64,000 nt of DNA, taken from positions 11,376-75,375 of the forward strand of contig NZ_AXWO01000021.1 in the NCBI RefSeq assembly GCF_000482705.1. Reading direction: 5' to 3'. This DNA comes from Glycomyces arizonensis DSM 44726 (GTDB lineage Bacteria; Actinomycetota; Actinomycetes; Mycobacteriales; Micromonosporaceae). The number at the start of each line of letters is the position of its first letter. The stretch's first letter is position 1. Below the pieces are notes generated by a model that was not told the DNA's origin, did not search any database, and saw only the letters and a list, made by a program, of their open reading frames with translations. The translations under genes and the position numbers were made by a program. This document shows, one piece after another, positions 1-64,000 of this stretch.

Positions 1-2528
1 TGGATGAGCTTGGCTCCCGCGGCGGTCGAGGCGCCCTCGATGTCCGCGGCCTTCCCCGAGTGCTGCGCCACCAACCGATAGAACACCCCCGGCTCCACCA
101 CCGATCCCGCTCCCAGGGAGGTACCGCGGTAGGTGCGGCCCGACCGGACGGCGAACTCGATCAGGTCGTATTCGAGCTCCTCGGCCTCGACCGGCCCGCC
201 GTCGGACTCGTCGACCAGTTCGTAGTCGCCGGTGAACATGCCGCTGCGGACCCTGACGGTGCCGTCCCGGTCGGGCCGGAGGGTGAACTCGTCGATCCGG
301 CCGCCGCTCCAGACGGCGCCGACCGTGTGACCGCCGCGCCCGCGCAGGCCCGCCACGCTGCCCTCGGGCCACGCCGAAGGCAGGGCGGGCAGCAGGTGCA
401 GCTCGCCGGTGTGGCTGTGCAGCAGCATCTCGGCGATGCCCGAGGCCGCTCCGAAGTTGCCGTCGATCTGGAACGGCGGGTGCAGGTCGAACATGTTGGG
501 CGCGAGCCGCTCGGGCGTCAGGAGATCGCCGATCAGGTCGTGCGCCCGCTCGCCCTCCTCCAGGCGCGCCCAGAAGTTGATCTTCCACGCCAGCGACCAG
601 CCGGTGCCCGCGTCGCCGCGCAGCTCCAGGGTCCGCCGGGCGGCCTCGAACAGCTCCGGCGTGCCGCGCCTGGTGATCTGGTTGCTCGGGTGCAGGCCGT
701 ACAGGTGCGAGACGTGCCGGTGGCCGGTCTCGGGCTCGATCCAGTCGTAGAGCCACTCCATGATGTTGCCGCGCGACCCGATCCGCATCGGTGCCAGCCG
801 GGCGCGGGCGGCCTGGACTTCGGTCCGGAAGTCGGCGTCCACGCCGAGGACCTCGGCGGCGCGGTCGCAGCCGTCGAACAGGTCGCGCAGGATCTGCATG
901 TCCATGGTGGGTCCGGCGCACACGCTGACCCCGGAGTGGTGCGCGAGCTCGGGCGAGTTCGAGGGGTTGGTGACGAGCCAGCCGAGGTTCGGCTCCTCCA
1001 CCAGGGTCTCCAGGAAGAAGCGGGCCGCGCCCTTCATCGCCGGGTAGTGCTCCTGGAGGAACCGCGTGTCGCCGGTGAACCGGTAGTGGTCCCAGATCAG
1101 GCTCGCCAGCCACGCGCCGCCGGTCTGCCACATGCCCCACAGCGCTCCGTCGACGACCGAGCTGCCGCGCCATCCGTCGGTGTTGTGGTGGGTGACCCAG
1201 CCGTCCGCGCCGTACTGGGCGTCGGCCACTCGCGCGCCGGTCTCGGTCAGGTCGCCGACCATGTCGAAGACCGGTTCGAGGCATTCGGCGAGGTTCGTCG
1301 AGTCGGCCGGCCAGTAGTTCATCGGCAGGTTGGCGTTGAGGGTGTACTTCGAGTCCCACGGCGGCGTCATCGACTCGTTCCAGAGGCCCTGGAGGTTGGC
1401 GGGCTGGGAGCCCGGGCGCGAGGAGGAGATGAGCAGGTATCTGCCGTACTGGAACAGCAGCGCCGAGAGCTGCGGGTCGTCGGTCGAGGCGTGCTGTGCG
1501 ATGCGGACGTCGGTCGTCTGGTCGGCGGCCGCGGTACGGCCGAGGTCGATGGTGGTGCGCTCGAACAGCTCCCGGTAGTCGGCCACGTGCCGGTCCCGGA
1601 GGTCGTCGTACGCCGTGGACCGGGCGCCGTCGAGACGGCCCCAGGCCACGCCCCGGTAGTCGCCGCCGACGTTCTGGTAGTCGACGTAGCCGGTGCCGAT
1701 GGAGACCAGCAGTGTCACGCTGTCGGCGGCCGATACCCGCAGCGTCCCTCCGGAGCTGCTCACACTTCCACCTTGGGCCACGGCGCGGGCGAGCGCCAGG
1801 AAGCGCACGGCACCGGGGACGCCCTCGAAATCGCCGGACCTGCCCTCCATCGCGATCGTCGTGCTGTCGGGGCTGGACGCGGAGGCGCGTTGCGGGGTGC
1901 CGAACGATGCCGAGAAGGAGATCGAGCCCGGCGTCTCGGCGGTGAGGCGAACGGCGATCACCTGGTCGGGCGCGCTGGCGATCACCTCGCGCCGGTACCG
2001 CACGCCGCCGGCGACATAGGTGACGGCCGCGGTGGCGGTGGTGAGGTCGAGCCGGCGTTGGTATTCGGTGACGCCGTCCGCGCCGGGGAAGGCGATGGAG
2101 AGGTCGCCGACGGTCTGGTACGCCAGCTGTCCGGCCGGATTCCCCAGCATGGTCCGGTTGATCAGGTCCTGCGCCCGGCTCCACTGGTCGTCGAAGACCA
2201 GCTGCCTGATCTCTTGGAGCGCTTCGGCGCCCGCGGGGTTGGCGGAGTCGTACGGCCCGCCCGCCCAGAGCGTGTCCTCGTTGAGTTGGAGGCGTTCGGT
2301 GCCGGTGTTGCCGAACACCATCGCGCCGAGTCGGCCGTTGCCCACCGGCAGCGCCCGCAGCCAGTCCGACCCGGCCGGTTCGTCGTACCACAGCGCCAGG
2401 TCGTCGGCGGCCTCCACCGCTGGAGGCGCGGCCGACGCGGCGCCGGGGGCGGAGGCCCACTGGAGTGGGAGCGCCATGGCACCGGCCGCTCCGTACTGGA
2501 TCAATCGCCTTCGCGGCAGTGCTGCCAT
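1..2528 (-). CDS. Secreted GH95 alpha-L-fucosidase (or alpha-L-galactosidase) with ricin-type C-terminal domain, 3' end cut by window
   Basis: Reading from an ATG at 2528, the protein opens with a Tat-like signal (PRRRLIQYGAAGAMALPLQ) and then the GH95 N-terminal signature LWYDEPA...LPVGNGRLGAMVFGN...NEDTLWAGGP. Further GH95 hallmarks follow: WDSKYTLNANLPMNYWPAD (two active-site Asn), NPSNSPE (general-acid Glu), HRHVSHLYGLHPSNQI-type motif and QIDGNFGAA (activating Asp). After about 825 codons a new module starts, FYRLVAQHSGKAADIEGAST, which is the opening of a ricin B/CBM13-type lectin domain; the frame is still open at base 1. GH95 enzymes remove alpha-1,2-L-fucose or L-galactose by inversion outside the cell. 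All catalytic motifs I looked for are present. Linkage specificity cannot be read from sequence. Confidence 0.93.
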   Translation of the reverse strand, partial: MAALPRRRLIQYGAAGAMALPLQWASAPGAASAAPPAVEAADDLALWYDEPAGSDWLRALPVGNGRLGAMVFGNTGTERLQLNEDTLWAGGPYDSANPAGAEALQEIRQLVFDDQWSRAQDLINRTMLGNPAGQLAYQTVGDLSIAFPGADGVTEYQRRLDLTTATAAVTYVAGGVRYRREVIASAPDQVIAVRLTAETPGSISFSASFGTPQRASASSPDSTTIAMEGRSGDFEGVPGAVRFLALARAVAQGGSVSSSGGTLRVSAADSVTLLVSIGTGYVDYQNVGGDYRGVAWGRLDGARSTAYDDLRDRHVADYRELFERTTIDLGRTAAADQTTDVRIAQHASTDDPQLSALLFQYGRYLLISSSRPGSQPANLQGLWNESMTPPWDSKYTLNANLPMNYWPADSTNLAECLEPVFDMVGDLTETGARVADAQYGADGWVTHHNTDGWRGSSVVDGALWGMWQTGGAWLASLIWDHYRFTGDTRFLQEHYPAMKGAARFFLETLVEEPNLGWLVTNPSNSPELAHHSGVSVCAGPTMDMQILRDLFDGCDRAAEVLGVDADFRTEVQAARARLAPMRIGSRGNIMEWLYDWIEPETGHRHVSHLYGLHPSNQITRRGTPELFEAARRTLELRGDAGTGWSLAWKINFWARLEEGERAHDLIGDLLTPERLAPNMFDLHPPFQIDGNFGAASGIAEMLLHSHTGELHLLPALPSAWPEGSVAGLRGRGGHTVGAVWSGGRIDEFTLRPDRDGTVRVRSGMFTGDYELVDESDGGPVEAEELEYDLIEFAVRSGRTYRGTSLGAGSVVEPGVFYRLVAQHSGKAADIEGASTAAGAKLI

Positions 2529-2583
2529 GTCGATCCTCCGATGTGGCCGCCGATGCGGCCGTCGCACTTTGTATCGACGACAG

Positions 2584-2611
2584 TCTATAAAGATTGGATC
2601 TATAGAGTCAA
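2584..2611 (-). promoter_or_regulatory. Predicted promoter and inverted repeat upstream of the GH95 gene
   Basis: On the minus strand TTGACT (2606-2611) and TATAGA (2584-2589) are separated by 16 nt in an AT-rich island unlike the surrounding DNA. The spacer region carries the inverted repeat CTATA-N11-TATAG, a likely operator. Which regulator binds is unknown; the neighbouring GntR gene is a candidate. Confidence 0.5.
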
Positions 2612-2700
2612 GTATGCGAATATATACCTGTAATAAAGTACTTCTGGAGGCGCAAACGAGTCGATACATCAGACCTATGGCTCGACGTCGCGCCGCGGCG

Positions 2701-3468
2701 TCAGCGCGCGAGCCGGTCGGTCCCGCGTCCACTTCGGCGGACGATCCAGGCCTCGGTGATGTGGGTGAACATCGCTTCGGCGGCGCCGTCCGGATCGCGA
2801 GCGGCGAGGCGCTCGTAGACGCGGCGGTGTCCGCGGTTGGACGCCACGCACAGGGTCCGCTCGGTCCGGCCCACGTACCGGGCGGTGTTGACCGCCTGGC
2901 TCTGCAGCGATCGCACGACGGCTCGGGCGATGCGGTTGCCCGAGGCCCGCATGACGGTGTCGTGGAACTCGCGGTCGTGTTCGTGGTAGGACGCCGTGTC
3001 GTCGACGAGCCGGTCCATCTGATCGACCAGCTCGCACAGGCGGTCGAGCACCTCCTGATCAGCCACTCGGGCGGCGACGTTGGCCATGTCGGACTCCAGC
3101 AGGCGCCGGGTGACGACGAGGTCGTCGAGGACTGTCAGGTCCTCGTCCTCGTCGATGCTCGCTCCGAGGACGAGTTCGTCGAGCATGTTCCACGAGGCCG
3201 AGGGCAGCACCGTGGTCCCGGTGCCCTGGCGGATCTGGACCAGTCCCTTCTCCTGCAAGCTCTTCACGGCCTCCCTGACGACGGTCCGGCTCACCGAGAA
3301 CGCCTGGCACAGCGCCGGCTCGGGCGGCAGCGCGCTGCCCGGCGCGTACTGCCGATGGACGATCCGCTGCACCAGCTCGGCGGTGACCGCCTTGGCCAGG
3401 TTCGTCGGCCGACTCGCCCACGCGGGGGGCGCGAGGTCGCCTGTGCCGGATTGCCGCAATGCCGCCAT
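2701..3468 (-). CDS. GntR-family transcriptional regulator, FadR/FCD subfamily
   Basis: 255 aa. A winged HTH at about residues 25-85 (LAKAVTAELVQRIV...PPEPALCQAFSVSRTVVREAVKSLQEKGLVQIRQGTG) is followed by an all-helical FCD effector domain (about 105-235) with the conserved DREFHDTVMRASGN segment. FCD regulators usually bind small acids made by the pathway they control. The gene sits between the minus-strand GH95 gene and a divergent sugar ABC operon, so it probably senses an intermediate such as a sugar acid from the encoded dehydratase route and controls one or both neighbours. Direct repeats of ACGTCAT in the 151-bp divergent gap are candidate sites. Confidence 0.9.
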   Translation of the reverse strand: MAALRQSGTGDLAPPAWASRPTNLAKAVTAELVQRIVHRQYAPGSALPPEPALCQAFSVSRTVVREAVKSLQEKGLVQIRQGTGTTVLPSASWNMLDELVLGASIDEDEDLTVLDDLVVTRRLLESDMANVAARVADQEVLDRLCELVDQMDRLVDDTASYHEHDREFHDTVMRASGNRIARAVVRSLQSQAVNTARYVGRTERTLCVASNRGHRRVYERLAARDPDGAAEAMFTHITEAWIVRRSGRGTDRLAR

Positions 3469-3521
3469 GTTCTCCCTACCCGCCTTCCGTCGCAGGCAGG
3501 AACCCCTGACCTGCTCGATCA

Positions 3522-3565
3522 GTATACGTCATTCCATTGACATAAGACGTCATACGAGTTATGTT
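3522..3565 (+). promoter_or_regulatory. Promoter of the first sugar ABC operon with overlapping ACGTCAT repeats
   Basis: TTGACA at 3537-3542 and TATGTT at 3560-3565 have a 17-nt spacer, reading toward the binding protein gene at 3620. ACGTCAT occurs at 3526-3532 and again inside the spacer at 3547-3553, and TGAC-N7-GTCA spans the -35. The layout suggests a repressor covering the promoter, most simply the divergent GntR protein. Confidence 0.55.
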
Positions 3566-3619
3566 CACGGCAGCAGTAGCGCCGGGCGACCGGCCACCCC
3601 CTCTGGAGAGTGATCCGCA

Positions 3620-4888
3620 ATGAAGCAGCGAGCACTATCGGCGATCGCCGTGGCCACGACACTGGTGCTGGCCGGCTGCGGCAGCGCCGCCGACCCCGGC
3701 TCCGAGTCCGAAGGCTCGGCCGACAAGCTCGTGGTCTGGGACTGGAAGTCCGGCGACGAGGCCGCGGCCTCCTACATCGAGCAGGCGAAGGACGACTTCG
3801 CCGAGAAGCACCCCGACGTCGAGGTCGAGTTCGTGGCCCAGCCGTTCGACCAGTACTACAACCTGCTGGGGACGGCCATCCAGTCCGGCGAGGGCCCCGA
3901 CGTCATGATGTTCAACGGCGGCGGCCAGATCCGGGACCGCGTCGACGCCCTCGTCCCGCTCGACGACTACGTCGCCGACGACCGGGACCGACTCGCCGGA
4001 TGGGAGGCGTTCGGCCAGGACGGCCACGTCTACGCGGCACCGGTGACCTTGCAGGGCCACCCGATCTACTACGACAAGACCCTCTACGAGCAGGCCGGCC
4101 TCGACCCCGAAGCCCCCGCGACCACCTGGGACGAGTTCCTCGCCGACTGCGACACGATCGCCGACGAGACCGGCGCGACGTGCTTCGCGCAGGGCAACAA
4201 GGAGGGCTACGGCATCCAGTTCTGGCTCTCGGGGCTCGGCTCGGGAGTGCTGACCGACACCGAGTACGAGGACTGGATCGCCGGAGAGCGGGACTGGACC
4301 TCGCCGAACGTGAAGCGGATCTTCGAGTCGTGGCAGGAGGCCGGAACCTCCGGCCGGTTCAACGACGGCGCGAACTCGACCGCGATGTTCAACGACATGT
4401 TCGCGGTCTTCGAGTCCGGCGAATCGGCCCATGTCATCGGCCTGATGTCGGACGTCGGCCACTGGAAGGACTTCGCCGAGTTCCTCGGCGCCGAGAATGT
4501 CGGCGTCATGCAGGCCCCGGTCGTCAACCCCGAGTCGACACCGAGCCTGCCCTACGACGGCGGCATCGGGTACGGGGTCGCCGAGTGGACCGAGGACCCC
4601 GCGCTGGCGGCGGACCTGGTCCGGTCGCTGACCTCCACCGACGCGCTCACCGCCTTCTACGACGATGCCGGAGCCATCGCCGCCGACACCACGATCGACA
4701 CCTCGACCGCCGGACCGGCCGTGGCCGACCTCGTCTCCTGGCTTCCGAGCGGCCGTCCGGCCCTGCACGTGGCCCTGTCCTCCGAGACACTGGAACTCAT
4801 GGGACGGCTCTCCCAGCAGCTCCTGAGCGGATCGGTCACTGTAGACGACGCACTCGGCCAACTGGCCGAGAGCGACCAGGCGGGCTGA
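3620..4888 (+). CDS. Sugar ABC transporter substrate-binding lipoprotein (family 1)
   Basis: 422 aa with a lipoprotein signal ending in LVLAGC (modified Cys about residue 19), then an acidic Ser/Glu linker and a type 1 solute-binding fold (LVVWDWKSGDEAAASYIEQAKDDF...VEVEFVAQPFDQYYNLLGTAIQSGEGPDVMMFNG). The family delivers mono- or oligosaccharides to CUT1 importers. It is first in an operon with two permeases and an enolase-superfamily enzyme, beside GH95 and GH141-like enzymes, so a fucosylated or uronate-type oligosaccharide is the likely cargo (inference). No ATPase gene is nearby, so a shared MsiK-like ATPase elsewhere is expected. Confidence 0.93.
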   Translation: MKQRALSAIAVATTLVLAGCGSAADPGSESEGSADKLVVWDWKSGDEAAASYIEQAKDDFAEKHPDVEVEFVAQPFDQYYNLLGTAIQSGEGPDVMMFNGGGQIRDRVDALVPLDDYVADDRDRLAGWEAFGQDGHVYAAPVTLQGHPIYYDKTLYEQAGLDPEAPATTWDEFLADCDTIADETGATCFAQGNKEGYGIQFWLSGLGSGVLTDTEYEDWIAGERDWTSPNVKRIFESWQEAGTSGRFNDGANSTAMFNDMFAVFESGESAHVIGLMSDVGHWKDFAEFLGAENVGVMQAPVVNPESTPSLPYDGGIGYGVAEWTEDPALAADLVRSLTSTDALTAFYDDAGAIAADTTIDTSTAGPAVADLVSWLPSGRPALHVALSSETLELMGRLSQQLLSGSVTVDDALGQLAESDQAG

Positions 4889-4892
4889 GGGC

Positions 4893-5876
4893 ATGCCGAT
4901 CGGAAGCCCGCCCTCCTCGGTCCGCGCCTCCGCTCTCGGGCGGATCGAGGGCCGGGAGGGCGCACCGGCGCGCCGCGCCGCGCCGAGATCGCGGCGCGGA
5001 CGGGCCTCACGCCGCCCCCGCGCCGACCGCCTCGCCCCGTACGTCCTGATGGCACCCGCGGTGCTCATCATCGCCGGGCTGCGGCTGTACCCGCTGGCGC
5101 TCGGCGTCAACTTCTCCTTCACCGGCGACGGCGACCGGAACGGGCAAGCGGTCGGGCTCGACAACTACGCGGCCCTGTTCGACGACCCGCTGTTCCGCCA
5201 GGCGCTCCAGAACGTCGGACTCCTGGTCCTGCTCCTGCCGATCGCGGTGGCGATCCCGGGCCTGCTGGCGACGTTCATCTACCTGCGCGTGCCCGGCCAC
5301 CGGATATATCGGAGCGTGTACTTCTTCCCGGCCGTGCTCTCGCCGGTGATCGTCGGCGCGATCTTCAATCTGCTGCTGGCCTACGACGGCACGGCCAACA
5401 CCGTGCTCGGACTCGTCGGCCTCGGCCCGGTCGACTGGCTCGGCGATCCGGACACCGCCATGGTCACGGTCGTGGGCGTCCACGTGTGGGCGACCTTCGG
5501 CATGGCGCTGGTGGTGTTCCTCGCGGGGTTCGCCACGCTGGACGCCGCGCTCGTCGACGCCGCGCGGATCGACGGCGCCTCGCTGCCGCAGGTCGTCCGG
5601 CACGTGATCGTCCCCGGCCTGTCCCGCACGATCCAGTTCGTCTTCGTGACCACGATGATCGGCCTGCTGACGTCGATGTTCGGCCTGCTCTACGTCATGA
5701 CCAGCGGCGGTCCGGAGGGCTCGACCTACTTGCCGGAGTACTACATCTGGGTCCAGCAGGGCCAGATGAACCGGCCCGCGCTCGCCTCGGCCGCCTCCAC
5801 CGTCCTCTTCGGCATCATGCTCGTGGTGGGCCTGCTCCAGATCGCCGTACTGCGCCGCGCGGGGAGGGAGGACTGA
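4893..5876 (+). CDS. Sugar ABC transporter permease, MalF-like
   Basis: 327 aa. A basic, Arg-rich cytoplasmic tail of about 45 residues precedes six predicted membrane segments. The EAA loop that docks the ATPase reads DAARIDGASLPQVVRHVIVPGL. It starts 4 nt after the binding-protein stop and its own stop overlaps the next start (TGATG), so the two permeases are translationally coupled. It forms the channel with the next protein. Confidence 0.93.
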   Translation: MPIGSPPSSVRASALGRIEGREGAPARRAAPRSRRGRASRRPRADRLAPYVLMAPAVLIIAGLRLYPLALGVNFSFTGDGDRNGQAVGLDNYAALFDDPLFRQALQNVGLLVLLLPIAVAIPGLLATFIYLRVPGHRIYRSVYFFPAVLSPVIVGAIFNLLLAYDGTANTVLGLVGLGPVDWLGDPDTAMVTVVGVHVWATFGMALVVFLAGFATLDAALVDAARIDGASLPQVVRHVIVPGLSRTIQFVFVTTMIGLLTSMFGLLYVMTSGGPEGSTYLPEYYIWVQQGQMNRPALASAASTVLFGIMLVVGLLQIAVLRRAGRED

Positions 5877-6703
5877 TGTCCCGCAACCGGATCGGCAGAT
5901 GGCTGATCGCGGTCCCCATGGCCGCGTTGGCCCTGGCCACGATCTACCCGCTGGTGTTCACCGCCAATGTCGCCTCCAAGACCCGGCACGAGTACGTCCT
6001 CGACCGCTTCTCGGTGGCCGAATCGCCGCGGTGGGAGAACTTCGGGGCCGCGTGGAGCGGCGCCGACATGGAACGCTACTTCCTCAACTCGGTCATCGCC
6101 GTGGCCGGAGCGGTCGCGCTGCTGCTCCTGATCGGATCGATGGCCGGATTCGCGCTGAGCCGCTTGCGGTTCCGCGGCTCGCGGGCGCTGTTCCTCGGCT
6201 GCCTCGCGGCCCTGTTCATCCCCTTCCAGGTGATCATGGTGCCGCTCGCCCGCGTCATGGGGCAGATCGGCCTCATGGACACCTACCCCGGACTGATCCT
6301 CGCCTACGTCGCGCAGTTCCTGCCCTTCACCGTCTTCCTCATGACCAGCTACTACACGGGCATCCCGGCCGAGATCATCGATGCCGCCAGGATCGACGGC
6401 AACTCGGTGTACGGCGTCTACCTGCGGATGATGCTGCCCCTGGGCAGGCCGGCGCTGCTGTCGGTGGGCATCCTCAACGCGCTGTTCTGCTGGAACGACG
6501 TGCTCATCGCGCTGCTGATGATGCCCTCGGCCGAGCACCGCACCCTCATGGTCGGCATCACCTCGCTGCGCGGCCAGTACTCCGACGACATCCCGGCCTT
6601 CGCCGCCGGGGTGCTCATCGCCGCGCTCCCGATACTGCTGCTCTACCTCTTCTTCCAACGCCAGATCACCGCCGGCGTCACCGCCGGCTCCACGAAGGGG
6701 TGA
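5876..6703 (+). CDS. Sugar ABC transporter permease, MalG-like
   Basis: 275 aa from the ATG overlapping the upstream stop. The first segment (WLIAVPMAALALATIYPLVF) and the EAA loop DAARIDGNSVYGVYLRMMLPLGRPAL are typical of MalG-type CUT1 permeases. It pairs with the preceding permease. The next gene starts 2 nt after the stop region, so transport and catabolism are probably co-translated. Confidence 0.93.
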   Translation: MSRNRIGRWLIAVPMAALALATIYPLVFTANVASKTRHEYVLDRFSVAESPRWENFGAAWSGADMERYFLNSVIAVAGAVALLLLIGSMAGFALSRLRFRGSRALFLGCLAALFIPFQVIMVPLARVMGQIGLMDTYPGLILAYVAQFLPFTVFLMTSYYTGIPAEIIDAARIDGNSVYGVYLRMMLPLGRPALLSVGILNALFCWNDVLIALLMMPSAEHRTLMVGITSLRGQYSDDIPAFAAGVLIAALPILLLYLFFQRQITAGVTAGSTKG

Positions 6704-6704
6704 C

Positions 6705-7853
6705 ATGAAGATCACCGGGTACCGCACCCTGACCACAGTCCAGGAATGGGGACGGCCCGTCGGCGACGCCAACGGCGTCATCGCCGACGGACGCGTCGCC
6801 GTGCCGATCGTCCTGGTCGACACCGACGAGGGCGCCACGGGCATCGGCATCGGATCCCATGCGGGGCTGGAGACGGTGTTCGCCGCCATCGACGGCGAGG
6901 ACCCGCGCTCCACCGTCGCGCTGTACGACCGCATGCTGCGGCACACCTTCAAGGCCGGTCACGCCGGAACCGTGTTCGGGGCCGCCGGCGCGCTCGACAC
7001 CGCTCTGTGGGACATCAAGGCGCAGGTGGCGGACGAGCCGCTGTGGCGCCTGCTGGGCGGACGCGACCGGACGGTCCCCGCCTACGCCTCGGCGCTCGAC
7101 ATCGGCCTGGACGACGAAGAACTGGCCGACGCCTACCGCCGCTACGCCGAGCGCGGCGTGCGCGCGGCGAAACTCAAGGGCGGCCTCGACGTCGAGCGAG
7201 ACCGCACCCGGCTGACCCTGGTGCGAGAGCTGCTCACCGAGGCGGGGCGCGGGAAGCGCCCGAGCCTGATGCTCGACGCGAACGAGACCTGGACGCGCAA
7301 GCAGGCGGTCCGCCACGTCGAAGCACTCGAGCGCACCCTCGACCTCACGTGGGTGGAGGAACCCGTGCGGCGCTGGGACGCCGAGGGACTGGCCGCCGTT
7401 CAGCGGGGCGTGCGAGCCTCGGTGGCCAGCGGCGAGAACCTGACCGGCATCGAGCAGTACCGCCCGCTGCTGAAGGCCGGCGGGCTCGACGTCGTCCAGG
7501 CCTCGGCGGTCTGGGGCGTGACCCATTTCCTGCGGGTCGCCGCCCTCGCCCACGCCCACGACCTTCCGGTCAGCCCCGTGGGCAACACCCCGGTCGGGCT
7601 CCTGCACGCGGCGACCGCCGTCCCCAACCACATCGCCAGCGAACTGCAGGATCTGCTGCCGCCGGTCGGCCTCTCGGTCGACCTGCGCATCGAGGACGGG
7701 TCCTTCGTCCTCGGCGACGCCCCGGGCCTGGGCATCCGGGTCGACGAGGAGAGGATCGCCGCGCTCGATCCGCCCCCGAGCGCTCCCGGCCCCCGCGGGC
7801 CGGGTGTGCGCCCCGAACGCGCCGGGCAGCGGCTGCTCGACGACGACAACTGA
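6705..7853 (+). CDS. Enolase-superfamily (mandelate racemase/muconate lactonizing-like) sugar-acid dehydratase
   Basis: 382 aa. The capping domain is followed by a TIM-barrel with the KxK motif K156-L-K158 and the three metal ligands D191 (LMLDANE), E218/E219 (WVEEPV) and E244 (ASGEN). In mandelate-racemase-type members an Asp in a QPD-like motif and a His at the end of strand 7 form a second base pair; here the aligned positions read QAS (about S267) and SPVGN (about V292), so both appear missing. Family members dehydrate acid sugars such as fuconate, galactonate or rhamnonate. Position in a fucoside importer operon favours L-fuconate/L-galactonate, but the missing dyad makes the exact reaction uncertain. 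Confidence 0.85.
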   Translation: MKITGYRTLTTVQEWGRPVGDANGVIADGRVAVPIVLVDTDEGATGIGIGSHAGLETVFAAIDGEDPRSTVALYDRMLRHTFKAGHAGTVFGAAGALDTALWDIKAQVADEPLWRLLGGRDRTVPAYASALDIGLDDEELADAYRRYAERGVRAAKLKGGLDVERDRTRLTLVRELLTEAGRGKRPSLMLDANETWTRKQAVRHVEALERTLDLTWVEEPVRRWDAEGLAAVQRGVRASVASGENLTGIEQYRPLLKAGGLDVVQASAVWGVTHFLRVAALAHAHDLPVSPVGNTPVGLLHAATAVPNHIASELQDLLPPVGLSVDLRIEDGSFVLGDAPGLGIRVDEERIAALDPPPSAPGPRGPGVRPERAGQRLLDDDN

Positions 7854-10295
<2,442 letters not shown>

Positions 10296-10340
10296 GGTCC
10301 GCGGACCGAACACCGCGCCCGTGTGAACGAGCGTAGGGCC

Positions 10341-10383
10341 GCGGGTCGGCCGGGCGGGACTCGCGCTCGCCCGGCCGACCCGC
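10341..10383 (+). terminator. Strong hairpin after the beta-helix enzyme gene
   Basis: A perfect 16-bp stem (10341-10356 with 10368-10383) around an 11-nt loop ends the first operon. There is no U-tract, as is common in high-GC actinomycetes. Confidence 0.8.
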
Positions 10384-10411
10384 ACCGTCGGCCGTGCTAG
10401 CTTTACGCCTC

Positions 10412-11155
10412 ATGCACTCCTTCGACTTCGAGCACCGCGGCCGCACGCTCCGCGGTGTCCTGCACCTGCCGCAATCGTCGCCGTCTCCGGCCGTGGTCCT
10501 GTGCCACGGGTTCTCCGGCACCCGCGTCGAGTTCGGCTACATGTTCGTCCGCCTCGCGAAGCGACTGGCCGAGCGCGGCATCGCCGCCTACCGGTTCGAC
10601 TTCGCCGGGTGCGGCGATTCGGACGGCGACTTCGCCGACCTGGCCGTCTCCGACCAGGCCGACCAGGCGCTGGCCGCGCTCGACGCGCTGGGCCGCCACT
10701 CCGGCATCGATCCGGACCGGCTCTCGCTCATGGGCATGAGCCTGGGCGGCCTGGCCGCGTCCCTGGCCGCCGCCGCTCGCCCGGTCCGCTCCCTGACGCT
10801 GTGGGCCCCGGCCGCCGTCGCCGTCGACCGCGCGGTCCTCCAGCATCGGCGGACCGCGATCGCCGAGCACGGCTACGACGAGCTCTACGGCATGCCGGTC
10901 TACGAGCGCTTCGTCGACGACGCCGAGGCGATCGACGCGTTCGAAGGCGCCGCCGGGCACACCGGCCCCGTGCTCCTCGCCGGAGGGTCGATCGACGACA
11001 TCCTCCACCCGGCGATCCTCGACGGCTACCGGCGGATCTACGGCGACCGGCTCGAACAGCACGTGCTCGACGGTGTCGGCCACGGTTTCGAGACCGTCGC
11101 CGCCCGCGAGCACCTGCTCGAGCTCACCGAGGCGTTCATGCGCCGCCACGCCTGA
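10412..11155 (+). CDS. Alpha/beta hydrolase (esterase/lipase-like, BAAT/feruloyl-esterase-like fold)
   Basis: 247 aa from the ATG at 10412; an in-frame GTG lies 18 nt upstream but neither has a clear Shine-Dalgarno sequence, so a leaderless message is possible. The nucleophile elbow is GMSLGG (S110), with an oxyanion loop at LCHGFSGT, an acid in GSIDDILHP and a His in GVGHGF. No signal peptide, so it acts in the cytoplasm. Its substrate is not evident; a role in trimming acyl groups from imported oligosaccharides is only suggested by the neighbourhood. Confidence 0.85.
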   Translation: MHSFDFEHRGRTLRGVLHLPQSSPSPAVVLCHGFSGTRVEFGYMFVRLAKRLAERGIAAYRFDFAGCGDSDGDFADLAVSDQADQALAALDALGRHSGIDPDRLSLMGMSLGGLAASLAAAARPVRSLTLWAPAAVAVDRAVLQHRRTAIAEHGYDELYGMPVYERFVDDAEAIDAFEGAAGHTGPVLLAGGSIDDILHPAILDGYRRIYGDRLEQHVLDGVGHGFETVAAREHLLELTEAFMRRHA

Positions 11156-11177
11156 ACCGTTCGGGCCGAAACCGAGG

Positions 11178-11220
11178 GAATCCGCCGCCTGAGCCCTCTC
11201 CGGGCTCAGACGGCGGATTC
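11178..11220. terminator. Bidirectional terminator between convergent genes
   Basis: A long stem with one mismatch (11178-11196 against 11202-11220) and a 5-nt loop sits between the plus-strand hydrolase and the minus-strand glycosidase gene. Confidence 0.8.
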
Positions 11221-11244
11221 CTCAATGCTCGGACGCGGCCCGGC

Positions 11245-12960
11245 TCACTCCAGCGACCACTGCTGGTTGGTGCCGCCGTGGCAGTTCCAGAGGATGGCCC
11301 GTGCGCCGTTGGCGGTGGAGGCCTCCTCGACGTCGAGGCACAGTCCCGACTGCTGGCCGACGACGGTGCCGTCGCCGTTGAAGGTCCATCGCTGGTTGGA
11401 CTGGCCGTTGCACGGCCAGATGATGACCGGGGTGCCCGCGGTCGTCTGGCCCTCGTAGGCGTCCAGGCACATGCGCGACTGGCCGGTGTAGACGCTCAGC
11501 TCGCCGGAGGCGGTGTGGGTCCAGGTCTGGTTGGCCTGGCCGTTGCAGTCCCAGATGTTGAGCTGGGTGCCCTGAGCGGTGGACGATTCGGGGACGTCCA
11601 GGCACTTGCCGGACGCGGCCGAGCGCAGCCGGCCGCTGTCATCGTTCGATCCTCCCCCTCCCGGGGTGAGGACGAGGCGGTAGGCGCCGAGGTAGTCCTG
11701 GTCGTTGACGGGGATGCTGACGCTGCCGCCGTTGACGGTGAAGGTCCGCGTCCACACGTGGGTCGCTCCGCCGACCGGCGTGGTCCGGCCCGAACCGGGC
11801 ACGTACTCCAATGTGGCGCTCACCTGCGAGCCGAGGCCGCCGATGCCGTCGACCTGGATCGTGTTGTCCCCGGCCTCACCGGCGAAGACGACGCTCACCT
11901 CCTGCGCGCCGGCGTCGTAGGCGGCGACGGCGTCGTTGTAGGCGGTCGGGGTGACGTCGACGATCTGCCCGGACTGCTCGGCGTACCACTGGTACATCCA
12001 GTACGAGGCGGTCGGCTGGTTGTCGTGCAGCAGGCCGTTGAGCGTCCCGGCCTCGAACCAGAAGGCGCGCTCGGCGTCGCGGACGCCCTCGCGCTCGAAC
12101 TGGGCGATGTAGTGGTTGACGCTTGAGGGCACGTCGATCTCGTCGGGCGTGGCGTACTCGTTGATCGAGATCGGCAGCGGCCCGATGCCCAGCTCCCGCT
12201 CCAGATCGCGGTAATCGCGGATGTGCTGGGCCACGCCCTGCCATCCGGACAGCTCATGCCAGGAGATGACCTGCGGCACGGTGCCCGAGGCCTTGGCGGC
12301 GGACAGGAAGTTCCGCATCCGGTTCTCGTCCCAGTGCGACTCGCTGGGGCCCATGATCGGTGTGGTGGCGTCGGAGGCGCGGATCCGGTCGTAGGTGCGG
12401 GCCCAGCCGTCGTTGAAGCTCCCCGCCGAGCCCGGCCAGGTCCAGTCCGGCTCGTTCCAGATCTCCCAGGCGGTGACGTTGGTGATGTCGGGGCGGGCAT
12501 CGAGGTCGGCGATCATCCGGTCGACGCGGCCGAGCCAGTCGTCCCAGCCCTCCCAGTTGTAGGGGAAGCCGCTGAACGAGTCGGCCATGTCGACGGTGAT
12601 GTCGGCTCCGGCGGCCATCGCGTTGTCCGCGATCAGGAGGGTGTCGCCGATACGCGGTTGGTCCACGCCGTTCGGAAAGTGGTCGTGGTTCGGCGGCGGC
12701 TGCCGCAGCGTGTTCAGGTCCAGCGGCATCAGCAGCTCCACCGGAGGCGTGTCCGCAAAGGCCAGCCCGTAGAGCATGCCGTTGCCGACCTGGCTGACCG
12801 GGCGGATCGGCGAGGAGGCGTCCACTACCAGAACGCTCTGGGTCGAGACCTGTGCCTGCGATGAGGCGGCGGCGCCGAGCAGGGACGCCGTCACGGTCAC
12901 GGCCGCGGCCGCGGCGCCGAGGAGGCGCCATCGGCGTCGTGTGAGGGGGGTGGTGCTCAT
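11245..12960 (-). CDS. Secreted clan GH-A glycoside hydrolase (GH39-like) with C-terminal ricin-type CBM13
   Basis: 571 aa from the ATG at 12960, which has AAAGGA 8 nt upstream; a TTG one codon earlier is less likely. A Tat-like signal (LTRRRWRLLGA) leads to a TIM-barrel with the clan GH-A acid/base in WEIWNEPDW (E170) and nucleophile in SINEYATP (E268). A beta-sandwich follows, and residues about 445-571 form a ricin trefoil (CLDV, NQTW, CLDA, NQRW, CLDV, NQQW). The retained double-Glu arrangement indicates a retaining beta-glycosidase; GH39 is the closest family I can name from memory, without certainty. A perfect LacI-type palindrome precedes the gene, so it is probably induced together with the divergent importer. 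Confidence 0.82.
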   Translation of the reverse strand: MSTTPLTRRRWRLLGAAAAAVTVTASLLGAAASSQAQVSTQSVLVVDASSPIRPVSQVGNGMLYGLAFADTPPVELLMPLDLNTLRQPPPNHDHFPNGVDQPRIGDTLLIADNAMAAGADITVDMADSFSGFPYNWEGWDDWLGRVDRMIADLDARPDITNVTAWEIWNEPDWTWPGSAGSFNDGWARTYDRIRASDATTPIMGPSESHWDENRMRNFLSAAKASGTVPQVISWHELSGWQGVAQHIRDYRDLERELGIGPLPISINEYATPDEIDVPSSVNHYIAQFEREGVRDAERAFWFEAGTLNGLLHDNQPTASYWMYQWYAEQSGQIVDVTPTAYNDAVAAYDAGAQEVSVVFAGEAGDNTIQVDGIGGLGSQVSATLEYVPGSGRTTPVGGATHVWTRTFTVNGGSVSIPVNDQDYLGAYRLVLTPGGGGSNDDSGRLRSAASGKCLDVPESSTAQGTQLNIWDCNGQANQTWTHTASGELSVYTGQSRMCLDAYEGQTTAGTPVIIWPCNGQSNQRWTFNGDGTVVGQQSGLCLDVEEASTANGARAILWNCHGGTNQQWSLE

Positions 12961-13043
12961 CAAGGTGTTCCTTTCGTACGGGACTTGTGGAGGACCGCGG
13001 GAGGCGCGGCGTGCCGGAGGCCTCCGGCAGTCGAAGCGTGAAA

Positions 13044-13055
13044 GTTAGCGCTAAC
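13044..13055. promoter_or_regulatory. LacI-type operator upstream of the GH-A glycosidase
   Basis: Perfect 12-bp palindrome GTTAGCGCTAAC, 84 bp upstream of the start at 12960, with a minus-strand TTGACT (13070-13075 region) just beyond it. A near-identical site lies in the divergent promoter at 13197, so one LacI protein probably controls both transcripts. Confidence 0.7.
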
Positions 13056-13180
13056 AGTTTCACACTGTAAGTCAAGACATAGACGAACGTCAAGGTCTGT
13101 GCCTCTGGCTCAGATATCGGCAGGTTACGGCCGGGAAATGGGTATGCACAACCGCTCGCAACGGAAATCTCGATGCCGCC

Positions 13181-13210
13181 TTGACACGAGCGAACCGTGA
13201 GCGCTAACAT
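13181..13210 (+). promoter_or_regulatory. Promoter with overlapping LacI-type operator for the second sugar ABC operon
   Basis: TTGACA (13181-13186) and TAACAT (13205-13210) are separated by 18 nt. The operator GTGAGCGCTAAC (13197-13208), one base off the palindrome at 13044, overlaps the -10. The predicted transcription start near 13217 lies downstream of a possible GTG at 13214, which supports choosing the ATG at 13253 for the first gene. Confidence 0.7.
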
Positions 13211-13252
13211 TCGGTGGCATTAATCCGACCCCTACACGACGAGCCAGGTGCC

Positions 13253-14200
13253 ATGCAGACCCTTCACGACATCGATCGGCCACCGCGGCCGACGGCCGCC
13301 CCCCGCGTGAGGCCGACGCGGCGCTGGAACCCGAAGACGACCATCGAGGCCTACGGGATGCTGGTCCCGAGCATCGTCGGCTTCGCGGTCTTCCTCATCG
13401 CACCGATCGCGGTGGTCGTCGCCCTGAGCTTCTACGACTGGAACTTCCTGTCCGATCCCGAGTTCGTGGGCCTCCAGAACTACCGCGACCTCGCGGGCGA
13501 CGACCGGGCCCTCCGGGCGATCGGCAACACCTTCTACTACGTGCTGCTCAACATCCCCGCCCAGACCGTCCTGGCCCTCCTCCTCGCCCTGGCGCTGAAC
13601 GCCAAGATCAAGGCCCGCAACGCCTTCCGCGTCGTCTACGTCCTGCCGTGGATGGCCATGCCGGTGGCGCTCGGCGTCATCTGGCGGTGGCTGTTCGACC
13701 CGATCAACGGTGGGCTGAACAAGTTCCTCGCCCTGTTCGGGATCGACGGCCCCAGCTGGCTGACCGACTCGGCCTGGGCGATGCCGGTCATCGCCTCGGT
13801 CAACGTCTGGCAGTACACCGGCTACACCATGCTGTTCTTCCTCGCCGGGCTCCAGGCCATCCCGAGCCAGCTGTACGAGGCGGCCGACGTGGACGGCGCC
13901 TCGAAGGGCTACCGGTTCTTCAAGATCACCCTGCCCCTGCTGCGCCCTGCGATGCTGTTCGTGCTCATCACCAGCGTCATCGGCTCGTTCCAGGTCTTCG
14001 ACACCATCCACGTCATGACCGCGGGCGGCCCGGCCGGGTCGACGGCGACCTTGAACTACCAGATCTACCTGGAGTCCTTCACCCAGCGCAACGCCGGATA
14101 CGCCTCGATGCTCGCCGTGCTCCTGTTCGCGATCATCGCCGCCATCACGCTGCTCCAGGCCCTGTTCCTCAGCAAGCGCACCGTCTACGACTTCAGCTAG
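13253..14200 (+). CDS. Sugar ABC transporter permease, MalF-like
   Basis: 315 aa. The ATG at 13253 follows CCAGGTGC and lies downstream of the predicted transcription start. Six predicted membrane segments begin at YGMLVPSIVGFAVFLIAPIAVVV, and the EAA loop is EAADVDGASKGYRFFKITLPLLRPA. First gene of a LacI-controlled operon with a second permease, a binding lipoprotein, the LacI gene and, after a hairpin, an alpha-galactosidase. Unlike the first cluster the binding protein gene is third. Confidence 0.93.
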   Translation: MQTLHDIDRPPRPTAAPRVRPTRRWNPKTTIEAYGMLVPSIVGFAVFLIAPIAVVVALSFYDWNFLSDPEFVGLQNYRDLAGDDRALRAIGNTFYYVLLNIPAQTVLALLLALALNAKIKARNAFRVVYVLPWMAMPVALGVIWRWLFDPINGGLNKFLALFGIDGPSWLTDSAWAMPVIASVNVWQYTGYTMLFFLAGLQAIPSQLYEAADVDGASKGYRFFKITLPLLRPAMLFVLITSVIGSFQVFDTIHVMTAGGPAGSTATLNYQIYLESFTQRNAGYASMLAVLLFAIIAAITLLQALFLSKRTVYDFS

Positions 14201-14209
14201 GAGCCCGCC

Positions 14210-15028
14210 GTGCCGAAGAAGATCCTCCTCTACCTGGTGCTCCTGGCCGGAGCCGTGGTCTCGGTGGGCCCGTACCTGCTGACCCTCAACGCCGCCTTCA
14301 AGTCCAAGCAGGAGATCCTGACCTCCGAGCCGTGGGCGCTCCCCTCGAACCCGATCCTGTCGAACTTCGCCGAGGTGTGGAGCCGCTACGACTTCGCGAC
14401 GTTCGTGCTCAACTCGGTGATCGTGGCGGTGGCCGTGACCGTCGGCCAACTGGTGTTCTCCACACTGGCGGCCTACGCCTTCGCCAGGCTCGAGTTCCCC
14501 GGGCGCGACGTGCTGTTCTGGGCCTACATCGCGACCATGATGGTCCCCCAGATCGTCACCCTGGTGCCCACCTTCCTCATCGTGCGCGAACTCGGCCTGG
14601 TCGACACGCACCTCGGCCTGATCCTGCCGTTCGTGTTCGGCTTCCTCATGCCCTACGGGGTGTTCCTGGTGCGCCAGTACTTCAAGACCATCCCGGCCTC
14701 GATCGAGCAGGCCGCCCGCATGGACGGCGCCGGCACCTTCACGATCCTGTGGCGGGTCATGATCCCCATGGCCAGGCCGATCCTCGGCACCCTCGCGATC
14801 ATCAGCTTCGTCAACACCTGGAACAACCTGCTGTGGCCGCTGATCATCACCCACTCCGAGTCCACCAGGGTCATCACGCGCGGCATCGCCCAGATGCAGT
14901 CCCAGTTCAACCAGGAATACCACCTGATCCTGGCCGCCTCCGTGATGGCACTGCTCCCGCTGGTGGTCGTCTTCCTGACCTTCCAGCGCCACATCGTCCG
15001 CTCGATCGCCCTGAGCGGCATGAAGTGA
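14210..15028 (+). CDS. Sugar ABC transporter permease, MalG-like
   Basis: 272 aa from a GTG with AGGAG 6 nt upstream. Opens directly with a membrane segment (ILLYLVLLAGAVVSVGPYLL) and carries the EAA loop EQAARMDGAGTFTILWRVMIPMARP. Partner of the preceding permease; the ATPase is expected to be encoded elsewhere. Confidence 0.93.
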   Translation: MPKKILLYLVLLAGAVVSVGPYLLTLNAAFKSKQEILTSEPWALPSNPILSNFAEVWSRYDFATFVLNSVIVAVAVTVGQLVFSTLAAYAFARLEFPGRDVLFWAYIATMMVPQIVTLVPTFLIVRELGLVDTHLGLILPFVFGFLMPYGVFLVRQYFKTIPASIEQAARMDGAGTFTILWRVMIPMARPILGTLAIISFVNTWNNLLWPLIITHSESTRVITRGIAQMQSQFNQEYHLILAASVMALLPLVVVFLTFQRHIVRSIALSGMK

Positions 15029-15072
15029 GCAGGGCGAATACACCAACCTCTCAACGAAGAAAGGCAAGAAGG

Positions 15073-16401
15073 ATGAACAAGACGCGAACGGCGGCCCTCG
15101 CCGCCCTCGCCGTCGCCGTGCCGCTGGGGCTCGCCGCCTGCGGCGGAGGCGACGATGACGGAGCGGTCACGCTCCGGTACGCCTTCTGGGACGACAACCA
15201 GCGCCCGGCGCTCGAAGCGATGATCGAGGAGTTCAACACCGAACACCCCGACATCACCATCGAACTCGAACAGAACCCGTGGGACGACTACTGGACCGGC
15301 CTGGACACCCAGTTCGCCGCCGAGGACGCCCCGGACGTGTTCTGGGACCACGTCTCCCGCTTTCCCTCCTACGCCTCCAACGGCGTGCTGCTGCCGATCA
15401 CCGATCGGATCGAGGAGGACGGCCTGGACACCTCGATCTACCCCGAGAACCTGTACGACTCGTGGCAGTACGAGGACGAGCAGTACGGCCTGCCGAAGGA
15501 CTGGGACTCGATCGCGCTGGTCTACCGACTCGACGCGCTCGAAGCGGCCGGCATCGACCCGGCGACCGTGAACGACCTCGAATGGAACCCCGTCGACGGC
15601 GGCACCTTCGTCGAGTTCCTCCAGAAGCTCACCATCGACGAGAACGGCAACAACGCGCTCTCGCCGGACTTCGACGCCGAGAACGTGGCGCAGTACGGCA
15701 TCGCCCAGGCCTCGGGCACCGGCCAGACCGACTGGTGGAACTTCGCCGTCCAGAACGGCTGCTCGCTCCAGAGCGAGCCGTGGGGCCCGTACGCGATCGA
15801 CGAGCCCGAATGCGTCGAGGCGATCCAGTTCACCGCCGACCTCTACAACCGGTGGGGCGTCTCGATGCCCGCCGAGGCCACCAACCAGCCCAACGGCGGG
15901 CTGGGCGCCGAGTACGTGGTCGCCGGCCAGGCCGCGACGACGATGGACGGCTCCTGGATGCTCGGCACCTACCGCGACGGGCTCGACCCGGGCACCTGGG
16001 CCGTGGCCGACAACCCCGCCGGCCCGGTCGGTTCGGGCTCGGTCATCAACGGGCTGTCCAACGCGATCTACGCCGGTACCGAGCACCCCGACGAGGCCTG
16101 GGAGTTCGTGAAGTTCCTCGGCTCCGAAAAGGCCCAGCGGATCGCCGCCGAGACGGGCTCGGTGTGGCCGGGCATCGCCTCGCTCAACAGCGTCTTCGCG
16201 GACTACTGGAGCGAGCAGGGCGTCGACGTCTCCGGTTTCCAGGCCGCCGCCGAGGGCACCACCATCGGCTATCCGCTCTCGATGAGCGACGCCGCATTCG
16301 GCACCGCCGCGCTCGACGAGTTCAATCAGGTGTGGCTGGGTCAGAAGGACGCCCAGGAGGCGGCCGAGGCGGTCGTCGAGATCGCCAACGCCGAGCAGTA
16401 G
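15073..16401 (+). CDS. Sugar ABC transporter substrate-binding lipoprotein (family 1)
   Basis: 442 aa from the ATG at 15073 behind GAAAGGCAAGAAGG. The lipobox is LGLAAC (Cys about residue 20), then a short acidic linker and a type 1 solute-binding domain (LRYAFWDDNQRPALEAMIEEFN...APDVFWDHVSRFPSYASNGVLLPI). Presumably binds alpha-galactosides, or the products of the divergent GH-A enzyme, for the two upstream permeases; ligand is inferred from neighbours only. Confidence 0.93.
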   Translation: MNKTRTAALAALAVAVPLGLAACGGGDDDGAVTLRYAFWDDNQRPALEAMIEEFNTEHPDITIELEQNPWDDYWTGLDTQFAAEDAPDVFWDHVSRFPSYASNGVLLPITDRIEEDGLDTSIYPENLYDSWQYEDEQYGLPKDWDSIALVYRLDALEAAGIDPATVNDLEWNPVDGGTFVEFLQKLTIDENGNNALSPDFDAENVAQYGIAQASGTGQTDWWNFAVQNGCSLQSEPWGPYAIDEPECVEAIQFTADLYNRWGVSMPAEATNQPNGGLGAEYVVAGQAATTMDGSWMLGTYRDGLDPGTWAVADNPAGPVGSGSVINGLSNAIYAGTEHPDEAWEFVKFLGSEKAQRIAAETGSVWPGIASLNSVFADYWSEQGVDVSGFQAAAEGTTIGYPLSMSDAAFGTAALDEFNQVWLGQKDAQEAAEAVVEIANAEQ

Positions 16402-16433
16402 CCGGATCCCGAATCGAGAGGTGACCGACCGAC

Positions 16434-17456
16434 ATGAGCGCAGCCGAACCGAAGCCCGTCAGCATCTTCGACGTGGCGAAGCTGGCGGGGGTGTCGCACC
16501 AGACCGTCTCGCGGGTCATCAACGACGCGCCGATGGTCGCCGACGCCACCCGCGCCAAGGTCAAGGCCGCGATCGCCGAGCTGGGCTACCGGCCCAACCG
16601 CTCGGCGCGCGCCCTCGCGGGCGGCGCCGTGCGGTCGGTCACCGTCCTCACCACCGACACCTCGCTCTACGGCACGGCCGAGACGCTCCGCGGCATCGAG
16701 GACGCCGCCCGGGCCGCCGGGTTCACCATCCTGGTCTCGGTCCTCGACCCCGACCAGGACTACACCGAGGCCGACGTCCTCGGCAGGCTCCCGCACGACG
16801 GCGCCCCGGCCATCGTCATCGCCCACGACGAGACCACCACCGGGGCCATGCAGGTGCTGCAGCGCAAGCAGGCGGGCGCCACCGTCGCCACCGGCGGCGA
16901 GCACCTGGACATCGAGCAGCACGCGGACGACTGGCTCGTCTCGCTCGACGACCGCACCGTCGCCGCGCGCGCCACCAGGTACCTGCTGTCCATGGGCCAC
17001 GCCACGGTGCACTACCTGGCGATCCCGTCCAAGGCGAACCGCCAGGCGGGCTGGGCCGAGGCGCTCGCCGACGCGGGCATCGAGGCGCCCGAGGTCGTCC
17101 ACTCCGGATGGACGGTGGGCTCGGCCTACGAGGCCGCGCTCGAACTGGTCGCCGACCCGGAGGTCACCGCGATCCTGTGCGGCAACGACGACCTCGCCTT
17201 CGGCGTCCTGTACGCCGCCCACCGGGCCGACCGGAGCGTGCCGGGCGACCTGAGCGTCATCGGTTTCGACGACAGCCCGCTGGCCGCCTACCACGTGCCG
17301 CCGCTGACCACTGTGGACCTCGACTTCCGGGGCGTCGGCAGGGGGGCGTTCGAGCTGCTGCGTCAGAAGCTCGAAGGCGGCTCCCACCCCAGGCCTACCT
17401 GGCGGTCTCCCGAGCTCATCGTCCGCGAGACGTCCGGGCCGCCCGGTCGGCGATGA
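16434..17456 (+). CDS. LacI-family transcriptional repressor
   Basis: 340 aa. Classic N-terminal HTH and hinge (VSIFDVAKLAGVSHQTVSRVINDAPMVADATRAKV...LGYRPNRSARALAGG) followed by a periplasmic-binding-protein-like sensor domain ending in SVIGFDDSPLAAYHVPPLTTV. RBS AGAGGTGA. It is fourth in the operon it probably represses through GTGAGCGCTAAC, and the same site type precedes the divergent secreted glycosidase. The inducer is likely the imported sugar. Confidence 0.94.
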   Translation: MSAAEPKPVSIFDVAKLAGVSHQTVSRVINDAPMVADATRAKVKAAIAELGYRPNRSARALAGGAVRSVTVLTTDTSLYGTAETLRGIEDAARAAGFTILVSVLDPDQDYTEADVLGRLPHDGAPAIVIAHDETTTGAMQVLQRKQAGATVATGGEHLDIEQHADDWLVSLDDRTVAARATRYLLSMGHATVHYLAIPSKANRQAGWAEALADAGIEAPEVVHSGWTVGSAYEAALELVADPEVTAILCGNDDLAFGVLYAAHRADRSVPGDLSVIGFDDSPLAAYHVPPLTTVDLDFRGVGRGAFELLRQKLEGGSHPRPTWRSPELIVRETSGPPGRR

Positions 17457-17498
17457 CGAGCGAAAGGGCCGCCATGACCTCGCTCATCGTCTGCTGAG

Positions 17499-17528
17499 GA
17501 AGCCCGCCCCGGCTCCGGGGCGGGCTTC
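17499..17528 (+). terminator. Hairpin between the LacI gene and the alpha-galactosidase gene
   Basis: Perfect 12-bp GC-rich stem (17499-17510 with 17517-17528) and 6-nt loop. It may cause partial attenuation, giving less alpha-galactosidase than transporter message, since no separate promoter is obvious before 17583. Confidence 0.7.
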
Positions 17529-17582
17529 GGCTCGGAACGCGCCGAGACCGCAACCCTGCACACCGCCTTGAAAGGAAAGCGC

Positions 17583-19661
17583 ATGTCAGCGCCGCAACCA
17601 CGCCTGTGGGTCGTCGACACCCCGAACACCAGCCATGTCGTGGCCTTGGACGCCGTGGACCGACTCCACGGCCTCCACTGGGGCCCGCGGCTGTCCCGGG
17701 AGCAGGCCGCCTCGCTGCTCGACCTGCCCGAGGCCGTGGGGCGGTCGGTCACCGACGGGTGCGACGCCGTCCTCGACTTCACTCCGGGGGCGGCGTTCCG
17801 ATACGGCGCGAACGGCCTGCAAGTGCGATTCGCCGACGGCACCCGCGAGCTCGAACTCGCCTTCACCGAGGCGGTCGAGACCGAGCGCGACCTGACCCTG
17901 GTGTTCGACGACGGGCATTACGGCCTGGAGGTCCGCCTCCACTACCGCACCTTCACCGACAGCGACGTGATCGAGCGGTCGATGACATTGCGCAACAACG
18001 GCGCCGAACCGGTCGAGGTCGTCCGCGCCGACTCGGCGACCTGGGCGATCCCCGAACAGGAGGACTACCGCCTCACCCAGCTGTACGGCGAGTGGGGCGC
18101 CGAGACGCGGCTGAACCGGACCACGCTGCCCTTCGGCGAGACCCACCTGGGCTCGCGGCGCGGCATCACCGGCCACCAGGCGAATCCCTGGGCGGCCGTG
18201 GACGACGGAACCGCTGGAGAGGCGCACGGCGAGGTGTGGTCGACCGCGCTCGCCTGGAGCGGCACCTGGCGCCTGACCGTCGAGAAGGCGCCCACCGGCC
18301 GCGTGGCCGTCTCCCTCGGATTCGGGCACGATCCGATCTCGGTCCTCCTGGCTCCGGGCGAGACCCTCCAGACCCCGGTTGCCGCGGGCCTGTACGTCGC
18401 GGGCGGCTTCGCGGCCTCGGCCGCGGCCTGGCACGAATACGCCCGCGCCCACGTCCTGCCCCACCCCGAGGAGGTGCGGCCGGTCGTCTACAACTCCTGG
18501 GAGGCCACGGAGTTCGACATCGCCGCCGACAGCCAGGCGGCACTGGCCGAGAAGGCGGCCGCGATGGGCTGCGAGCTGTTCGTCATGGACGACGGCTGGT
18601 TCGGCGCCCGGGTGCACGACCGCGCCGGGCTGGGGGACTGGCACCCGAACCCCGACCGGTTCCCCGACGGGCTGGGGCCGTTGATCAAGCGCGTGCACGG
18701 GCTGGGCATGCGGTTCGGGCTGTGGGTGGAGCCCGAGATGGTCAACCCCGACTCCGACCTGTACCGCGCGCATCCGGACTGGGTCTACCACCAGCCGCAC
18801 CGGCGGCGCAGCGAGATGCGCCACCAGCTGGTGCTCAACCTGGCCAGGCCCGACGTGGCCGAATGGATGCACGGCTGGCTCGACGAGCTGCTGACCTCCA
18901 ACGAGATCGACTTCCTCAAGTGGGACATGAACCGGCCCTTCACCGAGGCCGGCCGACCCGGGGCCGAGGACCCCGACCGGCTCTGGTTCGACCACACCCG
19001 CAATCTCTACGCGATCCTCGACCGGCTCCGGGCCGACCATCCCCGCCTGCGGATCGAATCGTGCGCCTCCGGCGGCGGCCGCGTCGATTTCGGCATCCTG
19101 CGCCGCACCGACCAGGTGTGGACCTCGGACAACACCGACGCGGTCGACCGCATCGAGATCCAGGAGGGACTCGCGCAGGCCTACCCGGCGAACGTGATGG
19201 GCGCGTGGGTGACCGACTCCCCGAACCCGTTCACCCGCAGGGAGGTCCCGCTCGACTTCCGCTTCCACGTCGCCATGGCCGGAGCGCTGGCCGTGGGCGG
19301 CGACCTCAACGCCTGGACGGAGTCCGAGCTCGAGCGCGGCGCCGAACTGGTCGCCGACTACAAGCGCATCCGGCCCACCGTGCAGCTCGGGCGGCGACAC
19401 CCCCTGCGCGCCGGGAACGTCGCGGGGGTGCAGTACAGCCGTGGTGACGAGACCGCGGTGCTGGCCTGGCGGCGCGCGCGCCGGTTCGGCTACCGGGATC
19501 CTCTGCTGAAGCCGGTCGGGCTCGACGCCGCGGCGCGCTACCGCGAAGCGGGCACCGACCGGGTCCACCACGGGGCGGTACTGCTCGCCCACGGCCTCGA
19601 CCTCCGCCTCGATCGGGGCGACTACGCGTCCACCATGGTCCACCTCGTCCGAGCGGAGTGA
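17583..19661 (+). CDS. GH36 alpha-galactosidase, cytoplasmic
   Basis: 692 aa from the ATG at 17583 with GAAAGGAAA upstream. N-terminal beta-supersandwich, then a (beta/alpha)8 barrel with GH36 signatures: FVMDDGWFGAR, GLWVEPEMVNPDSDL, FLKWDMNR (nucleophile D448), ESCASGGGRVD and WTSDNTDA (acid/base D516). The 68-residue Asp spacing fits the family. No signal peptide. It would hydrolyse imported melibiose/raffinose-type oligosaccharides to galactose after uptake by the upstream importer. Confidence 0.95.
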   Translation: MSAPQPRLWVVDTPNTSHVVALDAVDRLHGLHWGPRLSREQAASLLDLPEAVGRSVTDGCDAVLDFTPGAAFRYGANGLQVRFADGTRELELAFTEAVETERDLTLVFDDGHYGLEVRLHYRTFTDSDVIERSMTLRNNGAEPVEVVRADSATWAIPEQEDYRLTQLYGEWGAETRLNRTTLPFGETHLGSRRGITGHQANPWAAVDDGTAGEAHGEVWSTALAWSGTWRLTVEKAPTGRVAVSLGFGHDPISVLLAPGETLQTPVAAGLYVAGGFAASAAAWHEYARAHVLPHPEEVRPVVYNSWEATEFDIAADSQAALAEKAAAMGCELFVMDDGWFGARVHDRAGLGDWHPNPDRFPDGLGPLIKRVHGLGMRFGLWVEPEMVNPDSDLYRAHPDWVYHQPHRRRSEMRHQLVLNLARPDVAEWMHGWLDELLTSNEIDFLKWDMNRPFTEAGRPGAEDPDRLWFDHTRNLYAILDRLRADHPRLRIESCASGGGRVDFGILRRTDQVWTSDNTDAVDRIEIQEGLAQAYPANVMGAWVTDSPNPFTRREVPLDFRFHVAMAGALAVGGDLNAWTESELERGAELVADYKRIRPTVQLGRRHPLRAGNVAGVQYSRGDETAVLAWRRARRFGYRDPLLKPVGLDAAARYREAGTDRVHHGAVLLAHGLDLRLDRGDYASTMVHLVRAE

Positions 19662-19717
19662 GGCGGTACGCTGCTGGCACTCGACGGTGCCTCCGCTGGG
19701 TGGAAGGGCTGTGACTG

Positions 19718-20956
19718 ATGCGTCTAGGGGCGAATCTCCCGCGGATCGGCGACTACAACGAGCTCGTCGTCCTCCAGGCCGTGCGCCAGGACGCGGGGAT
19801 CAGCCGGGTCGCGATCGCCGACCGCACCGGGCTGGCGCCGCAGACCGTCTCGGGCCTGGTGCGGCGGCTGCTGGACGCCGGGCTCGTCGAGGCGGCGGGG
19901 ACCGAGGTCATCGGCCGCGGCAAGCCGAGGACCCGGCTGCGCATCGTGCCCTCCGCGCGCTACGCGCTCGGCGTCCACTTGGATCCGGCGGTCGCGACCG
20001 CGGTCCTGCTCGACTTCCAAGGGGCGATCGTCGATCGGTTCGCCGACGCGGAGCTGCTGGACCGCGACCCGTTCGGCTCGACCCGGCGGGTCGCCGACGC
20101 GGCCTCGGCGCTGGTCTCCCGCAACGGCGTCTCCCCGGACCGCGTCGTGGGCCTGGGCGTCGCCACTCCGGGGCCGGTCGATCTGTCCTCGGGCACGCTG
20201 GTCGCGCCGCCGTGGCTGCCCGGCTGGGACGGATTCCCCCTCCGGCGGGAACTCGCCGCGAAGTTCGGCGGCGCGGTGAGCTTCGACAAGGACACGACCG
20301 CCGCGCTCGTCGGCGAGATGTGGCTCCGGTCCGGATCGTACGCGGCGGGGACGGTGCTCTTCGTGTACCTGGGGACCGGGATCGGCGCGGCGCTCGCCGC
20401 GGAGGGCGAGATCGTGCGGGGAGCGGGCAACGCCGGGGGGATCGGGCATGTGGTCGTCGATCCCGACGGGCCGCCGTGCCCTTGCGGCAGGCGCGGCTGT
20501 CTCGGCGTCGCCACCGACCCCGCCAGTCTGGTCGCCGAGGCCGTCCAGTCCGGACTGCTGCGTCCGCGACCGGGGCCGATGACGCCGCATGCGATCGCCC
20601 TCCAGTTCGCGGAGCTGTGCGAGGCCGCCGACCGCGGAGCGGCCGAGGCGGTGGCCTCGCTGGAGCGGGCCGCGCGGCGCATCGCCGAGGCCGTGCGGAT
20701 GCTCGTCGGCGTGCTCGACGCCGGACACGTCGTCTTCGGAGGGCCCAATTGGCAGCGGCTGGAACGCTACTGCCTCCCGGCATGCGAGTCCGCGCTGTCG
20801 GGGAAGTGGCGGCCCGAGCCCACGGTCGTGCGGGGGACCGTCATGGGGTCCGACACCGGCGCGGTGGGCGCGGCGGCGATGGTCCTCGACGAGCGCTTCG
20901 TCCCGCGCGCCTCCCGGCTGCACGCGGCCTTCGAAACCGAGCGCGGCAGGGCTTGA
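19718..20956 (+). CDS. ROK-family transcriptional regulator
   Basis: 412 aa. N-terminal winged HTH (ISRVAIADRTGLAPQTVSGLVRRLLDAGLVEAAG) and a ROK sugar-kinase-like domain with the phosphate loop VYLGTGIGAAL and the zinc motif GIGHVVVDPDGPPCPCGRRGCLG. Such proteins sense free or phosphorylated sugars. It lies directly before a GH38 alpha-mannosidase gene whose promoter overlaps this gene's stop codon, and an inverted repeat there is a likely binding site. Confidence 0.92.
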   Translation: MRLGANLPRIGDYNELVVLQAVRQDAGISRVAIADRTGLAPQTVSGLVRRLLDAGLVEAAGTEVIGRGKPRTRLRIVPSARYALGVHLDPAVATAVLLDFQGAIVDRFADAELLDRDPFGSTRRVADAASALVSRNGVSPDRVVGLGVATPGPVDLSSGTLVAPPWLPGWDGFPLRRELAAKFGGAVSFDKDTTAALVGEMWLRSGSYAAGTVLFVYLGTGIGAALAAEGEIVRGAGNAGGIGHVVVDPDGPPCPCGRRGCLGVATDPASLVAEAVQSGLLRPRPGPMTPHAIALQFAELCEAADRGAAEAVASLERAARRIAEAVRMLVGVLDAGHVVFGGPNWQRLERYCLPACESALSGKWRPEPTVVRGTVMGSDTGAVGAAAMVLDERFVPRASRLHAAFETERGRA

Positions 20957-20984
20957 CATTATTAACGCTGAATGATGTGCTAAA
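20953..20984 (+). promoter_or_regulatory. Promoter/operator of the alpha-mannosidase gene overlapping the ROK stop codon
   Basis: TTGACA (20953-20958) contains the TGA stop of the ROK gene. An inverted repeat ACATTATT-N7-AATGATGT (20956-20978, one mismatch) begins inside the -35 and a weak TGCTAA -10 follows. AT-rich ROK operators of this general form are known; binding here is inferred. Confidence 0.5.
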
Positions 20985-21031
20985 TCGGTTCGGAAGTTCG
21001 GGCACCCCCAGCGACGAAGGGAACCATCCCC

Positions 21032-24000
21032 GTGCATGACGATTCGGCGATACTGAACAGGAAGCTGGCACGGCTGCGCCGCGAATGGCTCGAGCCCGCC
21101 CGTGAGGCCGGAACGCATCCGGTCACCGTCGAGGCATGGGACGTGCCCGACGAGCCCGTGCCCCCCGCCGAGGCGCTCGCGGCCGAGTACAAGCCCTTCG
21201 CCGTCGGCTCACCGTGGTCGCGCCCCTGGGGCACGACCTGGTTCCGCGTCACCGGCACCGTCCCCGACGGCTGGGGCGACGACGCCGCACTGCTCGTCGA
21301 CCTCGGCTACCTGGGCGGCGGACCGGGCTTCCAGGCCGAAGCGCTCGCGTTCCGGCCCGACGGTGTGAGCGTCAAGGCCGTCTCGCCGTTCAACCGGCAG
21401 GTGCCCGTCGAACCCGGCCCCGGCGGCGAGTTCGAGCTGTACATCGAGGCCGCCGCCAACCCCGACGTGATGCGCGACAGCTGGACTGCGCCGACCCCCC
21501 TGGGCGACAAGGCGACCGCCGGAGACGAACCGATCTACCGGCTCGACCGCCTCGAACTCGTGCGCCGCGACCGCGAGGTCGAGGAACTCCTGCTGGACCT
21601 CGACGCCCTCACCGGCCTGCTCGGTGAGCTGCCGCCCGAACTGCCGCGCTCCCAGGCGATCCTCGGCGCGATCGAGTCGATGATGCGCGCCCTCGACCTC
21701 GACGACGTGGCCGGCACCGCGCGGGACGCCCGCGCCGCGCTCGCCCCCGCGCTCGCGTCCCCCGCCGCCGCCAGCGCCCACGAGGTCTACGCCGTCGGCC
21801 ACGCCCACATCGACTCGGCGTGGCTGTGGCCGGTGCGCGAGACCGTCCGCAAATGCGCCCGCACCTTCTCGAACGTCCTGAACCTGATGGACCTCGACCC
21901 CGACTTCACGTTCGCGGCCTCCTCCGCGCAGCAGTACGCCTGGATCAAGGAGTGCTATCCGGAGCTGTTCGAGCGCATCCGCGCCCGCGTCGCCGAAGGC
22001 CGCTGGATCCCGGTGGGCGGCATGTGGGTCGAGTCCGACACGAACATGGTCGGCCCCGAGGCGATGGTCCGCCAGTTCACCGAGGGCAAGCGGTTCTTCC
22101 GCGAGGAGTTCGGCGTCGAGCCGCGCGAGGTGTGGCTGCCCGACTCCTTCGGCTACACGGCGGCCCTGCCGCAGATCGCCCGCAAGGCGGGCGCGGACTG
22201 GTTCCTCACCCAGAAGATCTCCTGGAACGACACCAACAGGTTCCCGCACCACACCTTCCGCTGGGAGGGCATCGACGGCACCGACGTCTTCACGCACTTC
22301 CCGCCGGTCGACACCTACAACTCGAACCTGTCCGCGAAGGAGCTGGCCCGGGCCGAGCGGCAGTCCCGCGACCAGCGGCGCTCGAACCGCTCGATCGTGC
22401 CCTTCGGCTACGGCGACGGCGGCGGCGGACCCACCCGCGAGATGATCGGGGCGGCCCGGCGCACCGCCGACCTCGAAGGCTCCCCGAAGGTCCGCATGGC
22501 CTCACCCGCGGCGTTCTTCACCGACGCCCAGCGCGAGCACCCCGACGCGCCCCGCTGGCTCGGCGAGCTCTACCTCGAATACCACCGCGGCACCTACACC
22601 TCCCAGCACCGCACCAAGCTCGGGAACCGGCGCTCGGAGCACCTGCTGCGGACCGCCGAGCTGTGGGCGGCCACCGCGGCCGTCGCCGGGGCCGCCGACT
22701 ACCCGGCCGAACGGCTGCGGCGCCTGTGGCGCACGGTGCTGCTCCAGCAGTTCCACGACATCCTCCCCGGCTCCTCGATCGCGTGGGTCCACCGCGAGGC
22801 CGAGCGCAACTACGAGGCGGTCCGCGCCGAACTCGAGGCGCTCATCGCCGAGTCCCTGCGCGCCCTCGCCGGTGACGGCGAGCTGCCGCTGGTCGCGAAC
22901 GCCGCCCCGCTCGCGGTCGACGGCGTCCCGGCCGGAGCGGTCGCCGTGCGCGGCGAGGTGACCGCCGAGCCCGTCTCGCTGAGCGCCGCGGACGGCAGTC
23001 ACGTCCTCGACAACGGCCTGCTCCGGGTCGAGATCGACGCCGACGGGCTCGTGCGCTCGCTCATCGACGCCGAGACCGGGCGCGAGGTCGTCCCCTCCGG
23101 TGAGCGCCTCGGGCTCCTGCGCGTCCACCGCGACGTCCCCGCCCACTGGGAGGCCTGGGACCTCGATCGGGACTACCGCGACAGCGCCGAGGAGTTGACC
23201 GGCGCCGACGGCATCGACGCCGAGACGCTCCCCGACGGCTCGGCCGTCGTCCGCGTCCGCCGCACGCACGGGGCGAGCGCCTTCGTCCAGACCTTCACGC
23301 TCGCCCCGGGCCGCAGGCGGCTCGAACTGGGCACCGAGGTCGACTGGCACGAGCGCCGCAGGCTCCTCAAGCTCGCGCTCCCGTTCGCGGTGCACACCGA
23401 CCGCGCGGCCTCGGAGATCCAATTCGGACACCTGTACCGGCCGATCCACGCCAACACCTCCTGGGACGCGGCGAGGTTCGAGACGATCGCGCAGCGCTGG
23501 CTGCACGTCGCCGAGGACGGCCTCGGCGTGGGCGTCGCCAACGACCAGACCTACGGGCACGACGTGACCCGCCACCACAACGACGACGGCGTCTACGTCG
23601 TGGTGGGGGAGTCGCTGCTGCGGGCCCCGATGTCACCCGACCCCGATGCCGACCAGGGCCGCCACTCGATGCGCACGGCGGTCGTCGTCGGCGGCGTCGA
23701 CGATGCGATCGGCGAGGGCTACCGGCTGAACCTCCCGACCATTGCCGTGCAGGGCGCGCGAGCGGTCGAGCCGCTGGTCGGCGAGGCCTCGCCCGGCGCG
23801 ATCGTCGAGGCCGTGAAGCTCGCCGACGACGGCGGCGGCGACCTCGTCCTGCGCGTCTACGAGGCCTGGGGCGGCAGGCGCACCGCGCTCGTCCCGCTCG
23901 GCGCGGACGCCGCGTCCGCGGTCGACGCCGACCTCCTCGAACGGCCGCTCGACCGCAACAGGGTCGAACTGACCGGCGACCGCGAGCTCCGGCTCGAACT

Positions 24001-24049
24001 GTCGCCGTTCGAGATCCGCACCGTCCGGATCGCCCTTCGACGCGGGTGA
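21032..24049 (+). CDS. GH38 alpha-mannosidase
   Basis: 1005 aa from a GTG with GAAGGGAA upstream. After an N-terminal beta-sandwich (about 1-240) the GH38 catalytic domain shows zinc ligands H259-x-D261 (HAHIDSAWLWP), nucleophile/zinc ligand D371 (VWLPDSFGYTAALPQI), the middle GGMWVESDTNMVG segment and a late zinc His in LLQQFHDILPGSSI (H575), followed by the C-terminal beta-sandwich. No signal peptide, so it probably degrades imported alpha-mannosides such as fungal mannan or N-glycan fragments. Controlled, by position, by the upstream ROK protein. Confidence 0.94.
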   Translation: MHDDSAILNRKLARLRREWLEPAREAGTHPVTVEAWDVPDEPVPPAEALAAEYKPFAVGSPWSRPWGTTWFRVTGTVPDGWGDDAALLVDLGYLGGGPGFQAEALAFRPDGVSVKAVSPFNRQVPVEPGPGGEFELYIEAAANPDVMRDSWTAPTPLGDKATAGDEPIYRLDRLELVRRDREVEELLLDLDALTGLLGELPPELPRSQAILGAIESMMRALDLDDVAGTARDARAALAPALASPAAASAHEVYAVGHAHIDSAWLWPVRETVRKCARTFSNVLNLMDLDPDFTFAASSAQQYAWIKECYPELFERIRARVAEGRWIPVGGMWVESDTNMVGPEAMVRQFTEGKRFFREEFGVEPREVWLPDSFGYTAALPQIARKAGADWFLTQKISWNDTNRFPHHTFRWEGIDGTDVFTHFPPVDTYNSNLSAKELARAERQSRDQRRSNRSIVPFGYGDGGGGPTREMIGAARRTADLEGSPKVRMASPAAFFTDAQREHPDAPRWLGELYLEYHRGTYTSQHRTKLGNRRSEHLLRTAELWAATAAVAGAADYPAERLRRLWRTVLLQQFHDILPGSSIAWVHREAERNYEAVRAELEALIAESLRALAGDGELPLVANAAPLAVDGVPAGAVAVRGEVTAEPVSLSAADGSHVLDNGLLRVEIDADGLVRSLIDAETGREVVPSGERLGLLRVHRDVPAHWEAWDLDRDYRDSAEELTGADGIDAETLPDGSAVVRVRRTHGASAFVQTFTLAPGRRRLELGTEVDWHERRRLLKLALPFAVHTDRAASEIQFGHLYRPIHANTSWDAARFETIAQRWLHVAEDGLGVGVANDQTYGHDVTRHHNDDGVYVVVGESLLRAPMSPDPDADQGRHSMRTAVVVGGVDDAIGEGYRLNLPTIAVQGARAVEPLVGEASPGAIVEAVKLADDGGGDLVLRVYEAWGGRRTALVPLGADAASAVDADLLERPLDRNRVELTGDRELRLELSPFEIRTVRIALRRG

Positions 24050-24098
24050 AAGGCCGATCGACCTGTATTGACCCTCTTACCTCGGCGCAAAACCTCCT

Positions 24099-24122
24099 TT
24101 GTATCGATTACCATCGATACAA
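24099..24122. promoter_or_regulatory. Perfect palindromic operator upstream of the CBM2 dehydrogenase-like gene
   Basis: TTGTATCGAT and ATCGATACAA form perfect 10-bp arms around TACC, 58 bp before the start at 24181. This AT-rich element in very GC-rich DNA looks like a repressor site. No other copy was noticed in the window and no cognate regulator is adjacent. Confidence 0.6.
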
Positions 24123-24180
24123 GAGTTTATGTCTGCCACTGGGCCGGGCGGTGCGCGCCCAGCCGGAGGAGGGTCGCCAC

Positions 24181-25677
24181 ATGGAAGCCGCGCGAAGTCG
24201 ACCGAGACGGCTCACCACCGTCGCCGCAGCGTCCGGAGTGCTCGCCGCCGGTGCCGTCGCGGTGGTCGCGGCGAACCCGGCACACGCCGCGGCCTGCGAG
24301 TCGATCGAGTACACCGTCGTCAACGACTGGGGCAGCGGCCATCAGGCCGCGGTCTCGCTCACCGCCGGAACCGACAGTGTGGACGGTTGGACCCTCTCGT
24401 TCGACCTCCCCGGCGGGGCGGCGGTGCAAAGCGCCTGGAACGTCGACTGGGACCAGGCCGGGGCCACCTTCACCGGCTCCGACGTCGGATGGAACGCCAC
24501 CGTCCAGGCCGGGCAGAGCCGGGAGCTGTTCGGCATGATCGTCTCCGGCAGTGGCGCGCAGCCCGAGTCGTTCACGCTCAACGGCGTCGAATGCGGCGGC
24601 GAGGGCGAGGAGACGCCGACGGACGAGCCGGACCCGACCCAGGTCGGCGCGGGCCTGGTGCAGGTGGCCAGCGGATCGATGCCCACGGCCGGAACGGTCG
24701 GACCGGGCGGCGACCTCTGGATCGCCAACCGGACCGGCACGATCCAGGTGCTCGGCGACGACGGATTGAGCGATCCGGTCCTCGACATCAGCGACGAGAC
24801 CACCACCGACGGCGAACGAGGGCTGCTCGGCATCGCCTTCGATCCGAGCTTCGCGCACTTCTACATCTCCTACACCGACCTCGACGGCGACACCGCCATC
24901 GAAGAGTTCGACATGCAGGGCGACCAACTCCGGCTCGACACCCGGCGGACCGTGCTCACCCAGGAGCAGCCGTTCTCCAACCACAACGGCGGCCACATCG
25001 CCTTCGGGCCCGACGGGATGCTCTACATCGGGCTCGGCGACGGCGGCAGCTCCTTCGACCCGAACGACAACGCGCAGAACCTCGGCACGCTGCTGGGCAA
25101 GCTGCTCCGCATCGACCCCTCGGGCGCCGACCCGTACGCGATCCCGCCCGACAACCCGTTCGTCGACGATCCGAACGCCCGTGGCGAGATCTGGGCCTAC
25201 GGACTGCGCAACCCCTGGCGGTTCTCGTGGGACGCGGCGACCGGCGACCTCTACATCGGCGATGTGGGACAGAACGAGCGCGAGGAGATCGACGTCGCGC
25301 CCGCCTCCAGCGCCGGCGGTGAGAACTACGGCTGGGCCCGCATGGAGGGCACCCTCCCCGTCTCGGGCCAGGAGCCCGCGAACCACCGGCCGCCGTGGTT
25401 CGAGTTCGACCACGCCGGCGGGGCGTGCTCGGTCACCGGCGGGTTCGTCTACCGCGGCAGCGCGATCCCCGACCTGCGGGGGGCCTATGTGTTCAGCGAC
25501 TACTGCCTCGGAGTCGTGCGGGCGCTGACGATCGATGACGACGGCGCGGTGGGGGAGGAGATCGAGTTCAGCGGCCGCATCGGCGCCGGATCGATCGTCT
25601 CGTTCGTGGAGGGCCCGGACGGCGAGCTCTACGTCCTGAGCCTCGGCGGCGCGATCCTCCGCTTCGAACCGGAGTGA
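24181..25677 (+). CDS. Secreted CBM2 plus PQQ-dependent sugar dehydrogenase-like beta-propeller
   Basis: 498 aa from the ATG at 24181, which has GGAGGAGGG upstream. Signal peptide ends at AHAAA. Residues about 38-140 are a CBM2 cellulose/chitin-binding module (CESIEYTVVNDWGSGHQAAVSL...SAWNVDWDQAGATF), followed by an acidic Thr/Pro linker. The rest is a soluble glucose/sorbosone-dehydrogenase-like six-bladed propeller: ERGLLGIAFDPSF, NHNGGHIAFGPDGMLYIGLGDGG, EIWAYGLRNPWRFSWD, GDVGQNEREEID, GGFVYRGSAIPDLRGAYVFSDYC. Relatives with carbohydrate-binding modules oxidise polysaccharide ends and can feed electrons to lytic monooxygenases (family knowledge; not shown here). The palindrome upstream suggests specific regulation. 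Confidence 0.88.
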   Translation: MEAARSRPRRLTTVAAASGVLAAGAVAVVAANPAHAAACESIEYTVVNDWGSGHQAAVSLTAGTDSVDGWTLSFDLPGGAAVQSAWNVDWDQAGATFTGSDVGWNATVQAGQSRELFGMIVSGSGAQPESFTLNGVECGGEGEETPTDEPDPTQVGAGLVQVASGSMPTAGTVGPGGDLWIANRTGTIQVLGDDGLSDPVLDISDETTTDGERGLLGIAFDPSFAHFYISYTDLDGDTAIEEFDMQGDQLRLDTRRTVLTQEQPFSNHNGGHIAFGPDGMLYIGLGDGGSSFDPNDNAQNLGTLLGKLLRIDPSGADPYAIPPDNPFVDDPNARGEIWAYGLRNPWRFSWDAATGDLYIGDVGQNEREEIDVAPASSAGGENYGWARMEGTLPVSGQEPANHRPPWFEFDHAGGACSVTGGFVYRGSAIPDLRGAYVFSDYCLGVVRALTIDDDGAVGEEIEFSGRIGAGSIVSFVEGPDGELYVLSLGGAILRFEPE

Positions 25678-25713
25678 GCGTTCCGACCGGCGGCCGTTGA
25701 CGGCCTTCTCAGC

Positions 25714-25744
25714 GGGGGCCGGATCGCCCAGCGGTTCGGCCCCC
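25714..25744 (+). terminator. Possible terminator after the CBM2 dehydrogenase-like gene
   Basis: GGGGGCCG (25714-25721) pairs with CGGCCCCC (25737-25744) around a 15-nt loop, 36 nt after the stop codon. The large loop makes it a moderate candidate. Confidence 0.45.
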
Positions 25745-25840
25745 TGCCGCGGCCGCCGGATGTCACGGGTTCGGGGGCGGTGAGCAGTCGGACGCCGAGT
25801 CGCCGCTGGTGGTGTCAGGTTTGCGAGCGGTCCTAGCGTC

Positions 25841-25860
25841 AGTGGTATGTAATATGTTAC
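25841..25860 (+). promoter_or_regulatory. Operator motif copy A upstream of the peptide ABC operon
   Basis: AGTGGTATGTAATATGTTAC matches the motif AGTGRTATRTMAYATRT also found at 26000 and, on the other strand, before the hydroxyproline operon at 37795-37813. It contains TAATAT, a possible -10. Likely target of the GntR protein encoded at 37074. Confidence 0.6.
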
Positions 25861-25999
25861 TGTCGCCAGGCGGCGCGAGCGCCGAGGGTGTTCTCACCGA
25901 TACCCCTCGGTCTTCATGCCGGAGGTCCGAATTCTCGGACTTCCGCGCAGACGCGGCGCGCGCAGTGGCGGCACGGATTCGGCGATCCGTGCGCGCCGC

Positions 26000-26019
26000 A
26001 GTGATATATCACATGTCAC
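26000..26019 (+). promoter_or_regulatory. Operator motif copy B upstream of the peptide ABC operon
   Basis: AGTGATATATCACATGTCAC; its GTGATATATCAC core is a perfect 12-bp palindrome (26001-26012). Same motif as copies at 25841 and 37795. It lies 155 bp before the binding-protein start. Confidence 0.6.
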
Positions 26020-26174
26020 ACAGAAGGGCGGTGCGAGCGCGGATGGACCTGAACGGTCCGCCGCGAGGGCATCGCGGCACGGAGGTTCGCCGAACCCCCT
26101 GATCCGGCAACTCCGGCGTCCCGCTCGGACTCACGACGCGGCCGACCGGCGGAAGAACCGATAGGAAGTCCCTC

Positions 26175-27863
26175 ATGAACAAGAGATCGACCCGCGCCCC
26201 GGCGGCCATCATGGCCGCGGCGCTGCTGCTCACCGGCTGTTCCGGCGGAGGAGCGGACGACTCCGGCGGTGGCGGCGGGGGCGACCCCGTCGAAGGCGGA
26301 ACCGTCCACATGCTCCAGAACGCCGACTTCTCCTACCTCGACCCCGCGCGCGGCTTCGACGGCGGCGTGAACGCGTTCTACCGGCTGATCTACCGCGGCC
26401 TCACCACGCAGGCCGCCGGCGACGCCGAGGACCCGAACGCCATCGTCCCCGACCTGGCCGAAAGCCTCGGAACGGCCTCAGAAGACGGTCTCACCTGGAC
26501 CTACACCCTCAAGGACGGCCTGAAGTTCGACAACGGCGACCCCATCACCTCCGCCGAGGTCGAGTTCGGCATCTCCCGCGCGTGGGACCCCGAGATCGGC
26601 ATCGGCTCGCCGTGGCTGAAGAAGACCATCGCCGCCCCCGAGGACTACCTCGGCCCCTACCGCTCGGGCGACCACCCCGGCATCGACGCCCCCGACGAGC
26701 ACACCATCGTCTTCCACCTCATCGAGCCCTTCCCGGAGTTCGACAACGTCCTCGCCCAGCCGAACGCGGTGCCCTTCCCCGTGGGCTCGGGCGCCGGTGA
26801 CGAGTTCATCAACGACATCATCGCCTCCGGCCCCTACACGCTCGAGAGCTACACCCCCGGCAGCCTGATCGAGCTCGTCCGCAACGAGCACTGGGACCCC
26901 GAGACCGACGACGTCCGCAGGGCCTACCCCGACGCCTGGGAGTTCGAGATCGGCCTCGAAGGGGCCACGATCGACGAACGACTCATGGCCGGGCAGGGCT
27001 CCGACGTCAACGCCATCTCCGGCGTCATCCAGGCGGCCACGCTGGCGCGCGTGCAGACCCCCGAGCTGCAGGAGCGGCTGAAGACCTCGCCCGCCTACTG
27101 CACCACCTACATGTCGATGAACATGACCAAGGCGCCGTTCGACCAGCTCGAGGTGCGTCAGGCGATCAACTGGGCGATCGACCGGAAGTCCGTGCAGACC
27201 GCCTCGGGCGGCACCCAGCTCGCCGACCCCGCCACCACGATCATCCCCGAGGCGGTGACCGGCCACCAGGACTTCGACCTGTACCCGAGCGAGGACTACG
27301 GCGGCGACACCGACAAGGCGCTGGAGCTCCTCGCCCAGGTCGGCCTCGAAGACGGCTTCTCGTTCGTCCTCGACATCCGCTCGCAGCCCAAGATGCAGGC
27401 GCAGGCCGAGGCCATCCAGCAGGCGCTCAAGGAGATCAACGTCGAAGTCGAGCTGAACGTCATCGACACCTCGACGTACTACGAGACGATCGGCACGCCC
27501 TCGCAGCAGCACGACGCCGCCATCACCGGCTGGTGCCCCGACTGGGCCTCCAGCGCGAGCACGATGGTCCCGCCGCTGGTCGACGGGCGCAACATCACCG
27601 ACAAGGGCAACACCAACCTCGCGCAGATCGACGATGAGACGATCAACGCCCGCATCGACGAGATCAGCGCCATGACCGACCTCGAAGCGGCGAATGCCGA
27701 ATGGGGCGAGCTCGACGAGGAGGTCATGGCCCTCGCGCCGATCGCCCCCCTCGTCTGGGAGAAGGGCATCTTCCTCCCCGGTGAGAACATCGCCGGCTAC
27801 CACCCCAGCACCAGCATGACCGACCTGACGATCATCGGGCTGGAAGACCCGTCGCTGGGCTGA
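26175..27863 (+). CDS. Peptide ABC transporter substrate-binding lipoprotein (family 5, DppA/OppA-like)
   Basis: 562 aa with lipobox LLLTGC (Cys about residue 20) and a Gly/Asp linker. Family 5 signatures: GGTVHMLQNADFSYLDPARGF, PDLAESLGTASEDGLTWTYTLKDGLKFDNGDPITSAEV and the late RQAINWAIDRKSV. It binds extracellular peptides or glycopeptides. First gene of an operon whose downstream genes are prolyl peptidases and a beta-L-arabinofuranosidase, so proline/hydroxyproline-rich arabinosylated peptides are the predicted ligands (inference). Confidence 0.93.
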   Translation: MNKRSTRAPAAIMAAALLLTGCSGGGADDSGGGGGGDPVEGGTVHMLQNADFSYLDPARGFDGGVNAFYRLIYRGLTTQAAGDAEDPNAIVPDLAESLGTASEDGLTWTYTLKDGLKFDNGDPITSAEVEFGISRAWDPEIGIGSPWLKKTIAAPEDYLGPYRSGDHPGIDAPDEHTIVFHLIEPFPEFDNVLAQPNAVPFPVGSGAGDEFINDIIASGPYTLESYTPGSLIELVRNEHWDPETDDVRRAYPDAWEFEIGLEGATIDERLMAGQGSDVNAISGVIQAATLARVQTPELQERLKTSPAYCTTYMSMNMTKAPFDQLEVRQAINWAIDRKSVQTASGGTQLADPATTIIPEAVTGHQDFDLYPSEDYGGDTDKALELLAQVGLEDGFSFVLDIRSQPKMQAQAEAIQQALKEINVEVELNVIDTSTYYETIGTPSQQHDAAITGWCPDWASSASTMVPPLVDGRNITDKGNTNLAQIDDETINARIDEISAMTDLEAANAEWGELDEEVMALAPIAPLVWEKGIFLPGENIAGYHPSTSMTDLTIIGLEDPSLG

Positions 27864-27868
27864 AACCG

Positions 27869-28843
27869 ATGACCTTCACCTCGACAGACCTCGAAGTCGA
27901 AGGCGCGGCGGGCGGCGAGACGGTCGGTGAACCCGCACCGGCCTCGCCGCCCGCACAAGGGCGACACCTCGTCCACGCCTTCCTCCGCGACCGCGTGGCC
28001 GTCGCCTGCGGCGTCTACATCCTGCTCGTCGTCCTCATGGCCCTCGCCGCGCCGCTGCTGGTCAAGATCAGCGGCTACGGGCCCCTGGAGTTCGACCAGA
28101 GCGCCGTCGACCCGAACCTCGGCGGGCTCCCGATCGGCTGGGGCGGCGGCATGGGCGCCGAGCACTGGTTCGGCGTCGAGCCCGGCAACGGGCGCGACAT
28201 CTTCGCCCGCATCGTCTACGGCGCGCGGGTGTCGATGACGATCGCCCTCGCCGCGACCGTGCTCACGAGCGTCCTCGGCGTCGTCTTCGGGCTCATCGCC
28301 GGCTACTTCGGCGGCCGCGTCGACATGGTGGTCTCCCGCGTCATGGAGTTCCTCATGGCGTTCCCGGCGCTCATCTTCATGATCGCCGTCCTCTCCGCGC
28401 TGCCGGCCGACAACCGCCAGTTCCTGCTCGTCGTCGTGATCTCGTTCTTCGGATGGCCGTACCTGGCCCGCATCGTCCGCGGCCAGACCATGTCGCTCAA
28501 GGAACGGGAGTTCGTCGAGTCGGCACGGGCGTCGGGGGCCTCCAGCCTCCAGATCATCTTCAAGGAGATCCTCCCGAACCTCGCCTCCACCATCATCGTG
28601 ATGACCACGCTCGCGGTGCCCGGCTACGTCGGCACCGAGGCGGGGCTGTCGTTCCTCGGCGTCGGCGTCGTCCCGCCGACGCCGTCGTGGGGGCAGATGA
28701 TCGCCAGCTCGGTGCCCTGGTACGCCGTCGATCCCGCCTACTTCCTCATCCCGGGGGCCTTCCTGTTCATGCTCGTGCTGTCGTTCACCGTGCTCGGCGA
28801 CCGCGTCAAGAAGATCGCCGAATCCGGGGAGGGCAGGGCATGA
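27869..28843 (+). CDS. Peptide ABC transporter permease, DppC-like
   Basis: 324 aa. An N-terminal cytoplasmic tail with one membrane segment precedes the core domain (five further segments); EAA loop VESARASGASSLQIIFKEILPNL and the DppC motif GTEAGLSFLGVGVVPPTPSWGQMI. Its stop overlaps the next start (ATGA), so the two permeases are coupled. Gene order C-then-B is the reverse of the textbook dpp order but is common in actinomycetes. Confidence 0.93.
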   Translation: MTFTSTDLEVEGAAGGETVGEPAPASPPAQGRHLVHAFLRDRVAVACGVYILLVVLMALAAPLLVKISGYGPLEFDQSAVDPNLGGLPIGWGGGMGAEHWFGVEPGNGRDIFARIVYGARVSMTIALAATVLTSVLGVVFGLIAGYFGGRVDMVVSRVMEFLMAFPALIFMIAVLSALPADNRQFLLVVVISFFGWPYLARIVRGQTMSLKEREFVESARASGASSLQIIFKEILPNLASTIIVMTTLAVPGYVGTEAGLSFLGVGVVPPTPSWGQMIASSVPWYAVDPAYFLIPGAFLFMLVLSFTVLGDRVKKIAESGEGRA

Positions 28844-29838
28844 GCCGCTTCCTCCTCAACCGGCTGCTCGGCATGGTCGTCGTGCTGTTCGGCGTGTGCC
28901 TGTTCACCTTCGTCATCTTCTTCGTCCTCTCGCCCGATCCGGCGGTGCAGATATGCGGGAAGAACTGCACGCCGGAGGCGATCGACCAGATCCGGGAGAA
29001 CCTCGGCCTCGACCAGCCGTTCTGGACCCAGTTCTGGACGTTCATCAGCGGGCTCTTCGTCGGGCGCACCTACGGCACCGGCCCCAACGCCATCGATTGC
29101 GCGGCGCCGTGCCTCGGCTACTCGTTCCAGACGAGCCAGCCGGTCACCGACATGATCATGCAGCGCCTGCCGGTCTCGGCGACCATCGCGATCGGCGCCG
29201 CCCTGCTCTGGCTGCTCTCGGGCGTCGCCGGGGGGCTCATCAGCGCCGTGCGCGAGGGCAGGTTCGCCGACCGCTTCATCGCGGGGCTCACCCTCACCGG
29301 CATGTCCATCCCCAACTACGTGCTGGCGCTCTCGCTCCAGTTCGTGCTCGTGGTCACGCTCGGCTGGCTGCCCTTCCCGCAGGCGGTGTCGTTCGGGAAC
29401 GACCCGCTCCAGTGGTTCCTCAACTTCCTGATGCCCTGGATCGTGCTCGCCATCGGAGCCGCGGCCGTCTACACCAGACTCACCCGGGCGAACGTCATCG
29501 AATCGCTCCAGGAGAACTACGTCCGCACCGCGCGGGCGAAGGGCCTCAGCCCCGGCCTGGTCTGGCGGCGGCACGCGCTGCGACCGGCGCTGACGCCGAT
29601 CGTCACGATCTTCGGCATGGACTTCGCCAACCTGCTCGGCGGCGCCCTCATCACCGAGACCGTCTTCGGGCTCAACGGCGTCGGCAAGCTCGCCGCCGAC
29701 TCGATCACGAAGAACGACCAGCCGGTCATCATGGCCGTCACGCTGCTCGCGGCCTTCCTGGTCGTCGTCGGCGCCATGGTCGTCGACCTGCTGTACACCG
29801 CCATCGACCCGCGCGTGCGAGTGGGGAGCGCCAAATGA
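28840..29838 (+). CDS. Peptide ABC transporter permease, DppB-like
   Basis: 332 aa from the ATG overlapping the upstream stop. Starts with the DppB-type segment FLLNRLLGMVVVLFGVCLFTFVIFF and has a periplasmic loop with two Cys pairs (ICGKNC and CAAPC), often seen in actinomycete homologues. EAA loop YVRTARAKGLSPGLVWRRHALRPA, then IGALITETVFGLNGVGKL-type ending. Stop overlaps the next gene by ATGA. Confidence 0.93.
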   Translation: MSRFLLNRLLGMVVVLFGVCLFTFVIFFVLSPDPAVQICGKNCTPEAIDQIRENLGLDQPFWTQFWTFISGLFVGRTYGTGPNAIDCAAPCLGYSFQTSQPVTDMIMQRLPVSATIAIGAALLWLLSGVAGGLISAVREGRFADRFIAGLTLTGMSIPNYVLALSLQFVLVVTLGWLPFPQAVSFGNDPLQWFLNFLMPWIVLAIGAAAVYTRLTRANVIESLQENYVRTARAKGLSPGLVWRRHALRPALTPIVTIFGMDFANLLGGALITETVFGLNGVGKLAADSITKNDQPVIMAVTLLAAFLVVVGAMVVDLLYTAIDPRVRVGSAK

Positions 29839-30698
29839 GCACCGCAACGGACACCGCCGCGCCACTGCTCCGCGTCCGCGGCCTCACGGTCGGCTTCCCG
29901 ACCGCGGCCGGAACCACCGACGTCGTCAAGTCCCTCGACTTCGACCTGGAGCGCGGCGGCGCGCTCGGGATCGTCGGCGAGTCGGGCTCGGGCAAGTCGA
30001 TGACCAGCCTCGCCATCATGGGGCTCCTGCCGAAGGGCGCCACGCGCTCCGGTTCCATCGAGTTCGACGGCACCGAGCTGACGACCCTGCGCGAGCGCGC
30101 GATGCGGGCCGTCCGCGGTGACCGCATCGCGATGATCTTCCAGGACCCGCTGTCCTCGCTCAACCCCTACTACACGGTGGGGACGCAGATCGCCGAGGCG
30201 TACCGCTCGCACCGCAAGGGCGTGACCAGGCGGCAGGCGCGAACCGTGGCGATCGAGGCGATGGAGCGCGTGCACATCCACGACGCCGCCCGCCGGGTCC
30301 ACCACTACCCGCACCAGTTCTCCGGCGGGATGCGGCAGCGCGTGATGATCGCGATGATGCTCAGCATGGAGCCCGAGCTCATCATCGCGGACGAGCCGAC
30401 GACCGCGCTCGACGTCACGGTCCAGGCGCAGATCCTCGACCTGCTGGCCGAGATCCGGGCCGACACCGGCGCCGGACTCATCCTCATCACCCACGACCTC
30501 GCCGTCGTCAGCGAGGTGACCGACCACATCGTCGTCATGCGCGAGGGCGACCTCGTCGAACAGGGCTCGGCGGAGCGGATCTTCACCGATCCTCAGGAGG
30601 AGTACACGCGCATGCTCCTCGACGCCGTGCCGCGCATCGACGACGAGATCGGCCTGCTGCGCACCACGGCCGCACCGAGCGCGGAGGAGGACCGATGA
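29835..30698 (+). CDS. Peptide ABC transporter ATPase, DppD-like
   Basis: 287 aa. Walker A GESGSGKS, Q-loop MIFQDPLSSLNP, signature FSGGMRQRVMIAM, Walker B LIIADEPTTALD and H-loop ITHDLA are intact. It is somewhat shorter than typical DppD because the C-terminal oligopeptide-transporter extension is abbreviated (YTRMLLDAVPRID). Start ATG overlaps the DppB stop. Confidence 0.93.
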   Translation: MSTATDTAAPLLRVRGLTVGFPTAAGTTDVVKSLDFDLERGGALGIVGESGSGKSMTSLAIMGLLPKGATRSGSIEFDGTELTTLRERAMRAVRGDRIAMIFQDPLSSLNPYYTVGTQIAEAYRSHRKGVTRRQARTVAIEAMERVHIHDAARRVHHYPHQFSGGMRQRVMIAMMLSMEPELIIADEPTTALDVTVQAQILDLLAEIRADTGAGLILITHDLAVVSEVTDHIVVMREGDLVEQGSAERIFTDPQEEYTRMLLDAVPRIDDEIGLLRTTAAPSAEEDR

Positions 30699-31564
30699 GC
30701 GACGGAAGCGAAGCCCTGCTGCGGGTGCGGAACCTGGTCAAGGACTTCACCTCGCCCGGCGGCGTCTTCGGCCGCACCAGGCGGTTCCGCGCGGTCGACG
30801 ACGTCTCGCTCGACGTGGCGACCGGCGAGACGCTCGCGCTCGTCGGCGAGTCGGGCTCGGGCAAGTCGACCACGGCGCGCATGATCGCCCGGCTCATCGA
30901 CCCCACCGGCGGCACGATCGAGTTCGCCGGCCGCGAGGTCCACGAGCTCACCGGGAAGGCGCTGCACGCCTTCCGCGGCGAGGTGCAGGTCGTCTTCCAG
31001 GACCCCTACTCCTCGCTGAACCCCAAGCACACCGTCGAGCGGATCGTCACCGCGCCGCTGGTCTACCAGAAGCGGAAGGTCCCCGGCGGCGCGCGCGCCT
31101 TCACCGGGGCGCTCATGGAGCGCGTCGGGCTCAACCCCGACCACTCGGCCCGCTTCCCCGCCCAGTTCTCCGGCGGGCAGGCGCAGCGCATCGGCATCGC
31201 CCGCGCGCTCGCCGTCGCCCCGAAGATGATCATCGCCGACGAGGCCGTGTCCGCATTGGACGTGTCGGTGCAGGCGCAGGTCATCAACCTGCTCCGGCGG
31301 CTCCAAGAGGAGGAGGGCTTCAGCTGCCTCTTCATCGCGCACGACCTGGCGGTGGTGCGGCAGATCGCGACGCGCGTGGCGGTCATGAACGGCGGGCGCA
31401 TCGTCGAGACCGGCGAGCGCGACCAGGTCTTCGACTCCCCCCGCGACGACTACACCAGGAAGCTCCTCGCCGCCGTCCCTAGGATCAGACCCGAATGGGA
31501 CGCCGAACGGCGCCGGAACGAGCAGGCCCGCAAGGACCGCGAACGGAAGGAGGCCGGACGATGA
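30695..31564 (+). CDS. Peptide ABC transporter ATPase, DppF-like
   Basis: 289 aa. Walker A GESGSGKS, VVFQDPYSSLNP Q-loop, signature FSGGQAQRIGIARAL, Walker B MIIADEAVSALD and H-loop IAHDLA. It completes the importer: one binding protein, two permeases and two ATPases all in the operon, unlike the sugar importers here, which lack ATPases. ATGA overlaps join it to genes on both sides. Confidence 0.93.
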   Translation: MSDGSEALLRVRNLVKDFTSPGGVFGRTRRFRAVDDVSLDVATGETLALVGESGSGKSTTARMIARLIDPTGGTIEFAGREVHELTGKALHAFRGEVQVVFQDPYSSLNPKHTVERIVTAPLVYQKRKVPGGARAFTGALMERVGLNPDHSARFPAQFSGGQAQRIGIARALAVAPKMIIADEAVSALDVSVQAQVINLLRRLQEEEGFSCLFIAHDLAVVRQIATRVAVMNGGRIVETGERDQVFDSPRDDYTRKLLAAVPRIRPEWDAERRRNEQARKDRERKEAGR

Positions 31565-32841
31565 TCGAGTACTCGATGCCCGGCATGTGGGTGCGCGAGC
31601 ACCAGGTCCGTGTCCCGCTGGACTGGTGGAACCCCGGCGGCGAGATCGAGGTCTTCGTCCGCGAGATCGTCGACCCCGACAAGCGCGGCGGCGACCTGCC
31701 GCTCCTCACCTACCTCCAGGGCGGCCCCGGCGGGTCGAACCCGCGCCCGACCGAGGCCTCCGGCTGGCTGGCCGAGGCCCTCAAGGACTACCGCGTCGTG
31801 TTCGTCGACCAGCGCGGCACCGGCCGCAGCACCCCGATCGACGCCCGGATCGTCGCCGAACTCGGCGACGCCCAGGCCGGAGCGGGCTACCTCGCGCACT
31901 TCCGCGCCGACTCGATCGTGCGCGACCTCGAACACGTGCGCGCCACGCTCTACGAAGGACGGAAGTGGGCCACGCTCGCGCAGAGCTACGGCGGGTGGCT
32001 CACCCTCGCCTACCTCTCGCACGCGCCCGAGGCCCTGGCCGCCTGCTACGTGTGCGGCGGCATCCCCGGCAACCCCATGAGCGCCGAGGAGGTCTACCGG
32101 CGCACCTTCGACCGCGTCGCGGCCAAGACCGCCGAGTTCTACCGGCGCTACCCGCAGGACGTCGAGCTCGTCGCGCGGATCGCCGACCGGCTCGCCGCCG
32201 AACCCGTGCACCTGAGCGACGGCGACACGCTCACCGTGCGCCGCTTCCAGTCGCTCGGCATCGACCTCGGCATGAAGCCGGGCATCGAGCGCATGCACTG
32301 GCTCGTCGAGGACGCGTTCATCACCGGCGATCGCCTCTCCGAAGGCTTTCTCGCCGCCGTCCTCGCCCGCACCTCCTCGGCCGCCAACCCGCTCTTCTGG
32401 ACCCTCCAGGAGTCGATCTACGGCGACGGCGCGAACGGGCCGACCGCCTGGGCCGCGCAGCGCGAACGCGACCGCCGCCCCGAGTTCGCCGAAGGCGTCC
32501 GCCCGCTCCCGTTCACCGGCGAGATGGCCTTCCCGTGGATGTTCGACGAGGTCAGGCTGCTGCGCGGCTTCGCTCCCGCCGTCCACGCCCTCGCCGAGCG
32601 CCGCGAGTGGAGCCCGGTCTTCGACTCCGGCCGCCTCGCGGCGAACGAGGTCCCGATCGCGGCGGCGGTCTACTTCGAGGACATGTTCGTCGACTCGGGA
32701 CTCCAACTGGACACCCTGCGGGGCCTCGGCAACGCCCAGGCGTGGGTGACGAACGAGTTCGAGCACGACGGGATCGCGTCGGGACGGGTGCTCACCCGCC
32801 TGCGCGAGATGGTCCGCGACCGAGGAGGAGAACGGCGATGA
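31561..32841 (+). CDS. Proline iminopeptidase-like alpha/beta hydrolase (S33)
   Basis: 426 aa from the ATG overlapping the DppF stop. S33 hallmarks: YLQGGPGGSNPRP (oxyanion HGGPG-type loop), VFVDQRGTGRS and nucleophile QSYGGW (S142); a large cap domain sits between about residues 180 and 330. The Asp/His partners are probably in YFEDMFVD and NEFEHDG. No signal peptide. Family members release N-terminal proline, and often hydroxyproline, from peptides in the cytoplasm, matching the downstream hydroxyproline pathway. Confidence 0.9.
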   Translation: MIEYSMPGMWVREHQVRVPLDWWNPGGEIEVFVREIVDPDKRGGDLPLLTYLQGGPGGSNPRPTEASGWLAEALKDYRVVFVDQRGTGRSTPIDARIVAELGDAQAGAGYLAHFRADSIVRDLEHVRATLYEGRKWATLAQSYGGWLTLAYLSHAPEALAACYVCGGIPGNPMSAEEVYRRTFDRVAAKTAEFYRRYPQDVELVARIADRLAAEPVHLSDGDTLTVRRFQSLGIDLGMKPGIERMHWLVEDAFITGDRLSEGFLAAVLARTSSAANPLFWTLQESIYGDGANGPTAWAAQRERDRRPEFAEGVRPLPFTGEMAFPWMFDEVRLLRGFAPAVHALAERREWSPVFDSGRLAANEVPIAAAVYFEDMFVDSGLQLDTLRGLGNAQAWVTNEFEHDGIASGRVLTRLREMVRDRGGERR

Positions 32842-34283
32842 CCGAGACAGGGCGACCCCCGTACGCCGGCACCCGCTATCCCAGACTGGCCGACATCCCG
32901 GCCTTCACCGAGCACATCGCGAAGGGCTGGGGCGACGAGCCGGTTCCCGCGAGCATCGTCGACGGCGCCGCCGAGGCCGCGGCCTCGCACCGCGAGCGGC
33001 TGAGCGGACTCATGCCCGAGGCGACGATCGTCGTCTCCTCCGGCACCGCGCCGGTCCGCAACGACGACTGCGACTACCGCTTCCGCGCCGACAGCGACTT
33101 CGCCTGGCTCACCGGCTGCCAGGCCGAAGGCGCGACCCTCGTGATGACGCCCCGGCCCGGCGGCCACGACGCCCGGCTCTACCTGCCCGCCCCGTTCCGC
33201 CCCGGCGAGACCGGCTTCTTCGCCGACGCCGCCCACGGCGAGCTGTGGGTCGGCGCCTCCCCGGGCCTGCGCGAATGGTCCGAGGCCCTCCAGATCGCCG
33301 TCGAGCCGGCCACGGCCCTCGACGACCTCAAGGGACTCGACGGCGCGCTCGCGAGCCGCTCGGTGAGCGACGACCTCGCCGCCCGCCACGGGCTCGAACG
33401 CTCCGAGCCGCTCGGACGGCACCTCTCCCGGCTGCGGATGATCAAGGACGCCTGGGAGATCGAGCAGATGCGCCTCGCGATCGACGCGACCGTGGCCGGA
33501 TTCGGCGAGGTCGCCCGCGAAGTGCCGCGCGCCGTCCGGGACGGCCTCGGCGAGCGCTGGCTCCAGGGCACCTTCGACCGCCACGCCCGCACCTTCGGCA
33601 ACGGCCCCGGCTACGCCACGATCGTCGGCTCCGGCCCGCACGCGCCCACCCTCCACTGGGTCCGCTGCGACGGCCCGGTCCTGCCCGACGCCGCGCTGCT
33701 CCTCGACATGGGCGTGGAGGCGAACAGCCTCTACACCGCCGACGTCACCAGGACGCTCCCCGCGAGCGGCACGTTCAGCCCCCGGCAGCGCGAGGTCCAC
33801 GACCTCGTCGAGAAGGCCCACCGCGCCGGGCTCGCACAGATCCGCCCCGGCACGGCGTACCTCGACTTCCACTTCGCCGCGATGGAGGTCGTCGCGCAGG
33901 GCCTGCACGACTGGGGCCTGCTGCCCGTGTCCGTCGACGAGGCGCTCTCCCCCGAAGGCCAGCAGCACCGGCGCTACCTCGCCTGCGGCATCGGCCACCA
34001 CCTCGGGCTCGACGTCCACGACTGCAGCCGCGCCGAATACGAGGACTACATGGGGGCCGACCTCCAGCCGGGCGTCGTGATGACCGTCGAGCCGGGGCTC
34101 TACTTCCATGCGAACGACCGCACCGTGCCGCCGGAGCTGCGCGGCATCGGCGTGCGGCTCGAAGACGACGTGCTCGTCACCGACGGCGGCTCGGAGGTGC
34201 TCTCCGCGGGGCTGCCGATCGACGCGGACGGCGTCGAGGCGTGGACGCGCGAGCACTTCGCGCACGCGGAGCACGGACGATGA
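32838..34283 (+). CDS. Aminopeptidase P (Xaa-Pro aminopeptidase, M24B)
   Basis: 481 aa. N-terminal AMP_N domain (FRADSDFAWLTGCQAEGATLVM) and a pita-bread catalytic domain with all five dinuclear metal ligands: D290 (LLDMGVE), D302 (TADVTRT), H387 (GIGHHLGLDVHD), E418 (TVEPGLYF) and E442 (VRLEDDVLV). It removes the residue preceding proline, and so complements the iminopeptidase next to it: together they can dismantle Pro/Hyp-rich peptides in the cytoplasm. Coupled by ATGA overlaps on both sides. Confidence 0.94.
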   Translation: MTETGRPPYAGTRYPRLADIPAFTEHIAKGWGDEPVPASIVDGAAEAAASHRERLSGLMPEATIVVSSGTAPVRNDDCDYRFRADSDFAWLTGCQAEGATLVMTPRPGGHDARLYLPAPFRPGETGFFADAAHGELWVGASPGLREWSEALQIAVEPATALDDLKGLDGALASRSVSDDLAARHGLERSEPLGRHLSRLRMIKDAWEIEQMRLAIDATVAGFGEVAREVPRAVRDGLGERWLQGTFDRHARTFGNGPGYATIVGSGPHAPTLHWVRCDGPVLPDAALLLDMGVEANSLYTADVTRTLPASGTFSPRQREVHDLVEKAHRAGLAQIRPGTAYLDFHFAAMEVVAQGLHDWGLLPVSVDEALSPEGQQHRRYLACGIGHHLGLDVHDCSRAEYEDYMGADLQPGVVMTVEPGLYFHANDRTVPPELRGIGVRLEDDVLVTDGGSEVLSAGLPIDADGVEAWTREHFAHAEHGR

Positions 34284-36979
34284 CGACCGCCGAACTCCGC
34301 TCGCCGCCCCGGGCGCGCCCGTTCGCGCTCGGCGCGGCGCGCGTGGACGACGGATCCGTGTTCGCCCGCGCCCGAGACGAGATGCTGCACCTCGCCCGCG
34401 TCTACCCGGTCGACCGCCTCCTCGCGGTCTTCCGCCGCAACGCGGGACTCGACACGCGCGGCGCCGTCCCGCCCGGCAACTGGGAGGACTTCGGGCACCC
34501 GAACGAACACGCCTGGGGCGAAGGCGACTACCCGGGCCGCGAGCGCGCCCAGACGGCCAACCTGCTGCGCGGCCACTACGCGGGCCACTTCCTCTCGATG
34601 CTCGCCATGGCCGCCGCCGGAACGGACGACCCCGCGCTGCGCGCCAAGGTCGACGAGTTCGTCGCGGGCCTCGGCGAGACGCAGGCCGCGCTCGCCGCGA
34701 CCGGCCGCTACTCGCATCCCGGATTCCTCGCCGCCTACGGCGAATGGCAGTTCTCGCGCCTGGAGGACTTCGCCCCCTACGGCGAGATCTGGGCGCCCTA
34801 CTACACCTGCCACAAGATCATGGCCGGGCTCCTCGACGCCGCCGAACTGACCGGCAGCGCGCAGGCGCTCGACATCGCCGCCGCGATGGGCCACTGGGTC
34901 CACCACCGGCTCTCGCGCCTCGACCCCGAACGCCGCCAGCACATGTGGTCGCTCTACATCGCCGGAGAGTTCGGCGGGATGAACGAGGCCCTCGCCAGGC
35001 TCGCCACGGCCGCCGAGGAACCGCTGCTGTTGGAGACGGCCGCGTTCTTCGACCAGGAGAACCTGCTCGACGCGGGCGAGACACGTACCGACATCCTCAC
35101 CGACATGCACGCCAACCAGCACCTGCCCCAGCTGATCGGCTACGTCGAGCAGTACGAGCGCACCGGCCGGCGCCGCTACCTCGACGCCGCGATCGGCATC
35201 TGGGACCAGATCGTGCCCGGCCGCACCTACGCCCACGGCGGCACCGGGGAGAGCGAGCTGTGGGGGCCGCCGGGGACCGTAGCGGGCGACGTCGGGCACC
35301 GCAACGCCGAGACCTGCGCGAGCCACAACCTGCTGAAGCTCGCCAGGAAGCTCTTCGGGCACACGCTCGATCCGCGCTACATGGACTACTACGAGCGCAC
35401 GGTCCTCAACCACGTCCTCGGCTCGCGCCGGGCGGTCCGCTCCGACACCAGCCCCGAAGTGACCTACATGTTCCCCGTCCACCCCGGCGCGCTGCGGGAG
35501 TACGACAACGTCGGGACCTGCTGCGGCGGCACCGGCCTGGAGAACCACGTCAAGTACCAGGACACCGTCTACTTCCGGGACGCGGACGGGCTCTACGTCA
35601 ACCTGCCGATCGACTCCGAGCTCGACTGGACCGAGGCGGGCCTGCGGGTCCGGCTGCATTCGGGCTTCCCGCTGGGGAACGTGATCTCGCTGCGCTTCGA
35701 GGCTCTCGGACAGACCGGACCGAAAGACACCGAGCGGACCATCCGCCTGCGCGTGCCCACTTGGGCCGCAGGAGAACTCGAACTGCTGCTCAACGACACC
35801 CCGGCCGGACCCGAACCGGTCCCCGGCGAGTACGCCTCGATCACCCGCACCTGGCGCGCGGGCGACGAACTGGTCCTCAGCGCCCCCGTGGCCCTGCGCG
35901 CCGAACCGGCGATCGACGACCCCCGCCAGTGCGCGCTCTTCCTCGGCCCGACCCTGCTGCTGGCGAATTCGGAGGCCACGACCGGGCTTCCCTTCGGCCT
36001 CAACGGCAGGCGAGCCTTCGACGGCGGCCTGATCACCGACGGCACCGGCGCCGAGCTCCCCGCCGAACTCGCCGAGGAGGGCGCGGTCGAACTCGACGGC
36101 GTCATGTTCGAGCCCTGCTGGTCCGGCGCCGAGAGCCGGTACCACATGTACGTGCGCTCGCACGACGCCGAGATCGCCTTCGGCGGGAACGGGACCGGCG
36201 TGCCGAACCGGGTGCGCTCCGACGGGAGCACCTTCCTCGACGAGCTGTGGTCGATCGGCGCCTTCCCCGACCGCGCCGCCTTCCTCGACCGCGCGGCGGC
36301 CGTGGCCGCCCGTGTGCGCGCCGAAGGACTCCTCGGCCGCGACGAACTCGCGGCGGTGCTCGCCGCGGCCGCGGCGTTCGACGGCGCTACGGTGCGGCCG
36401 ATGCCGGTCGACCCGGCCGCGGTGCCGACCGTGCCCGACACGGGCGCCGTGCCCCCCGCCGTCGCCATCGAGATCCTGGAGGAGCCCGCCCCCTCGGGCT
36501 GGTTCACCAGCGCGCCCGCCGTCCGCGTGCGCGGCTTCGATGTGGACGATTCGGGTGCCGAGGACCGGCTCCGCCTGGAGCTGCGGATATCCGGCGGCGA
36601 CTGGACGCCCTACACGGAGCCGGTCCCGATCACGACCGAAGGCGTGCACCGCATCGAGGCGCGAGTGACCGACCCGAACGGCCTCACCGGCGCCGTGAGC
36701 CGGGAGATCAGCGTGGACACCACCCCGCCGGTCTCGCATGCGACCGTCAAGGAGCTGGGGGCCAGTGTGGAGATCACCCTGAGCGCCGACGACGGCGTCT
36801 CGGGCGTCGAGCGCATCCAGTGGCAGGGCCCCGGAACATTCTGGGGCACCTTCCAAGAGGCGTTCGTGCGGGCGATCGACGACGAGCCGCAGGTGATCGA
36901 GTACGCCGCCACCGACAGGGCGGGCAATGAGGAACCGCGGCGGCGGCTCGTGATCCCCGGCGGCGGGGGCTCACGATGA
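34280..36979 (+). CDS. GH127-type beta-L-arabinofuranosidase with C-terminal Ig-like domains, no signal peptide
   Basis: 899 aa from the ATG overlapping the aminopeptidase stop. The (alpha/alpha)6 domain has the DUF1680/GH127 zinc-cysteinate site: AETCASHNLLK (E344, C346) and GTCCGGTGLENH (C414, C415), plus MHANQHLPQLIGYVEQYE and WAPYYTCHKIMAGLLDA. In bifidobacterial HypBA1 the equivalent cysteine attacks beta-L-arabinofuranose on hydroxyproline. About residues 690-899 add a family-typical tail and two Ig/OmpL47-like units (VSREISVDTTPPVSHATV, DRAGNEEPRRRLVIP). Such units normally occur on exported proteins, yet the start MTTAELRSPPRARPFALG has no signal. Cytoplasmic de-arabinosylation of imported glycopeptides is the best reading. 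GH146 is the nearest alternative family. Confidence 0.9.
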   Translation: MTTAELRSPPRARPFALGAARVDDGSVFARARDEMLHLARVYPVDRLLAVFRRNAGLDTRGAVPPGNWEDFGHPNEHAWGEGDYPGRERAQTANLLRGHYAGHFLSMLAMAAAGTDDPALRAKVDEFVAGLGETQAALAATGRYSHPGFLAAYGEWQFSRLEDFAPYGEIWAPYYTCHKIMAGLLDAAELTGSAQALDIAAAMGHWVHHRLSRLDPERRQHMWSLYIAGEFGGMNEALARLATAAEEPLLLETAAFFDQENLLDAGETRTDILTDMHANQHLPQLIGYVEQYERTGRRRYLDAAIGIWDQIVPGRTYAHGGTGESELWGPPGTVAGDVGHRNAETCASHNLLKLARKLFGHTLDPRYMDYYERTVLNHVLGSRRAVRSDTSPEVTYMFPVHPGALREYDNVGTCCGGTGLENHVKYQDTVYFRDADGLYVNLPIDSELDWTEAGLRVRLHSGFPLGNVISLRFEALGQTGPKDTERTIRLRVPTWAAGELELLLNDTPAGPEPVPGEYASITRTWRAGDELVLSAPVALRAEPAIDDPRQCALFLGPTLLLANSEATTGLPFGLNGRRAFDGGLITDGTGAELPAELAEEGAVELDGVMFEPCWSGAESRYHMYVRSHDAEIAFGGNGTGVPNRVRSDGSTFLDELWSIGAFPDRAAFLDRAAAVAARVRAEGLLGRDELAAVLAAAAAFDGATVRPMPVDPAAVPTVPDTGAVPPAVAIEILEEPAPSGWFTSAPAVRVRGFDVDDSGAEDRLRLELRISGGDWTPYTEPVPITTEGVHRIEARVTDPNGLTGAVSREISVDTTPPVSHATVKELGASVEITLSADDGVSGVERIQWQGPGTFWGTFQEAFVRAIDDEPQVIEYAATDRAGNEEPRRRLVIPGGGGSR

Positions 36980-37073
36980 GGGTCGCAATCGGAGGCGGAG
37001 CGGACCGCGCCGTGTACGCTGCGAGGCGACGGCGCCGGTCCGGTACGCGCGTTGTCGAAGGGAGAGCTGGGGA

Positions 37074-37754
37074 GTGACGTTGCCATCCATCCAACGACTG
37101 GAGCCGGGCGAGAGCCTGCGGGCGCGCGTGGAGCGGACGCTCTCGACCGCGATCATCTCGGGTGAGCTCGCGCCCGGGACGCTCCTGACCGTCCCGACGC
37201 TGGCCGAGCAGTTCGCGGTGTCGGCGACGCCCGTCCGCGAGGCGATGCTCGACCTCGAGAAGCGCGGCTTCGTCGAACCGGTGCGCAACAAGGGCTTCCG
37301 CGTGACGGCGGTGAGCGACGACCTGCTCCACGACATCGTCGAGATCCGGCTGCTGCTGGAGCCCCCCGCCATGGCGCGCCTCGCCGAGGCGTTCCCGGCC
37401 GACCGGCTGGAGGAGCTCCGCGCCCAGGCCGATGCGATCGTCACCGGCGCGCGCGCGGGCGATCTCGCCGCCTACCTGCTCGCGGACCGCCGCTTCCATC
37501 TGGAGCTGACCGCGCTGCTCGGCAACGACACGCTGGTCGAGACGATCGCCGAGCTGCGCGCGCGCACCCGCCTGGTCGGGCTCGTCTCGCTGCTGGAGAC
37601 GAGCATGCTCGACGTCTCGGCCGCGGAGCACCACCGGCTCCTCGACCACCTCGCCGCGGGCGACGCGGACGCGGCGGGTGAGCTCATGCGCCACCACATC
37701 CGCCACGCCGTCGGATGGTGGGCGGGCAAACCCGAGGCGGCCGAGGGCGAGTAG
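37074..37754 (+). CDS. GntR/FCD regulator, probable regulator of hydroxyproline and glycopeptide genes
   Basis: 226 aa from a GTG with a GGGAG-rich leader. Winged HTH (AIISGELAPGTLLTVPTLAEQFAVSATPVREAMLDLEKRGFVEPVRNKGFRV) and FCD domain (DRRFHLELTALLGN, AEHHRLLDHLAAGD). It stands between the peptide-uptake operon and the hydroxyproline operon, and the same palindromic motif (TATGTCACATA-like) precedes both, so it is the natural candidate regulator. A hydroxyproline-pathway intermediate would be the expected ligand (inference). Confidence 0.9.
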   Translation: MTLPSIQRLEPGESLRARVERTLSTAIISGELAPGTLLTVPTLAEQFAVSATPVREAMLDLEKRGFVEPVRNKGFRVTAVSDDLLHDIVEIRLLLEPPAMARLAEAFPADRLEELRAQADAIVTGARAGDLAAYLLADRRFHLELTALLGNDTLVETIAELRARTRLVGLVSLLETSMLDVSAAEHHRLLDHLAAGDADAAGELMRHHIRHAVGWWAGKPEAAEGE

Positions 37755-37794
37755 CCCTCGGAGGAAGAGAACTCCGACCCATTGCGACCCCGAT

Positions 37795-37813
37795 AAATAT
37801 GTGACATACCACT
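37795..37813 (-). promoter_or_regulatory. Operator motif copy C upstream of the hydroxyproline operon
   Basis: Read on the minus strand: AGTGGTATGTCACATATTT, containing the perfect palindrome TATGTCACATA (GT-N-AC core, as in FadR-type GntR sites). It ends 17 bp before the oxidoreductase start at 37831. Copies A and B lie before the peptide ABC operon at 25841 and 26000. Confidence 0.65.
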
Positions 37814-37830
37814 AATGAGGAGGTGAGACC

Positions 37831-39027
37831 ATGCAGGCGGATGTGGCGATCGTCGGCGCCGGCATCGTCGGCGCGGCGTGCGCGCGGGCCCTGGCGCGCG
37901 CCGGAATGAGCGTCGTCATCGTCGACCGCGGCGCCCCCGCCGCCGCGACGAGCGCGAGCGGCGAAGGCAACCTCCTGGTCTCCGACAAGGCGCCGGGGCC
38001 GGAGCTCGACCTCGCGCTCCTCGCCTCGGCGCACTGGCCCCGCCTCGCCGCCGAACTCGCCGACGAGCTCGGCGACTCGTTCCCCGCCGTCGAATACGAG
38101 CGGAAGGGCGGCGTCGTCGTCGCCACCACCGAGGCGGGGGCCGGGCCGCTGCGCGACTTCGCCCGCGGCCAGGCCGAAGTCGGCGTCGAGACCGAGGACC
38201 TCAGCGTCGCCGAGGCGCTCGAACTCGAACCACACCTCAACCCCGAGATCACCGCGGCCGTCCACTACCCGCAGGATGCGCAGGTCCAACCGGTCATCGC
38301 CGCCGAGGCCCTGCTCGCCTCGGCCAGGCGATCGGGCGCGCGGATCCTGCCGCACCGGGAGGTCGTCGGCGCACTGCGGGACGCCGCTGGGCGCATCACC
38401 GGCATCCGCACCGCCGCAGAGGAAATCCACGCCGGTGCCGTCGTCGTCGCGGCCGGGCCCTGGTCCGGTGCCGTCGCTGAATCTCTCGGCGCCGAGCTCC
38501 CCGTCCACCCCCGGCGCGGGATGGTCCTGGTGACCGCGCGCATGCACCAGAAGGTGTTCCACAAGGTCTACGACGGCGACTACTTCGGCGCGACCCAGTC
38601 CGCCGACGCCGCGCTCCAGACCTCCAGCGTCGTCGAGTCCACTCCCGGCGGCACCGTCCTCATCGGCTCCAGCCGCCAGCAGATCGGCTTCGACGACCGG
38701 CTGGACGTCGCGGTCCTCGCCGCGGTCGCGCGAAAGGCGCTGCGCCTCTTCCCCTTCCTGGAGACCACGCCGGTGATCCGCGCGTACGGCGGCTTCCGCC
38801 CCTACATACCCGACCACCTCCCGGTCATCGGCGAGGACCACCGGCACCCCGGGCTCTGGTACGCCACCGGGCACGAGGGCGCCGGGATCGGCCTGGCGGG
38901 GGTGACGGGCGAACTCATCGGCGCGCTCCTCACCGGCGCCGAACCGGCGATCGACCCCGGGCCGTTCAGCCCTTCGCGCCCGAGCCTCGCCGCCCACCTC
39001 ACCCCGACCCCGGAGGGAGCGGCATGA
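37831..39027 (+). CDS. FAD-dependent oxidoreductase, D-hydroxyproline dehydrogenase catalytic (beta) subunit-like
   Basis: 398 aa, DAO/glycine-oxidase-like fold. N-terminal FAD motif VAIVGAGIVGAACARALARAGMSV, and C-terminal PVIRAYGGFRPYIPDHLPVIGED...WYATGHEGAGIGLAG. With the next two genes (a small 2Fe-2S subunit and an NAD/FAD-type subunit with BFD-like cluster) it makes the heterotrimeric amine dehydrogenase typical of cis-4-hydroxy-D-proline oxidation to 1-pyrroline-4-hydroxy-2-carboxylate. RBS AGGAGG; overlaps the next gene by ATGA. Confidence 0.9.
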   Translation: MQADVAIVGAGIVGAACARALARAGMSVVIVDRGAPAAATSASGEGNLLVSDKAPGPELDLALLASAHWPRLAAELADELGDSFPAVEYERKGGVVVATTEAGAGPLRDFARGQAEVGVETEDLSVAEALELEPHLNPEITAAVHYPQDAQVQPVIAAEALLASARRSGARILPHREVVGALRDAAGRITGIRTAAEEIHAGAVVVAAGPWSGAVAESLGAELPVHPRRGMVLVTARMHQKVFHKVYDGDYFGATQSADAALQTSSVVESTPGGTVLIGSSRQQIGFDDRLDVAVLAAVARKALRLFPFLETTPVIRAYGGFRPYIPDHLPVIGEDHRHPGLWYATGHEGAGIGLAGVTGELIGALLTGAEPAIDPGPFSPSRPSLAAHLTPTPEGAA

Positions 39028-39338
39028 GCGCCATCGTCCCCTGGAGATCCGACCCCATCCGCCCCGCCGAGCCCCGGCCGCTGCGCATCAGCGTCGACGG
39101 CGTCCCCGTCGAAGGGCTGCACGGGCAGTCGATCGCGGGCGTCCTCCTCGCGCAAGGCGAGACCGCCTGGCGCACCACCGTCGCGGGCCGCGGACGCGGC
39201 GTCTTCTGCGGGATCGGCGTCTGCTTCGACTGCGTCGCCACCGTCAACGGCGAGAGCGACGTGCGCCTGTGCATGCGCCGCGCGCAGGACGGCGATGTCG
39301 TCGAGACGCAGAACGATGCGGGGGAGGAGCGGGTATGA
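39024..39338 (+). CDS. Small 2Fe-2S ferredoxin-like subunit of D-hydroxyproline dehydrogenase
   Basis: 104 aa. Plant-type 2Fe-2S cluster ligands in FCGIGVCFDCVATVNG and RLCMRRAQ (spacing C-x4-C-x2-C, then a distant C). Known heterotrimeric hydroxyproline, octopine and nopaline dehydrogenases carry such a small gamma subunit between alpha and beta. Overlaps both neighbours by ATGA, so the three subunits are made stoichiometrically. Confidence 0.9.
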   Translation: MSAIVPWRSDPIRPAEPRPLRISVDGVPVEGLHGQSIAGVLLAQGETAWRTTVAGRGRGVFCGIGVCFDCVATVNGESDVRLCMRRAQDGDVVETQNDAGEERV

Positions 39339-40741
39339 GCAGCGTTCTTGTCATCGGCGCCGGTCCCGCCGGACTCGCCGCCGCCGTGGCCGCGAGCGAC
39401 GCCGGAGCGCGCGTCACCCTCCTCGACTCCGGCGACGGCCTCGGCGGGCAGTATTGGCGACACCTGCCCGCCCAGCGCCCCAGCCGAAACGAGGCCCGGC
39501 TCCACCACGGGTGGGCAGCCTTCGAGCGGCTCCGAAGCCGCATCGGCGGCGACGACGCGATCGAGGTCGTCACCGAGGCCCAGGTCTGGGCCATCGAGAC
39601 CGCCGAATCCGTGACGGCCCAAGTCCTCGTCGGCCCCGCCGACGCCGCCGGACGCGAGGCGCGGGCCCTGACCGCCGACGCCATCGTGCTCGCCCCCGGC
39701 GCCCACGACCGCACGCTGCCGTTCCCCGGCTGGCACCTCCCGGGCGTCTTCTCCGCCGGGGCCGCCCAGGCCCTCGCGAAGGGCGAACGCATCGCCGTGG
39801 GCCGCCGCGCCGTCGTCGCCGGGGCCGGACCGTTCCTGCTGCCGGTCGCCCAGTCGCTCACCGCCGCCGGTGCGACCGTCCTCGGCGTGTTCGAGGCGGC
39901 CCGCCCGCCCGCCCTCGCCAAAGGCTGGCTCTCGAAGCCCTGGAAGCTCTTCGGCACGGCCCACAAGGGCCGCGAGCTCGCCGGATACCTGGCCCATCAC
40001 CTCGTCCACCGGGTGCCCTACCGGCTCGGCCGCGCCGTGGTCGAGGCCCGCGGCGACGGCCGCGTCGAGGAAGTGGTCATCGCGCGCGTCGACGCGGAGT
40101 GGGCCCCGGTGCCCGGCACCGAGCGGACCCTCGCCGCCGACGCGGTCTGCGTCAGCCACGGCTTCACCCCGCGCCTCGAACTGCCGATCGCCGCCGGGTG
40201 CGCGATCGGCCCGGACCGCTTCGTCCGCGTCGACCCAGATCAACGCACGAGCGTCGACGGCGTGTACGCGGCCGGTGAGATCACCGGCATCGGCGGGGTC
40301 GACGCGGCACTCGTCGAGGGCCGCATCGCGGGCCACCGCGCCGCCGGAGGCGCGAAATCCGCAATGGACTCCGCCCGGCGCCGCCGCGCGGCCACTACCG
40401 ACCTCGCCCGGCGCATCGAGGCCGCCCACGGCATCCGCCCCGGCTGGACCTCCTGGCTGCGCGACGACACCGTCGTCTGCCGCTGCGAGGAGGTCCCCTA
40501 CGCCAGGCTCCGCAGTGTGGCAGAGGCGACCGAGCAGCACGCCATGCGCTCGGTGAAGCTCACGACCCGAGCGGGCCTCGGCATCTGCCAGGCGCGCATG
40601 TGCGGCCGCACGGTGGAGGCCCTCATCGGGGCGGACACCTCGCGCGGCGCCGACACCTCCGACCGGCGGCCCCTGGCCGCGCCCATTCGGCTCGGCGACC
40701 TCGCCGAGCTCCCCACCACGCCCAAGCGCGGCAGTGCCTAG
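39335..40741 (+). CDS. NAD/FAD-dependent oxidoreductase with C-terminal BFD-like 2Fe-2S motif, D-hydroxyproline dehydrogenase alpha subunit-like
   Basis: 468 aa from the ATG overlapping the upstream stop. Rossmann motif VLVIGAGPAGLAAAVAASDAG, second nucleotide-binding stretch AVVAGAGPFLLPVAQSL, and a C-terminal Cys-rich domain VVCRCEEVPYARL...TTRAGLGICQARMCG that binds a 2Fe-2S cluster. This is the electron-transferring alpha subunit of the heterotrimer. The next gene follows after 15 nt with its own RBS. Confidence 0.9.
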   Translation: MSSVLVIGAGPAGLAAAVAASDAGARVTLLDSGDGLGGQYWRHLPAQRPSRNEARLHHGWAAFERLRSRIGGDDAIEVVTEAQVWAIETAESVTAQVLVGPADAAGREARALTADAIVLAPGAHDRTLPFPGWHLPGVFSAGAAQALAKGERIAVGRRAVVAGAGPFLLPVAQSLTAAGATVLGVFEAARPPALAKGWLSKPWKLFGTAHKGRELAGYLAHHLVHRVPYRLGRAVVEARGDGRVEEVVIARVDAEWAPVPGTERTLAADAVCVSHGFTPRLELPIAAGCAIGPDRFVRVDPDQRTSVDGVYAAGEITGIGGVDAALVEGRIAGHRAAGGAKSAMDSARRRRAATTDLARRIEAAHGIRPGWTSWLRDDTVVCRCEEVPYARLRSVAEATEQHAMRSVKLTTRAGLGICQARMCGRTVEALIGADTSRGADTSDRRPLAAPIRLGDLAELPTTPKRGSA

Positions 40742-40756
40742 AAAGGGAAGACACCC

Positions 40757-41689
40757 ATGACTGACAAGAAGTTCGACCTCGGCGGCGTCGTCGTCGCGAC
40801 GACGCTGGCGTTCAAGGAGGACCCGAAGGCGCCCGCCGGGCTCGCGGTCGACTACGACAAGTTCGCCGAGCACTGCGACTTCCTCATCCGCAACGGCTGC
40901 CGCGGCGTCGGCCCCAACGGCTCGCTCGGCGAGTACTCCTCCCTCACCGACTCCGAGCGCCGCAAGGTCGTGCAGGTCGCCGTCGAAACGGTCGGCGACC
41001 GCGGGCTCGTCGTCGCCGGTGTGCACGGCGTCGGCTGGCACCAAGCGGTCCAGTGGGCCGAGCACGCCCAGGAGGACGGCGCCGACGGCGTCCTGCTGCT
41101 CCCGCCGACGATCTACCGCGCCAACCGCGGCGAGGTCGTCGAGCACTACACCAAGGTCAACGAGGTCGGCCTGCCGATCATGATGTACAACAACCCGTTC
41201 GACACGAAGGTCGACATCGGGCCCGACCTCATCGCCGAGCTGTACGAGCTCGAGAACGTCGTGGCCGTCAAGGAGTTCTCCACCGACGTCCGCCGCGTCC
41301 TGGAGATCCGGGAGCGGTGCGACATCGACGTCATCGCCGGCGCCGACGACCTCCTCTTCGAGTCGCTCGTCGTCGGCGCGAAGGGCTGGTTCGCCGGATA
41401 CCCGAACGCCTTCCCGCGCGAGGCCGTCGCGATCTACGATCTCGTCACGGCCGGGGAGATCGAGCGGGCCCGCGAGCTGTACACCGGCCTGGTGCCGGTG
41501 TTCCGCTGGGACACGAAGACGGAGTTCGTCCAGGCGATCAAGCTGTCGATGGACGTCGCGGGCAACAGCTACGGCGGGCCGACCCGCCCGCCGCGCGGGC
41601 CGCTCTCGGCAGCCCAGCGCGAGCAGGTCGTCCGCGACACCCGCCGCGCCCTGGACCACGCCGAACGATTCCACGGTTCCGCTTCCTAG
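40757..41689 (+). CDS. 1-pyrroline-4-hydroxy-2-carboxylate deaminase (DapA family)
   Basis: 310 aa, class I aldolase barrel of the dihydrodipicolinate-synthase family. Schiff-base Lys K172 (VVAVKEFSTD), catalytic Tyr Y144 (IMMYNNPFD) and the substrate loop GVGPNGSLGEYSSLTD are present. In the bacterial hydroxyproline route this family converts 1-pyrroline-4-hydroxy-2-carboxylate to 2-oxoglutarate semialdehyde plus ammonia; the flanking dehydrogenase, epimerase and semialdehyde dehydrogenase genes make that assignment strong. RBS GAAAGGGAAG. Confidence 0.9.
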   Translation: MTDKKFDLGGVVVATTLAFKEDPKAPAGLAVDYDKFAEHCDFLIRNGCRGVGPNGSLGEYSSLTDSERRKVVQVAVETVGDRGLVVAGVHGVGWHQAVQWAEHAQEDGADGVLLLPPTIYRANRGEVVEHYTKVNEVGLPIMMYNNPFDTKVDIGPDLIAELYELENVVAVKEFSTDVRRVLEIRERCDIDVIAGADDLLFESLVVGAKGWFAGYPNAFPREAVAIYDLVTAGEIERARELYTGLVPVFRWDTKTEFVQAIKLSMDVAGNSYGGPTRPPRGPLSAAQREQVVRDTRRALDHAERFHGSAS

Positions 41690-41731
41690 AGGTACCGTGC
41701 CCGCACGGGGACCGCTCGCGATTGGAGGAGC

Positions 41732-42733
41732 ATGAGAACGACACGGCTGATCAGCGCCGTCGACTCGCACACGGAGGGCATGCCGACCCGGGTGGTCACC
41801 GGCGGGGTCGGGACCATCCCGGGCGCGACGATGAACGACAAGCGCCTCCACTTCATCGAGCACATGGACGATCTGCGGCGCTTTTTGATGGACGAGCCGC
41901 GCGGCCACGCCGCGATGAGCGGCGCGATCCTCCAGCAGCCGACCCGCCCCGACTGCGACTGGGGCGTGATCTACATCGAGGTGTCCGGCTGCCTGCCGAT
42001 GTGCGGGCACGGCACGATCGGGGTCGCGACCGTGCTCGTCGAGACCGGGATGGTCCCTGTCGTCGAGCCGGTCACCGAGATCCGGCTCGACACGCCCGCC
42101 GGGCCGGTCACCGCGCGCGTCGCGGTCTCGGGCGGTCACGCCGACGCGGTCACCATCGAGAACGTGCCGAGCTACGCCGACGCGCTCGACACGAGCGTGG
42201 AGGTGCCCGGCCTGGGCACCGTCCCGTACTCGATGGCCTTCGGCGGCAACTTCTACGCGATGGTGGACCTCGACGACGTCGGCCTGCCGTTCGACCGCTC
42301 GCGCGGGCAGGAGATCCTGGCCGCCGGACTGGCGATCATGGACGCGATCAACGAGACCGCTCCGCCGCGGCACCCCGAGATCGCCGGGCTCGACCACTGC
42401 CACCACGTCGAGTTCATCGCGCCGGGATCGACCGCGGCGCGCTCGCGGCACGCGATGGCGATCCACCCCGGCTGGTTCGACCGCTCGCCGTGCGGCACCG
42501 GCACGTCCGCCCGGATGGCCGAGCTGTGGGCGCGCGGCGAGCTCGATCTCGAGACCGACTTCGTCAACGAGTCGTTCATCGGCACCCGTTTCATCGGGCG
42601 GCTCACCGGCGAGACCACCGTCGGCGGCCGTCCGGCGGTGGTCCCCACGATCACCGGCCGCGCCTGGGTGACCGGCACGGCGCAGTACATGCTCGACCCC
42701 GCCGACCCGTTCCCTTCGGGATTCCAGTTCTAG
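41732..42733 (+). CDS. 4-hydroxyproline 2-epimerase (proline racemase family)
   Basis: 333 aa. Both catalytic cysteines are present: C91 in MCGHGTIG and C254 in DRSPCGTGTSA. Two Cys indicate an epimerase or racemase; dehydratases of this family replace one with Ser or Thr. It would convert trans-4-hydroxy-L-proline to cis-4-hydroxy-D-proline, the substrate of the dehydrogenase encoded upstream. RBS GGAGGAG 2 nt before the ATG region. Separated from the deaminase gene by 42 nt. Confidence 0.92.
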   Translation: MRTTRLISAVDSHTEGMPTRVVTGGVGTIPGATMNDKRLHFIEHMDDLRRFLMDEPRGHAAMSGAILQQPTRPDCDWGVIYIEVSGCLPMCGHGTIGVATVLVETGMVPVVEPVTEIRLDTPAGPVTARVAVSGGHADAVTIENVPSYADALDTSVEVPGLGTVPYSMAFGGNFYAMVDLDDVGLPFDRSRGQEILAAGLAIMDAINETAPPRHPEIAGLDHCHHVEFIAPGSTAARSRHAMAIHPGWFDRSPCGTGTSARMAELWARGELDLETDFVNESFIGTRFIGRLTGETTVGGRPAVVPTITGRAWVTGTAQYMLDPADPFPSGFQF

Positions 42734-42741
42734 GAGTGCTC

Positions 42742-44232
42742 ATGACGAACCAGACGCCACTCGACAGCCTCGACGCGATCGCGCGGACCGCCGACGAGGC
42801 GGCCCGCGCGCTCGTGCGGATCGCCCCGGCGACCCGCGCCGCCGCCCTCGTCGCCGCCGCGGACGCGATCACCGCGGAAGCCGACGACCTGGTGGCGCTC
42901 GCGATGAGCGAGACCGGCCTGGCCGAGGTCCGACTGCGCGGCGAGCTGAAGCGGACCGCAGTCCAGCTGCGGCTCTTCGCCGACACGGTCGTCGACGGCG
43001 CCTATCTCGACGCCCGGATCGACCGCGCCGACCCCGACTTCGCGCTCGGGCCCCGGCCGGACGTGCGCAGCGTCAACGAGCCGATCGGGCCCGTGCTGAA
43101 CTTCGCCGCGAGCAACTTCCCGTTCGCGTTCTCCGTCGCCGGCGGGGACACCGCGGCCGCGCTCGCCGCGGGCAACCCGGTCATCGTCAAGGCCCACCCG
43201 GGCCACCCGCTCCTGTCCGAGCGCACCGCCGAGGTCGCCGCCGCCGCGCTCGAAGGCGCCGGGCTCCCTTCGGGCACACTGCAACTCATCGCCGGGCAGG
43301 AGGCGGGAGTCGCGATGCTGCGGCACCCGCTCGTCAAGGCCGCGTCGTTCACCGGATCGGTCGGGGCCGGGCGGGTCCTCGCCGACATCGCCGCCGCGCG
43401 GGTCGACCCGATCCCGTTCTACGGTGAGCTCGGCAGCGTCAACCCCGTCTTCGTCACCCCCGGCGCCCTCGCCGAACGCGCGGGCGAGATCGCCGCCGGG
43501 CTCGTGGCGAGCGTCGGCGGCTCCGCCGGGCAGCTGTGCACGAAGCCCGGATTCGTCTTCCTGCCCGCGGGCCACGGCCTCGACGACGCGATCGCCGAGG
43601 CTTCGGCCAAGGTCGAGGAGCACCGGATGCTGGGCCCGCGCATCGCCGAGGGCTATGCGCGGCGGCGCGACGCGATCCTCGAAACGGCGGGCGTCCGCGT
43701 CATCGCCGCCGGGTCGCTGCGGACCGACGACGGCGGCCAGGGCTGGGTGACGCCCACGATGGCCGCCGTCGGCGTCGAGGACCTCCGCGCCGGTCTCGGC
43801 ACGCTCCTCGACGAGTGCTTCGGCCCGCTCACGATCCTCGTCGAGGCACCGGCCGACGCCGATTACGCGGATCTGCTCGAGGAGTTCTTCGAAGGGAACC
43901 TCACCGTCACCGTGCACCGGGCCGACGGCGACGACGTCGCGCGCCTGGTGCGCGCGGCATCGCGCCGGGCCGGGCGCGTCCTGTTCGACGGCTGGCCCAC
44001 GGGGGTCGCGGTGACCCCCGCGATGCAGCACGGCGGGCCGTGGCCCGCCACGACCTCGGGCGGCACGAGCGTCGGCACGGCGGCCATCGCGCGGTTCGTG
44101 CGGGCGGTCGCCTACCAGAACGCTCCGGCGGCGATCCTGCCGCCGCCGCTGCGCGACGACAACCCGTGGGACGTGCCGCAGCGGATCGCCCCGGCGGGGG
44201 AGTCCGCCGCGTGGGGAGGCCGCGCGGCGTAG
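42742..44232 (+). CDS. 2-oxoglutarate semialdehyde dehydrogenase (NADP+/NAD+ aldehyde dehydrogenase)
   Basis: 496 aa from the ATG at 42742, 8 nt after the epimerase stop. Aldehyde dehydrogenase fold with nucleophile C266 (GQLCTKPGF), general base E229 (FYGELGSVNPVF) and NAD(P)-binding segments GPVLNFAASNFPFAFSVAGGDTAAALAAGNPVIVKAHPGHP and FTGSVGAGR. This sequence type matches 2-oxoglutarate semialdehyde dehydrogenases of hydroxyproline and sugar-acid pathways. It completes the route to 2-oxoglutarate. Confidence 0.91.
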   Translation: MTNQTPLDSLDAIARTADEAARALVRIAPATRAAALVAAADAITAEADDLVALAMSETGLAEVRLRGELKRTAVQLRLFADTVVDGAYLDARIDRADPDFALGPRPDVRSVNEPIGPVLNFAASNFPFAFSVAGGDTAAALAAGNPVIVKAHPGHPLLSERTAEVAAAALEGAGLPSGTLQLIAGQEAGVAMLRHPLVKAASFTGSVGAGRVLADIAAARVDPIPFYGELGSVNPVFVTPGALAERAGEIAAGLVASVGGSAGQLCTKPGFVFLPAGHGLDDAIAEASAKVEEHRMLGPRIAEGYARRRDAILETAGVRVIAAGSLRTDDGGQGWVTPTMAAVGVEDLRAGLGTLLDECFGPLTILVEAPADADYADLLEEFFEGNLTVTVHRADGDDVARLVRAASRRAGRVLFDGWPTGVAVTPAMQHGGPWPATTSGGTSVGTAAIARFVRAVAYQNAPAAILPPPLRDDNPWDVPQRIAPAGESAAWGGRAA

Positions 44233-44235
44233 TCG

Positions 44236-44688
44236 CTAACGCTCGTCGACGACCCGGCCGTACTCGTCGGCGAACTCGTGCAGCAGCGCGATGAGCCGTT
44301 CGGACTTCTCGGGTCCGAGCCTGTCGAGGGCGGACTGGTAGCCGCCGAGGACCACGTCCAGGTTCGCCTTGAGCGCCTCCGCGCCCGCCTCGGTGGGGGC
44401 GAATCGGTAGGCGGGGCTGCCCGGCTCGCGGGAGCGCTGGACCATGCCCTGGTGCAGCGCCGCGTTGACCTGGCGGTTGACGGTCGACTGCTCGAGCTTG
44501 AGCTGGTCGGCGATCTCGCGGAGCGTGCGCGGGCCGCTCTCGCTGAGGAGCCACAGCAGCCGCAGGTCGGCGGTGCCGATGGTGGCGCACTGGGTGATGA
44601 CGTGGCGCTGGCGCTCGAACCGCGTGATCGCGGCCGCGAACCGCCGCCCGGGGTCGCCGGGGGCGGTACCTGAACGCTGCTCGGCCAT
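44236..44688 (-). CDS. MarR-family transcriptional regulator
   Basis: 150 aa from the ATG at 44688 preceded by GGAGGCGAC; a longer form from 44718 is less likely. Winged HTH TADLRLLWLLSESGPRTLREIADQLKLEQSTVNRQVNAALHQGMVQR with the wing AYRFAPTEAG. It diverges from an MFS exporter gene across a short AT-rich region with an inverted repeat, the usual drug-efflux repressor layout. It is convergent with, and only 3 bp from, the end of the hydroxyproline operon and is probably unrelated to it. Confidence 0.92.
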   Translation of the reverse strand: MAEQRSGTAPGDPGRRFAAAITRFERQRHVITQCATIGTADLRLLWLLSESGPRTLREIADQLKLEQSTVNRQVNAALHQGMVQRSREPGSPAYRFAPTEAGAEALKANLDVVLGGYQSALDRLGPEKSERLIALLHEFADEYGRVVDER

Positions 44689-44731
44689 GTCGCCTCCTTC
44701 ACATGCGGGTGGACACATCCCAATGATTGTG

Positions 44732-44757
44732 TATGATACATAAGTCTATCGTATGTA
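44732..44757. promoter_or_regulatory. Operator/promoter region between MarR and MFS genes
   Basis: Inverted repeat TACATA (44737-44742) and TATGTA (44752-44757) with a 9-nt spacer, overlapping TATGAT (44732-44737), a possible -10. Typical placement for MarR autorepression and control of the divergent exporter. Confidence 0.6.
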
Positions 44758-44784
44758 ACTTACACATCGAAGCCTAAGGAAACC

Positions 44785-46263
44785 ATGTCCCCATCACCGC
44801 CAAGGGCGGAGCCGGAAGCGGCGCACCCCAGCTCCCGGCACCCCGCCCTGATCGTGCTCGTCCTCGGCTTCTCCAGCCTCTGCGCCGCCCTGATGCAGTC
44901 GCTGGTGATCCCGATCCAGAGCGAGCTCCCCAAGCTGCTCGACACCAGCGCGAGCAACACCTCCTGGATCGTCACCGCCACCCTCCTGGGCGGCGCGGTC
45001 GCCATGCCCACGGCAGGGCGCCTGGCCGACATCTTCGGCAAGAAGCCGATCCTCATCGTCAGCGCCGCGATCCTCGTCCTCGGCTCCCTGCTGTGCGCGG
45101 TCGGCGGCGGCTTCGCGCTCGTCCTGGTCGGCCGCTTCCTCCAGGGCATCGCCATGGGCTACGTCCCCGTGGCGATCAGCATGGTCCACGAGGTGACGCC
45201 GCCGAAGATGGTCAACACCGCCACCGCGGGCATCAGCGCCACGCTCGGCGTCGGCGGCGCGCTCGGCCTCCCGATCGCCGCCTGGATCGCCCAGGAGTAC
45301 GACTGGCACGCGCTGTTCTGGCTCTCGGCCGTCCTCGCCGCGGTCATGACCGCCCTCACCGCCGTCGCCCTCCCGCACCGCGCCAACCGCCACCCGGCCC
45401 GGTTCGACCTCGTCGGCTCGATCGGCCTGGCCGTCGGCCTGGTCGCCCTGCTCGTGGGCATCTCCAAGGGCGGCGACTGGGGCTGGACCGACGGGAGCAC
45501 GCTCGCGTCGATCATCGGCGGCGCCGCCGTCCTGGTCCTGTGGGGCGTCTACGAGCTGCGCCACCGCGCCCCGCTCGTGGACCTGCGCACCACCGCGCGG
45601 CTGCCCGTGCTGCTCACCAACCTCGCCGCGCTCGCGGCCGGGTTCGGCATGATGGCGCAGTCCATCGTGGTGCCCCAACTGCTCCAGATGCCCGAGCAGA
45701 CCGGCTACGGCCTGGGACAGACGATCCTCCAGGCAGGACTCTGGATGGCCCCCGCGGGCCTGATGATGCTGGCGTTCGCGCCGATCTCCAGCGCGATGCT
45801 CACCCGCATCGGCGGCCGCCTCACCCTCGCGATCGGGGCGGCGGTGATCGCCGGGGGCTACCTCGTGGCCGCGTTCATGACCGACGAGGCGTGGAAGCTC
45901 ATGGTCGCCAGCTGCATCTCCGCGGCCGGGGTGGGCATCGGCTACGCCGCCATGCCCACCCTGATCATGGACAACGTCCCCCGCTCCGAGGCCGGTTCGG
46001 GCGTCGGCGTCAACTCGCTGATGCGATCGATGGGCACCACCGTCGCCGGAGCGGTCATGGCCGTGGTCCTGACCAGCCAGACCATGACCCTCGCGCCGGG
46101 CACCCCGTCGATCCCCACGCACGACGCGTTCCGGCTGTGCTTCCTCATCGGCGCGGGTGCGGCGCTCGTCGCGGCGGCCCTGACCCTCTTCATCCCGCGC
46201 AGGCCGCGCCCGGCTCCCGTGCGGGACGAGCGCGTCGAATCGGAGCTCGAAGCGGTCCACTGA
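44785..46263 (+). CDS. MFS multidrug exporter, DHA2 (14-TMS) family
   Basis: 492 aa, about 14 predicted membrane segments. DHA2 signatures: motif A-like GRLADIFGKKPILI in the loop 2-3, SNTSWIVTATLLGGAVAMP in segment 2 and GRFLQGIAMGYVPVAISMV in segment 4. N-terminal Ser/Pro-rich cytoplasmic tail. Predicted proton-driven export of a drug or small metabolite, repressed by the divergent MarR protein. Substrate unknown. Confidence 0.92.
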   Translation: MSPSPPRAEPEAAHPSSRHPALIVLVLGFSSLCAALMQSLVIPIQSELPKLLDTSASNTSWIVTATLLGGAVAMPTAGRLADIFGKKPILIVSAAILVLGSLLCAVGGGFALVLVGRFLQGIAMGYVPVAISMVHEVTPPKMVNTATAGISATLGVGGALGLPIAAWIAQEYDWHALFWLSAVLAAVMTALTAVALPHRANRHPARFDLVGSIGLAVGLVALLVGISKGGDWGWTDGSTLASIIGGAAVLVLWGVYELRHRAPLVDLRTTARLPVLLTNLAALAAGFGMMAQSIVVPQLLQMPEQTGYGLGQTILQAGLWMAPAGLMMLAFAPISSAMLTRIGGRLTLAIGAAVIAGGYLVAAFMTDEAWKLMVASCISAAGVGIGYAAMPTLIMDNVPRSEAGSGVGVNSLMRSMGTTVAGAVMAVVLTSQTMTLAPGTPSIPTHDAFRLCFLIGAGAALVAAALTLFIPRRPRPAPVRDERVESELEAVH

Positions 46264-46277
46264 GCAACGACACGGCA

Positions 46278-46309
46278 AGGGGCCCGCGGCGGATCCGCCG
46301 CGGGCCCCT
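46278..46309. terminator. Bidirectional terminator between MFS and CBM2-protein genes
   Basis: A perfect 32-nt palindrome centred on GGATCC forms a stem of about 14 bp with a tiny loop, between two convergent genes. Confidence 0.85.
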
Positions 46310-46327
46310 CACCGTGTCAGCCGTCGA

Positions 46328-48028
46328 TCAGTTTGGCGCGTGGACGGTGCCGTCGTCCCAGTCGCGGGTGGCGCCCCGCAGGTACCAGCTCGACCCGCCG
46401 GACGGGGTGCTGCCCGAGAAGTGCTGCTCGATGGAGCCCTCGAACGGCGCAGCGGAGACGTTGCCGCCGTACGCGTCCGTGTAGACCGTGGTCGAACCGG
46501 AGCTCTGCAGCGTGAAGCCGCCCGGCCGGTACTCTCGCAGGCTCCCCGTGAACGGCGAGCGGGGGTCGTCCCATTCGAGCCGTTCCCCGGCTTGGAGGGC
46601 CTCCTCGCATCCCGGGCCGCCCAGCAGATCCGGCTCGTAGCACAGGTCCAGGACCCGGCCCAGGTTGTTCGGCTGGGACGGGTCGTAGTAGCGCGACGAG
46701 TTGACCACGTAGAACAGCGGCGAGATGCTGAAGTTCACTCCGGCGCCGTTGATCTGCGAGTTGCCGAACCAGAAGTCGTCCATGTCGGAGACGTTGAACG
46801 GCTGCGGGTCGGGGTAGAGCGGATCGTAGTGGGTCTCGCCGCGGCGGATCGCGTCGACGCAGCTCGACTCGGCGATCAGCCGTCCGGGCGTCACGTACTC
46901 CGAGGGCGAGTCCGCCGGCGCCGGAGTTCCGACGTCGATGAACCGGCCTCCGAAGCCGGGGCATTCGGACGGGCTGAAGCCGCCGGCCACGCCGAACGGC
47001 ATCAGCACGGCTACGTCGGCCTGCACGGTCCGCCCGTTCGCGGTGCACTTGATGTTGCTGATCAGCTCGTGGACGTTGTTCTTGAACGCGTCCGGCGAGT
47101 GCGTGCCCTGGTGGATCTTCAACAGGATGTCGCAGTTGGCCAGGACCGTGCCCTGAGGCGGGAAGAAGGCGGAGCCGTCATCGCCCTGGATCACGTCGAC
47201 GTTCTGGACCAGCACCTTGTGTCCGACATGGTCCTCGTGCCGCTGGCTCATGTCGGGCAGGCTGTCGGCCTGCACCTCGCTGACGTAGCCGAACGGCGGG
47301 AAGCCGCTCTCGTCGAACAGCGGCGAGTTGCGCGGGTCGTCGCCGTGCTCGTGCCCGAACGAGCAGCCGCTCGGGTCCTGGACGGGGTGCCAGGTGGGAT
47401 AGACCTTGCCGTCGGGGCCGTAGGTCCAATACCTGGCGTGGATCTCGCTGGCGCACTCGCCGGGCTGGGGGTCGTAGCCCTTCGGCTGCAAGACCAGCTC
47501 GTACGCCATGCTGAGCTCGGCGTCGGCGGGCGGCGGCCCCTGGCCCCACTCGGGGTTCGTCGGGACGGGGTCCGTCGGGTCCGGATCCGTGGGGTCCGGT
47601 CCGGGGTCGGTCTGGCCGTCGCAGACGTCGCCGTTGACGGAGATCCGGCTCGGCTCGGCGCTGCTGCCGTTGCCGACGAAGCCGAAGACCTCGCGGCTCT
47701 GGCCGGAGCCGATGGAGCCGTTCCAGCCGACGTCGGTGCCGCTGAAGCTGGATCCGCTCTGGTTCCAGTCGACGTTCCACGCGCTGCTGACAGCGGTGCC
47801 GGAGGGGAAGTCCCAGTCGATCTGCCAGCCGTTGATGGGCTCGCCGGCGGTGATGGTGATGTTGGCCTGGAAGCCGGAGCCCCAGTCGTTGGTGACGTTG
47901 TAGTCGACTTCGCAGCCCTCTTCGGCGAACGCGTGGTTCGCCGAGACGATGGTCAGCGCACTGGCGCCGAGAGCGGCGACGGCCATGAGAGCGACCGCCA
48001 GCCTCCTATGCATTTGACGCGATTGCAT
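46328..48028 (-). CDS. Secreted CBM2 protein with a conserved domain of unknown function
   Basis: 566 aa from an ATG with AAAGGA upstream. Signal peptide to about NHAFAEE, then a CBM2 (residues about 38-140: EVDYNVTNDWGSGFQANITI, SAWNVDWNQSGSSFSG) and a DP/T repeat linker (DPGPDPTDPDPTDP). The remaining 390 residues contain HPVQDPSGCSFGHEHGDDPR with a possible HxH metal site, many Cys and WFGNSQINGAGVNF; I do not recognise the family. A CebR-like box sits about 95 bp upstream, so it probably belongs to a cellulose-responsive regulon. A new cellulose- or chitin-active domain is possible but unproven. Confidence 0.85.
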   Translation of the reverse strand: MQSRQMHRRLAVALMAVAALGASALTIVSANHAFAEEGCEVDYNVTNDWGSGFQANITITAGEPINGWQIDWDFPSGTAVSSAWNVDWNQSGSSFSGTDVGWNGSIGSGQSREVFGFVGNGSSAEPSRISVNGDVCDGQTDPGPDPTDPDPTDPVPTNPEWGQGPPPADAELSMAYELVLQPKGYDPQPGECASEIHARYWTYGPDGKVYPTWHPVQDPSGCSFGHEHGDDPRNSPLFDESGFPPFGYVSEVQADSLPDMSQRHEDHVGHKVLVQNVDVIQGDDGSAFFPPQGTVLANCDILLKIHQGTHSPDAFKNNVHELISNIKCTANGRTVQADVAVLMPFGVAGGFSPSECPGFGGRFIDVGTPAPADSPSEYVTPGRLIAESSCVDAIRRGETHYDPLYPDPQPFNVSDMDDFWFGNSQINGAGVNFSISPLFYVVNSSRYYDPSQPNNLGRVLDLCYEPDLLGGPGCEEALQAGERLEWDDPRSPFTGSLREYRPGGFTLQSSGSTTVYTDAYGGNVSAAPFEGSIEQHFSGSTPSGGSSWYLRGATRDWDDGTVHAPN

Positions 48029-48121
48029 AGTTCGATGTCCTTTCTTCTTGGTGGCGGCGATCGGAGGGGCTCTATCGGTGTCTTGGCTCGTGCGAAACGG
48101 GTTTGATGATCATTTCGACGA

Positions 48122-48135
48122 GGAAAGCGCTCCCA
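48122..48135 (-). promoter_or_regulatory. CebR-like operator before the CBM2 protein gene
   Basis: Minus strand TGGGAGCGCTTTCC, a two-mismatch version of the actinomycete cellulose-repressor consensus TGGGAGCGCTCCCA, 94 bp upstream of the start at 48028 and just downstream of an AT-rich promoter-like stretch. Confidence 0.65.
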
Positions 48136-48486
48136 AGAAATATATTGATGGTTGCCTATATTTAGAGGACTTGTCAAGGTCTTCGCGGTATTTCCGAAAT
48201 GTTTCCGTTGGCAAGCGTTTGATGCGGCGAAGCCGCTCTTGGAGGCGATGAAGCCGACCCCTCGCGAGGCGCGTCGAACCCGGCGGCGGCTCCGTCAATC
48301 TGGCCCCACCCCCACCGTGATGACCAAAATACTCATATGGTCACCATTTACTCTCTTATCTCCGCAATCCATCTAATATGAACTTTTAAGCACTTCTTGA
48401 CTAATTCGTTACTTATAGATATACATGAATGTACCGATTGAGCATTCTCGACAGACCCTGGTTTTCGACCCATCCTCGCAAACCGC

Positions 48487-48500
48487 TGGGAGCGCTCCCG
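48487..48500 (+). promoter_or_regulatory. CebR-like operator before the DUF4360 gene
   Basis: TGGGAGCGCTCCCG, one mismatch from the consensus TGGGAGCGCTCCCA, with a perfect GGGAGCGCTCCC core. It lies 90 bp before the start at 48590. No cebR gene is in the window. Confidence 0.75.
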
Positions 48501-48589
48501 AATTTTGAACACCGGTATTGCCGTCCCCGATCCCTCACCCGCAGTAGAGCAGTCGCCATCGATTGCCCTCAGCCCAGAAAGTGATCCGA

Positions 48590-49249
48590 ATGAAAATACT
48601 CCGAAAGACGCCGCTCCTCGCCGCGGTCGCCCTGGCCGCCCTGGCCGCCCTGGCCGCGGCCATGTTGGCCGGCCCCGCCGCGCAGGCGGACACCGAACTC
48701 GCCGACGCCCCCGGCGGCCGCGTCACCGTCGACGTCGTCACCGTCAACGGCTCCGGCTGCCCGCAAGGCACCGCCGACGCCACCGTCAACGGGGACAACA
48801 CGTCGTTCACCGTGACCTACGACCGCTTCCTGGCGGAGGCCGGGGGCAGCACCGATGTCGTCGATTCCCGCAAGAACTGCCAGATCAACCTGGCCGTGAA
48901 CGTTCCGTCGGGGTTCACCTACGCGATCGCCAGGGCCGACTACCGCGGCTACGGGCACCTCGAATCCGGCGCCACCGGCATGCAGCAGGCGAGCTACTAC
49001 TTCAGCGGAAGCTCCGCGACCACCCGCTCCGCCCACGAGCTGGACGGTCCGTACAACGGCGACTGGCAGTTCACCGATCGAGCCGCCGAATTCGTCTACA
49101 AGCCGTGCGGCGAGCAGCGGAACTTCAACATCAACACCGAACTCCGAGTGAGCGCCGGCGACAACCCCGCCCTGAAGAGCTTCATGACCATGGACTCGAC
49201 CCGTGGAAGCGTCAAGACCGTGTTCCACCTCGCCTGGAAGCGCTGCTGA
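48590..49249 (+). CDS. Secreted DUF4360 protein
   Basis: 219 aa from the ATG at 48590; a GTG-type extension upstream to 48563 is less likely because the signal peptide (MKILRKTPLLAAVALAALAALAAAML) then begins late. After cleavage near PAAQA the whole mature protein is a DUF4360 domain: RVTVDVVTVNGSGCPQGTAD, TSFTVTYDRFLAEAGG, SRKNCQINLAVNVPSGFTYAIARADYRGYGHLESGA, FNINTELRVS. Function is unknown; fungal and bacterial relatives are small extracellular beta-rich proteins. Its CebR-like box ties it to cellulose growth. Confidence 0.92.
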   Translation: MKILRKTPLLAAVALAALAALAAAMLAGPAAQADTELADAPGGRVTVDVVTVNGSGCPQGTADATVNGDNTSFTVTYDRFLAEAGGSTDVVDSRKNCQINLAVNVPSGFTYAIARADYRGYGHLESGATGMQQASYYFSGSSATTRSAHELDGPYNGDWQFTDRAAEFVYKPCGEQRNFNINTELRVSAGDNPALKSFMTMDSTRGSVKTVFHLAWKRC

Positions 49250-49280
49250 GGCAGTCGATCTCCACGCCGACAACGTGATA

Positions 49281-49320
49281 CGGGCCCGCGACCCGGAATT
49301 CGTTCCGGGTGGCGGGCCCG
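49281..49320. terminator. Bidirectional terminator after the DUF4360 gene
   Basis: Stem of 17 bp interrupted by one G-G mismatch around a TTCG tetraloop (49281-49298 with 49303-49320), between convergent reading frames. Confidence 0.85.
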
Positions 49321-49330
49321 CCGCGCGCTA

Positions 49331-49714
49331 TCAGGCGTCGGTGCCGCCCATGCCTCCGGCCGGGCCTCCTTCGCCTCCGGTGGGCGGTTCGCCTCCGCCG
49401 GGGGGCGAGGCTCCGGCGCCGCCTCCGGCCTCTGTGCCCGTGTCGACGCCGACGGTCAGCGAGACGGTGTACCCGCCCGCGGCGTCGCCCGAGACGGTGG
49501 CCAGCTGGCTCTCGCCGCCGTCGTCGCTGAACACGTTGTCGCCGTCGAGCGACACCTGGGCGAGGTTCGCGACGGACGCTTCGTAGCCCTCTTCCGCGTA
49601 CGCCTCGTCGCAGACCTCCTCCGGCAGCGCCACCTGCGAGGTGGCGATCGCGTTGGTGCTGTCCGCGATCGCGTCGGCGTCGGGGTTCCGGAGCCCGCTC
49701 GGCGGGCGTTCCAA
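49331..49714 (-). pseudogene. Orphan coding fragment, possibly the 3' part of a pilin-like secreted protein
   Basis: About 127 codons in this frame with almost exclusively G or C third positions, so the frame looks coding. However there is only a TTG at 49714, no RBS, no signal peptide, and the frame is closed just upstream by a stop inside the terminator of the next gene. The residues DSTNAIATSQVALPEEVC...AEEGYEASVANLAQVSLDGD weakly recall the C-terminal head of type IV pilin-like proteins; the tail is Gly/Pro-rich (SPPGGGEPPTGGEGGPAGG). I read it as a decayed or rearranged gene end; a genuine small protein remains possible. Confidence 0.4.
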
Positions 49715-49718
49715 GACG

Positions 49719-49756
49719 CGTGCGGGGCGCCGTCACGATCGACGGCGCCCCGCACG
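49719..49756 (-). terminator. Terminator downstream of the F5/8C metalloprotease-like gene
   Basis: Perfect 16-bp stem (49719-49734 with 49741-49756) and a 6-nt loop, 16 nt after the stop of the minus-strand gene at 49772. Confidence 0.82.
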
Positions 49757-49771
49757 GCTGTGGAGTTGGAA

Positions 49772-51049
49772 TCAGAGCCCGTAACGGCCCTTCAGATGCC
49801 GCCACCAGTCGCGCAGCATCCACTGGTCGAATTCGGTGATGGTGGCCGAGGAGCCGGCCTTCATGATGAAGCAGCACTGGCCGGTCGGGGTCCAGTCGTA
49901 GAAGTCGTCGAGCCCGAACGTGTGCCCCAGTTCATGCAGGTAGATCGTGATCTGGGACGACCCGAGCGCGCCCGTGAAGTACTCGCTGCCCATGCGCTGG
50001 CCCCAGTCGCCGCCCGCGCCGCCGCCCATGCCCGCGGTCAGCCACAGGCTCTGGTCGTAATGGCGGTCGTAGCCGCCGGGGCAGTTCGGATAGTTGCCGT
50101 CCTGGTGGAAGAACCTCCCGCAGTCCTCGGAGCACTGCGGGGCGTCCTCGCGGATGTCGTTGATGTAGATGTCGACGGAGTCGTCGCTCCACTGCAAGAG
50201 ATCCCGGTCGTAGGCGGCCCAGCCGACGACGTTGACATCGATGTGGTCGAACGGCCAGTCGTTCCAGCCGACGATCTGGTCGAACCACAGCTGGTACTGC
50301 TCTTGGAGCTTGGCCTCGATGCCGTCGCGCAGCGAGGCCGAGACCGACGCCTGCGAGTCCCAGCGGACGCAGTAGTTGATCTTCCCGCCGGTGGCCATGA
50401 CCTGGTCCCAGCCGAAGTTGCGGAAGTCGAGGTTGTAGGTGTCCTCCACGTGCGCCCAGACCTCGTTCAGCGGCTGCACCAGGTTCGAGGGCGGATTCCA
50501 CTCGTTCTGCTGGCCGCTGCCCTCGCCGTAGGCCTTCCATTCGAGGACGCCGACGCTGGCGGCGCCGCTCTGCATGACGGCGCGGAGCGCGGTGGTGGTG
50601 ACCTCGGCGAACTGGACCGAGTTGTACTGGTCGGCGGCGGTCCCGTAGGCGCCGCTGGCGTTCACCGGTTGCCAGGAGCCGTTCGACAGGTATTCGATGT
50701 GCCACGAGGCGGGGACGCGGACGCCGCCGTTGTCGTCGAAGAAGTACAGGTCGGCGGAGGCGACGGTGACCGCCCCACCCCACGTGAGCTGGACCCACTG
50801 GGTGCCCTCTTCGGGCCAGGTGCCCCAGCGGGCGTTCTGCGTGTCGTCGGACTGGGGCGGGTCGATGCCGCCGTTGATCGCGTCGATGCTCTCCCACGGG
50901 GACGTGTAGGACGCCGACGGCGTCGCCGCAGTGGCCACCTGCGCCTGCGCGGCGCCTGCGGTGACGGCCTGGAGCGTCCAGGACAGCCCCGCGGCGAGTA
51001 TCGCGGCGAGCAGGAGCCTCGCCTGCTGGCGTCTTGCGGTTCTCAGCAT
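49772..51049 (-). CDS. Secreted F5/8C (CBM32-like) domain protein with zinc metalloprotease-like HELGH domain
   Basis: 425 aa. Signal peptide to about GAAQAQ; residues 44-174 are an F5/8-type C sugar-binding domain (ASYTSPWESIDAINGGIDPP, YFFDDNGGVRVPASWHIEYL). The rest is a metallopeptidase-like domain with zinc motif HELGHTFGLDDFYD (H372, E373, H376) and a candidate Met-turn CCFIMKAG. No known peptidase family was assigned; the pattern is metzincin-like. It probably acts on plant or microbial wall glycoproteins bound through the lectin-like domain (inference). The binding domain is nearly a copy of the last domain of the neighbouring gene. Confidence 0.85.
   Translation of the reverse strand: MLRTARRQQARLLLAAILAAGLSWTLQAVTAGAAQAQVATAATPSASYTSPWESIDAINGGIDPPQSDDTQNARWGTWPEEGTQWVQLTWGGAVTVASADLYFFDDNGGVRVPASWHIEYLSNGSWQPVNASGAYGTAADQYNSVQFAEVTTTALRAVMQSGAASVGVLEWKAYGEGSGQQNEWNPPSNLVQPLNEVWAHVEDTYNLDFRNFGWDQVMATGGKINYCVRWDSQASVSASLRDGIEAKLQEQYQLWFDQIVGWNDWPFDHIDVNVVGWAAYDRDLLQWSDDSVDIYINDIREDAPQCSEDCGRFFHQDGNYPNCPGGYDRHYDQSLWLTAGMGGGAGGDWGQRMGSEYFTGALGSSQITIYLHELGHTFGLDDFYDWTPTGQCCFIMKAGSSATITEFDQWMLRDWWRHLKGRYGL
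50528..50920 (-). repeat. F5/8C domain copy 1
   Basis: Encodes residues 44-174 of the metalloprotease-like protein. About three quarters of its residues, by eye, match the domain encoded at 51116-51508, including long identical runs such as FDDNGGVRVPASWHIEYLSN. Confidence 0.8.
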
Positions 51050-51112
51050 GGTTTCTCCTTGTGCCGGTTGGAGTTCGGTTGCATTCGGCGTTGACCGCGC
51101 CGACTCGGGAAT

Positions 51113-54100
51113 CTAAGTGAAGACCTTCCATTCCAGGACGCCGACGCTGGCCGCGCCGCTTTGGAGGACGGCCCGGAGACCGGTGGTGGTCACGGCGTCG
51201 AAGTCCACGGAGTTGTACTGGTCGGGCGCGGTCCCGTAGGAGCCGTTCGCGTTCACCGGTTGCCAGGTGCCGTTCGACAGGTATTCGATGTGCCAGGAGG
51301 CGGGCACGCGGACGCCGCCGTTGTCGTCGAAGAAGTACATGTCGGACGAGGTGACGGTCACCGGGCTGGTCCATTCCAACTGGACCCACTGCTCGCCCTC
51401 CTCGGGCCAGGCGCCCCAGCGGGAGTTGGCCGTGTCGTTGGACCGCGGCGGGTCGATGCCGTCGTTGACGGCGGTGATGGTCTCCCACGGCGAGGTGTAG
51501 GACGCCGAGGCGGCGGCCGCGAGGGCGACGTTCTCGGGGCCGGACGAGCCGCCCTCCGCGGTGTAGTAGGCCTGGATCTCCTTGAGGCCGGTGGCGTGCC
51601 CGGCCTGGTGGTCCATGACGACGCGGATCCGCTCGGTGCCGACCTCGTTGAACTTGACCTTGTTGTAGTTGGCGCGCGGGGCGGCCGGGCTCTTGTCCTG
51701 GCCGGGGGCATTCACCCAGTCGGCGCCGTCGTGGTACTCGATCCGGTACGAGGCCGGTGCCGACAGGCCGTTCGCGGTGCGGTCGCGGTAGAAGTACAGG
51801 CGCACCTCGTCGACCAGTTCGGTCCCGTCGAACTCCACCTCGTACCAGTCACTGGTGTTGCCCGATCCGGCGCTGCTCCAGATCGGCGCGTTGACGGTGG
51901 TGCCGTTGACCGCGGCCGCCGCGCTGGTGCCCGAGGCGGCGTGCGAGGCCGAGACGGCGGCGCCCAAGGCGAGGTTCTCCGCGTCGTGCTCCAGGTTGGC
52001 GCCCGCCTTGGCGAACACGTCGACGACGCGGCCGGTGAGCTCGACGTCCTGCGGCGCCGACAGGCCCGCGATGGCCTGGTTGAAGAGGACCTGCCCCCGG
52101 CCGCCGGTCAACTGGACCTGGCCGGTGTCGGGATTCCACACGGCCGGAACGAGGCCGTCGAGGGTGAAGGCCCGCTCGCGCCGATGAAGACCGAATAGCC
52201 CTCGGGCACGCCCGGGTAGGCGGAGCCGGTGCCGGGCCGGTTCCAGGTGATGGTGAGGTCGGCGTTGCGGTAGCGGAGGTTGTTGACGGTGAAGTGGTCC
52301 CAGCCGATGTCGAAGGGGGAGAGCTCCACGGCGTTGTCGGTCCTGGGGCGCAGGCCCATCGCGTCCTCGACGAACGTCCAGATGCTCGAGCCGAGGATCG
52401 TGTGGTGGATCCACGAGCGGAACCCGATGGTCTGCGACTGCGGGTTCCAGTCGGCCCAGAACTCGTTGGAGTCGGGCCAGCGGGTGTCCCCGCCGATATA
52501 GGTGGCCCAGGCGTTCCAGTACAGGAGTTTCTTGTAGCTCTCGACGGTGATCGCGTCGGTGTCGTAATTTCGCAGGACCGAGGAGAAGAGTCGGAACTGG
52601 ACGGTGGAGTTGATCTGGGAGAAGTTGTTCGAGCCCGGGAAGCCCGCGGCGGCGGCCTCGGCCTTGTCGACCTGATTGGCCGTGAAGAAGGGAAACAGCG
52701 GGTACTCGGCCTGATCGGCGAACAGGCGCAGCGCGTCGGTGTAGGGCTCCTCGTTCGGGATGGCGCCCACCGAGAAGGGGTAGTAGTTGTTGATCTCCTT
52801 CCACGGCACGTGCCCGCCCGAGTCGACGTGGACGTGCTCGAACAACTGACGATCGGGATTCCACAGGACTTGGACGATGCTGTTCGCGATCTCCTCGGCC
52901 AGGCCGCGCATCTCGGCGGCCTTCGACCCGTTCCCCAGCAGCTCGTAGGCCTGGGCGGCGGCGAGGGCGCCTGAGTACTGGTAGGCGGATTCGGCGCGGT
53001 CGAGGTTGCCGCTGCGCCAATGAAAGGAGACGGCGTCGGCGTCGTTGCCGGTCATCGCACCCCAGTCGTACTCGATGATGGCGTTGTTGTTGGTGTCGAA
53101 GGTGTCCAGCTGGCCCTTCACGTCCCCCTCGGCATAGCGCGCGAGGTTGGCCACGATCGGGAGCTGCCCGCCGTGGATCTGGTAGGAGCGCCAGGCGGCC
53201 TCGGCGATGTACTGGGTGTAGGAGTTCGACCAGTTCTCCGGGTCGCCGGGATTGTCCATGAAGCGCCCGCCCTCGGAAGACTCGCCGGTGGAGACCCAGG
53301 GGCCGTAGGCGTAGACGGGGTTGCGCAGGTATTTCAGGTCGTCGATGAACATCGGGACGGTCAGCGCGATGGCGTTGTTGTAGCCGGTGACGCCCTCGAT
53401 GGAGGTGGGGAACTGGAAGTCGTTGCCCGGGATGTCGGCGTCGAGGTAGTTGTAGCGCATCAGCCACCAGCGGTAGTAGATGAACTTCTTGATCTCCTCG
53501 TCGGGCACGTCGAAGTAGGGCACGTTCTCGGCCCACCACCGGTTGTAGGTCTGGACCTGCTCGGCGAAGGCCGCCCCGGGCGCGGCGTCGCGGTAGGCGG
53601 CGTACTCGGTGGCCGACTCGGGGATCTCCTCGGCGATCATGCCGAGCTGGACCTTGACCGTGGCCGATTCGCCCGAGCCGAGGGCGAGTTCCCCGGTGAG
53701 CGCGCCGCCCGAGGGGGTGAGCCCGGTGCCCGACAGGCGCGGGAAGACGGTGGTGAGGCGCTCCCCGCGGGAGTTCTGGACGTCGAGGACGCCGGTGAGC
53801 TCCTCGCCGTCGGCCTGCCAGGCGAAGTCGGAGTCGACGCGAATGGGGACGGTGGTCCCGCCGCCGTTGTTCGTGATCGTGAGGTTCGCGACCGCGACGT
53901 TGTTGTGCGTGATGAACTTCTGGACCTCGACGGTCAGGTTCCCGCCGTTGTGGACGCTGGTCCAGTGGCTCGGCATCTGGCGGCGCCGGTTGACGACCTC
54001 GCTGAAGCCGCTCTGGCCGATGCCGACCGTGAACCCGTCGGTGTTGCTGGTGCGGTCGAAGAACGGGTCGTAGTAGGCGAGTTGGCCGCCGAAGCCGATG

Positions 54101-54435
54101 ACGTCGGGGTCGTGGACGCGCATGAGCAGCGCCCGGCCCCTGGTCATGAGCCACTGGTCGCCGGCGGGGTCAACGCCCTCTCGGGCGAGCAGGCGGTCCA
54201 TCCAGAAGTCGGTGCCCTCGGCCTCGGCCTCGTACATGGCCGGCATCATGCCGTCCACCGTGAACGAGGCGGGCTCGGGCGGAACGGGGTCGCCGCCGGT
54301 GAAGGTCGGATACCCGATGGTCTGCTGGGCCAGCGCGGGGCGCGACCCGGTGCCGACCGCGGCGGCGACGACCGGTGCGGCACCGGCCAGCGCGCCCAGT
54401 CGCAGGGCGGCCCTGCGCGAGAAGCGGGAACTCAT
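51113..54435 (-). pseudogene. Frameshifted gene for a large secreted (alpha/alpha)6-barrel glycoside hydrolase-like protein with two F5/8C domains
   Basis: Starts at ATG 54435 with a Tat signal (SRFSRRAALRLGALAG). Frame 1 encodes about 752 residues: an N-terminal beta-sandwich (LLMRVHDPDVIGFGGQLAYYDPFF) and an (alpha/alpha)6 barrel of MGH1/GH63-like type (KKFIYYRWWLMRYNYLDADIPG, IALTVPMFIDDLKYLRNPVYAYGPW, ESAYQYSGALAAAQAYELLG). At 52178-52184 the frame must change by one base; frame 2 then reads ERAFTLDGLVPAVWNPDTGQ and about 350 residues ending in two F5/8C domains (GTSAAAAVNGTT..., ASYTSPWETITAVNDGIDPP...). Unshifted, frame 1 ends in 24 unrelated residues at 52108. One lost base or a sequencing error explains this. 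Possible GH142/GH63 relationship is a guess. Confidence 0.8.
51116..51508 (-). repeat. F5/8C domain copy 2
   Basis: Last domain of the frameshifted hydrolase, the counterpart of the domain at 50528-50920 in the next gene. Suggests domain shuffling or duplication between neighbours. Confidence 0.8.
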
Positions 54436-54488
54436 GACGGCCTGCCTCCGGTGATGAGGAGCCGGGTCGACCGATGCCGTTGCGTCAT
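54432..54488 (-). CDS. 18-codon leader ORF upstream of the frameshifted hydrolase gene
   Basis: Encodes MTQRHRSTRLLITGGRPS; its start follows GGAGGCACGCA and its stop overlaps the hydrolase ATG (ATGA), giving potential translational coupling. A homologous ORF (MTRQHRPTRLLTTGGGPS) precedes the protease gene at 54938 in the same arrangement. Most of the differences change the amino acid, so conservation may be of the RNA rather than the peptide. Confidence 0.45.
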   Translation of the reverse strand: MTQRHRSTRLLITGGRPS

Positions 54489-54547
54489 TGCGTGCCTCCG
54501 AGGGTGCGGGTCGGTGTGGGGTCGGGGGATAGGGACCGAAACAAACC

Positions 54548-54607
54548 GAAAAGGTTTTCTGACACCTTGTAGGCGCTATGGTACGAGTCAGCACTCCATA
54601 GTGTCAA
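54548..54607 (-). promoter_or_regulatory. Promoter plus GAAAACCTTTTC operator for the frameshifted hydrolase gene
   Basis: Minus strand TTGACA (54602-54607), 18-nt spacer, TACCAT (54578-54583), then 18 nt downstream the palindrome GAAAACCTTTTC (54548-54559). The plus-strand set at 54773-54831 has the same order and almost the same spacing. Confidence 0.65.
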
Positions 54608-54772
54608 TGCATAGACCTGAATCAATATTGATCGCGACCGGATTTATCGATCCACCTCGTCGCGGGCGGTGCGGTCAGACTGTGGCGGCGCGCCGTCTCG
54701 GCCGCGCTGCCGGTGAACCCGCCATGGCACCCGCTGGATCTATCCGGATTTGTATTGATTCCGGTCGATCCA

Positions 54773-54831
54773 TTGACACGGCGGAACTCGGGCTCTTACG
54801 ATGTCCCGTACAGCATTTCGAAAACCTTTTC
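54773..54831 (+). promoter_or_regulatory. Promoter plus GAAAACCTTTTC operator for the zinc protease-like gene
   Basis: TTGACA (54773-54778), 18-nt spacer, TACGAT (54797-54802), then 17 nt downstream GAAAACCTTTTC (54820-54831). A mirrored equivalent drives the divergent gene. Confidence 0.65.
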
Positions 54832-54884
54832 TGACAGTTTCGGATGCTCCCGGCCTTACCTGCCGACATTCCCGGAGGTATGAA

Positions 54885-54941
54885 ATGACGCGACAACATC
54901 GGCCGACCCGGCTCCTCACCACCGGAGGCGGCCCATCATGA
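54885..54941 (+). CDS. 18-codon leader ORF upstream of the zinc protease-like gene
   Basis: Encodes MTRQHRPTRLLTTGGGPS with GGAGGT 5 nt before its ATG; its stop overlaps the protease ATG (ATGA). A two-codon frame (ATG AAA TGA) begins 5 nt earlier. Counterpart of the leader ORF at 54432-54488. Confidence 0.45.
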   Translation: MTRQHRPTRLLTTGGGPS

Positions 54942-55639
54942 GCTCCCACTTCCCGCGCAGGACCGCGCTTCGCCTGGCCGGCACCGTGCCGGCCGTGGCG
55001 CTCGGCTCCGTGGCGTTCGCGGACGCCGCCCAGGCCGCCCCGCCGACCGGCACGGTCCGGGTGTACTGGCTCAGGCCCACGGACGTGCCCTACGACCAGC
55101 GGTACCCGGACGGCATCACCGCCGTCATGCGGGAATCGCAGCGCTACTACCGGCAGGAACTGGGCGTGACGTTCACGCTCAACGACCCGGTGGTGGAGGT
55201 CGTGGCCGGAGACCACGACGCGAGCTGGTACGAGAACACCCCCAACGGCGGCGACCGGTACTGGTGGGTGGTGTTCAACATGCAGCAGGAGTTGATGGCC
55301 AAGCTCGGCCTCAACGCACCGGACCGCCGCTGGATCAATGTCGGCGAGATCAGCGCCGAGAAGGAGGGCGTCTCCGGCGGCGGTGGCGGCGGCGGCTGGG
55401 TGATCCTCTCGGGCCACGACGCCGACGGCGCGGCGGGCCTCGGCGGCGACATGAACCGCTGGTACGGCGGCATGGTCCACGAGTTGGGCCACGCCCTCGG
55501 GCTTCCCGACTCCACGTACACCGACGGCACGCCGATGTCGGCGTCGTTCTACAGCTACCCGAACTGCCACTTCAACGACCAGCAGAAGAACGGCATCCTC
55601 AACGGCCCGTACGGCGACTTCCTGTCCAGTACGCCGTAG
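54938..55639 (+). CDS. Small secreted zinc metalloprotease-like protein
   Basis: 233 aa with a Tat signal (HFPRRTALRLAGTVPAVALG, cleavage near AQAAP). A single domain with the zinc motif VHELGHALGLPDS (H181, E182, H185) and downstream GTPMSASFYSYP as the likely Met-turn region. Peptidase family not recognised; it is related in motif to the HELGH domain encoded at 49772. Shares promoter architecture with the divergent glycosidase, so the two are probably co-induced and may attack a glycoprotein together (inference). Confidence 0.85.
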   Translation: MSSHFPRRTALRLAGTVPAVALGSVAFADAAQAAPPTGTVRVYWLRPTDVPYDQRYPDGITAVMRESQRYYRQELGVTFTLNDPVVEVVAGDHDASWYENTPNGGDRYWWVVFNMQQELMAKLGLNAPDRRWINVGEISAEKEGVSGGGGGGGWVILSGHDADGAAGLGGDMNRWYGGMVHELGHALGLPDSTYTDGTPMSASFYSYPNCHFNDQQKNGILNGPYGDFLSSTP

Positions 55640-55656
55640 GCGCGGCCGCACTCTGA

Positions 55657-55731
55657 TACGGACCCGCATCTCCAAGGGCGCCGGTGACCCCTGCGATGAC
55701 AGGGGCACCGGCCGGGAGGCGCGGGTCCGTA
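55657..55731. terminator. Nested 75-nt hairpin between convergent genes
   Basis: Outer perfect 11-bp stem (55657-55667 with 55721-55731) encloses an inner stem of 13 bp with one bulged A (55680-55693 with 55700-55712) and a CGATGA loop. Acts as terminator for the protease gene and probably for the Nudix gene on the other strand. Confidence 0.75.
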
Positions 55732-55803
55732 CTGATTGGGCAGAACTCGGAAGCCTTCCGCCGCTGTGCCGATTCGCGGTCGCCCGCTCGCGCGAACTTC
55801 CCG

Positions 55804-56502
55804 CTATGTCGGAGCAGCGGCATCGACGTCGAGCCTGCGGCGCAGGATCGGCGGATTCAAGAGCGCCGCGTCGCCGCGGCGGTACAGCTTGGCCGGTCGG
55901 CCGGGCTCGCCCTCGGTCGATCGCCCGGTGGGCTCGACGAAGCCCGGTGCGGAAGTGGCCTTGCGGTGGAAGTTCCGCGGGTCCGGCGCCTCGCCCCAGA
56001 CCGCCTCGTAGACCGTTCGCAGGGCGGCGATGGTGAACTCGGGCGGGCAGAAGGCGGTGGCCAGCGGCGTGTACTCCAACTTGGAGCGGGCGCGCTCGAC
56101 ACCGTCGGCGAGGATGCGGTCGTGGTCGAAGGCGAGGCTCTGGCGCCCGACCGGCTGCCACGCGGCCGCCGCCGCGTCCGTTCCGGCCATCGGAGCGGGA
56201 AGGTCGGGGAGCAGCGCCAGGTAGGCGACGGTGACCACGCGGCCGCGCGGGTCGCGCGCGGGTGCGCCGTAGCTGGCGAGCTGCTCCAGGTGCCCGCCCG
56301 GCTCGGCCAGGCCGGTCTCCTCGGCGAGTTCGCGCCGCGCTGCGGCGGCGAGGTCCTCGTCGGCGTGGACGAACCCGCCCGGCAGTGCCCACTGGCCGAG
56401 GTAGGGCTCGCAGCCGCGCCGCACCAGCAGCACGTGCAACCCGCCTTCGCGCACGGTGAGGACGACGAGGTCGACCGTGACGGCGAACACTGGATAACTC
56501 AT
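55804..56502 (-). CDS. NrtR-like Nudix-domain transcriptional regulator
   Basis: 232 aa from the ATG at 56502 (AAGGTGG upstream); a GTG 9 nt earlier is also possible. N-terminal Nudix domain with a complete box GGFVHADEDLAAAARRELAEETGL and a C-terminal winged-helix (LATAFCPPEFTIAALRTVYEAVWG...PRNFHRKATSAPGFV) typical of NrtR, which senses ADP-ribose and represses NAD-metabolism genes. The Nudix box appears intact, so residual hydrolase activity is possible. It diverges from an SPFH/NAD-kinase-like pair with a perfect inverted repeat between them. Confidence 0.88.
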   Translation of the reverse strand: MSYPVFAVTVDLVVLTVREGGLHVLLVRRGCEPYLGQWALPGGFVHADEDLAAAARRELAEETGLAEPGGHLEQLASYGAPARDPRGRVVTVAYLALLPDLPAPMAGTDAAAAAWQPVGRQSLAFDHDRILADGVERARSKLEYTPLATAFCPPEFTIAALRTVYEAVWGEAPDPRNFHRKATSAPGFVEPTGRSTEGEPGRPAKLYRRGDAALLNPPILRRRLDVDAAAPT

Positions 56503-56513
56503 TATCACCACCT

Positions 56514-56544
56514 TGACGATAATCTATCACGACTGTTATCGTCA
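56514..56544. promoter_or_regulatory. Likely NrtR operator
   Basis: TGACGATAA and TTATCGTCA are perfect 9-bp arms 13 nt apart in the short gap between divergent genes; further TGACGA and ATTATC half-sites flank it. Position fits autoregulation and control of the SPFH/NAD-kinase-like operon. Confidence 0.65.
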
Positions 56545-56570
56545 TAGTGACGAGAATGGAGGCCCACCCC

Positions 56571-57572
56571 ATGGCCGATGTCAAGAGACTGCTGTTCCTG
56601 CGCCACCTGCGCGGCACCCCGACCGTCTGGGTTCGGTTCAAGAAGCGGGGCCGGCTCCGCAAGGAGGGAACCGACCAGTCGTTCTGGTACCGCCCGCTGA
56701 CGGCAGTGCTCTCCGAGGTGCCGGTCGACGACCGGGAACTGCCCCTGCTGTTCCACGCGCGCACGGCGGACTTCGCCGACGTCACCGTCCAGGCCACGGT
56801 GACCTACCGGATCGCCGACCCGGCGCTGGCCGCCACCCGGCTGGACTTCTCGGTCGATCCCTACGACGGCCGGGCCCGCGCCCGACCGCTCGACCAGGTC
56901 GCGACCCTCCTCACCGAACTGGCCCAGCAGCCCGCCCTCGACCTGCTGGTCCACCTGCCGCTGGCGGACGCGCTCACCGTCGCCATCACCGAGGTCCGCC
57001 AGGCCGTCGCCGAGGCGCTCGCCGACGACGCCCGGCTCGGCGACATCGGGGTCGCCGTGGTCAGCGCCCGCGTCGTGGCCATCCGGCCCGAACCCGAACT
57101 CGAGCGGTCGCTCCAGACTCCCACCCGGGAAGCCGTGCAGCAGGACGCGGACAAGGCCACGTACGCGCGGCGCGCCCAGGCCGTGGAGCAGGAGCGGGCC
57201 ATCGCCGAGAACGAGCTGCAGAACAAGATCGAACTGGCCAGGCGCGAGCAGCAGCTGGTCGAACAGAAGGGCGCCAACGACCGGCGCAAGGCCGAGCTGT
57301 CCGCGGCCGCGGCCCTGGCCGCCGCCCAAGGCGAAGCGGAGAAGGAGCGCACGCTCGCGGCCGCCCAGGCCGACAAGGTGCGGGCGGTCGGCGTGGCCGA
57401 GGCCGAGGCCGAAGAGGCCCGCATGGCCGCCTACCGGGACCTGCCCCCCGCCGTGCTGCAATCGCTGGCGCTGCGCGAACTCGCGGGCCAGCTGCCCGAG
57501 ATCGGCCAGCTCACGATCACCCCGGACCTCCTCACCGGGACCCTCGCCCGACTCGCCGACGGCCCGCGATGA
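56571..57572 (+). CDS. SPFH/Band 7 domain protein with long coiled coil
   Basis: 333 aa from the ATG at 56571 with GGAGG 8 nt upstream; an in-frame GTG at 56547 lies in the operator. Residues about 20-195 are a Band 7/SPFH domain (WVRFKKRGRLRKEGTDQSFWYRPLTAVLSEVPVDDRE, VQATVTYRIADPALAATRL). Residues about 195-285 form an Ala/Glu/Arg-rich coiled coil (VEQERAIAENELQNKIELARREQQ). No membrane segment is visible, unlike flotillins or stomatins. Probably an oligomeric scaffold; overlaps the NAD-kinase-like gene by ATGA, so they likely work together. Confidence 0.86.
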   Translation: MADVKRLLFLRHLRGTPTVWVRFKKRGRLRKEGTDQSFWYRPLTAVLSEVPVDDRELPLLFHARTADFADVTVQATVTYRIADPALAATRLDFSVDPYDGRARARPLDQVATLLTELAQQPALDLLVHLPLADALTVAITEVRQAVAEALADDARLGDIGVAVVSARVVAIRPEPELERSLQTPTREAVQQDADKATYARRAQAVEQERAIAENELQNKIELARREQQLVEQKGANDRRKAELSAAAALAAAQGEAEKERTLAAAQADKVRAVGVAEAEAEEARMAAYRDLPPAVLQSLALRELAGQLPEIGQLTITPDLLTGTLARLADGPR

Positions 57573-58474
57573 GCGGCACCCTCGCCCCCAGAGTGGTCGT
57601 CGTCAGCCGCCGCAGCGAGCTGGACGAGCTGCTGGCCCGCCACGGCACCCGAGCCGCGGCCGACCACTTCCTGCGGCAGCGCGGCCGCGGCCTGGACGAG
57701 GTCACCGCCCGGCACGAGGCGCTCCAAGCGGCGATCACCGCGGTGGACGCGGCGGTCCCGGCCGACTGGCGCCGGGGCCGCGTGGACCGGGCGGACCTGC
57801 CTCGGTTCCCATTCGCACCGGAGGACCTGGTCGTCGCGGTCGGCCAGGACGGACTGGTGGCCAACCTCGCGAAATACCTGGACGGTCAGCCGGTGATCGG
57901 CGTGGATCCAGAGCCGGGACGCAATCCCGGCGTGCTCATCCGCTTCCGGGCGGACGCGGCCGCCGCCGTGCTCCGGGCGGCGGCCGGGAAGACGGCGGCG
58001 ATCCGGCGGCTCACCATGGTCGCCGCCCGCCTCGACGACGGCCAGGAGCTGACCGGCCTCAACGAGGTCTACGCGGGCCACGCCGCCCACCAGTCCGCCC
58101 GCTACCGGCTCGTCGGCGCGGACGGCCGCGGCGAGCGCCAGTCCTCGTCCGGCGTGGTGGTCGGAACGGGCACGGGAGCCACCGGCTGGAGCGCCTCCAT
58201 CGCGGCCGAACGCGGCCGCGGCGAGGCGCTGCCCGCGCCGGAGGAACCGTCCCTGTCCTGGTTCGTGCGGGAGGCGTGGCCGTCACCGGCGACCGGCACC
58301 TCGCTGACCGCGGGCACGCTGCGGGCGGGGGAGGAGCTGCGCCTGGTCTGCGAGAGCGAGCGGCTCGTCGTCTTCGCCGACGGCGTCGAGTCCGACCACC
58401 TCACCCTCACTTGGGGACAGCAGGTCGCGATCGGCCTGGCCGACCGCCACCTCCACCTGGTCGTCCCCGAATAG
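57569..58474 (+). CDS. NAD kinase-like protein
   Basis: 301 aa from the ATG overlapping the SPFH stop. ATP-NAD kinase fold: the usual GGDGT motif reads VGQDGLVA (G92-Q93-D94-G95), the NE/ND motif is kept in GLNEVYAG (N165, E166), and the Gly/Thr-rich loop is SSGVVVGTGTGATGW. The key Asp is retained but the first Gly and the Thr are changed, so it may phosphorylate a different substrate or only bind NAD. Control by an NrtR-like regulator supports a role in nicotinamide nucleotide metabolism. Confidence 0.82.
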   Translation: MSGTLAPRVVVVSRRSELDELLARHGTRAAADHFLRQRGRGLDEVTARHEALQAAITAVDAAVPADWRRGRVDRADLPRFPFAPEDLVVAVGQDGLVANLAKYLDGQPVIGVDPEPGRNPGVLIRFRADAAAAVLRAAAGKTAAIRRLTMVAARLDDGQELTGLNEVYAGHAAHQSARYRLVGADGRGERQSSSGVVVGTGTGATGWSASIAAERGRGEALPAPEEPSLSWFVREAWPSPATGTSLTAGTLRAGEELRLVCESERLVVFADGVESDHLTLTWGQQVAIGLADRHLHLVVPE

Positions 58475-58637
58475 GGCGGCGACCGGAGCCCCGCCGTCGT
58501 GCCCGACCTCGCTCGGCGTTCGCAATGGAGACGGACCTCGAGCGCGAGCAGGCTCGGTGCGGTGAAAACGGCGCCGGATCGGTCCGCCCGGCCATAGTCT
58601 GAGTCCGATTCATCCGCGCAGTCGACCAAGGGGGACC

Positions 58638-60497
58638 ATGGCTGCCGAACAGGAGCGAGCCGGAGGACCGGGCATGTCCGCGACGTCGTTGGACGGCCTG
58701 GACTTCACCGACAGGCAGGACTTCGACGACGCCGACCGCGGGTTCCAGGCCCGCCTCGAACCCGGCGCCGTCAAGAACGACAAGGGCGAGGTGGTCTGGG
58801 ACGGCGACGCGTTCGCCTTCCTGGAGGGCGAGGCGCCCGAGACCGTCGACCCGAGCCTGTGGCGGCAGTCCCAGCTGTGCGCCCGCCAGGGCCTCTACGA
58901 GGTCTGCGAAGGCGTCTACCAGGTCAGGGGCCTGGACCTGTCGAACATGACGATCATCGAGGGCGACACCGGCGTCATCGTGGTCGACCCGCTGGTCTCC
59001 TCGGAGACCGCCGCCGCGGCCCTCGGCCTCTACCAGAGCGCCAGGGGCGACCGGCAGGTCTCGGCCGTGGTCTACACCCACTCGCACATCGACCACTTCG
59101 GCGGCGTCCTCGGCGTGATCGACCCGGCGAGGAACCGGGTGCCGATCCTGGCCCCGGAGGGGTTCATGGAGCACGCGGTCGAGGAGAACGTCTACGCCGG
59201 TCCGGCCATGCTGCGCCGCGCCATGTACTACGCCGGTGCGGCCCTCGACACCGGCCCCGAGGGCATCGTCGGCATGGGCCTGGGCCTGACCACCTCCCAC
59301 GGCTCCTCGGCGATCGTCCCGCCCACGGTCGACATCGCGCGCACCGGCCAAGAGGAGACCATCGACGGGGTGCGCCTGGTGTTCCAGCTGACGCCGGGGA
59401 CCGAGGCGCCCTCGGAGATGAACTTCCACCTGCCGCAGCGCCGGGCGCTGTGCATGGCCGAGAACGCCACCCACAACATGCACAACATCCTCACCCTGCG
59501 CGGCGCGGTGGTGCGGGACGCGCGGGTGTGGTCGCGGTACCTCAACGAGGCGATCCTGATGTTCGCCGACGACTCGGACGTCCTGTTCGCCTCCCACCAC
59601 TGGCCGACCTGGGGCGCCGACCGGATCCGCTCGTACCTGGCGGTGCAGCGCGACCTGTACGCCTACATGCACGACCAGACCCTCAGGCTGCTCAACCGGG
59701 GATACACCGGGTCCGAGCTCGCCGAGCGGATCGAGATGCCGCCCGGCCTGGCCGAGGCGTGGAGCGCCCGCGGCTACTACGGTTCGCTCTCCCACAACAC
59801 CAAGGCGATCTACCAGCGGTACATGGGCTGGTTCGACGGGCACCCCTCCTCGCTGTGGGAGTACCCGCCCGAGCAGAGCGCCGCGCGCTACGCCAAGGCG
59901 TTCGGCGGCGCCGACGCCCTCACCGCGAAGGGCCGGGAGTTCCTGGAGGGCGGCGACGCCCGCTTCGCCGCCCAGCTGCTCAAGCACGCCGTGTTCGCCG
60001 AGCCGTCGAACGGCGAGGCGAAGGAGCTGCTGGCGAGCGCCTATGAGCGGCTCGGCCTCGCCGCCGAGAACGGCACGTGGCGCAACTACTACCTGATGGG
60101 CGCCAAGGAACTGCGCGGAGGCATCGAACCCACGGCCGTCTCCTCGGCGGGCATGGCCGCCGCGCTCACCGTCACCCAGGTCTTCGACTCGGTCGCCATC
60201 CGCGTCGACGGCCCGAAGGCCGCCTCGGAGCCGATGGTGGTCGACTGGGTCTTCACCGACATCGGCGAGCGCTACCGGACCGAGCTGTCGAACGGGGTGC
60301 TGATCCACTGGCACTCCACCGGAGACGAGGGCACCGAGCCCGACCTGACGCTCCGGCTGACCAAGGCCGAACTGCTCGGCCTGCTGGAAGGCGAGAACGC
60401 GGAGGCCATCGAGCACGACGGCGACCCGGCGGTCCTCGGCAGGCTCCTGGCCGTGCTCGACGAGCCCGACCTGAACTTCGCGATCGTCACGCCCTGA
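58638..60497 (+). CDS. Alkylsulfatase-like metallo-beta-lactamase-fold hydrolase (SdsA1 type)
   Basis: 619 aa with RBS AAGGGGG. The metallo-beta-lactamase domain has the zinc motif THSHIDHFGG (H148, H150, D152, H153), ENATHNMHNI and SHHWPTWG characteristic of SDS-hydrolase-type linear alkylsulfatases, followed by a helical dimerisation domain and a C-terminal SCP2-like domain (about 495-619). No signal peptide, unlike Pseudomonas SdsA1, so it would act on imported alkyl sulfates. Stands alone, not obviously in an operon. Confidence 0.92.
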   Translation: MAAEQERAGGPGMSATSLDGLDFTDRQDFDDADRGFQARLEPGAVKNDKGEVVWDGDAFAFLEGEAPETVDPSLWRQSQLCARQGLYEVCEGVYQVRGLDLSNMTIIEGDTGVIVVDPLVSSETAAAALGLYQSARGDRQVSAVVYTHSHIDHFGGVLGVIDPARNRVPILAPEGFMEHAVEENVYAGPAMLRRAMYYAGAALDTGPEGIVGMGLGLTTSHGSSAIVPPTVDIARTGQEETIDGVRLVFQLTPGTEAPSEMNFHLPQRRALCMAENATHNMHNILTLRGAVVRDARVWSRYLNEAILMFADDSDVLFASHHWPTWGADRIRSYLAVQRDLYAYMHDQTLRLLNRGYTGSELAERIEMPPGLAEAWSARGYYGSLSHNTKAIYQRYMGWFDGHPSSLWEYPPEQSAARYAKAFGGADALTAKGREFLEGGDARFAAQLLKHAVFAEPSNGEAKELLASAYERLGLAAENGTWRNYYLMGAKELRGGIEPTAVSSAGMAAALTVTQVFDSVAIRVDGPKAASEPMVVDWVFTDIGERYRTELSNGVLIHWHSTGDEGTEPDLTLRLTKAELLGLLEGENAEAIEHDGDPAVLGRLLAVLDEPDLNFAIVTP

Positions 60498-60642
60498 ACG
60501 GGGCGCAGGTGATCGGAGTGCTCGCGCTTCCGCCCAGCGCCACTGCACTCCGAGCCATGATTCCTCCAAGCGAACGGTGTGTCGCTTCGCATCCTCCCCG
60601 GGAAAGCGGCACCGCACGTCCGAATCGGAGCATTGCCGCGCG

Positions 60643-61572
60643 TCAGCCGGTGAGGCCGCCCGCGAGGAAGTCCAGGGACGCGTCGATCGCGGGCAGCCGC
60701 GGCAAATGGTTCAGGTGGCCGTGCGTCATGCCGGGGGCCAGGTGGGACTCGACCGGCACGCCGAGCTCGGTGAGCTGGCGTTCGAGCAGTTCACCGGAGG
60801 CCCGCAGGTCGTCGTATTCGGAGAGCAGGATCCGGGTGGGCGGGAGCCCGTCGAGCCGGGCCGCCCCCGGAAGCGCGTCGGGCGGCAGGTCGCTGATGCG
60901 GCCCACATAGCTCCTGACCATGTTCTCGATGCTCTCGGTGGGGAACCGCGCGGGGATGGCGGCCATCTCGGCGCTCACCTGCGGGTCCAGGGCCGGGTTC
61001 GGGTAGTGCGCGAACGGGTAGGCCAGCAGCAGCGCGTCCGCCGGGCGGGGACCGGTGTCCCTGGCTCGCAAGGCGGCCGCGAGGGCCAGCGCGCCCCCGG
61101 CGCTGGCGCCGCCGATCGCGATGGGCAGTCCGCGGGCGGTCTCCTCACCGCACAGCCACGTCCACGCCGCGTGGACGTCGTCGATCGGGACCGGGTGGCG
61201 GACGCCGTTTCGCGCGAGCCGGTAGTCCACGGAGACCGTGAACACGCCAGCGCGCCGGGCGATCTCCAGGCTGACGACGTGGGCCTCGGGCATGTCGAGG
61301 TCGCCGTGGACGAAGCCGCCGCCGTGCGCCCACAGCGCCGCGCCGCGGATCGGCCCCTCGGGCCGGTAGGCGCGCAGCGGGATCGGGCCGTGCGGGCCCG
61401 CGATCGCGGTGTCCTCCACCTGGACGCCGGTGGCGTCCCACGGCTCGTCGTGGCCCTGGTACTCGCGCAGGAACCGCTCGGCCAGCGCTTCGCGCTCCTC
61501 GTCGGTCCGTCCCGAGGCGCGAGCCCGGTCCATGCCGCGGTACATCTCAGTGAAGTATTCGTGGACCGGCAA
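60643..61572 (-). CDS. HSL-family alpha/beta hydrolase (esterase)
   Basis: 309 aa from a TTG start with a very strong AGGAGGAGG 6 nt upstream. HSL hallmarks: oxyanion motif HGGGFVHGD, nucleophile GGASAGGALA, acid SEYDDLRAS and His in GMTHGHLNHL. Cytoplasmic ester hydrolase acting on small acyl esters. Downstream of, and same strand as, a TetR gene, which may regulate it. Confidence 0.9.
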   Translation of the reverse strand: MPVHEYFTEMYRGMDRARASGRTDEEREALAERFLREYQGHDEPWDATGVQVEDTAIAGPHGPIPLRAYRPEGPIRGAALWAHGGGFVHGDLDMPEAHVVSLEIARRAGVFTVSVDYRLARNGVRHPVPIDDVHAAWTWLCGEETARGLPIAIGGASAGGALALAAALRARDTGPRPADALLLAYPFAHYPNPALDPQVSAEMAAIPARFPTESIENMVRSYVGRISDLPPDALPGAARLDGLPPTRILLSEYDDLRASGELLERQLTELGVPVESHLAPGMTHGHLNHLPRLPAIDASLDFLAGGLTG

Positions 61573-61683
61573 CGCTTCCTCCTCCTGGAGCGACGGGGGC
61601 GCCGCGTCCCCGGCGGGCGGCGCGACCGCCCCCAGTCTCCAGCAAGCGCTCTCAGGCCTGCGGGCGGGGGCGGCCCCGCCGAT

Positions 61684-62310
61684 CTACCCGGCCCCGATGC
61701 CCGCTTCGAGCTGGTCGAGCGCGCGTTCGCCCTCCGCCATGACGGCGGCCGCGATCTCGGCCACCGGCCGGTCGGCGATGGCGAGCCGGTGCACGATCCG
61801 CTGCATGGTCCGCGTGACGCCGATCATGGCGTTCGCGATCACCCACGCCTGGTCCGGCGTCACCGCCGGACCGCGCTCGGCCGCGACCAGCTCGGCGACG
61901 CTCTCGGTGCACCGGTCGAAGTCCCGGCGCACCCGCAGCCGCAGCGCCGCGCTGTCGGCGATCACCCGGGCGTGGCGGGCGATGGCCCGCACCGGCGCCT
62001 GGTCGGGCTGGGCGAGCGCGCCCCGGGTGTGGAGCGTGAACTCCCTGAACGCCCGGACGAGCGGCTGGTGCGCCGGGCGCGAGGCCAGGGCGTCGACGAG
62101 CGCCCTCTCGAAGTCCCCGCTGCCGCCGAGGACGAGGTCCTCCTTGGTCGGGAAGTAGTTGTAGACCGTCCCGGGGGAGACCTCGGCCGCGTGCGCCACG
62201 TCGACGATGCGGACGGCGTCGTAGCCGCGCTCGGTGAACAGGTCGAGGGCCGCGGCGACGATGCGCTCTCGCCGGGCCTGCTTCTGACGGTGGCGTAGGC
62301 CGGTGTCCAT
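61684..62310 (-). CDS. TetR-family transcriptional regulator
   Basis: 208 aa from the ATG at 62310. N-terminal HTH RRERIVAAALDLFTERGYDAVRIVDVAHAAEVSPGTVYNYFPTKEDLV is typical; the C-terminal ligand domain is TetR_C-like and unassigned. An inverted repeat 33 bp upstream is a likely autoregulatory site. Controls either the esterase gene downstream or the divergent rhodanese/SnoaL gene. Confidence 0.92.
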   Translation of the reverse strand: MDTGLRHRQKQARRERIVAAALDLFTERGYDAVRIVDVAHAAEVSPGTVYNYFPTKEDLVLGGSGDFERALVDALASRPAHQPLVRAFREFTLHTRGALAQPDQAPVRAIARHARVIADSAALRLRVRRDFDRCTESVAELVAAERGPAVTPDQAWVIANAMIGVTRTMQRIVHRLAIADRPVAEIAAAVMAEGERALDQLEAGIGAG

Positions 62311-62342
62311 GGCGTCGATTCTACAAAATCTTGCAGTGACTT

Positions 62343-62365
62343 CAAATATGGAGTTACTATATTTG
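62343..62365. promoter_or_regulatory. Palindromic operator between TetR and rhodanese/SnoaL genes
   Basis: CAAATAT and ATATTTG are perfect 7-bp arms with a 9-nt spacer in an AT-rich island. Position suits TetR autoregulation. Confidence 0.6.
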
Positions 62366-62504
62366 TTGCGCGCCCGCGGCCGACCGCGAGGCGGGGCCCC
62401 GAAATCGGGTTCCCCGCCGGGAATCGCGTCGGCGGCCGGGTGCCTCGCAGACACAAGCATTCCCGTCCGACCGATCAGATCGACGTCATAGAAAGGCCTT
62501 CGTC

Positions 62505-63239
62505 ATGGACACCATCAACCGAGCTGACCTGGCGGAAGCGATCGAGTCCGGCACCGTCGTGGTCGTCGACGCGCTGCCCGCCAGACCGTACGAGAACCGG
62601 CACCTTCCCGGCGCCCGCAACCTGACCATCGAGGAGCTCGCCGACGCGGACCGGGTGCTCCCGGACAAGGACGCCAGGATCGTCACCTACTCCACCGACG
62701 CCGCCTGCACCCGCGGCCCCGAACTGGCCGAGGCGCTCACCGCCGCCGGATACACCGGCGTCAGCAACTACGCCGAGGGGATCGCCGGATGGGCCGACGC
62801 GGGCATGCCCCTCGAATCCGGTGCCGCGAGCGCCGCCTCGGGTGACGAGGCCGCGGTCCAAGGCGCCGTCCGGCGCTGGGCCGAGATGGAACGCGCCCAG
62901 GACGCCGACGGCCTCGAAGAACTGCTGACGGAGTCTTTCACCGGCATCGGACCGGTCGGGTTCGTGCTGGACGGTCCGCAGTGGGCGGGGCGCCACCGCG
63001 ACGGCGGACTGGTCAACCACGAGCTCGACATCGCCGACGTCGACGTCGTCACCGAAGGCGACGTCGCGATCGCGCACGTCGTCGAGACACAGCGCGCCAC
63101 CGCGCGCGGCCACGAGAGCAACGGCTCCTTCCGGGTCGGCCTCGTTCTCGTCCGGCGCGACACCGGCTGGAAGATCGCCCGGATCCAGTTCTCCGGCCCC
63201 ATGATCCAGCCCGGGCAGGCGCCGCCGCAGCCCCGGTGA
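62505..63239 (+). CDS. Rhodanese-like domain fused to a SnoaL/NTF2-like domain
   Basis: 244 aa with GAAAGG upstream. Residues about 1-105 are rhodanese-like (VVVVDALPARPYENRHLPGARNL, VTYSTDAACTRGPELAEALTAAGYTGVSNYAEGIAGW). The usual catalytic Cys after the YC motif is Ser here (YSTDAAC), with a Cys five residues later, so sulfur transfer is doubtful. Residues about 115-235 resemble SnoaL-like ketosteroid-isomerase/NTF2 folds (WAEMERAQDADGLEELLTESFTGIGP, GWKIARIQF). Function unknown; divergent TetR regulation suggests a stress or substrate response. Confidence 0.82.
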   Translation: MDTINRADLAEAIESGTVVVVDALPARPYENRHLPGARNLTIEELADADRVLPDKDARIVTYSTDAACTRGPELAEALTAAGYTGVSNYAEGIAGWADAGMPLESGAASAASGDEAAVQGAVRRWAEMERAQDADGLEELLTESFTGIGPVGFVLDGPQWAGRHRDGGLVNHELDIADVDVVTEGDVAIAHVVETQRATARGHESNGSFRVGLVLVRRDTGWKIARIQFSGPMIQPGQAPPQPR

Positions 63240-63310
63240 CCTGACACCTCCGCAACGGACACCCGCCGCCGCGGCGGGGCCCTCCCGGCCCGCGCCGACA
63301 GGGCCCCGCC

Positions 63311-63425
63311 GCGCTCGTCGTGGAGGAGTCGACGATCAGGGCCCACGTCGAGCGCATCCTGACGAGACTCGGCCTGCGCGACCGCATCCATGCCGTCGTC
63401 CTCGCCTACCAGACCGGTGCGATCG
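63311..63425 (+). pseudogene. Remnant of a LuxR-family (NarL-type) response regulator HTH
   Basis: One frame encodes ALVVEESTIRAHVERILTRLGLRDRIHAVVLAYQTGAIEPS, in length and order the C-terminal half of a LuxR/NarL DNA-binding domain. There is no receiver domain, no start codon or RBS, and the normal stop is absent, the frame running on antisense to the next gene. This is a truncated gene end left by a deletion. Confidence 0.75.
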
Positions 63426-63456
63426 AACCCTCCCGCCGCCCCGTCGGCGGTGAGCC

Positions 63457-64000
63457 TCAGAGCCCGAACAGCTCGCTCACCCGGCGAACCGAGTCCTCCT
63501 CGGTCATGGCGGTGTCCACCTCGACGGCCGCCAGCCCCAGCCGCCGCGTCTCCCGCCGCGTGCGGTCGACGAAGAGCCGGTCCCGCTCGGCGATGTTCCG
63601 CCCCGCCCGCTCGGGATCGCCAGTGCGGTGGAGGAACCCGCTGCCGGGCGTGGCGCGGCCGTTGACGGCGTCCGAGCGGAACCGCTGCGTGGGCAGCAGC
63701 CACACGGCCCGGCTCGGGTCCGCCAGCAGGGGCCCGACCAGGGCTGGGAGGAGCCGGAACCCCTCGGCGATGACGCGCGTGCCCTCGGGCAGGGCGAGCA
63801 GGTCCTCGACGATGAGGCCGAAGCCCTCGCCGCGGAACCAGTGGAAGGTCTCGAACATGACCTCCGGCGAGCGGCGCACCCACCGCTCGTCCATGCTCAT
63901 GGCGATGAACTCGTGCAGGTACGGCGCCTGCTCGGGAGTGGTGCGACCGGCGTGGTCCGACATCACCGCGTCGGTGTCGTACAGATGCAGGCCGTGCTCG
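63457..64000 (-). CDS. P-loop kinase-like protein, 5' end beyond the window
   Basis: The frame is open to base 64000. The internal Met at 63966 is not the start, because the upstream codons HGLHLYDTDAVMSDHAGRT continue the fold. Visible: a DTD acidic motif after a presumably missing Walker A, WFRGEGFGLIVEDLLALPEG, RVIAEGFRLLPALVGPLL and an Arg-rich lid-like segment RDRLFVDRTRRETRRLGL, as in small-molecule or nucleotide kinase-like AAA/P-loop proteins. Substrate not recognisable. Confidence 0.7.
   Translation of the reverse strand, partial: EHGLHLYDTDAVMSDHAGRTTPEQAPYLHEFIAMSMDERWVRRSPEVMFETFHWFRGEGFGLIVEDLLALPEGTRVIAEGFRLLPALVGPLLADPSRAVWLLPTQRFRSDAVNGRATPGSGFLHRTGDPERAGRNIAERDRLFVDRTRRETRRLGLAAVEVDTAMTEEDSVRRVSELFGL

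What the first reader, a model, noticed from the sequence alone, without database searches (positions are those of the whole stretch)
26175..44232. Integrated locus for arabinosylated hydroxyproline-rich glycopeptides (extensin-type)
One block encodes a complete peptide ABC importer, proline iminopeptidase, aminopeptidase P and GH127 beta-L-arabinofuranosidase joined by ATGA overlaps from the second gene on, then all steps from trans-4-hydroxy-L-proline to 2-oxoglutarate (epimerase, heterotrimeric D-hydroxyproline dehydrogenase, deaminase, semialdehyde dehydrogenase). GH127 is known to cleave beta-L-arabinofuranose linked to hydroxyproline in plant extensins. Joining glycopeptide uptake, sugar removal, prolyl-peptide cleavage and hydroxyproline catabolism under one control makes a coherent system I have not seen described as a unit.
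Basis: partly seen in the sequence, partly recalled or inferred. Interest (0 to 1): 0.88.

Follow-up and report, generated by a model that had tools for sequence, protein, structure and literature searches.

The report
Arabinosylated hydroxyproline-peptide utilisation locus
A Glycomyces bacterium carries a gene set that appears to import sugar-decorated hydroxyproline peptides of plants, strip the arabinose inside the cell, cut out the hydroxyproline and burn it; other actinobacteria keep much the same set together, which has not been tested at the bench.

Summary
In detail: 26175-44232 holds sbpA-oppCBDF-S33-M24B-glycosidase (six ATGA overlaps), a GntR/FCD regulator and the hydroxyproline (Hyp) operon. 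Correction: the 'GH127' is nearer GH146 in sequence and predicted fold; its Zn/Cys residues are conserved and I see no signal peptide, so it should act after import. Tests: (1) S33 copies at >=60% identity lie within 15 kb of the Hyp epimerase in 25 of 32 cases, more distant S33 copies in 0 of 31. (2) Of 80 loci picked by S33 alone, 41 carry this importer, 39 of them with a GH146-like or GH127 gene. (3) An operator matrix trained on other genera has its six best window scores at the sbpA and Hyp-operon promoters. (4) Two deep Hyp-operon lineages are each joined to the block. Against: glycosidase presence does not predict Hyp adjacency on the S33 tree; 69 of 80 loci lack the exact operator; no substrate is shown. 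Best reading: one regulon for beta-L-arabinosylated Hyp peptides. A secreted metallopeptidase-like gene elsewhere has a similar operator. My searches found no description of the unit.

The parts
25840..25862 (.). Operator-like palindrome 1 upstream of sbpA (CAGTGGTATGTAATATGTTACTG)
   Evidence: 24.8 bits on both strands with a matrix trained on other genera; best window score outside the three sites 3.7
25999..26021 (.). Operator-like site 2 upstream of sbpA
   Evidence: 31.3 bits, best in the window
26175..27863 (+). sbpA: family 5 solute-binding protein (lipobox-like LTGC by eye)
   Evidence: Pfam SBP_bac_5 3e-75; PDB best 2wok oligopeptide-binding protein 3e-89
27869..28843 (+). OppC-type permease
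   Evidence: Pfam BPD_transp_1, OppC_N
28840..29838 (+). OppB-type permease
   Evidence: Pfam BPD_transp_1_N, BPD_transp_1
29835..30698 (+). OppD-type ATPase
   Evidence: Pfam ABC_tran, oligo_HPY
30695..31564 (+). OppF-type ATPase
   Evidence: Pfam ABC_tran, oligo_HPY
31561..32841 (+). S33-type alpha/beta hydrolase (proposed Pro/Hyp aminopeptidase)
   Evidence: Pfam Abhydrolase_1; PDB 8jgm/8jgn At3g61540 1e-99, prolyl iminopeptidases 2e-5 and weaker
32838..34283 (+). M24B aminopeptidase P (Xaa-Pro, proposed Xaa-Hyp)
   Evidence: Pfam Peptidase_M24 + AMP_N; PDB aminopeptidase P 1e-48
34280..36979 (+). Clan GH-P glycosidase, GH146-like (proposed beta-L-arabinofuranosidase), no signal peptide seen, C-terminal OmpL47-type domain
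37074..37754 (+). GntR/FCD regulator, homologous to regulators beside stand-alone Hyp operons
   Evidence: Pfam GntR + FCD
37792..37814 (.). Operator-like site upstream of the Hyp operon
   Evidence: 28.0 bits
37831..39027 (+). Proposed D-hydroxyproline dehydrogenase, FAD subunit (DAO)
   Evidence: Pfam DAO 1e-67; role from context
39024..39338 (+). Proposed D-hydroxyproline dehydrogenase, [2Fe-2S] subunit
   Evidence: Pfam Fer2_4; role from context
39335..40741 (+). Proposed D-hydroxyproline dehydrogenase, Pyr_redox + BFD subunit
   Evidence: Pfam Pyr_redox_2, Fer2_BFD; role from context
40757..41689 (+). DHDPS-family protein, proposed 1-pyrroline-4-hydroxy-2-carboxylate deaminase
   Evidence: Pfam DHDPS 7e-50; role from context
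41732..42733 (+). Proline racemase superfamily, proposed 4-hydroxyproline 2-epimerase
   Evidence: Pfam Pro_racemase 7e-126; NCBIfam equivalogs below their cut-offs
42742..44232 (+). Aldehyde dehydrogenase, proposed 2-oxoglutarate semialdehyde dehydrogenase
   Evidence: Pfam Aldedh 2e-40; role from context

Best explanation
The region is one regulon for using beta-L-arabinosylated, hydroxyproline-containing peptides of plants. Proposed order: (1) peptides are freed outside the cell, possibly in part by a secreted metallopeptidase-like protein encoded elsewhere behind a similar operator [inferred]; (2) the family 5 ABC importer takes up glycopeptides [inferred from family and linkage]; (3) the cytoplasmic GH146-like enzyme removes beta-L-arabinofuranose from Hyp [fold prediction and catalytic residues shown; linkage specificity inferred]; (4) aminopeptidase P and the S33 hydrolase shorten the peptide and free Pro/Hyp [families shown; Hyp acceptance inferred]; (5) epimerase, three-subunit dehydrogenase, deaminase and semialdehyde dehydrogenase turn Hyp into 2-oxoglutarate [from family context], and arabinose enters the genome's L-arabinose pathway [isomerase found]; (6) the GntR/FCD protein senses a Hyp-derived ligand and binds CAGT-nn-TATGTnACATA-nn-ACTG-type sites in front of both operons [shared sites shown; binding and ligand inferred].
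For: S33-epimerase linkage 25 of 32 against 0 of 31 for distant S33 copies (places). Of 80 S33-selected loci 50 have a clan GH-P gene (22 GH146-like, 29 GH127, one with both), 28 Hyp genes, 23 both. Importer and glycosidase: 39 of 41 loci against 10 of 39; on the S33 tree about 6 to 0 independent pairs, median p 0.03. Enzyme swap: GH127 genes (for L159, 3wkw E 2e-91) stand just upstream of sbpA in Kribbella, Nonomuraea, Okibacterium and others. Two deep Hyp lineages joined to the block; at least three gene orders. Operators. Catalytic residues conserved in 22 of 22 rows; GH146 fold. PMC10850190 (sections 18, 21, 23 and passages) reports that the GH146 enzyme Bll4HypBA1 cleaves Araf-beta1-Hyp.
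Against: 27 of 50 glycosidase-bearing loci show no Hyp genes in the fetched flank; glycosidase and Hyp adjacency do not change together on the S33 tree (about 2.9 to 0.8 pairs, median p 0.6). Five of 15 Glycomyces with the GH block keep Hyp genes elsewhere. More distant GH relatives (42-44% in those scripts: G031, G076, G132) are not beside the block. GH146 is polyspecific: Bll3HypBA1 is beta1,3-specific and BT0349 belongs to an RG-I locus (PMC10850190). The S33 and epimerase proteins miss NCBIfam cut-offs (prolyl aminopeptidase 32 against 260 bits; Hyp epimerase 337 against 376). The exact operator pattern is in 11 of 80 S33 loci only and in none of the nine Microbacterium block loci, nor in Micromonospora G172, G287 or the Hyp-operon genome G040. 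24 of 78 exact sites lie away from S33 and epimerase. No ligand, binding or activity data exist.
Confidence: 0.72

Rival explanations
1. Collagen- or protein-derived Hyp peptides are the real substrate; the glycosidase is an incidental neighbour.
For: S33-M24B-Hyp loci with no importer ortholog and no glycosidase found occur in the Micromonospora group (GH127 model also negative in L187 and L194); Celeribacter L193 has DAO-Epim-Aldedh-SBP5-Opp-S33-M24 without glycosidase.
Against: The glycosidase overlaps M24B by ATGA, accompanies this importer in 39 of 41 loci, and where the GH146-like gene is absent a GH127 usually stands there.
Confidence: 0.13
2. The importer brings in arabinose oligosaccharides or Hyp-arabinosides rather than peptides; the peptidases serve general peptide turnover.
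For: Some family 5 binding proteins bind non-peptide ligands (recalled; 6hlx AgaA is among the weaker hits). In Rhizobium L176 a GH127 sits in a MalK-type sugar operon beside S33.
Against: Best solved relative of sbpA is an oligopeptide-binding protein; two proline-type peptidase genes overlap in the same operon.
Confidence: 0.1
3. The glycosidase acts on beta-L-Araf of arabinan, arabinogalactan or RG-I, so the locus only happens to combine two catabolic themes.
For: Nearest solved relatives are BT0349 (RG-I locus) and Bll3HypBA1 (arabinogalactan proteins and arabinan) (PMC10850190).
Against: No signal peptide seen, no other arabinan enzyme in the block, operator-like sites shared with the Hyp genes.
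Confidence: 0.05

Closest known systems
Bifidobacterium longum HypBA1/HypBA2/HypAA system for Hyp-linked beta-L-arabino-oligosaccharides (PMC7263609, start of abstract in a listing; PMC6085000 and PMC10850190, passages)
   Same: Clan GH-P beta-L-arabinofuranosidase with an ABC importer, for plant Hyp-rich glycoproteins
   Different: Described as degradation and import of the arabino-oligosaccharides with an extracellular enzyme; what I read names no peptide importer or Hyp catabolism. Here a peptide-type importer, an apparently cytoplasmic glycosidase, prolyl-type peptidases and Hyp genes share one locus.
Xanthomonas euvesicatoria xehypBA1/BA2/AA (PMC6085000, passages; GH146 assignment from PMC10850190)
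   Same: A GH146 beta-L-arabinofuranosidase acting on Hyp-rich glycoprotein sugars; a putative prolyl oligopeptidase gene lies beside xehypAA
   Different: No importer or Hyp operon in the passages read; the peptidase gene is reported there as a pseudogene
Bacterial trans-4-hydroxyproline operons (PMC4113996, one passage; pathway otherwise recalled)
   Same: Epimerase, D-Hyp dehydrogenase, deaminase, semialdehyde dehydrogenase
   Different: No glycosidase or peptide-to-Hyp front end in what I read; that passage notes peptidase families and transporters near trans-3-Hyp dehydratases of Bacilli
Latescibacteria prediction of extensin degradation (PMC4454575, passages)
   Same: GH127 plus peptidases and peptide transport inferred for Hyp-rich glycoproteins
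   Different: Genome inventory; the passages describe no single locus, regulon or Hyp catabolism

Membership tests
GH127 | Closest in sequence and fold to characterised GH127 enzymes | tested here: not met
   Sequence: GH127 4qjy 4e-10 against GH146 5opj 1e-54. Fold: BT0349 1e-32 against 4e-22 (BT_1003) and 3e-21 (4qjy)
GH127 | Glyco_hydro127C domain | tested here: not met
   Absent in the window GH, present in 10 of 10 GH127s of alternative loci scanned
GH146 | Closest in sequence and fold to BT0349 and Bll3HypBA1 | tested here: met
GH146 | Zn site Glu-Cys-Cys-Cys with Cys nucleophile | tested here: met
   Window E344, C346, C414, C415 align to E723, C725, C804, C805 of Bll3HypBA1; present in 22 of 22 rows
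GH146 | Beta-L-arabinofuranosidase activity, here on Hyp-linked sugar | not testable with these tools
   Enzyme assay needed
Prolyl aminopeptidase (S33) | NCBIfam equivalog cut-off | tested here: not met
   32.4 bits against 259.75; Abhydrolase_1 met; nearest PDB At3g61540. So it is filed as S33-like, not as prolyl aminopeptidase
Aminopeptidase P (M24B) | AMP_N plus Peptidase_M24 domains | tested here: met
   PDB 5wze 1e-48
trans-4-Hyp catabolic operon | Racemase/epimerase, DAO-type dehydrogenase, DHDPS-type and aldehyde dehydrogenase genes together | tested here: met
   conserved in relatives
4-hydroxyproline 2-epimerase | NCBIfam equivalog cut-off | tested here: inconclusive
   337.2 against 376; proline racemase 342.8 against 556. 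Both Cys motifs (MCGHG, SPCGTG; motifs recalled) are in the sequence
Pro-Pro endopeptidase (M34-like), distal gene L207 | Significant match to the family | tested here: inconclusive
   PF07737 below cut-off in 3 of 3 orthologs scanned; sole PDB hit of the profile at E<=5 is the Pro-Pro endopeptidase 6fpc, E 0.62; none for a single sequence at E<=1

The most novel reading that the evidence does not exclude
An outside-to-inside regulon: a secreted Hyp-Hyp (Pro-Pro-type) endopeptidase behind a palindromic operator of the same kind (own copy at G000 C13:95661-97457) cuts plant Hyp-rich glycoproteins; the ABC importer takes in peptides still carrying arabinose, and deglycosylation and Hyp oxidation happen inside. 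Such an importer could also remove small arabinosylated plant signal peptides (CLE-type) from the rhizosphere.
Probability: 0.25. Interest if true: 0.85.

Novelty: new variant of a known kind. Interest (0 to 1): 0.68.

Why it matters
Hyp-rich glycoproteins and secreted plant peptides are a hard-to-digest source of carbon and nitrogen (recalled). The bacterial routes I read about cut the sugars at the surface. This locus predicts import of O-glycopeptides with their sugar, a peptide-sugar-amino acid pathway under one Hyp-responsive switch, and offers enzymes (S33, GH146-like, possible Hyp-Hyp endopeptidase) with clear assays. It also suggests a way for soil actinobacteria to affect arabinosylated plant signals.

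Tried and rejected
Rejected: ORF 34108-36930 as the glycosidase (wrong frame). Rejected: the upstream LacI-GH36-GH38-GSDH cluster as part of the unit; of it only the GSDH protein was used as a query, and it gave just part-length 44-51% matches beyond the GntR end in four genomes. Rejected: two genes upstream of S33 in a Micromonospora-group locus (gamma-glutamyltranspeptidase, CHAT). Several operator-pattern hits lie inside genes or between convergent ones and look accidental (for example inside an EF-G-like gene). The random-segment control was spoiled because the segments included true sites; I use only its window ranking (the three best 23-mers against the G011 palindrome, 5, 7 and 7 mismatches, are the three window sites). 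A GH-Hyp adjacency correlation on the S33 tree was looked for and not found.

Counting notes: the hand-made label sets leave out two GH127 matches that one search counts, in L135 (a second, outlying gene) and L177 (cut at the locus edge). Of the two importer loci without glycosidase, L182 ends about where a GH127 would lie; L178 was not explained. 'Hyp genes' means epimerase >=50% or DAO plus Fer2, so Celeribacter (epimerase 42%) and five Nonomuraea loci with only a DHDPS match are not counted. Signal peptides, lipobox and metallopeptidase motif were judged by eye; no predictor was run. The training sites were picked with a pattern first seen in Glycomyces, so the matrix is independent of the window's letters but not wholly of its discovery. 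The Fisher test ignores kinship, and some S33 and epimerase hits lie on short contigs.

Papers: searches listed none whose title or abstract start describes the unit (searched At3g61540, prolyl aminopeptidase with Serratia, and Bll4HypBA1). Most listed papers were seen only as listings, and the library lacks most subscription journals. I did not send the secreted peptidase to structure prediction because its loci are not of the kinds the tool says it accepts.
Full report
WHAT IS THERE. Window 26175-44232 lies in a 5.05 Mb genome (G000, contig C17). Gene content by Pfam: SBP_bac_5, OppC- and OppB-type permeases, two ABC ATPases, an S33-type alpha/beta hydrolase, aminopeptidase P, a clan GH-P glycosidase, a GntR/FCD regulator, then DAO, Fer2_4, Pyr_redox_2 with BFD, DHDPS, proline racemase family and aldehyde dehydrogenase. 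Junctions were read directly: six ATGA overlaps from the second to the eighth gene and two more in the dehydrogenase genes.

GLYCOSIDASE. Against solved structures by sequence: 5opj 1e-54, 8k7y 1e-43, 8k7x 3e-43, GH127 4qjy 4e-10. The AlphaFold2 model (19 sequences, pLDDT 79.6, pTM 0.79; below 50 at 67-94, 336-343 and 405-414 among others, the last ending at a Zn-site cysteine) is closest to GH146 BT0349 (1e-32), then Bll3HypBA1 (6e-28), then BT_1003 and GH127 enzymes (4e-22 to about 1e-18). PMC10850190 (abstract, sections 18, 21, 23 and passages read) gives E723, C725, C804 and C805 as the Zn site and E578 as essential in Bll3HypBA1; the aligned window residues are E344, C346, C414, C415 and E230 (E578 by my count along the alignment), present in all 22 rows. 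The same paper says that the GH146 enzyme Bll4HypBA1 cleaves Araf-beta1-Hyp, so GH146-like ancestry fits the proposed role without proving it. By eye the protein and the orthologs begin without a signal peptide, whereas two of the genome's other PF07944 proteins begin with twin-arginine-like signals.

CONSERVATION. In 61 genomes (own, 21 congeners, 15 same family, 24 same order) the GH ortholog (>=75%) is in 15 of 22 Glycomyces including our own, plus Catenuloplanes at 55%. In the 14 other Glycomyces regions and the Catenuloplanes one the block is syntenic; of the other two regions fetched in that round, G031 (GH 42%) has no block, and G006 was taken around a paralog. With the window, Hyp genes follow the GntR gene in 10 of 15 Glycomyces; in five (G002, G007, G010, G015, G016) they are elsewhere, in four of them with a related GntR nearby. 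Our genome has one epimerase match at E<=1e-40. In G006 S33 alone is joined to the Hyp operon. In Catenuloplanes (g7) and a second genus group (g51) Hyp genes stand upstream of the block; G249 has only DHDPS there, the epimerase being on another contig.

LINKAGE TESTS. Over 300 genomes of the family, S33 copies at >=60% identity are within 15 kb of the epimerase in 25 of 32 cases where the genome has an epimerase hit at E<=1e-110 (one further S33 genome, G091, has none), against 0 of 31 copies at <=56% (Fisher p 2e-11, not corrected for kinship). The importer ortholog and a glycosidase go together (39 of 41 loci against 10 of 39; about 6 to 0 independent pairs, median p 0.03), but glycosidase and Hyp adjacency do not change together on the tree. 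So importer plus glycosidase is one tight module and S33 plus Hyp genes another; the window has both.

ENZYME SWAP. Where the GH146-like gene is missing, a GH127 stands directly upstream of sbpA in 20 of the 22 remaining importer loci: Kribbella, Nonomuraea, Sphaerisporangium, three Streptomyces, Isoptericola, Okibacterium, Humibacillus and Promicromonospora panici (ten GH127s confirmed by Pfam; L159 PDB 4qjy 7e-112, 3wkw 2e-91). The starts printed show no evident signal peptide. Two beta-L-arabinofuranosidase families filling one place is the strongest hint that this activity is what the importer needs. In seven alphaproteobacterial loci (six rhizobial, one Martelella) S33 lies within about 5 kb of a GH127; in the one examined (L176) it is inside a MalK-type sugar importer operon.

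INDEPENDENT JOINING. The DHDPS tree has two deep groups (100*), each with block-linked and stand-alone members. Microbacterium S33 groups with Glycomyces, but its DHDPS falls with Micromonospora and Nonomuraea (quick trees). The linkage was therefore probably formed, or re-formed, more than once.

REGULATION. ATGTNAYATRYYACTG with up to one mismatch has five places in the genome, four in this locus, none for the reversed control (the pattern was partly drawn from these sites). In 35 chosen genomes the exact TGTNAYATRYYACTG occurs 78 times, in 28 genomes, never reversed; none in G003, G018, G022, G033, G040, G172, G287. 54 of 78 lie within 10 kb of S33 or epimerase. A matrix trained on 16 sites of other genera gives its six best window scores at the sbpA and DAO promoters only (31.3 to 10.9 bits; next 3.7; reversed-window maximum 6.2). 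Of the 80 S33 loci, 11 hold an exact site: six Glycomyces, Catenuloplanes, Kineosporia, Isoptericola, Okibacterium and one Streptomyces; 69 do not, all nine Microbacterium block loci among them. Regulation there is unknown.

DISTAL MEMBER. Following sites outside the loci led to a protein with a signal-like N-terminus and an HEFGHAV...DEYFA zinc-peptidase-like motif. It is in 6 of 300 family genomes at E<=1e-20, all Glycomyces, our own at C13. Against the G011 site CAGTAATATGTTACATATTACTG (palindromic but for its centre base) the sites upstream have 2 (G012), 2 (G009), 3 (own) and 4 (G013) mismatches; for G007 the scan of L210 found none, but L119 shows a tandem pair before the gene. Three of these genes (G007, G011, G012) were found through the pattern; the other three were not. 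Family assignment is weak: PF07737 below cut-off in three of three, a single PDB profile hit, the Pro-Pro endopeptidase 6fpc, E 0.62, none by single sequence. I treat it as a lead. Two orthologs end in an OmpL47-type domain, as does the window GH.

LITERATURE. Read: PMC10850190 as above; passages of PMC6085000, PMC4454575, PMC4113996 and PMC9147577; others only as listings. PMC9147577 passages link S33 prolyl aminopeptidases to Hyp-rich peptides and cite a paper titled with high activity for acetylated hydroxyproline. None of what I read describes the unit.

VERDICT. Real, conserved, and probably co-regulated by sequence evidence; function inferred. A new combination of known enzyme kinds with an unusual order of events (import first, deglycosylate inside).

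Noticed in passing
L207 (G000 C13:95661-97457) and L205, L206, L208-L210: Secreted metallopeptidase-like protein with a similar operator upstream; two orthologs (L206, L207) end in an OmpL47-type domain like the window's GH.
   Followed up: partly
window 44236-46263: Divergent MarR / MFS (EmrB-like, below cut-off) pair right after the Hyp operon; a similar pair follows the GH in Kineosporia L137.
   Followed up: partly
window 16434-25677: LacI, GH36, GH38 and CBM2-GSDH genes upstream of the block; extensin serines carry alpha-galactose (recalled). Only GSDH was looked for in relatives and was not beside sbpA.
   Followed up: partly
L064 (G002 C12) 1021-6096: A second SBP5/Opp operon with the exact operator just upstream, beside the stand-alone Hyp operon; G007 has a similarly spaced site, not examined.
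   Followed up: partly
L193, L199: Celeribacter: DAO, epimerase (42%), aldehyde dehydrogenase, SBP5/Opp importer and S33 in one run; M24 follows in L193; no GH-P match.
   Followed up: partly
window 31561-32841: Closest solved relative of the S33 protein is plant At3g61540 (E 1e-99); a search for that name found one unrelated paper.
   Followed up: no
window 2701-3468: Another GntR/FCD regulator, 33% identical to the locus one, beside an SBP_bac_1-type importer gene.
   Followed up: no
L132 16277-19725: Microbacterium arabinogalactanolyticum: LacI and a FGGY sugar kinase downstream of the GH block.
   Followed up: partly
G000 C27:12574-12589: The only match of the pattern outside the locus in the genome (one mismatch); region fetched as L123, genes not identified.
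   Followed up: no
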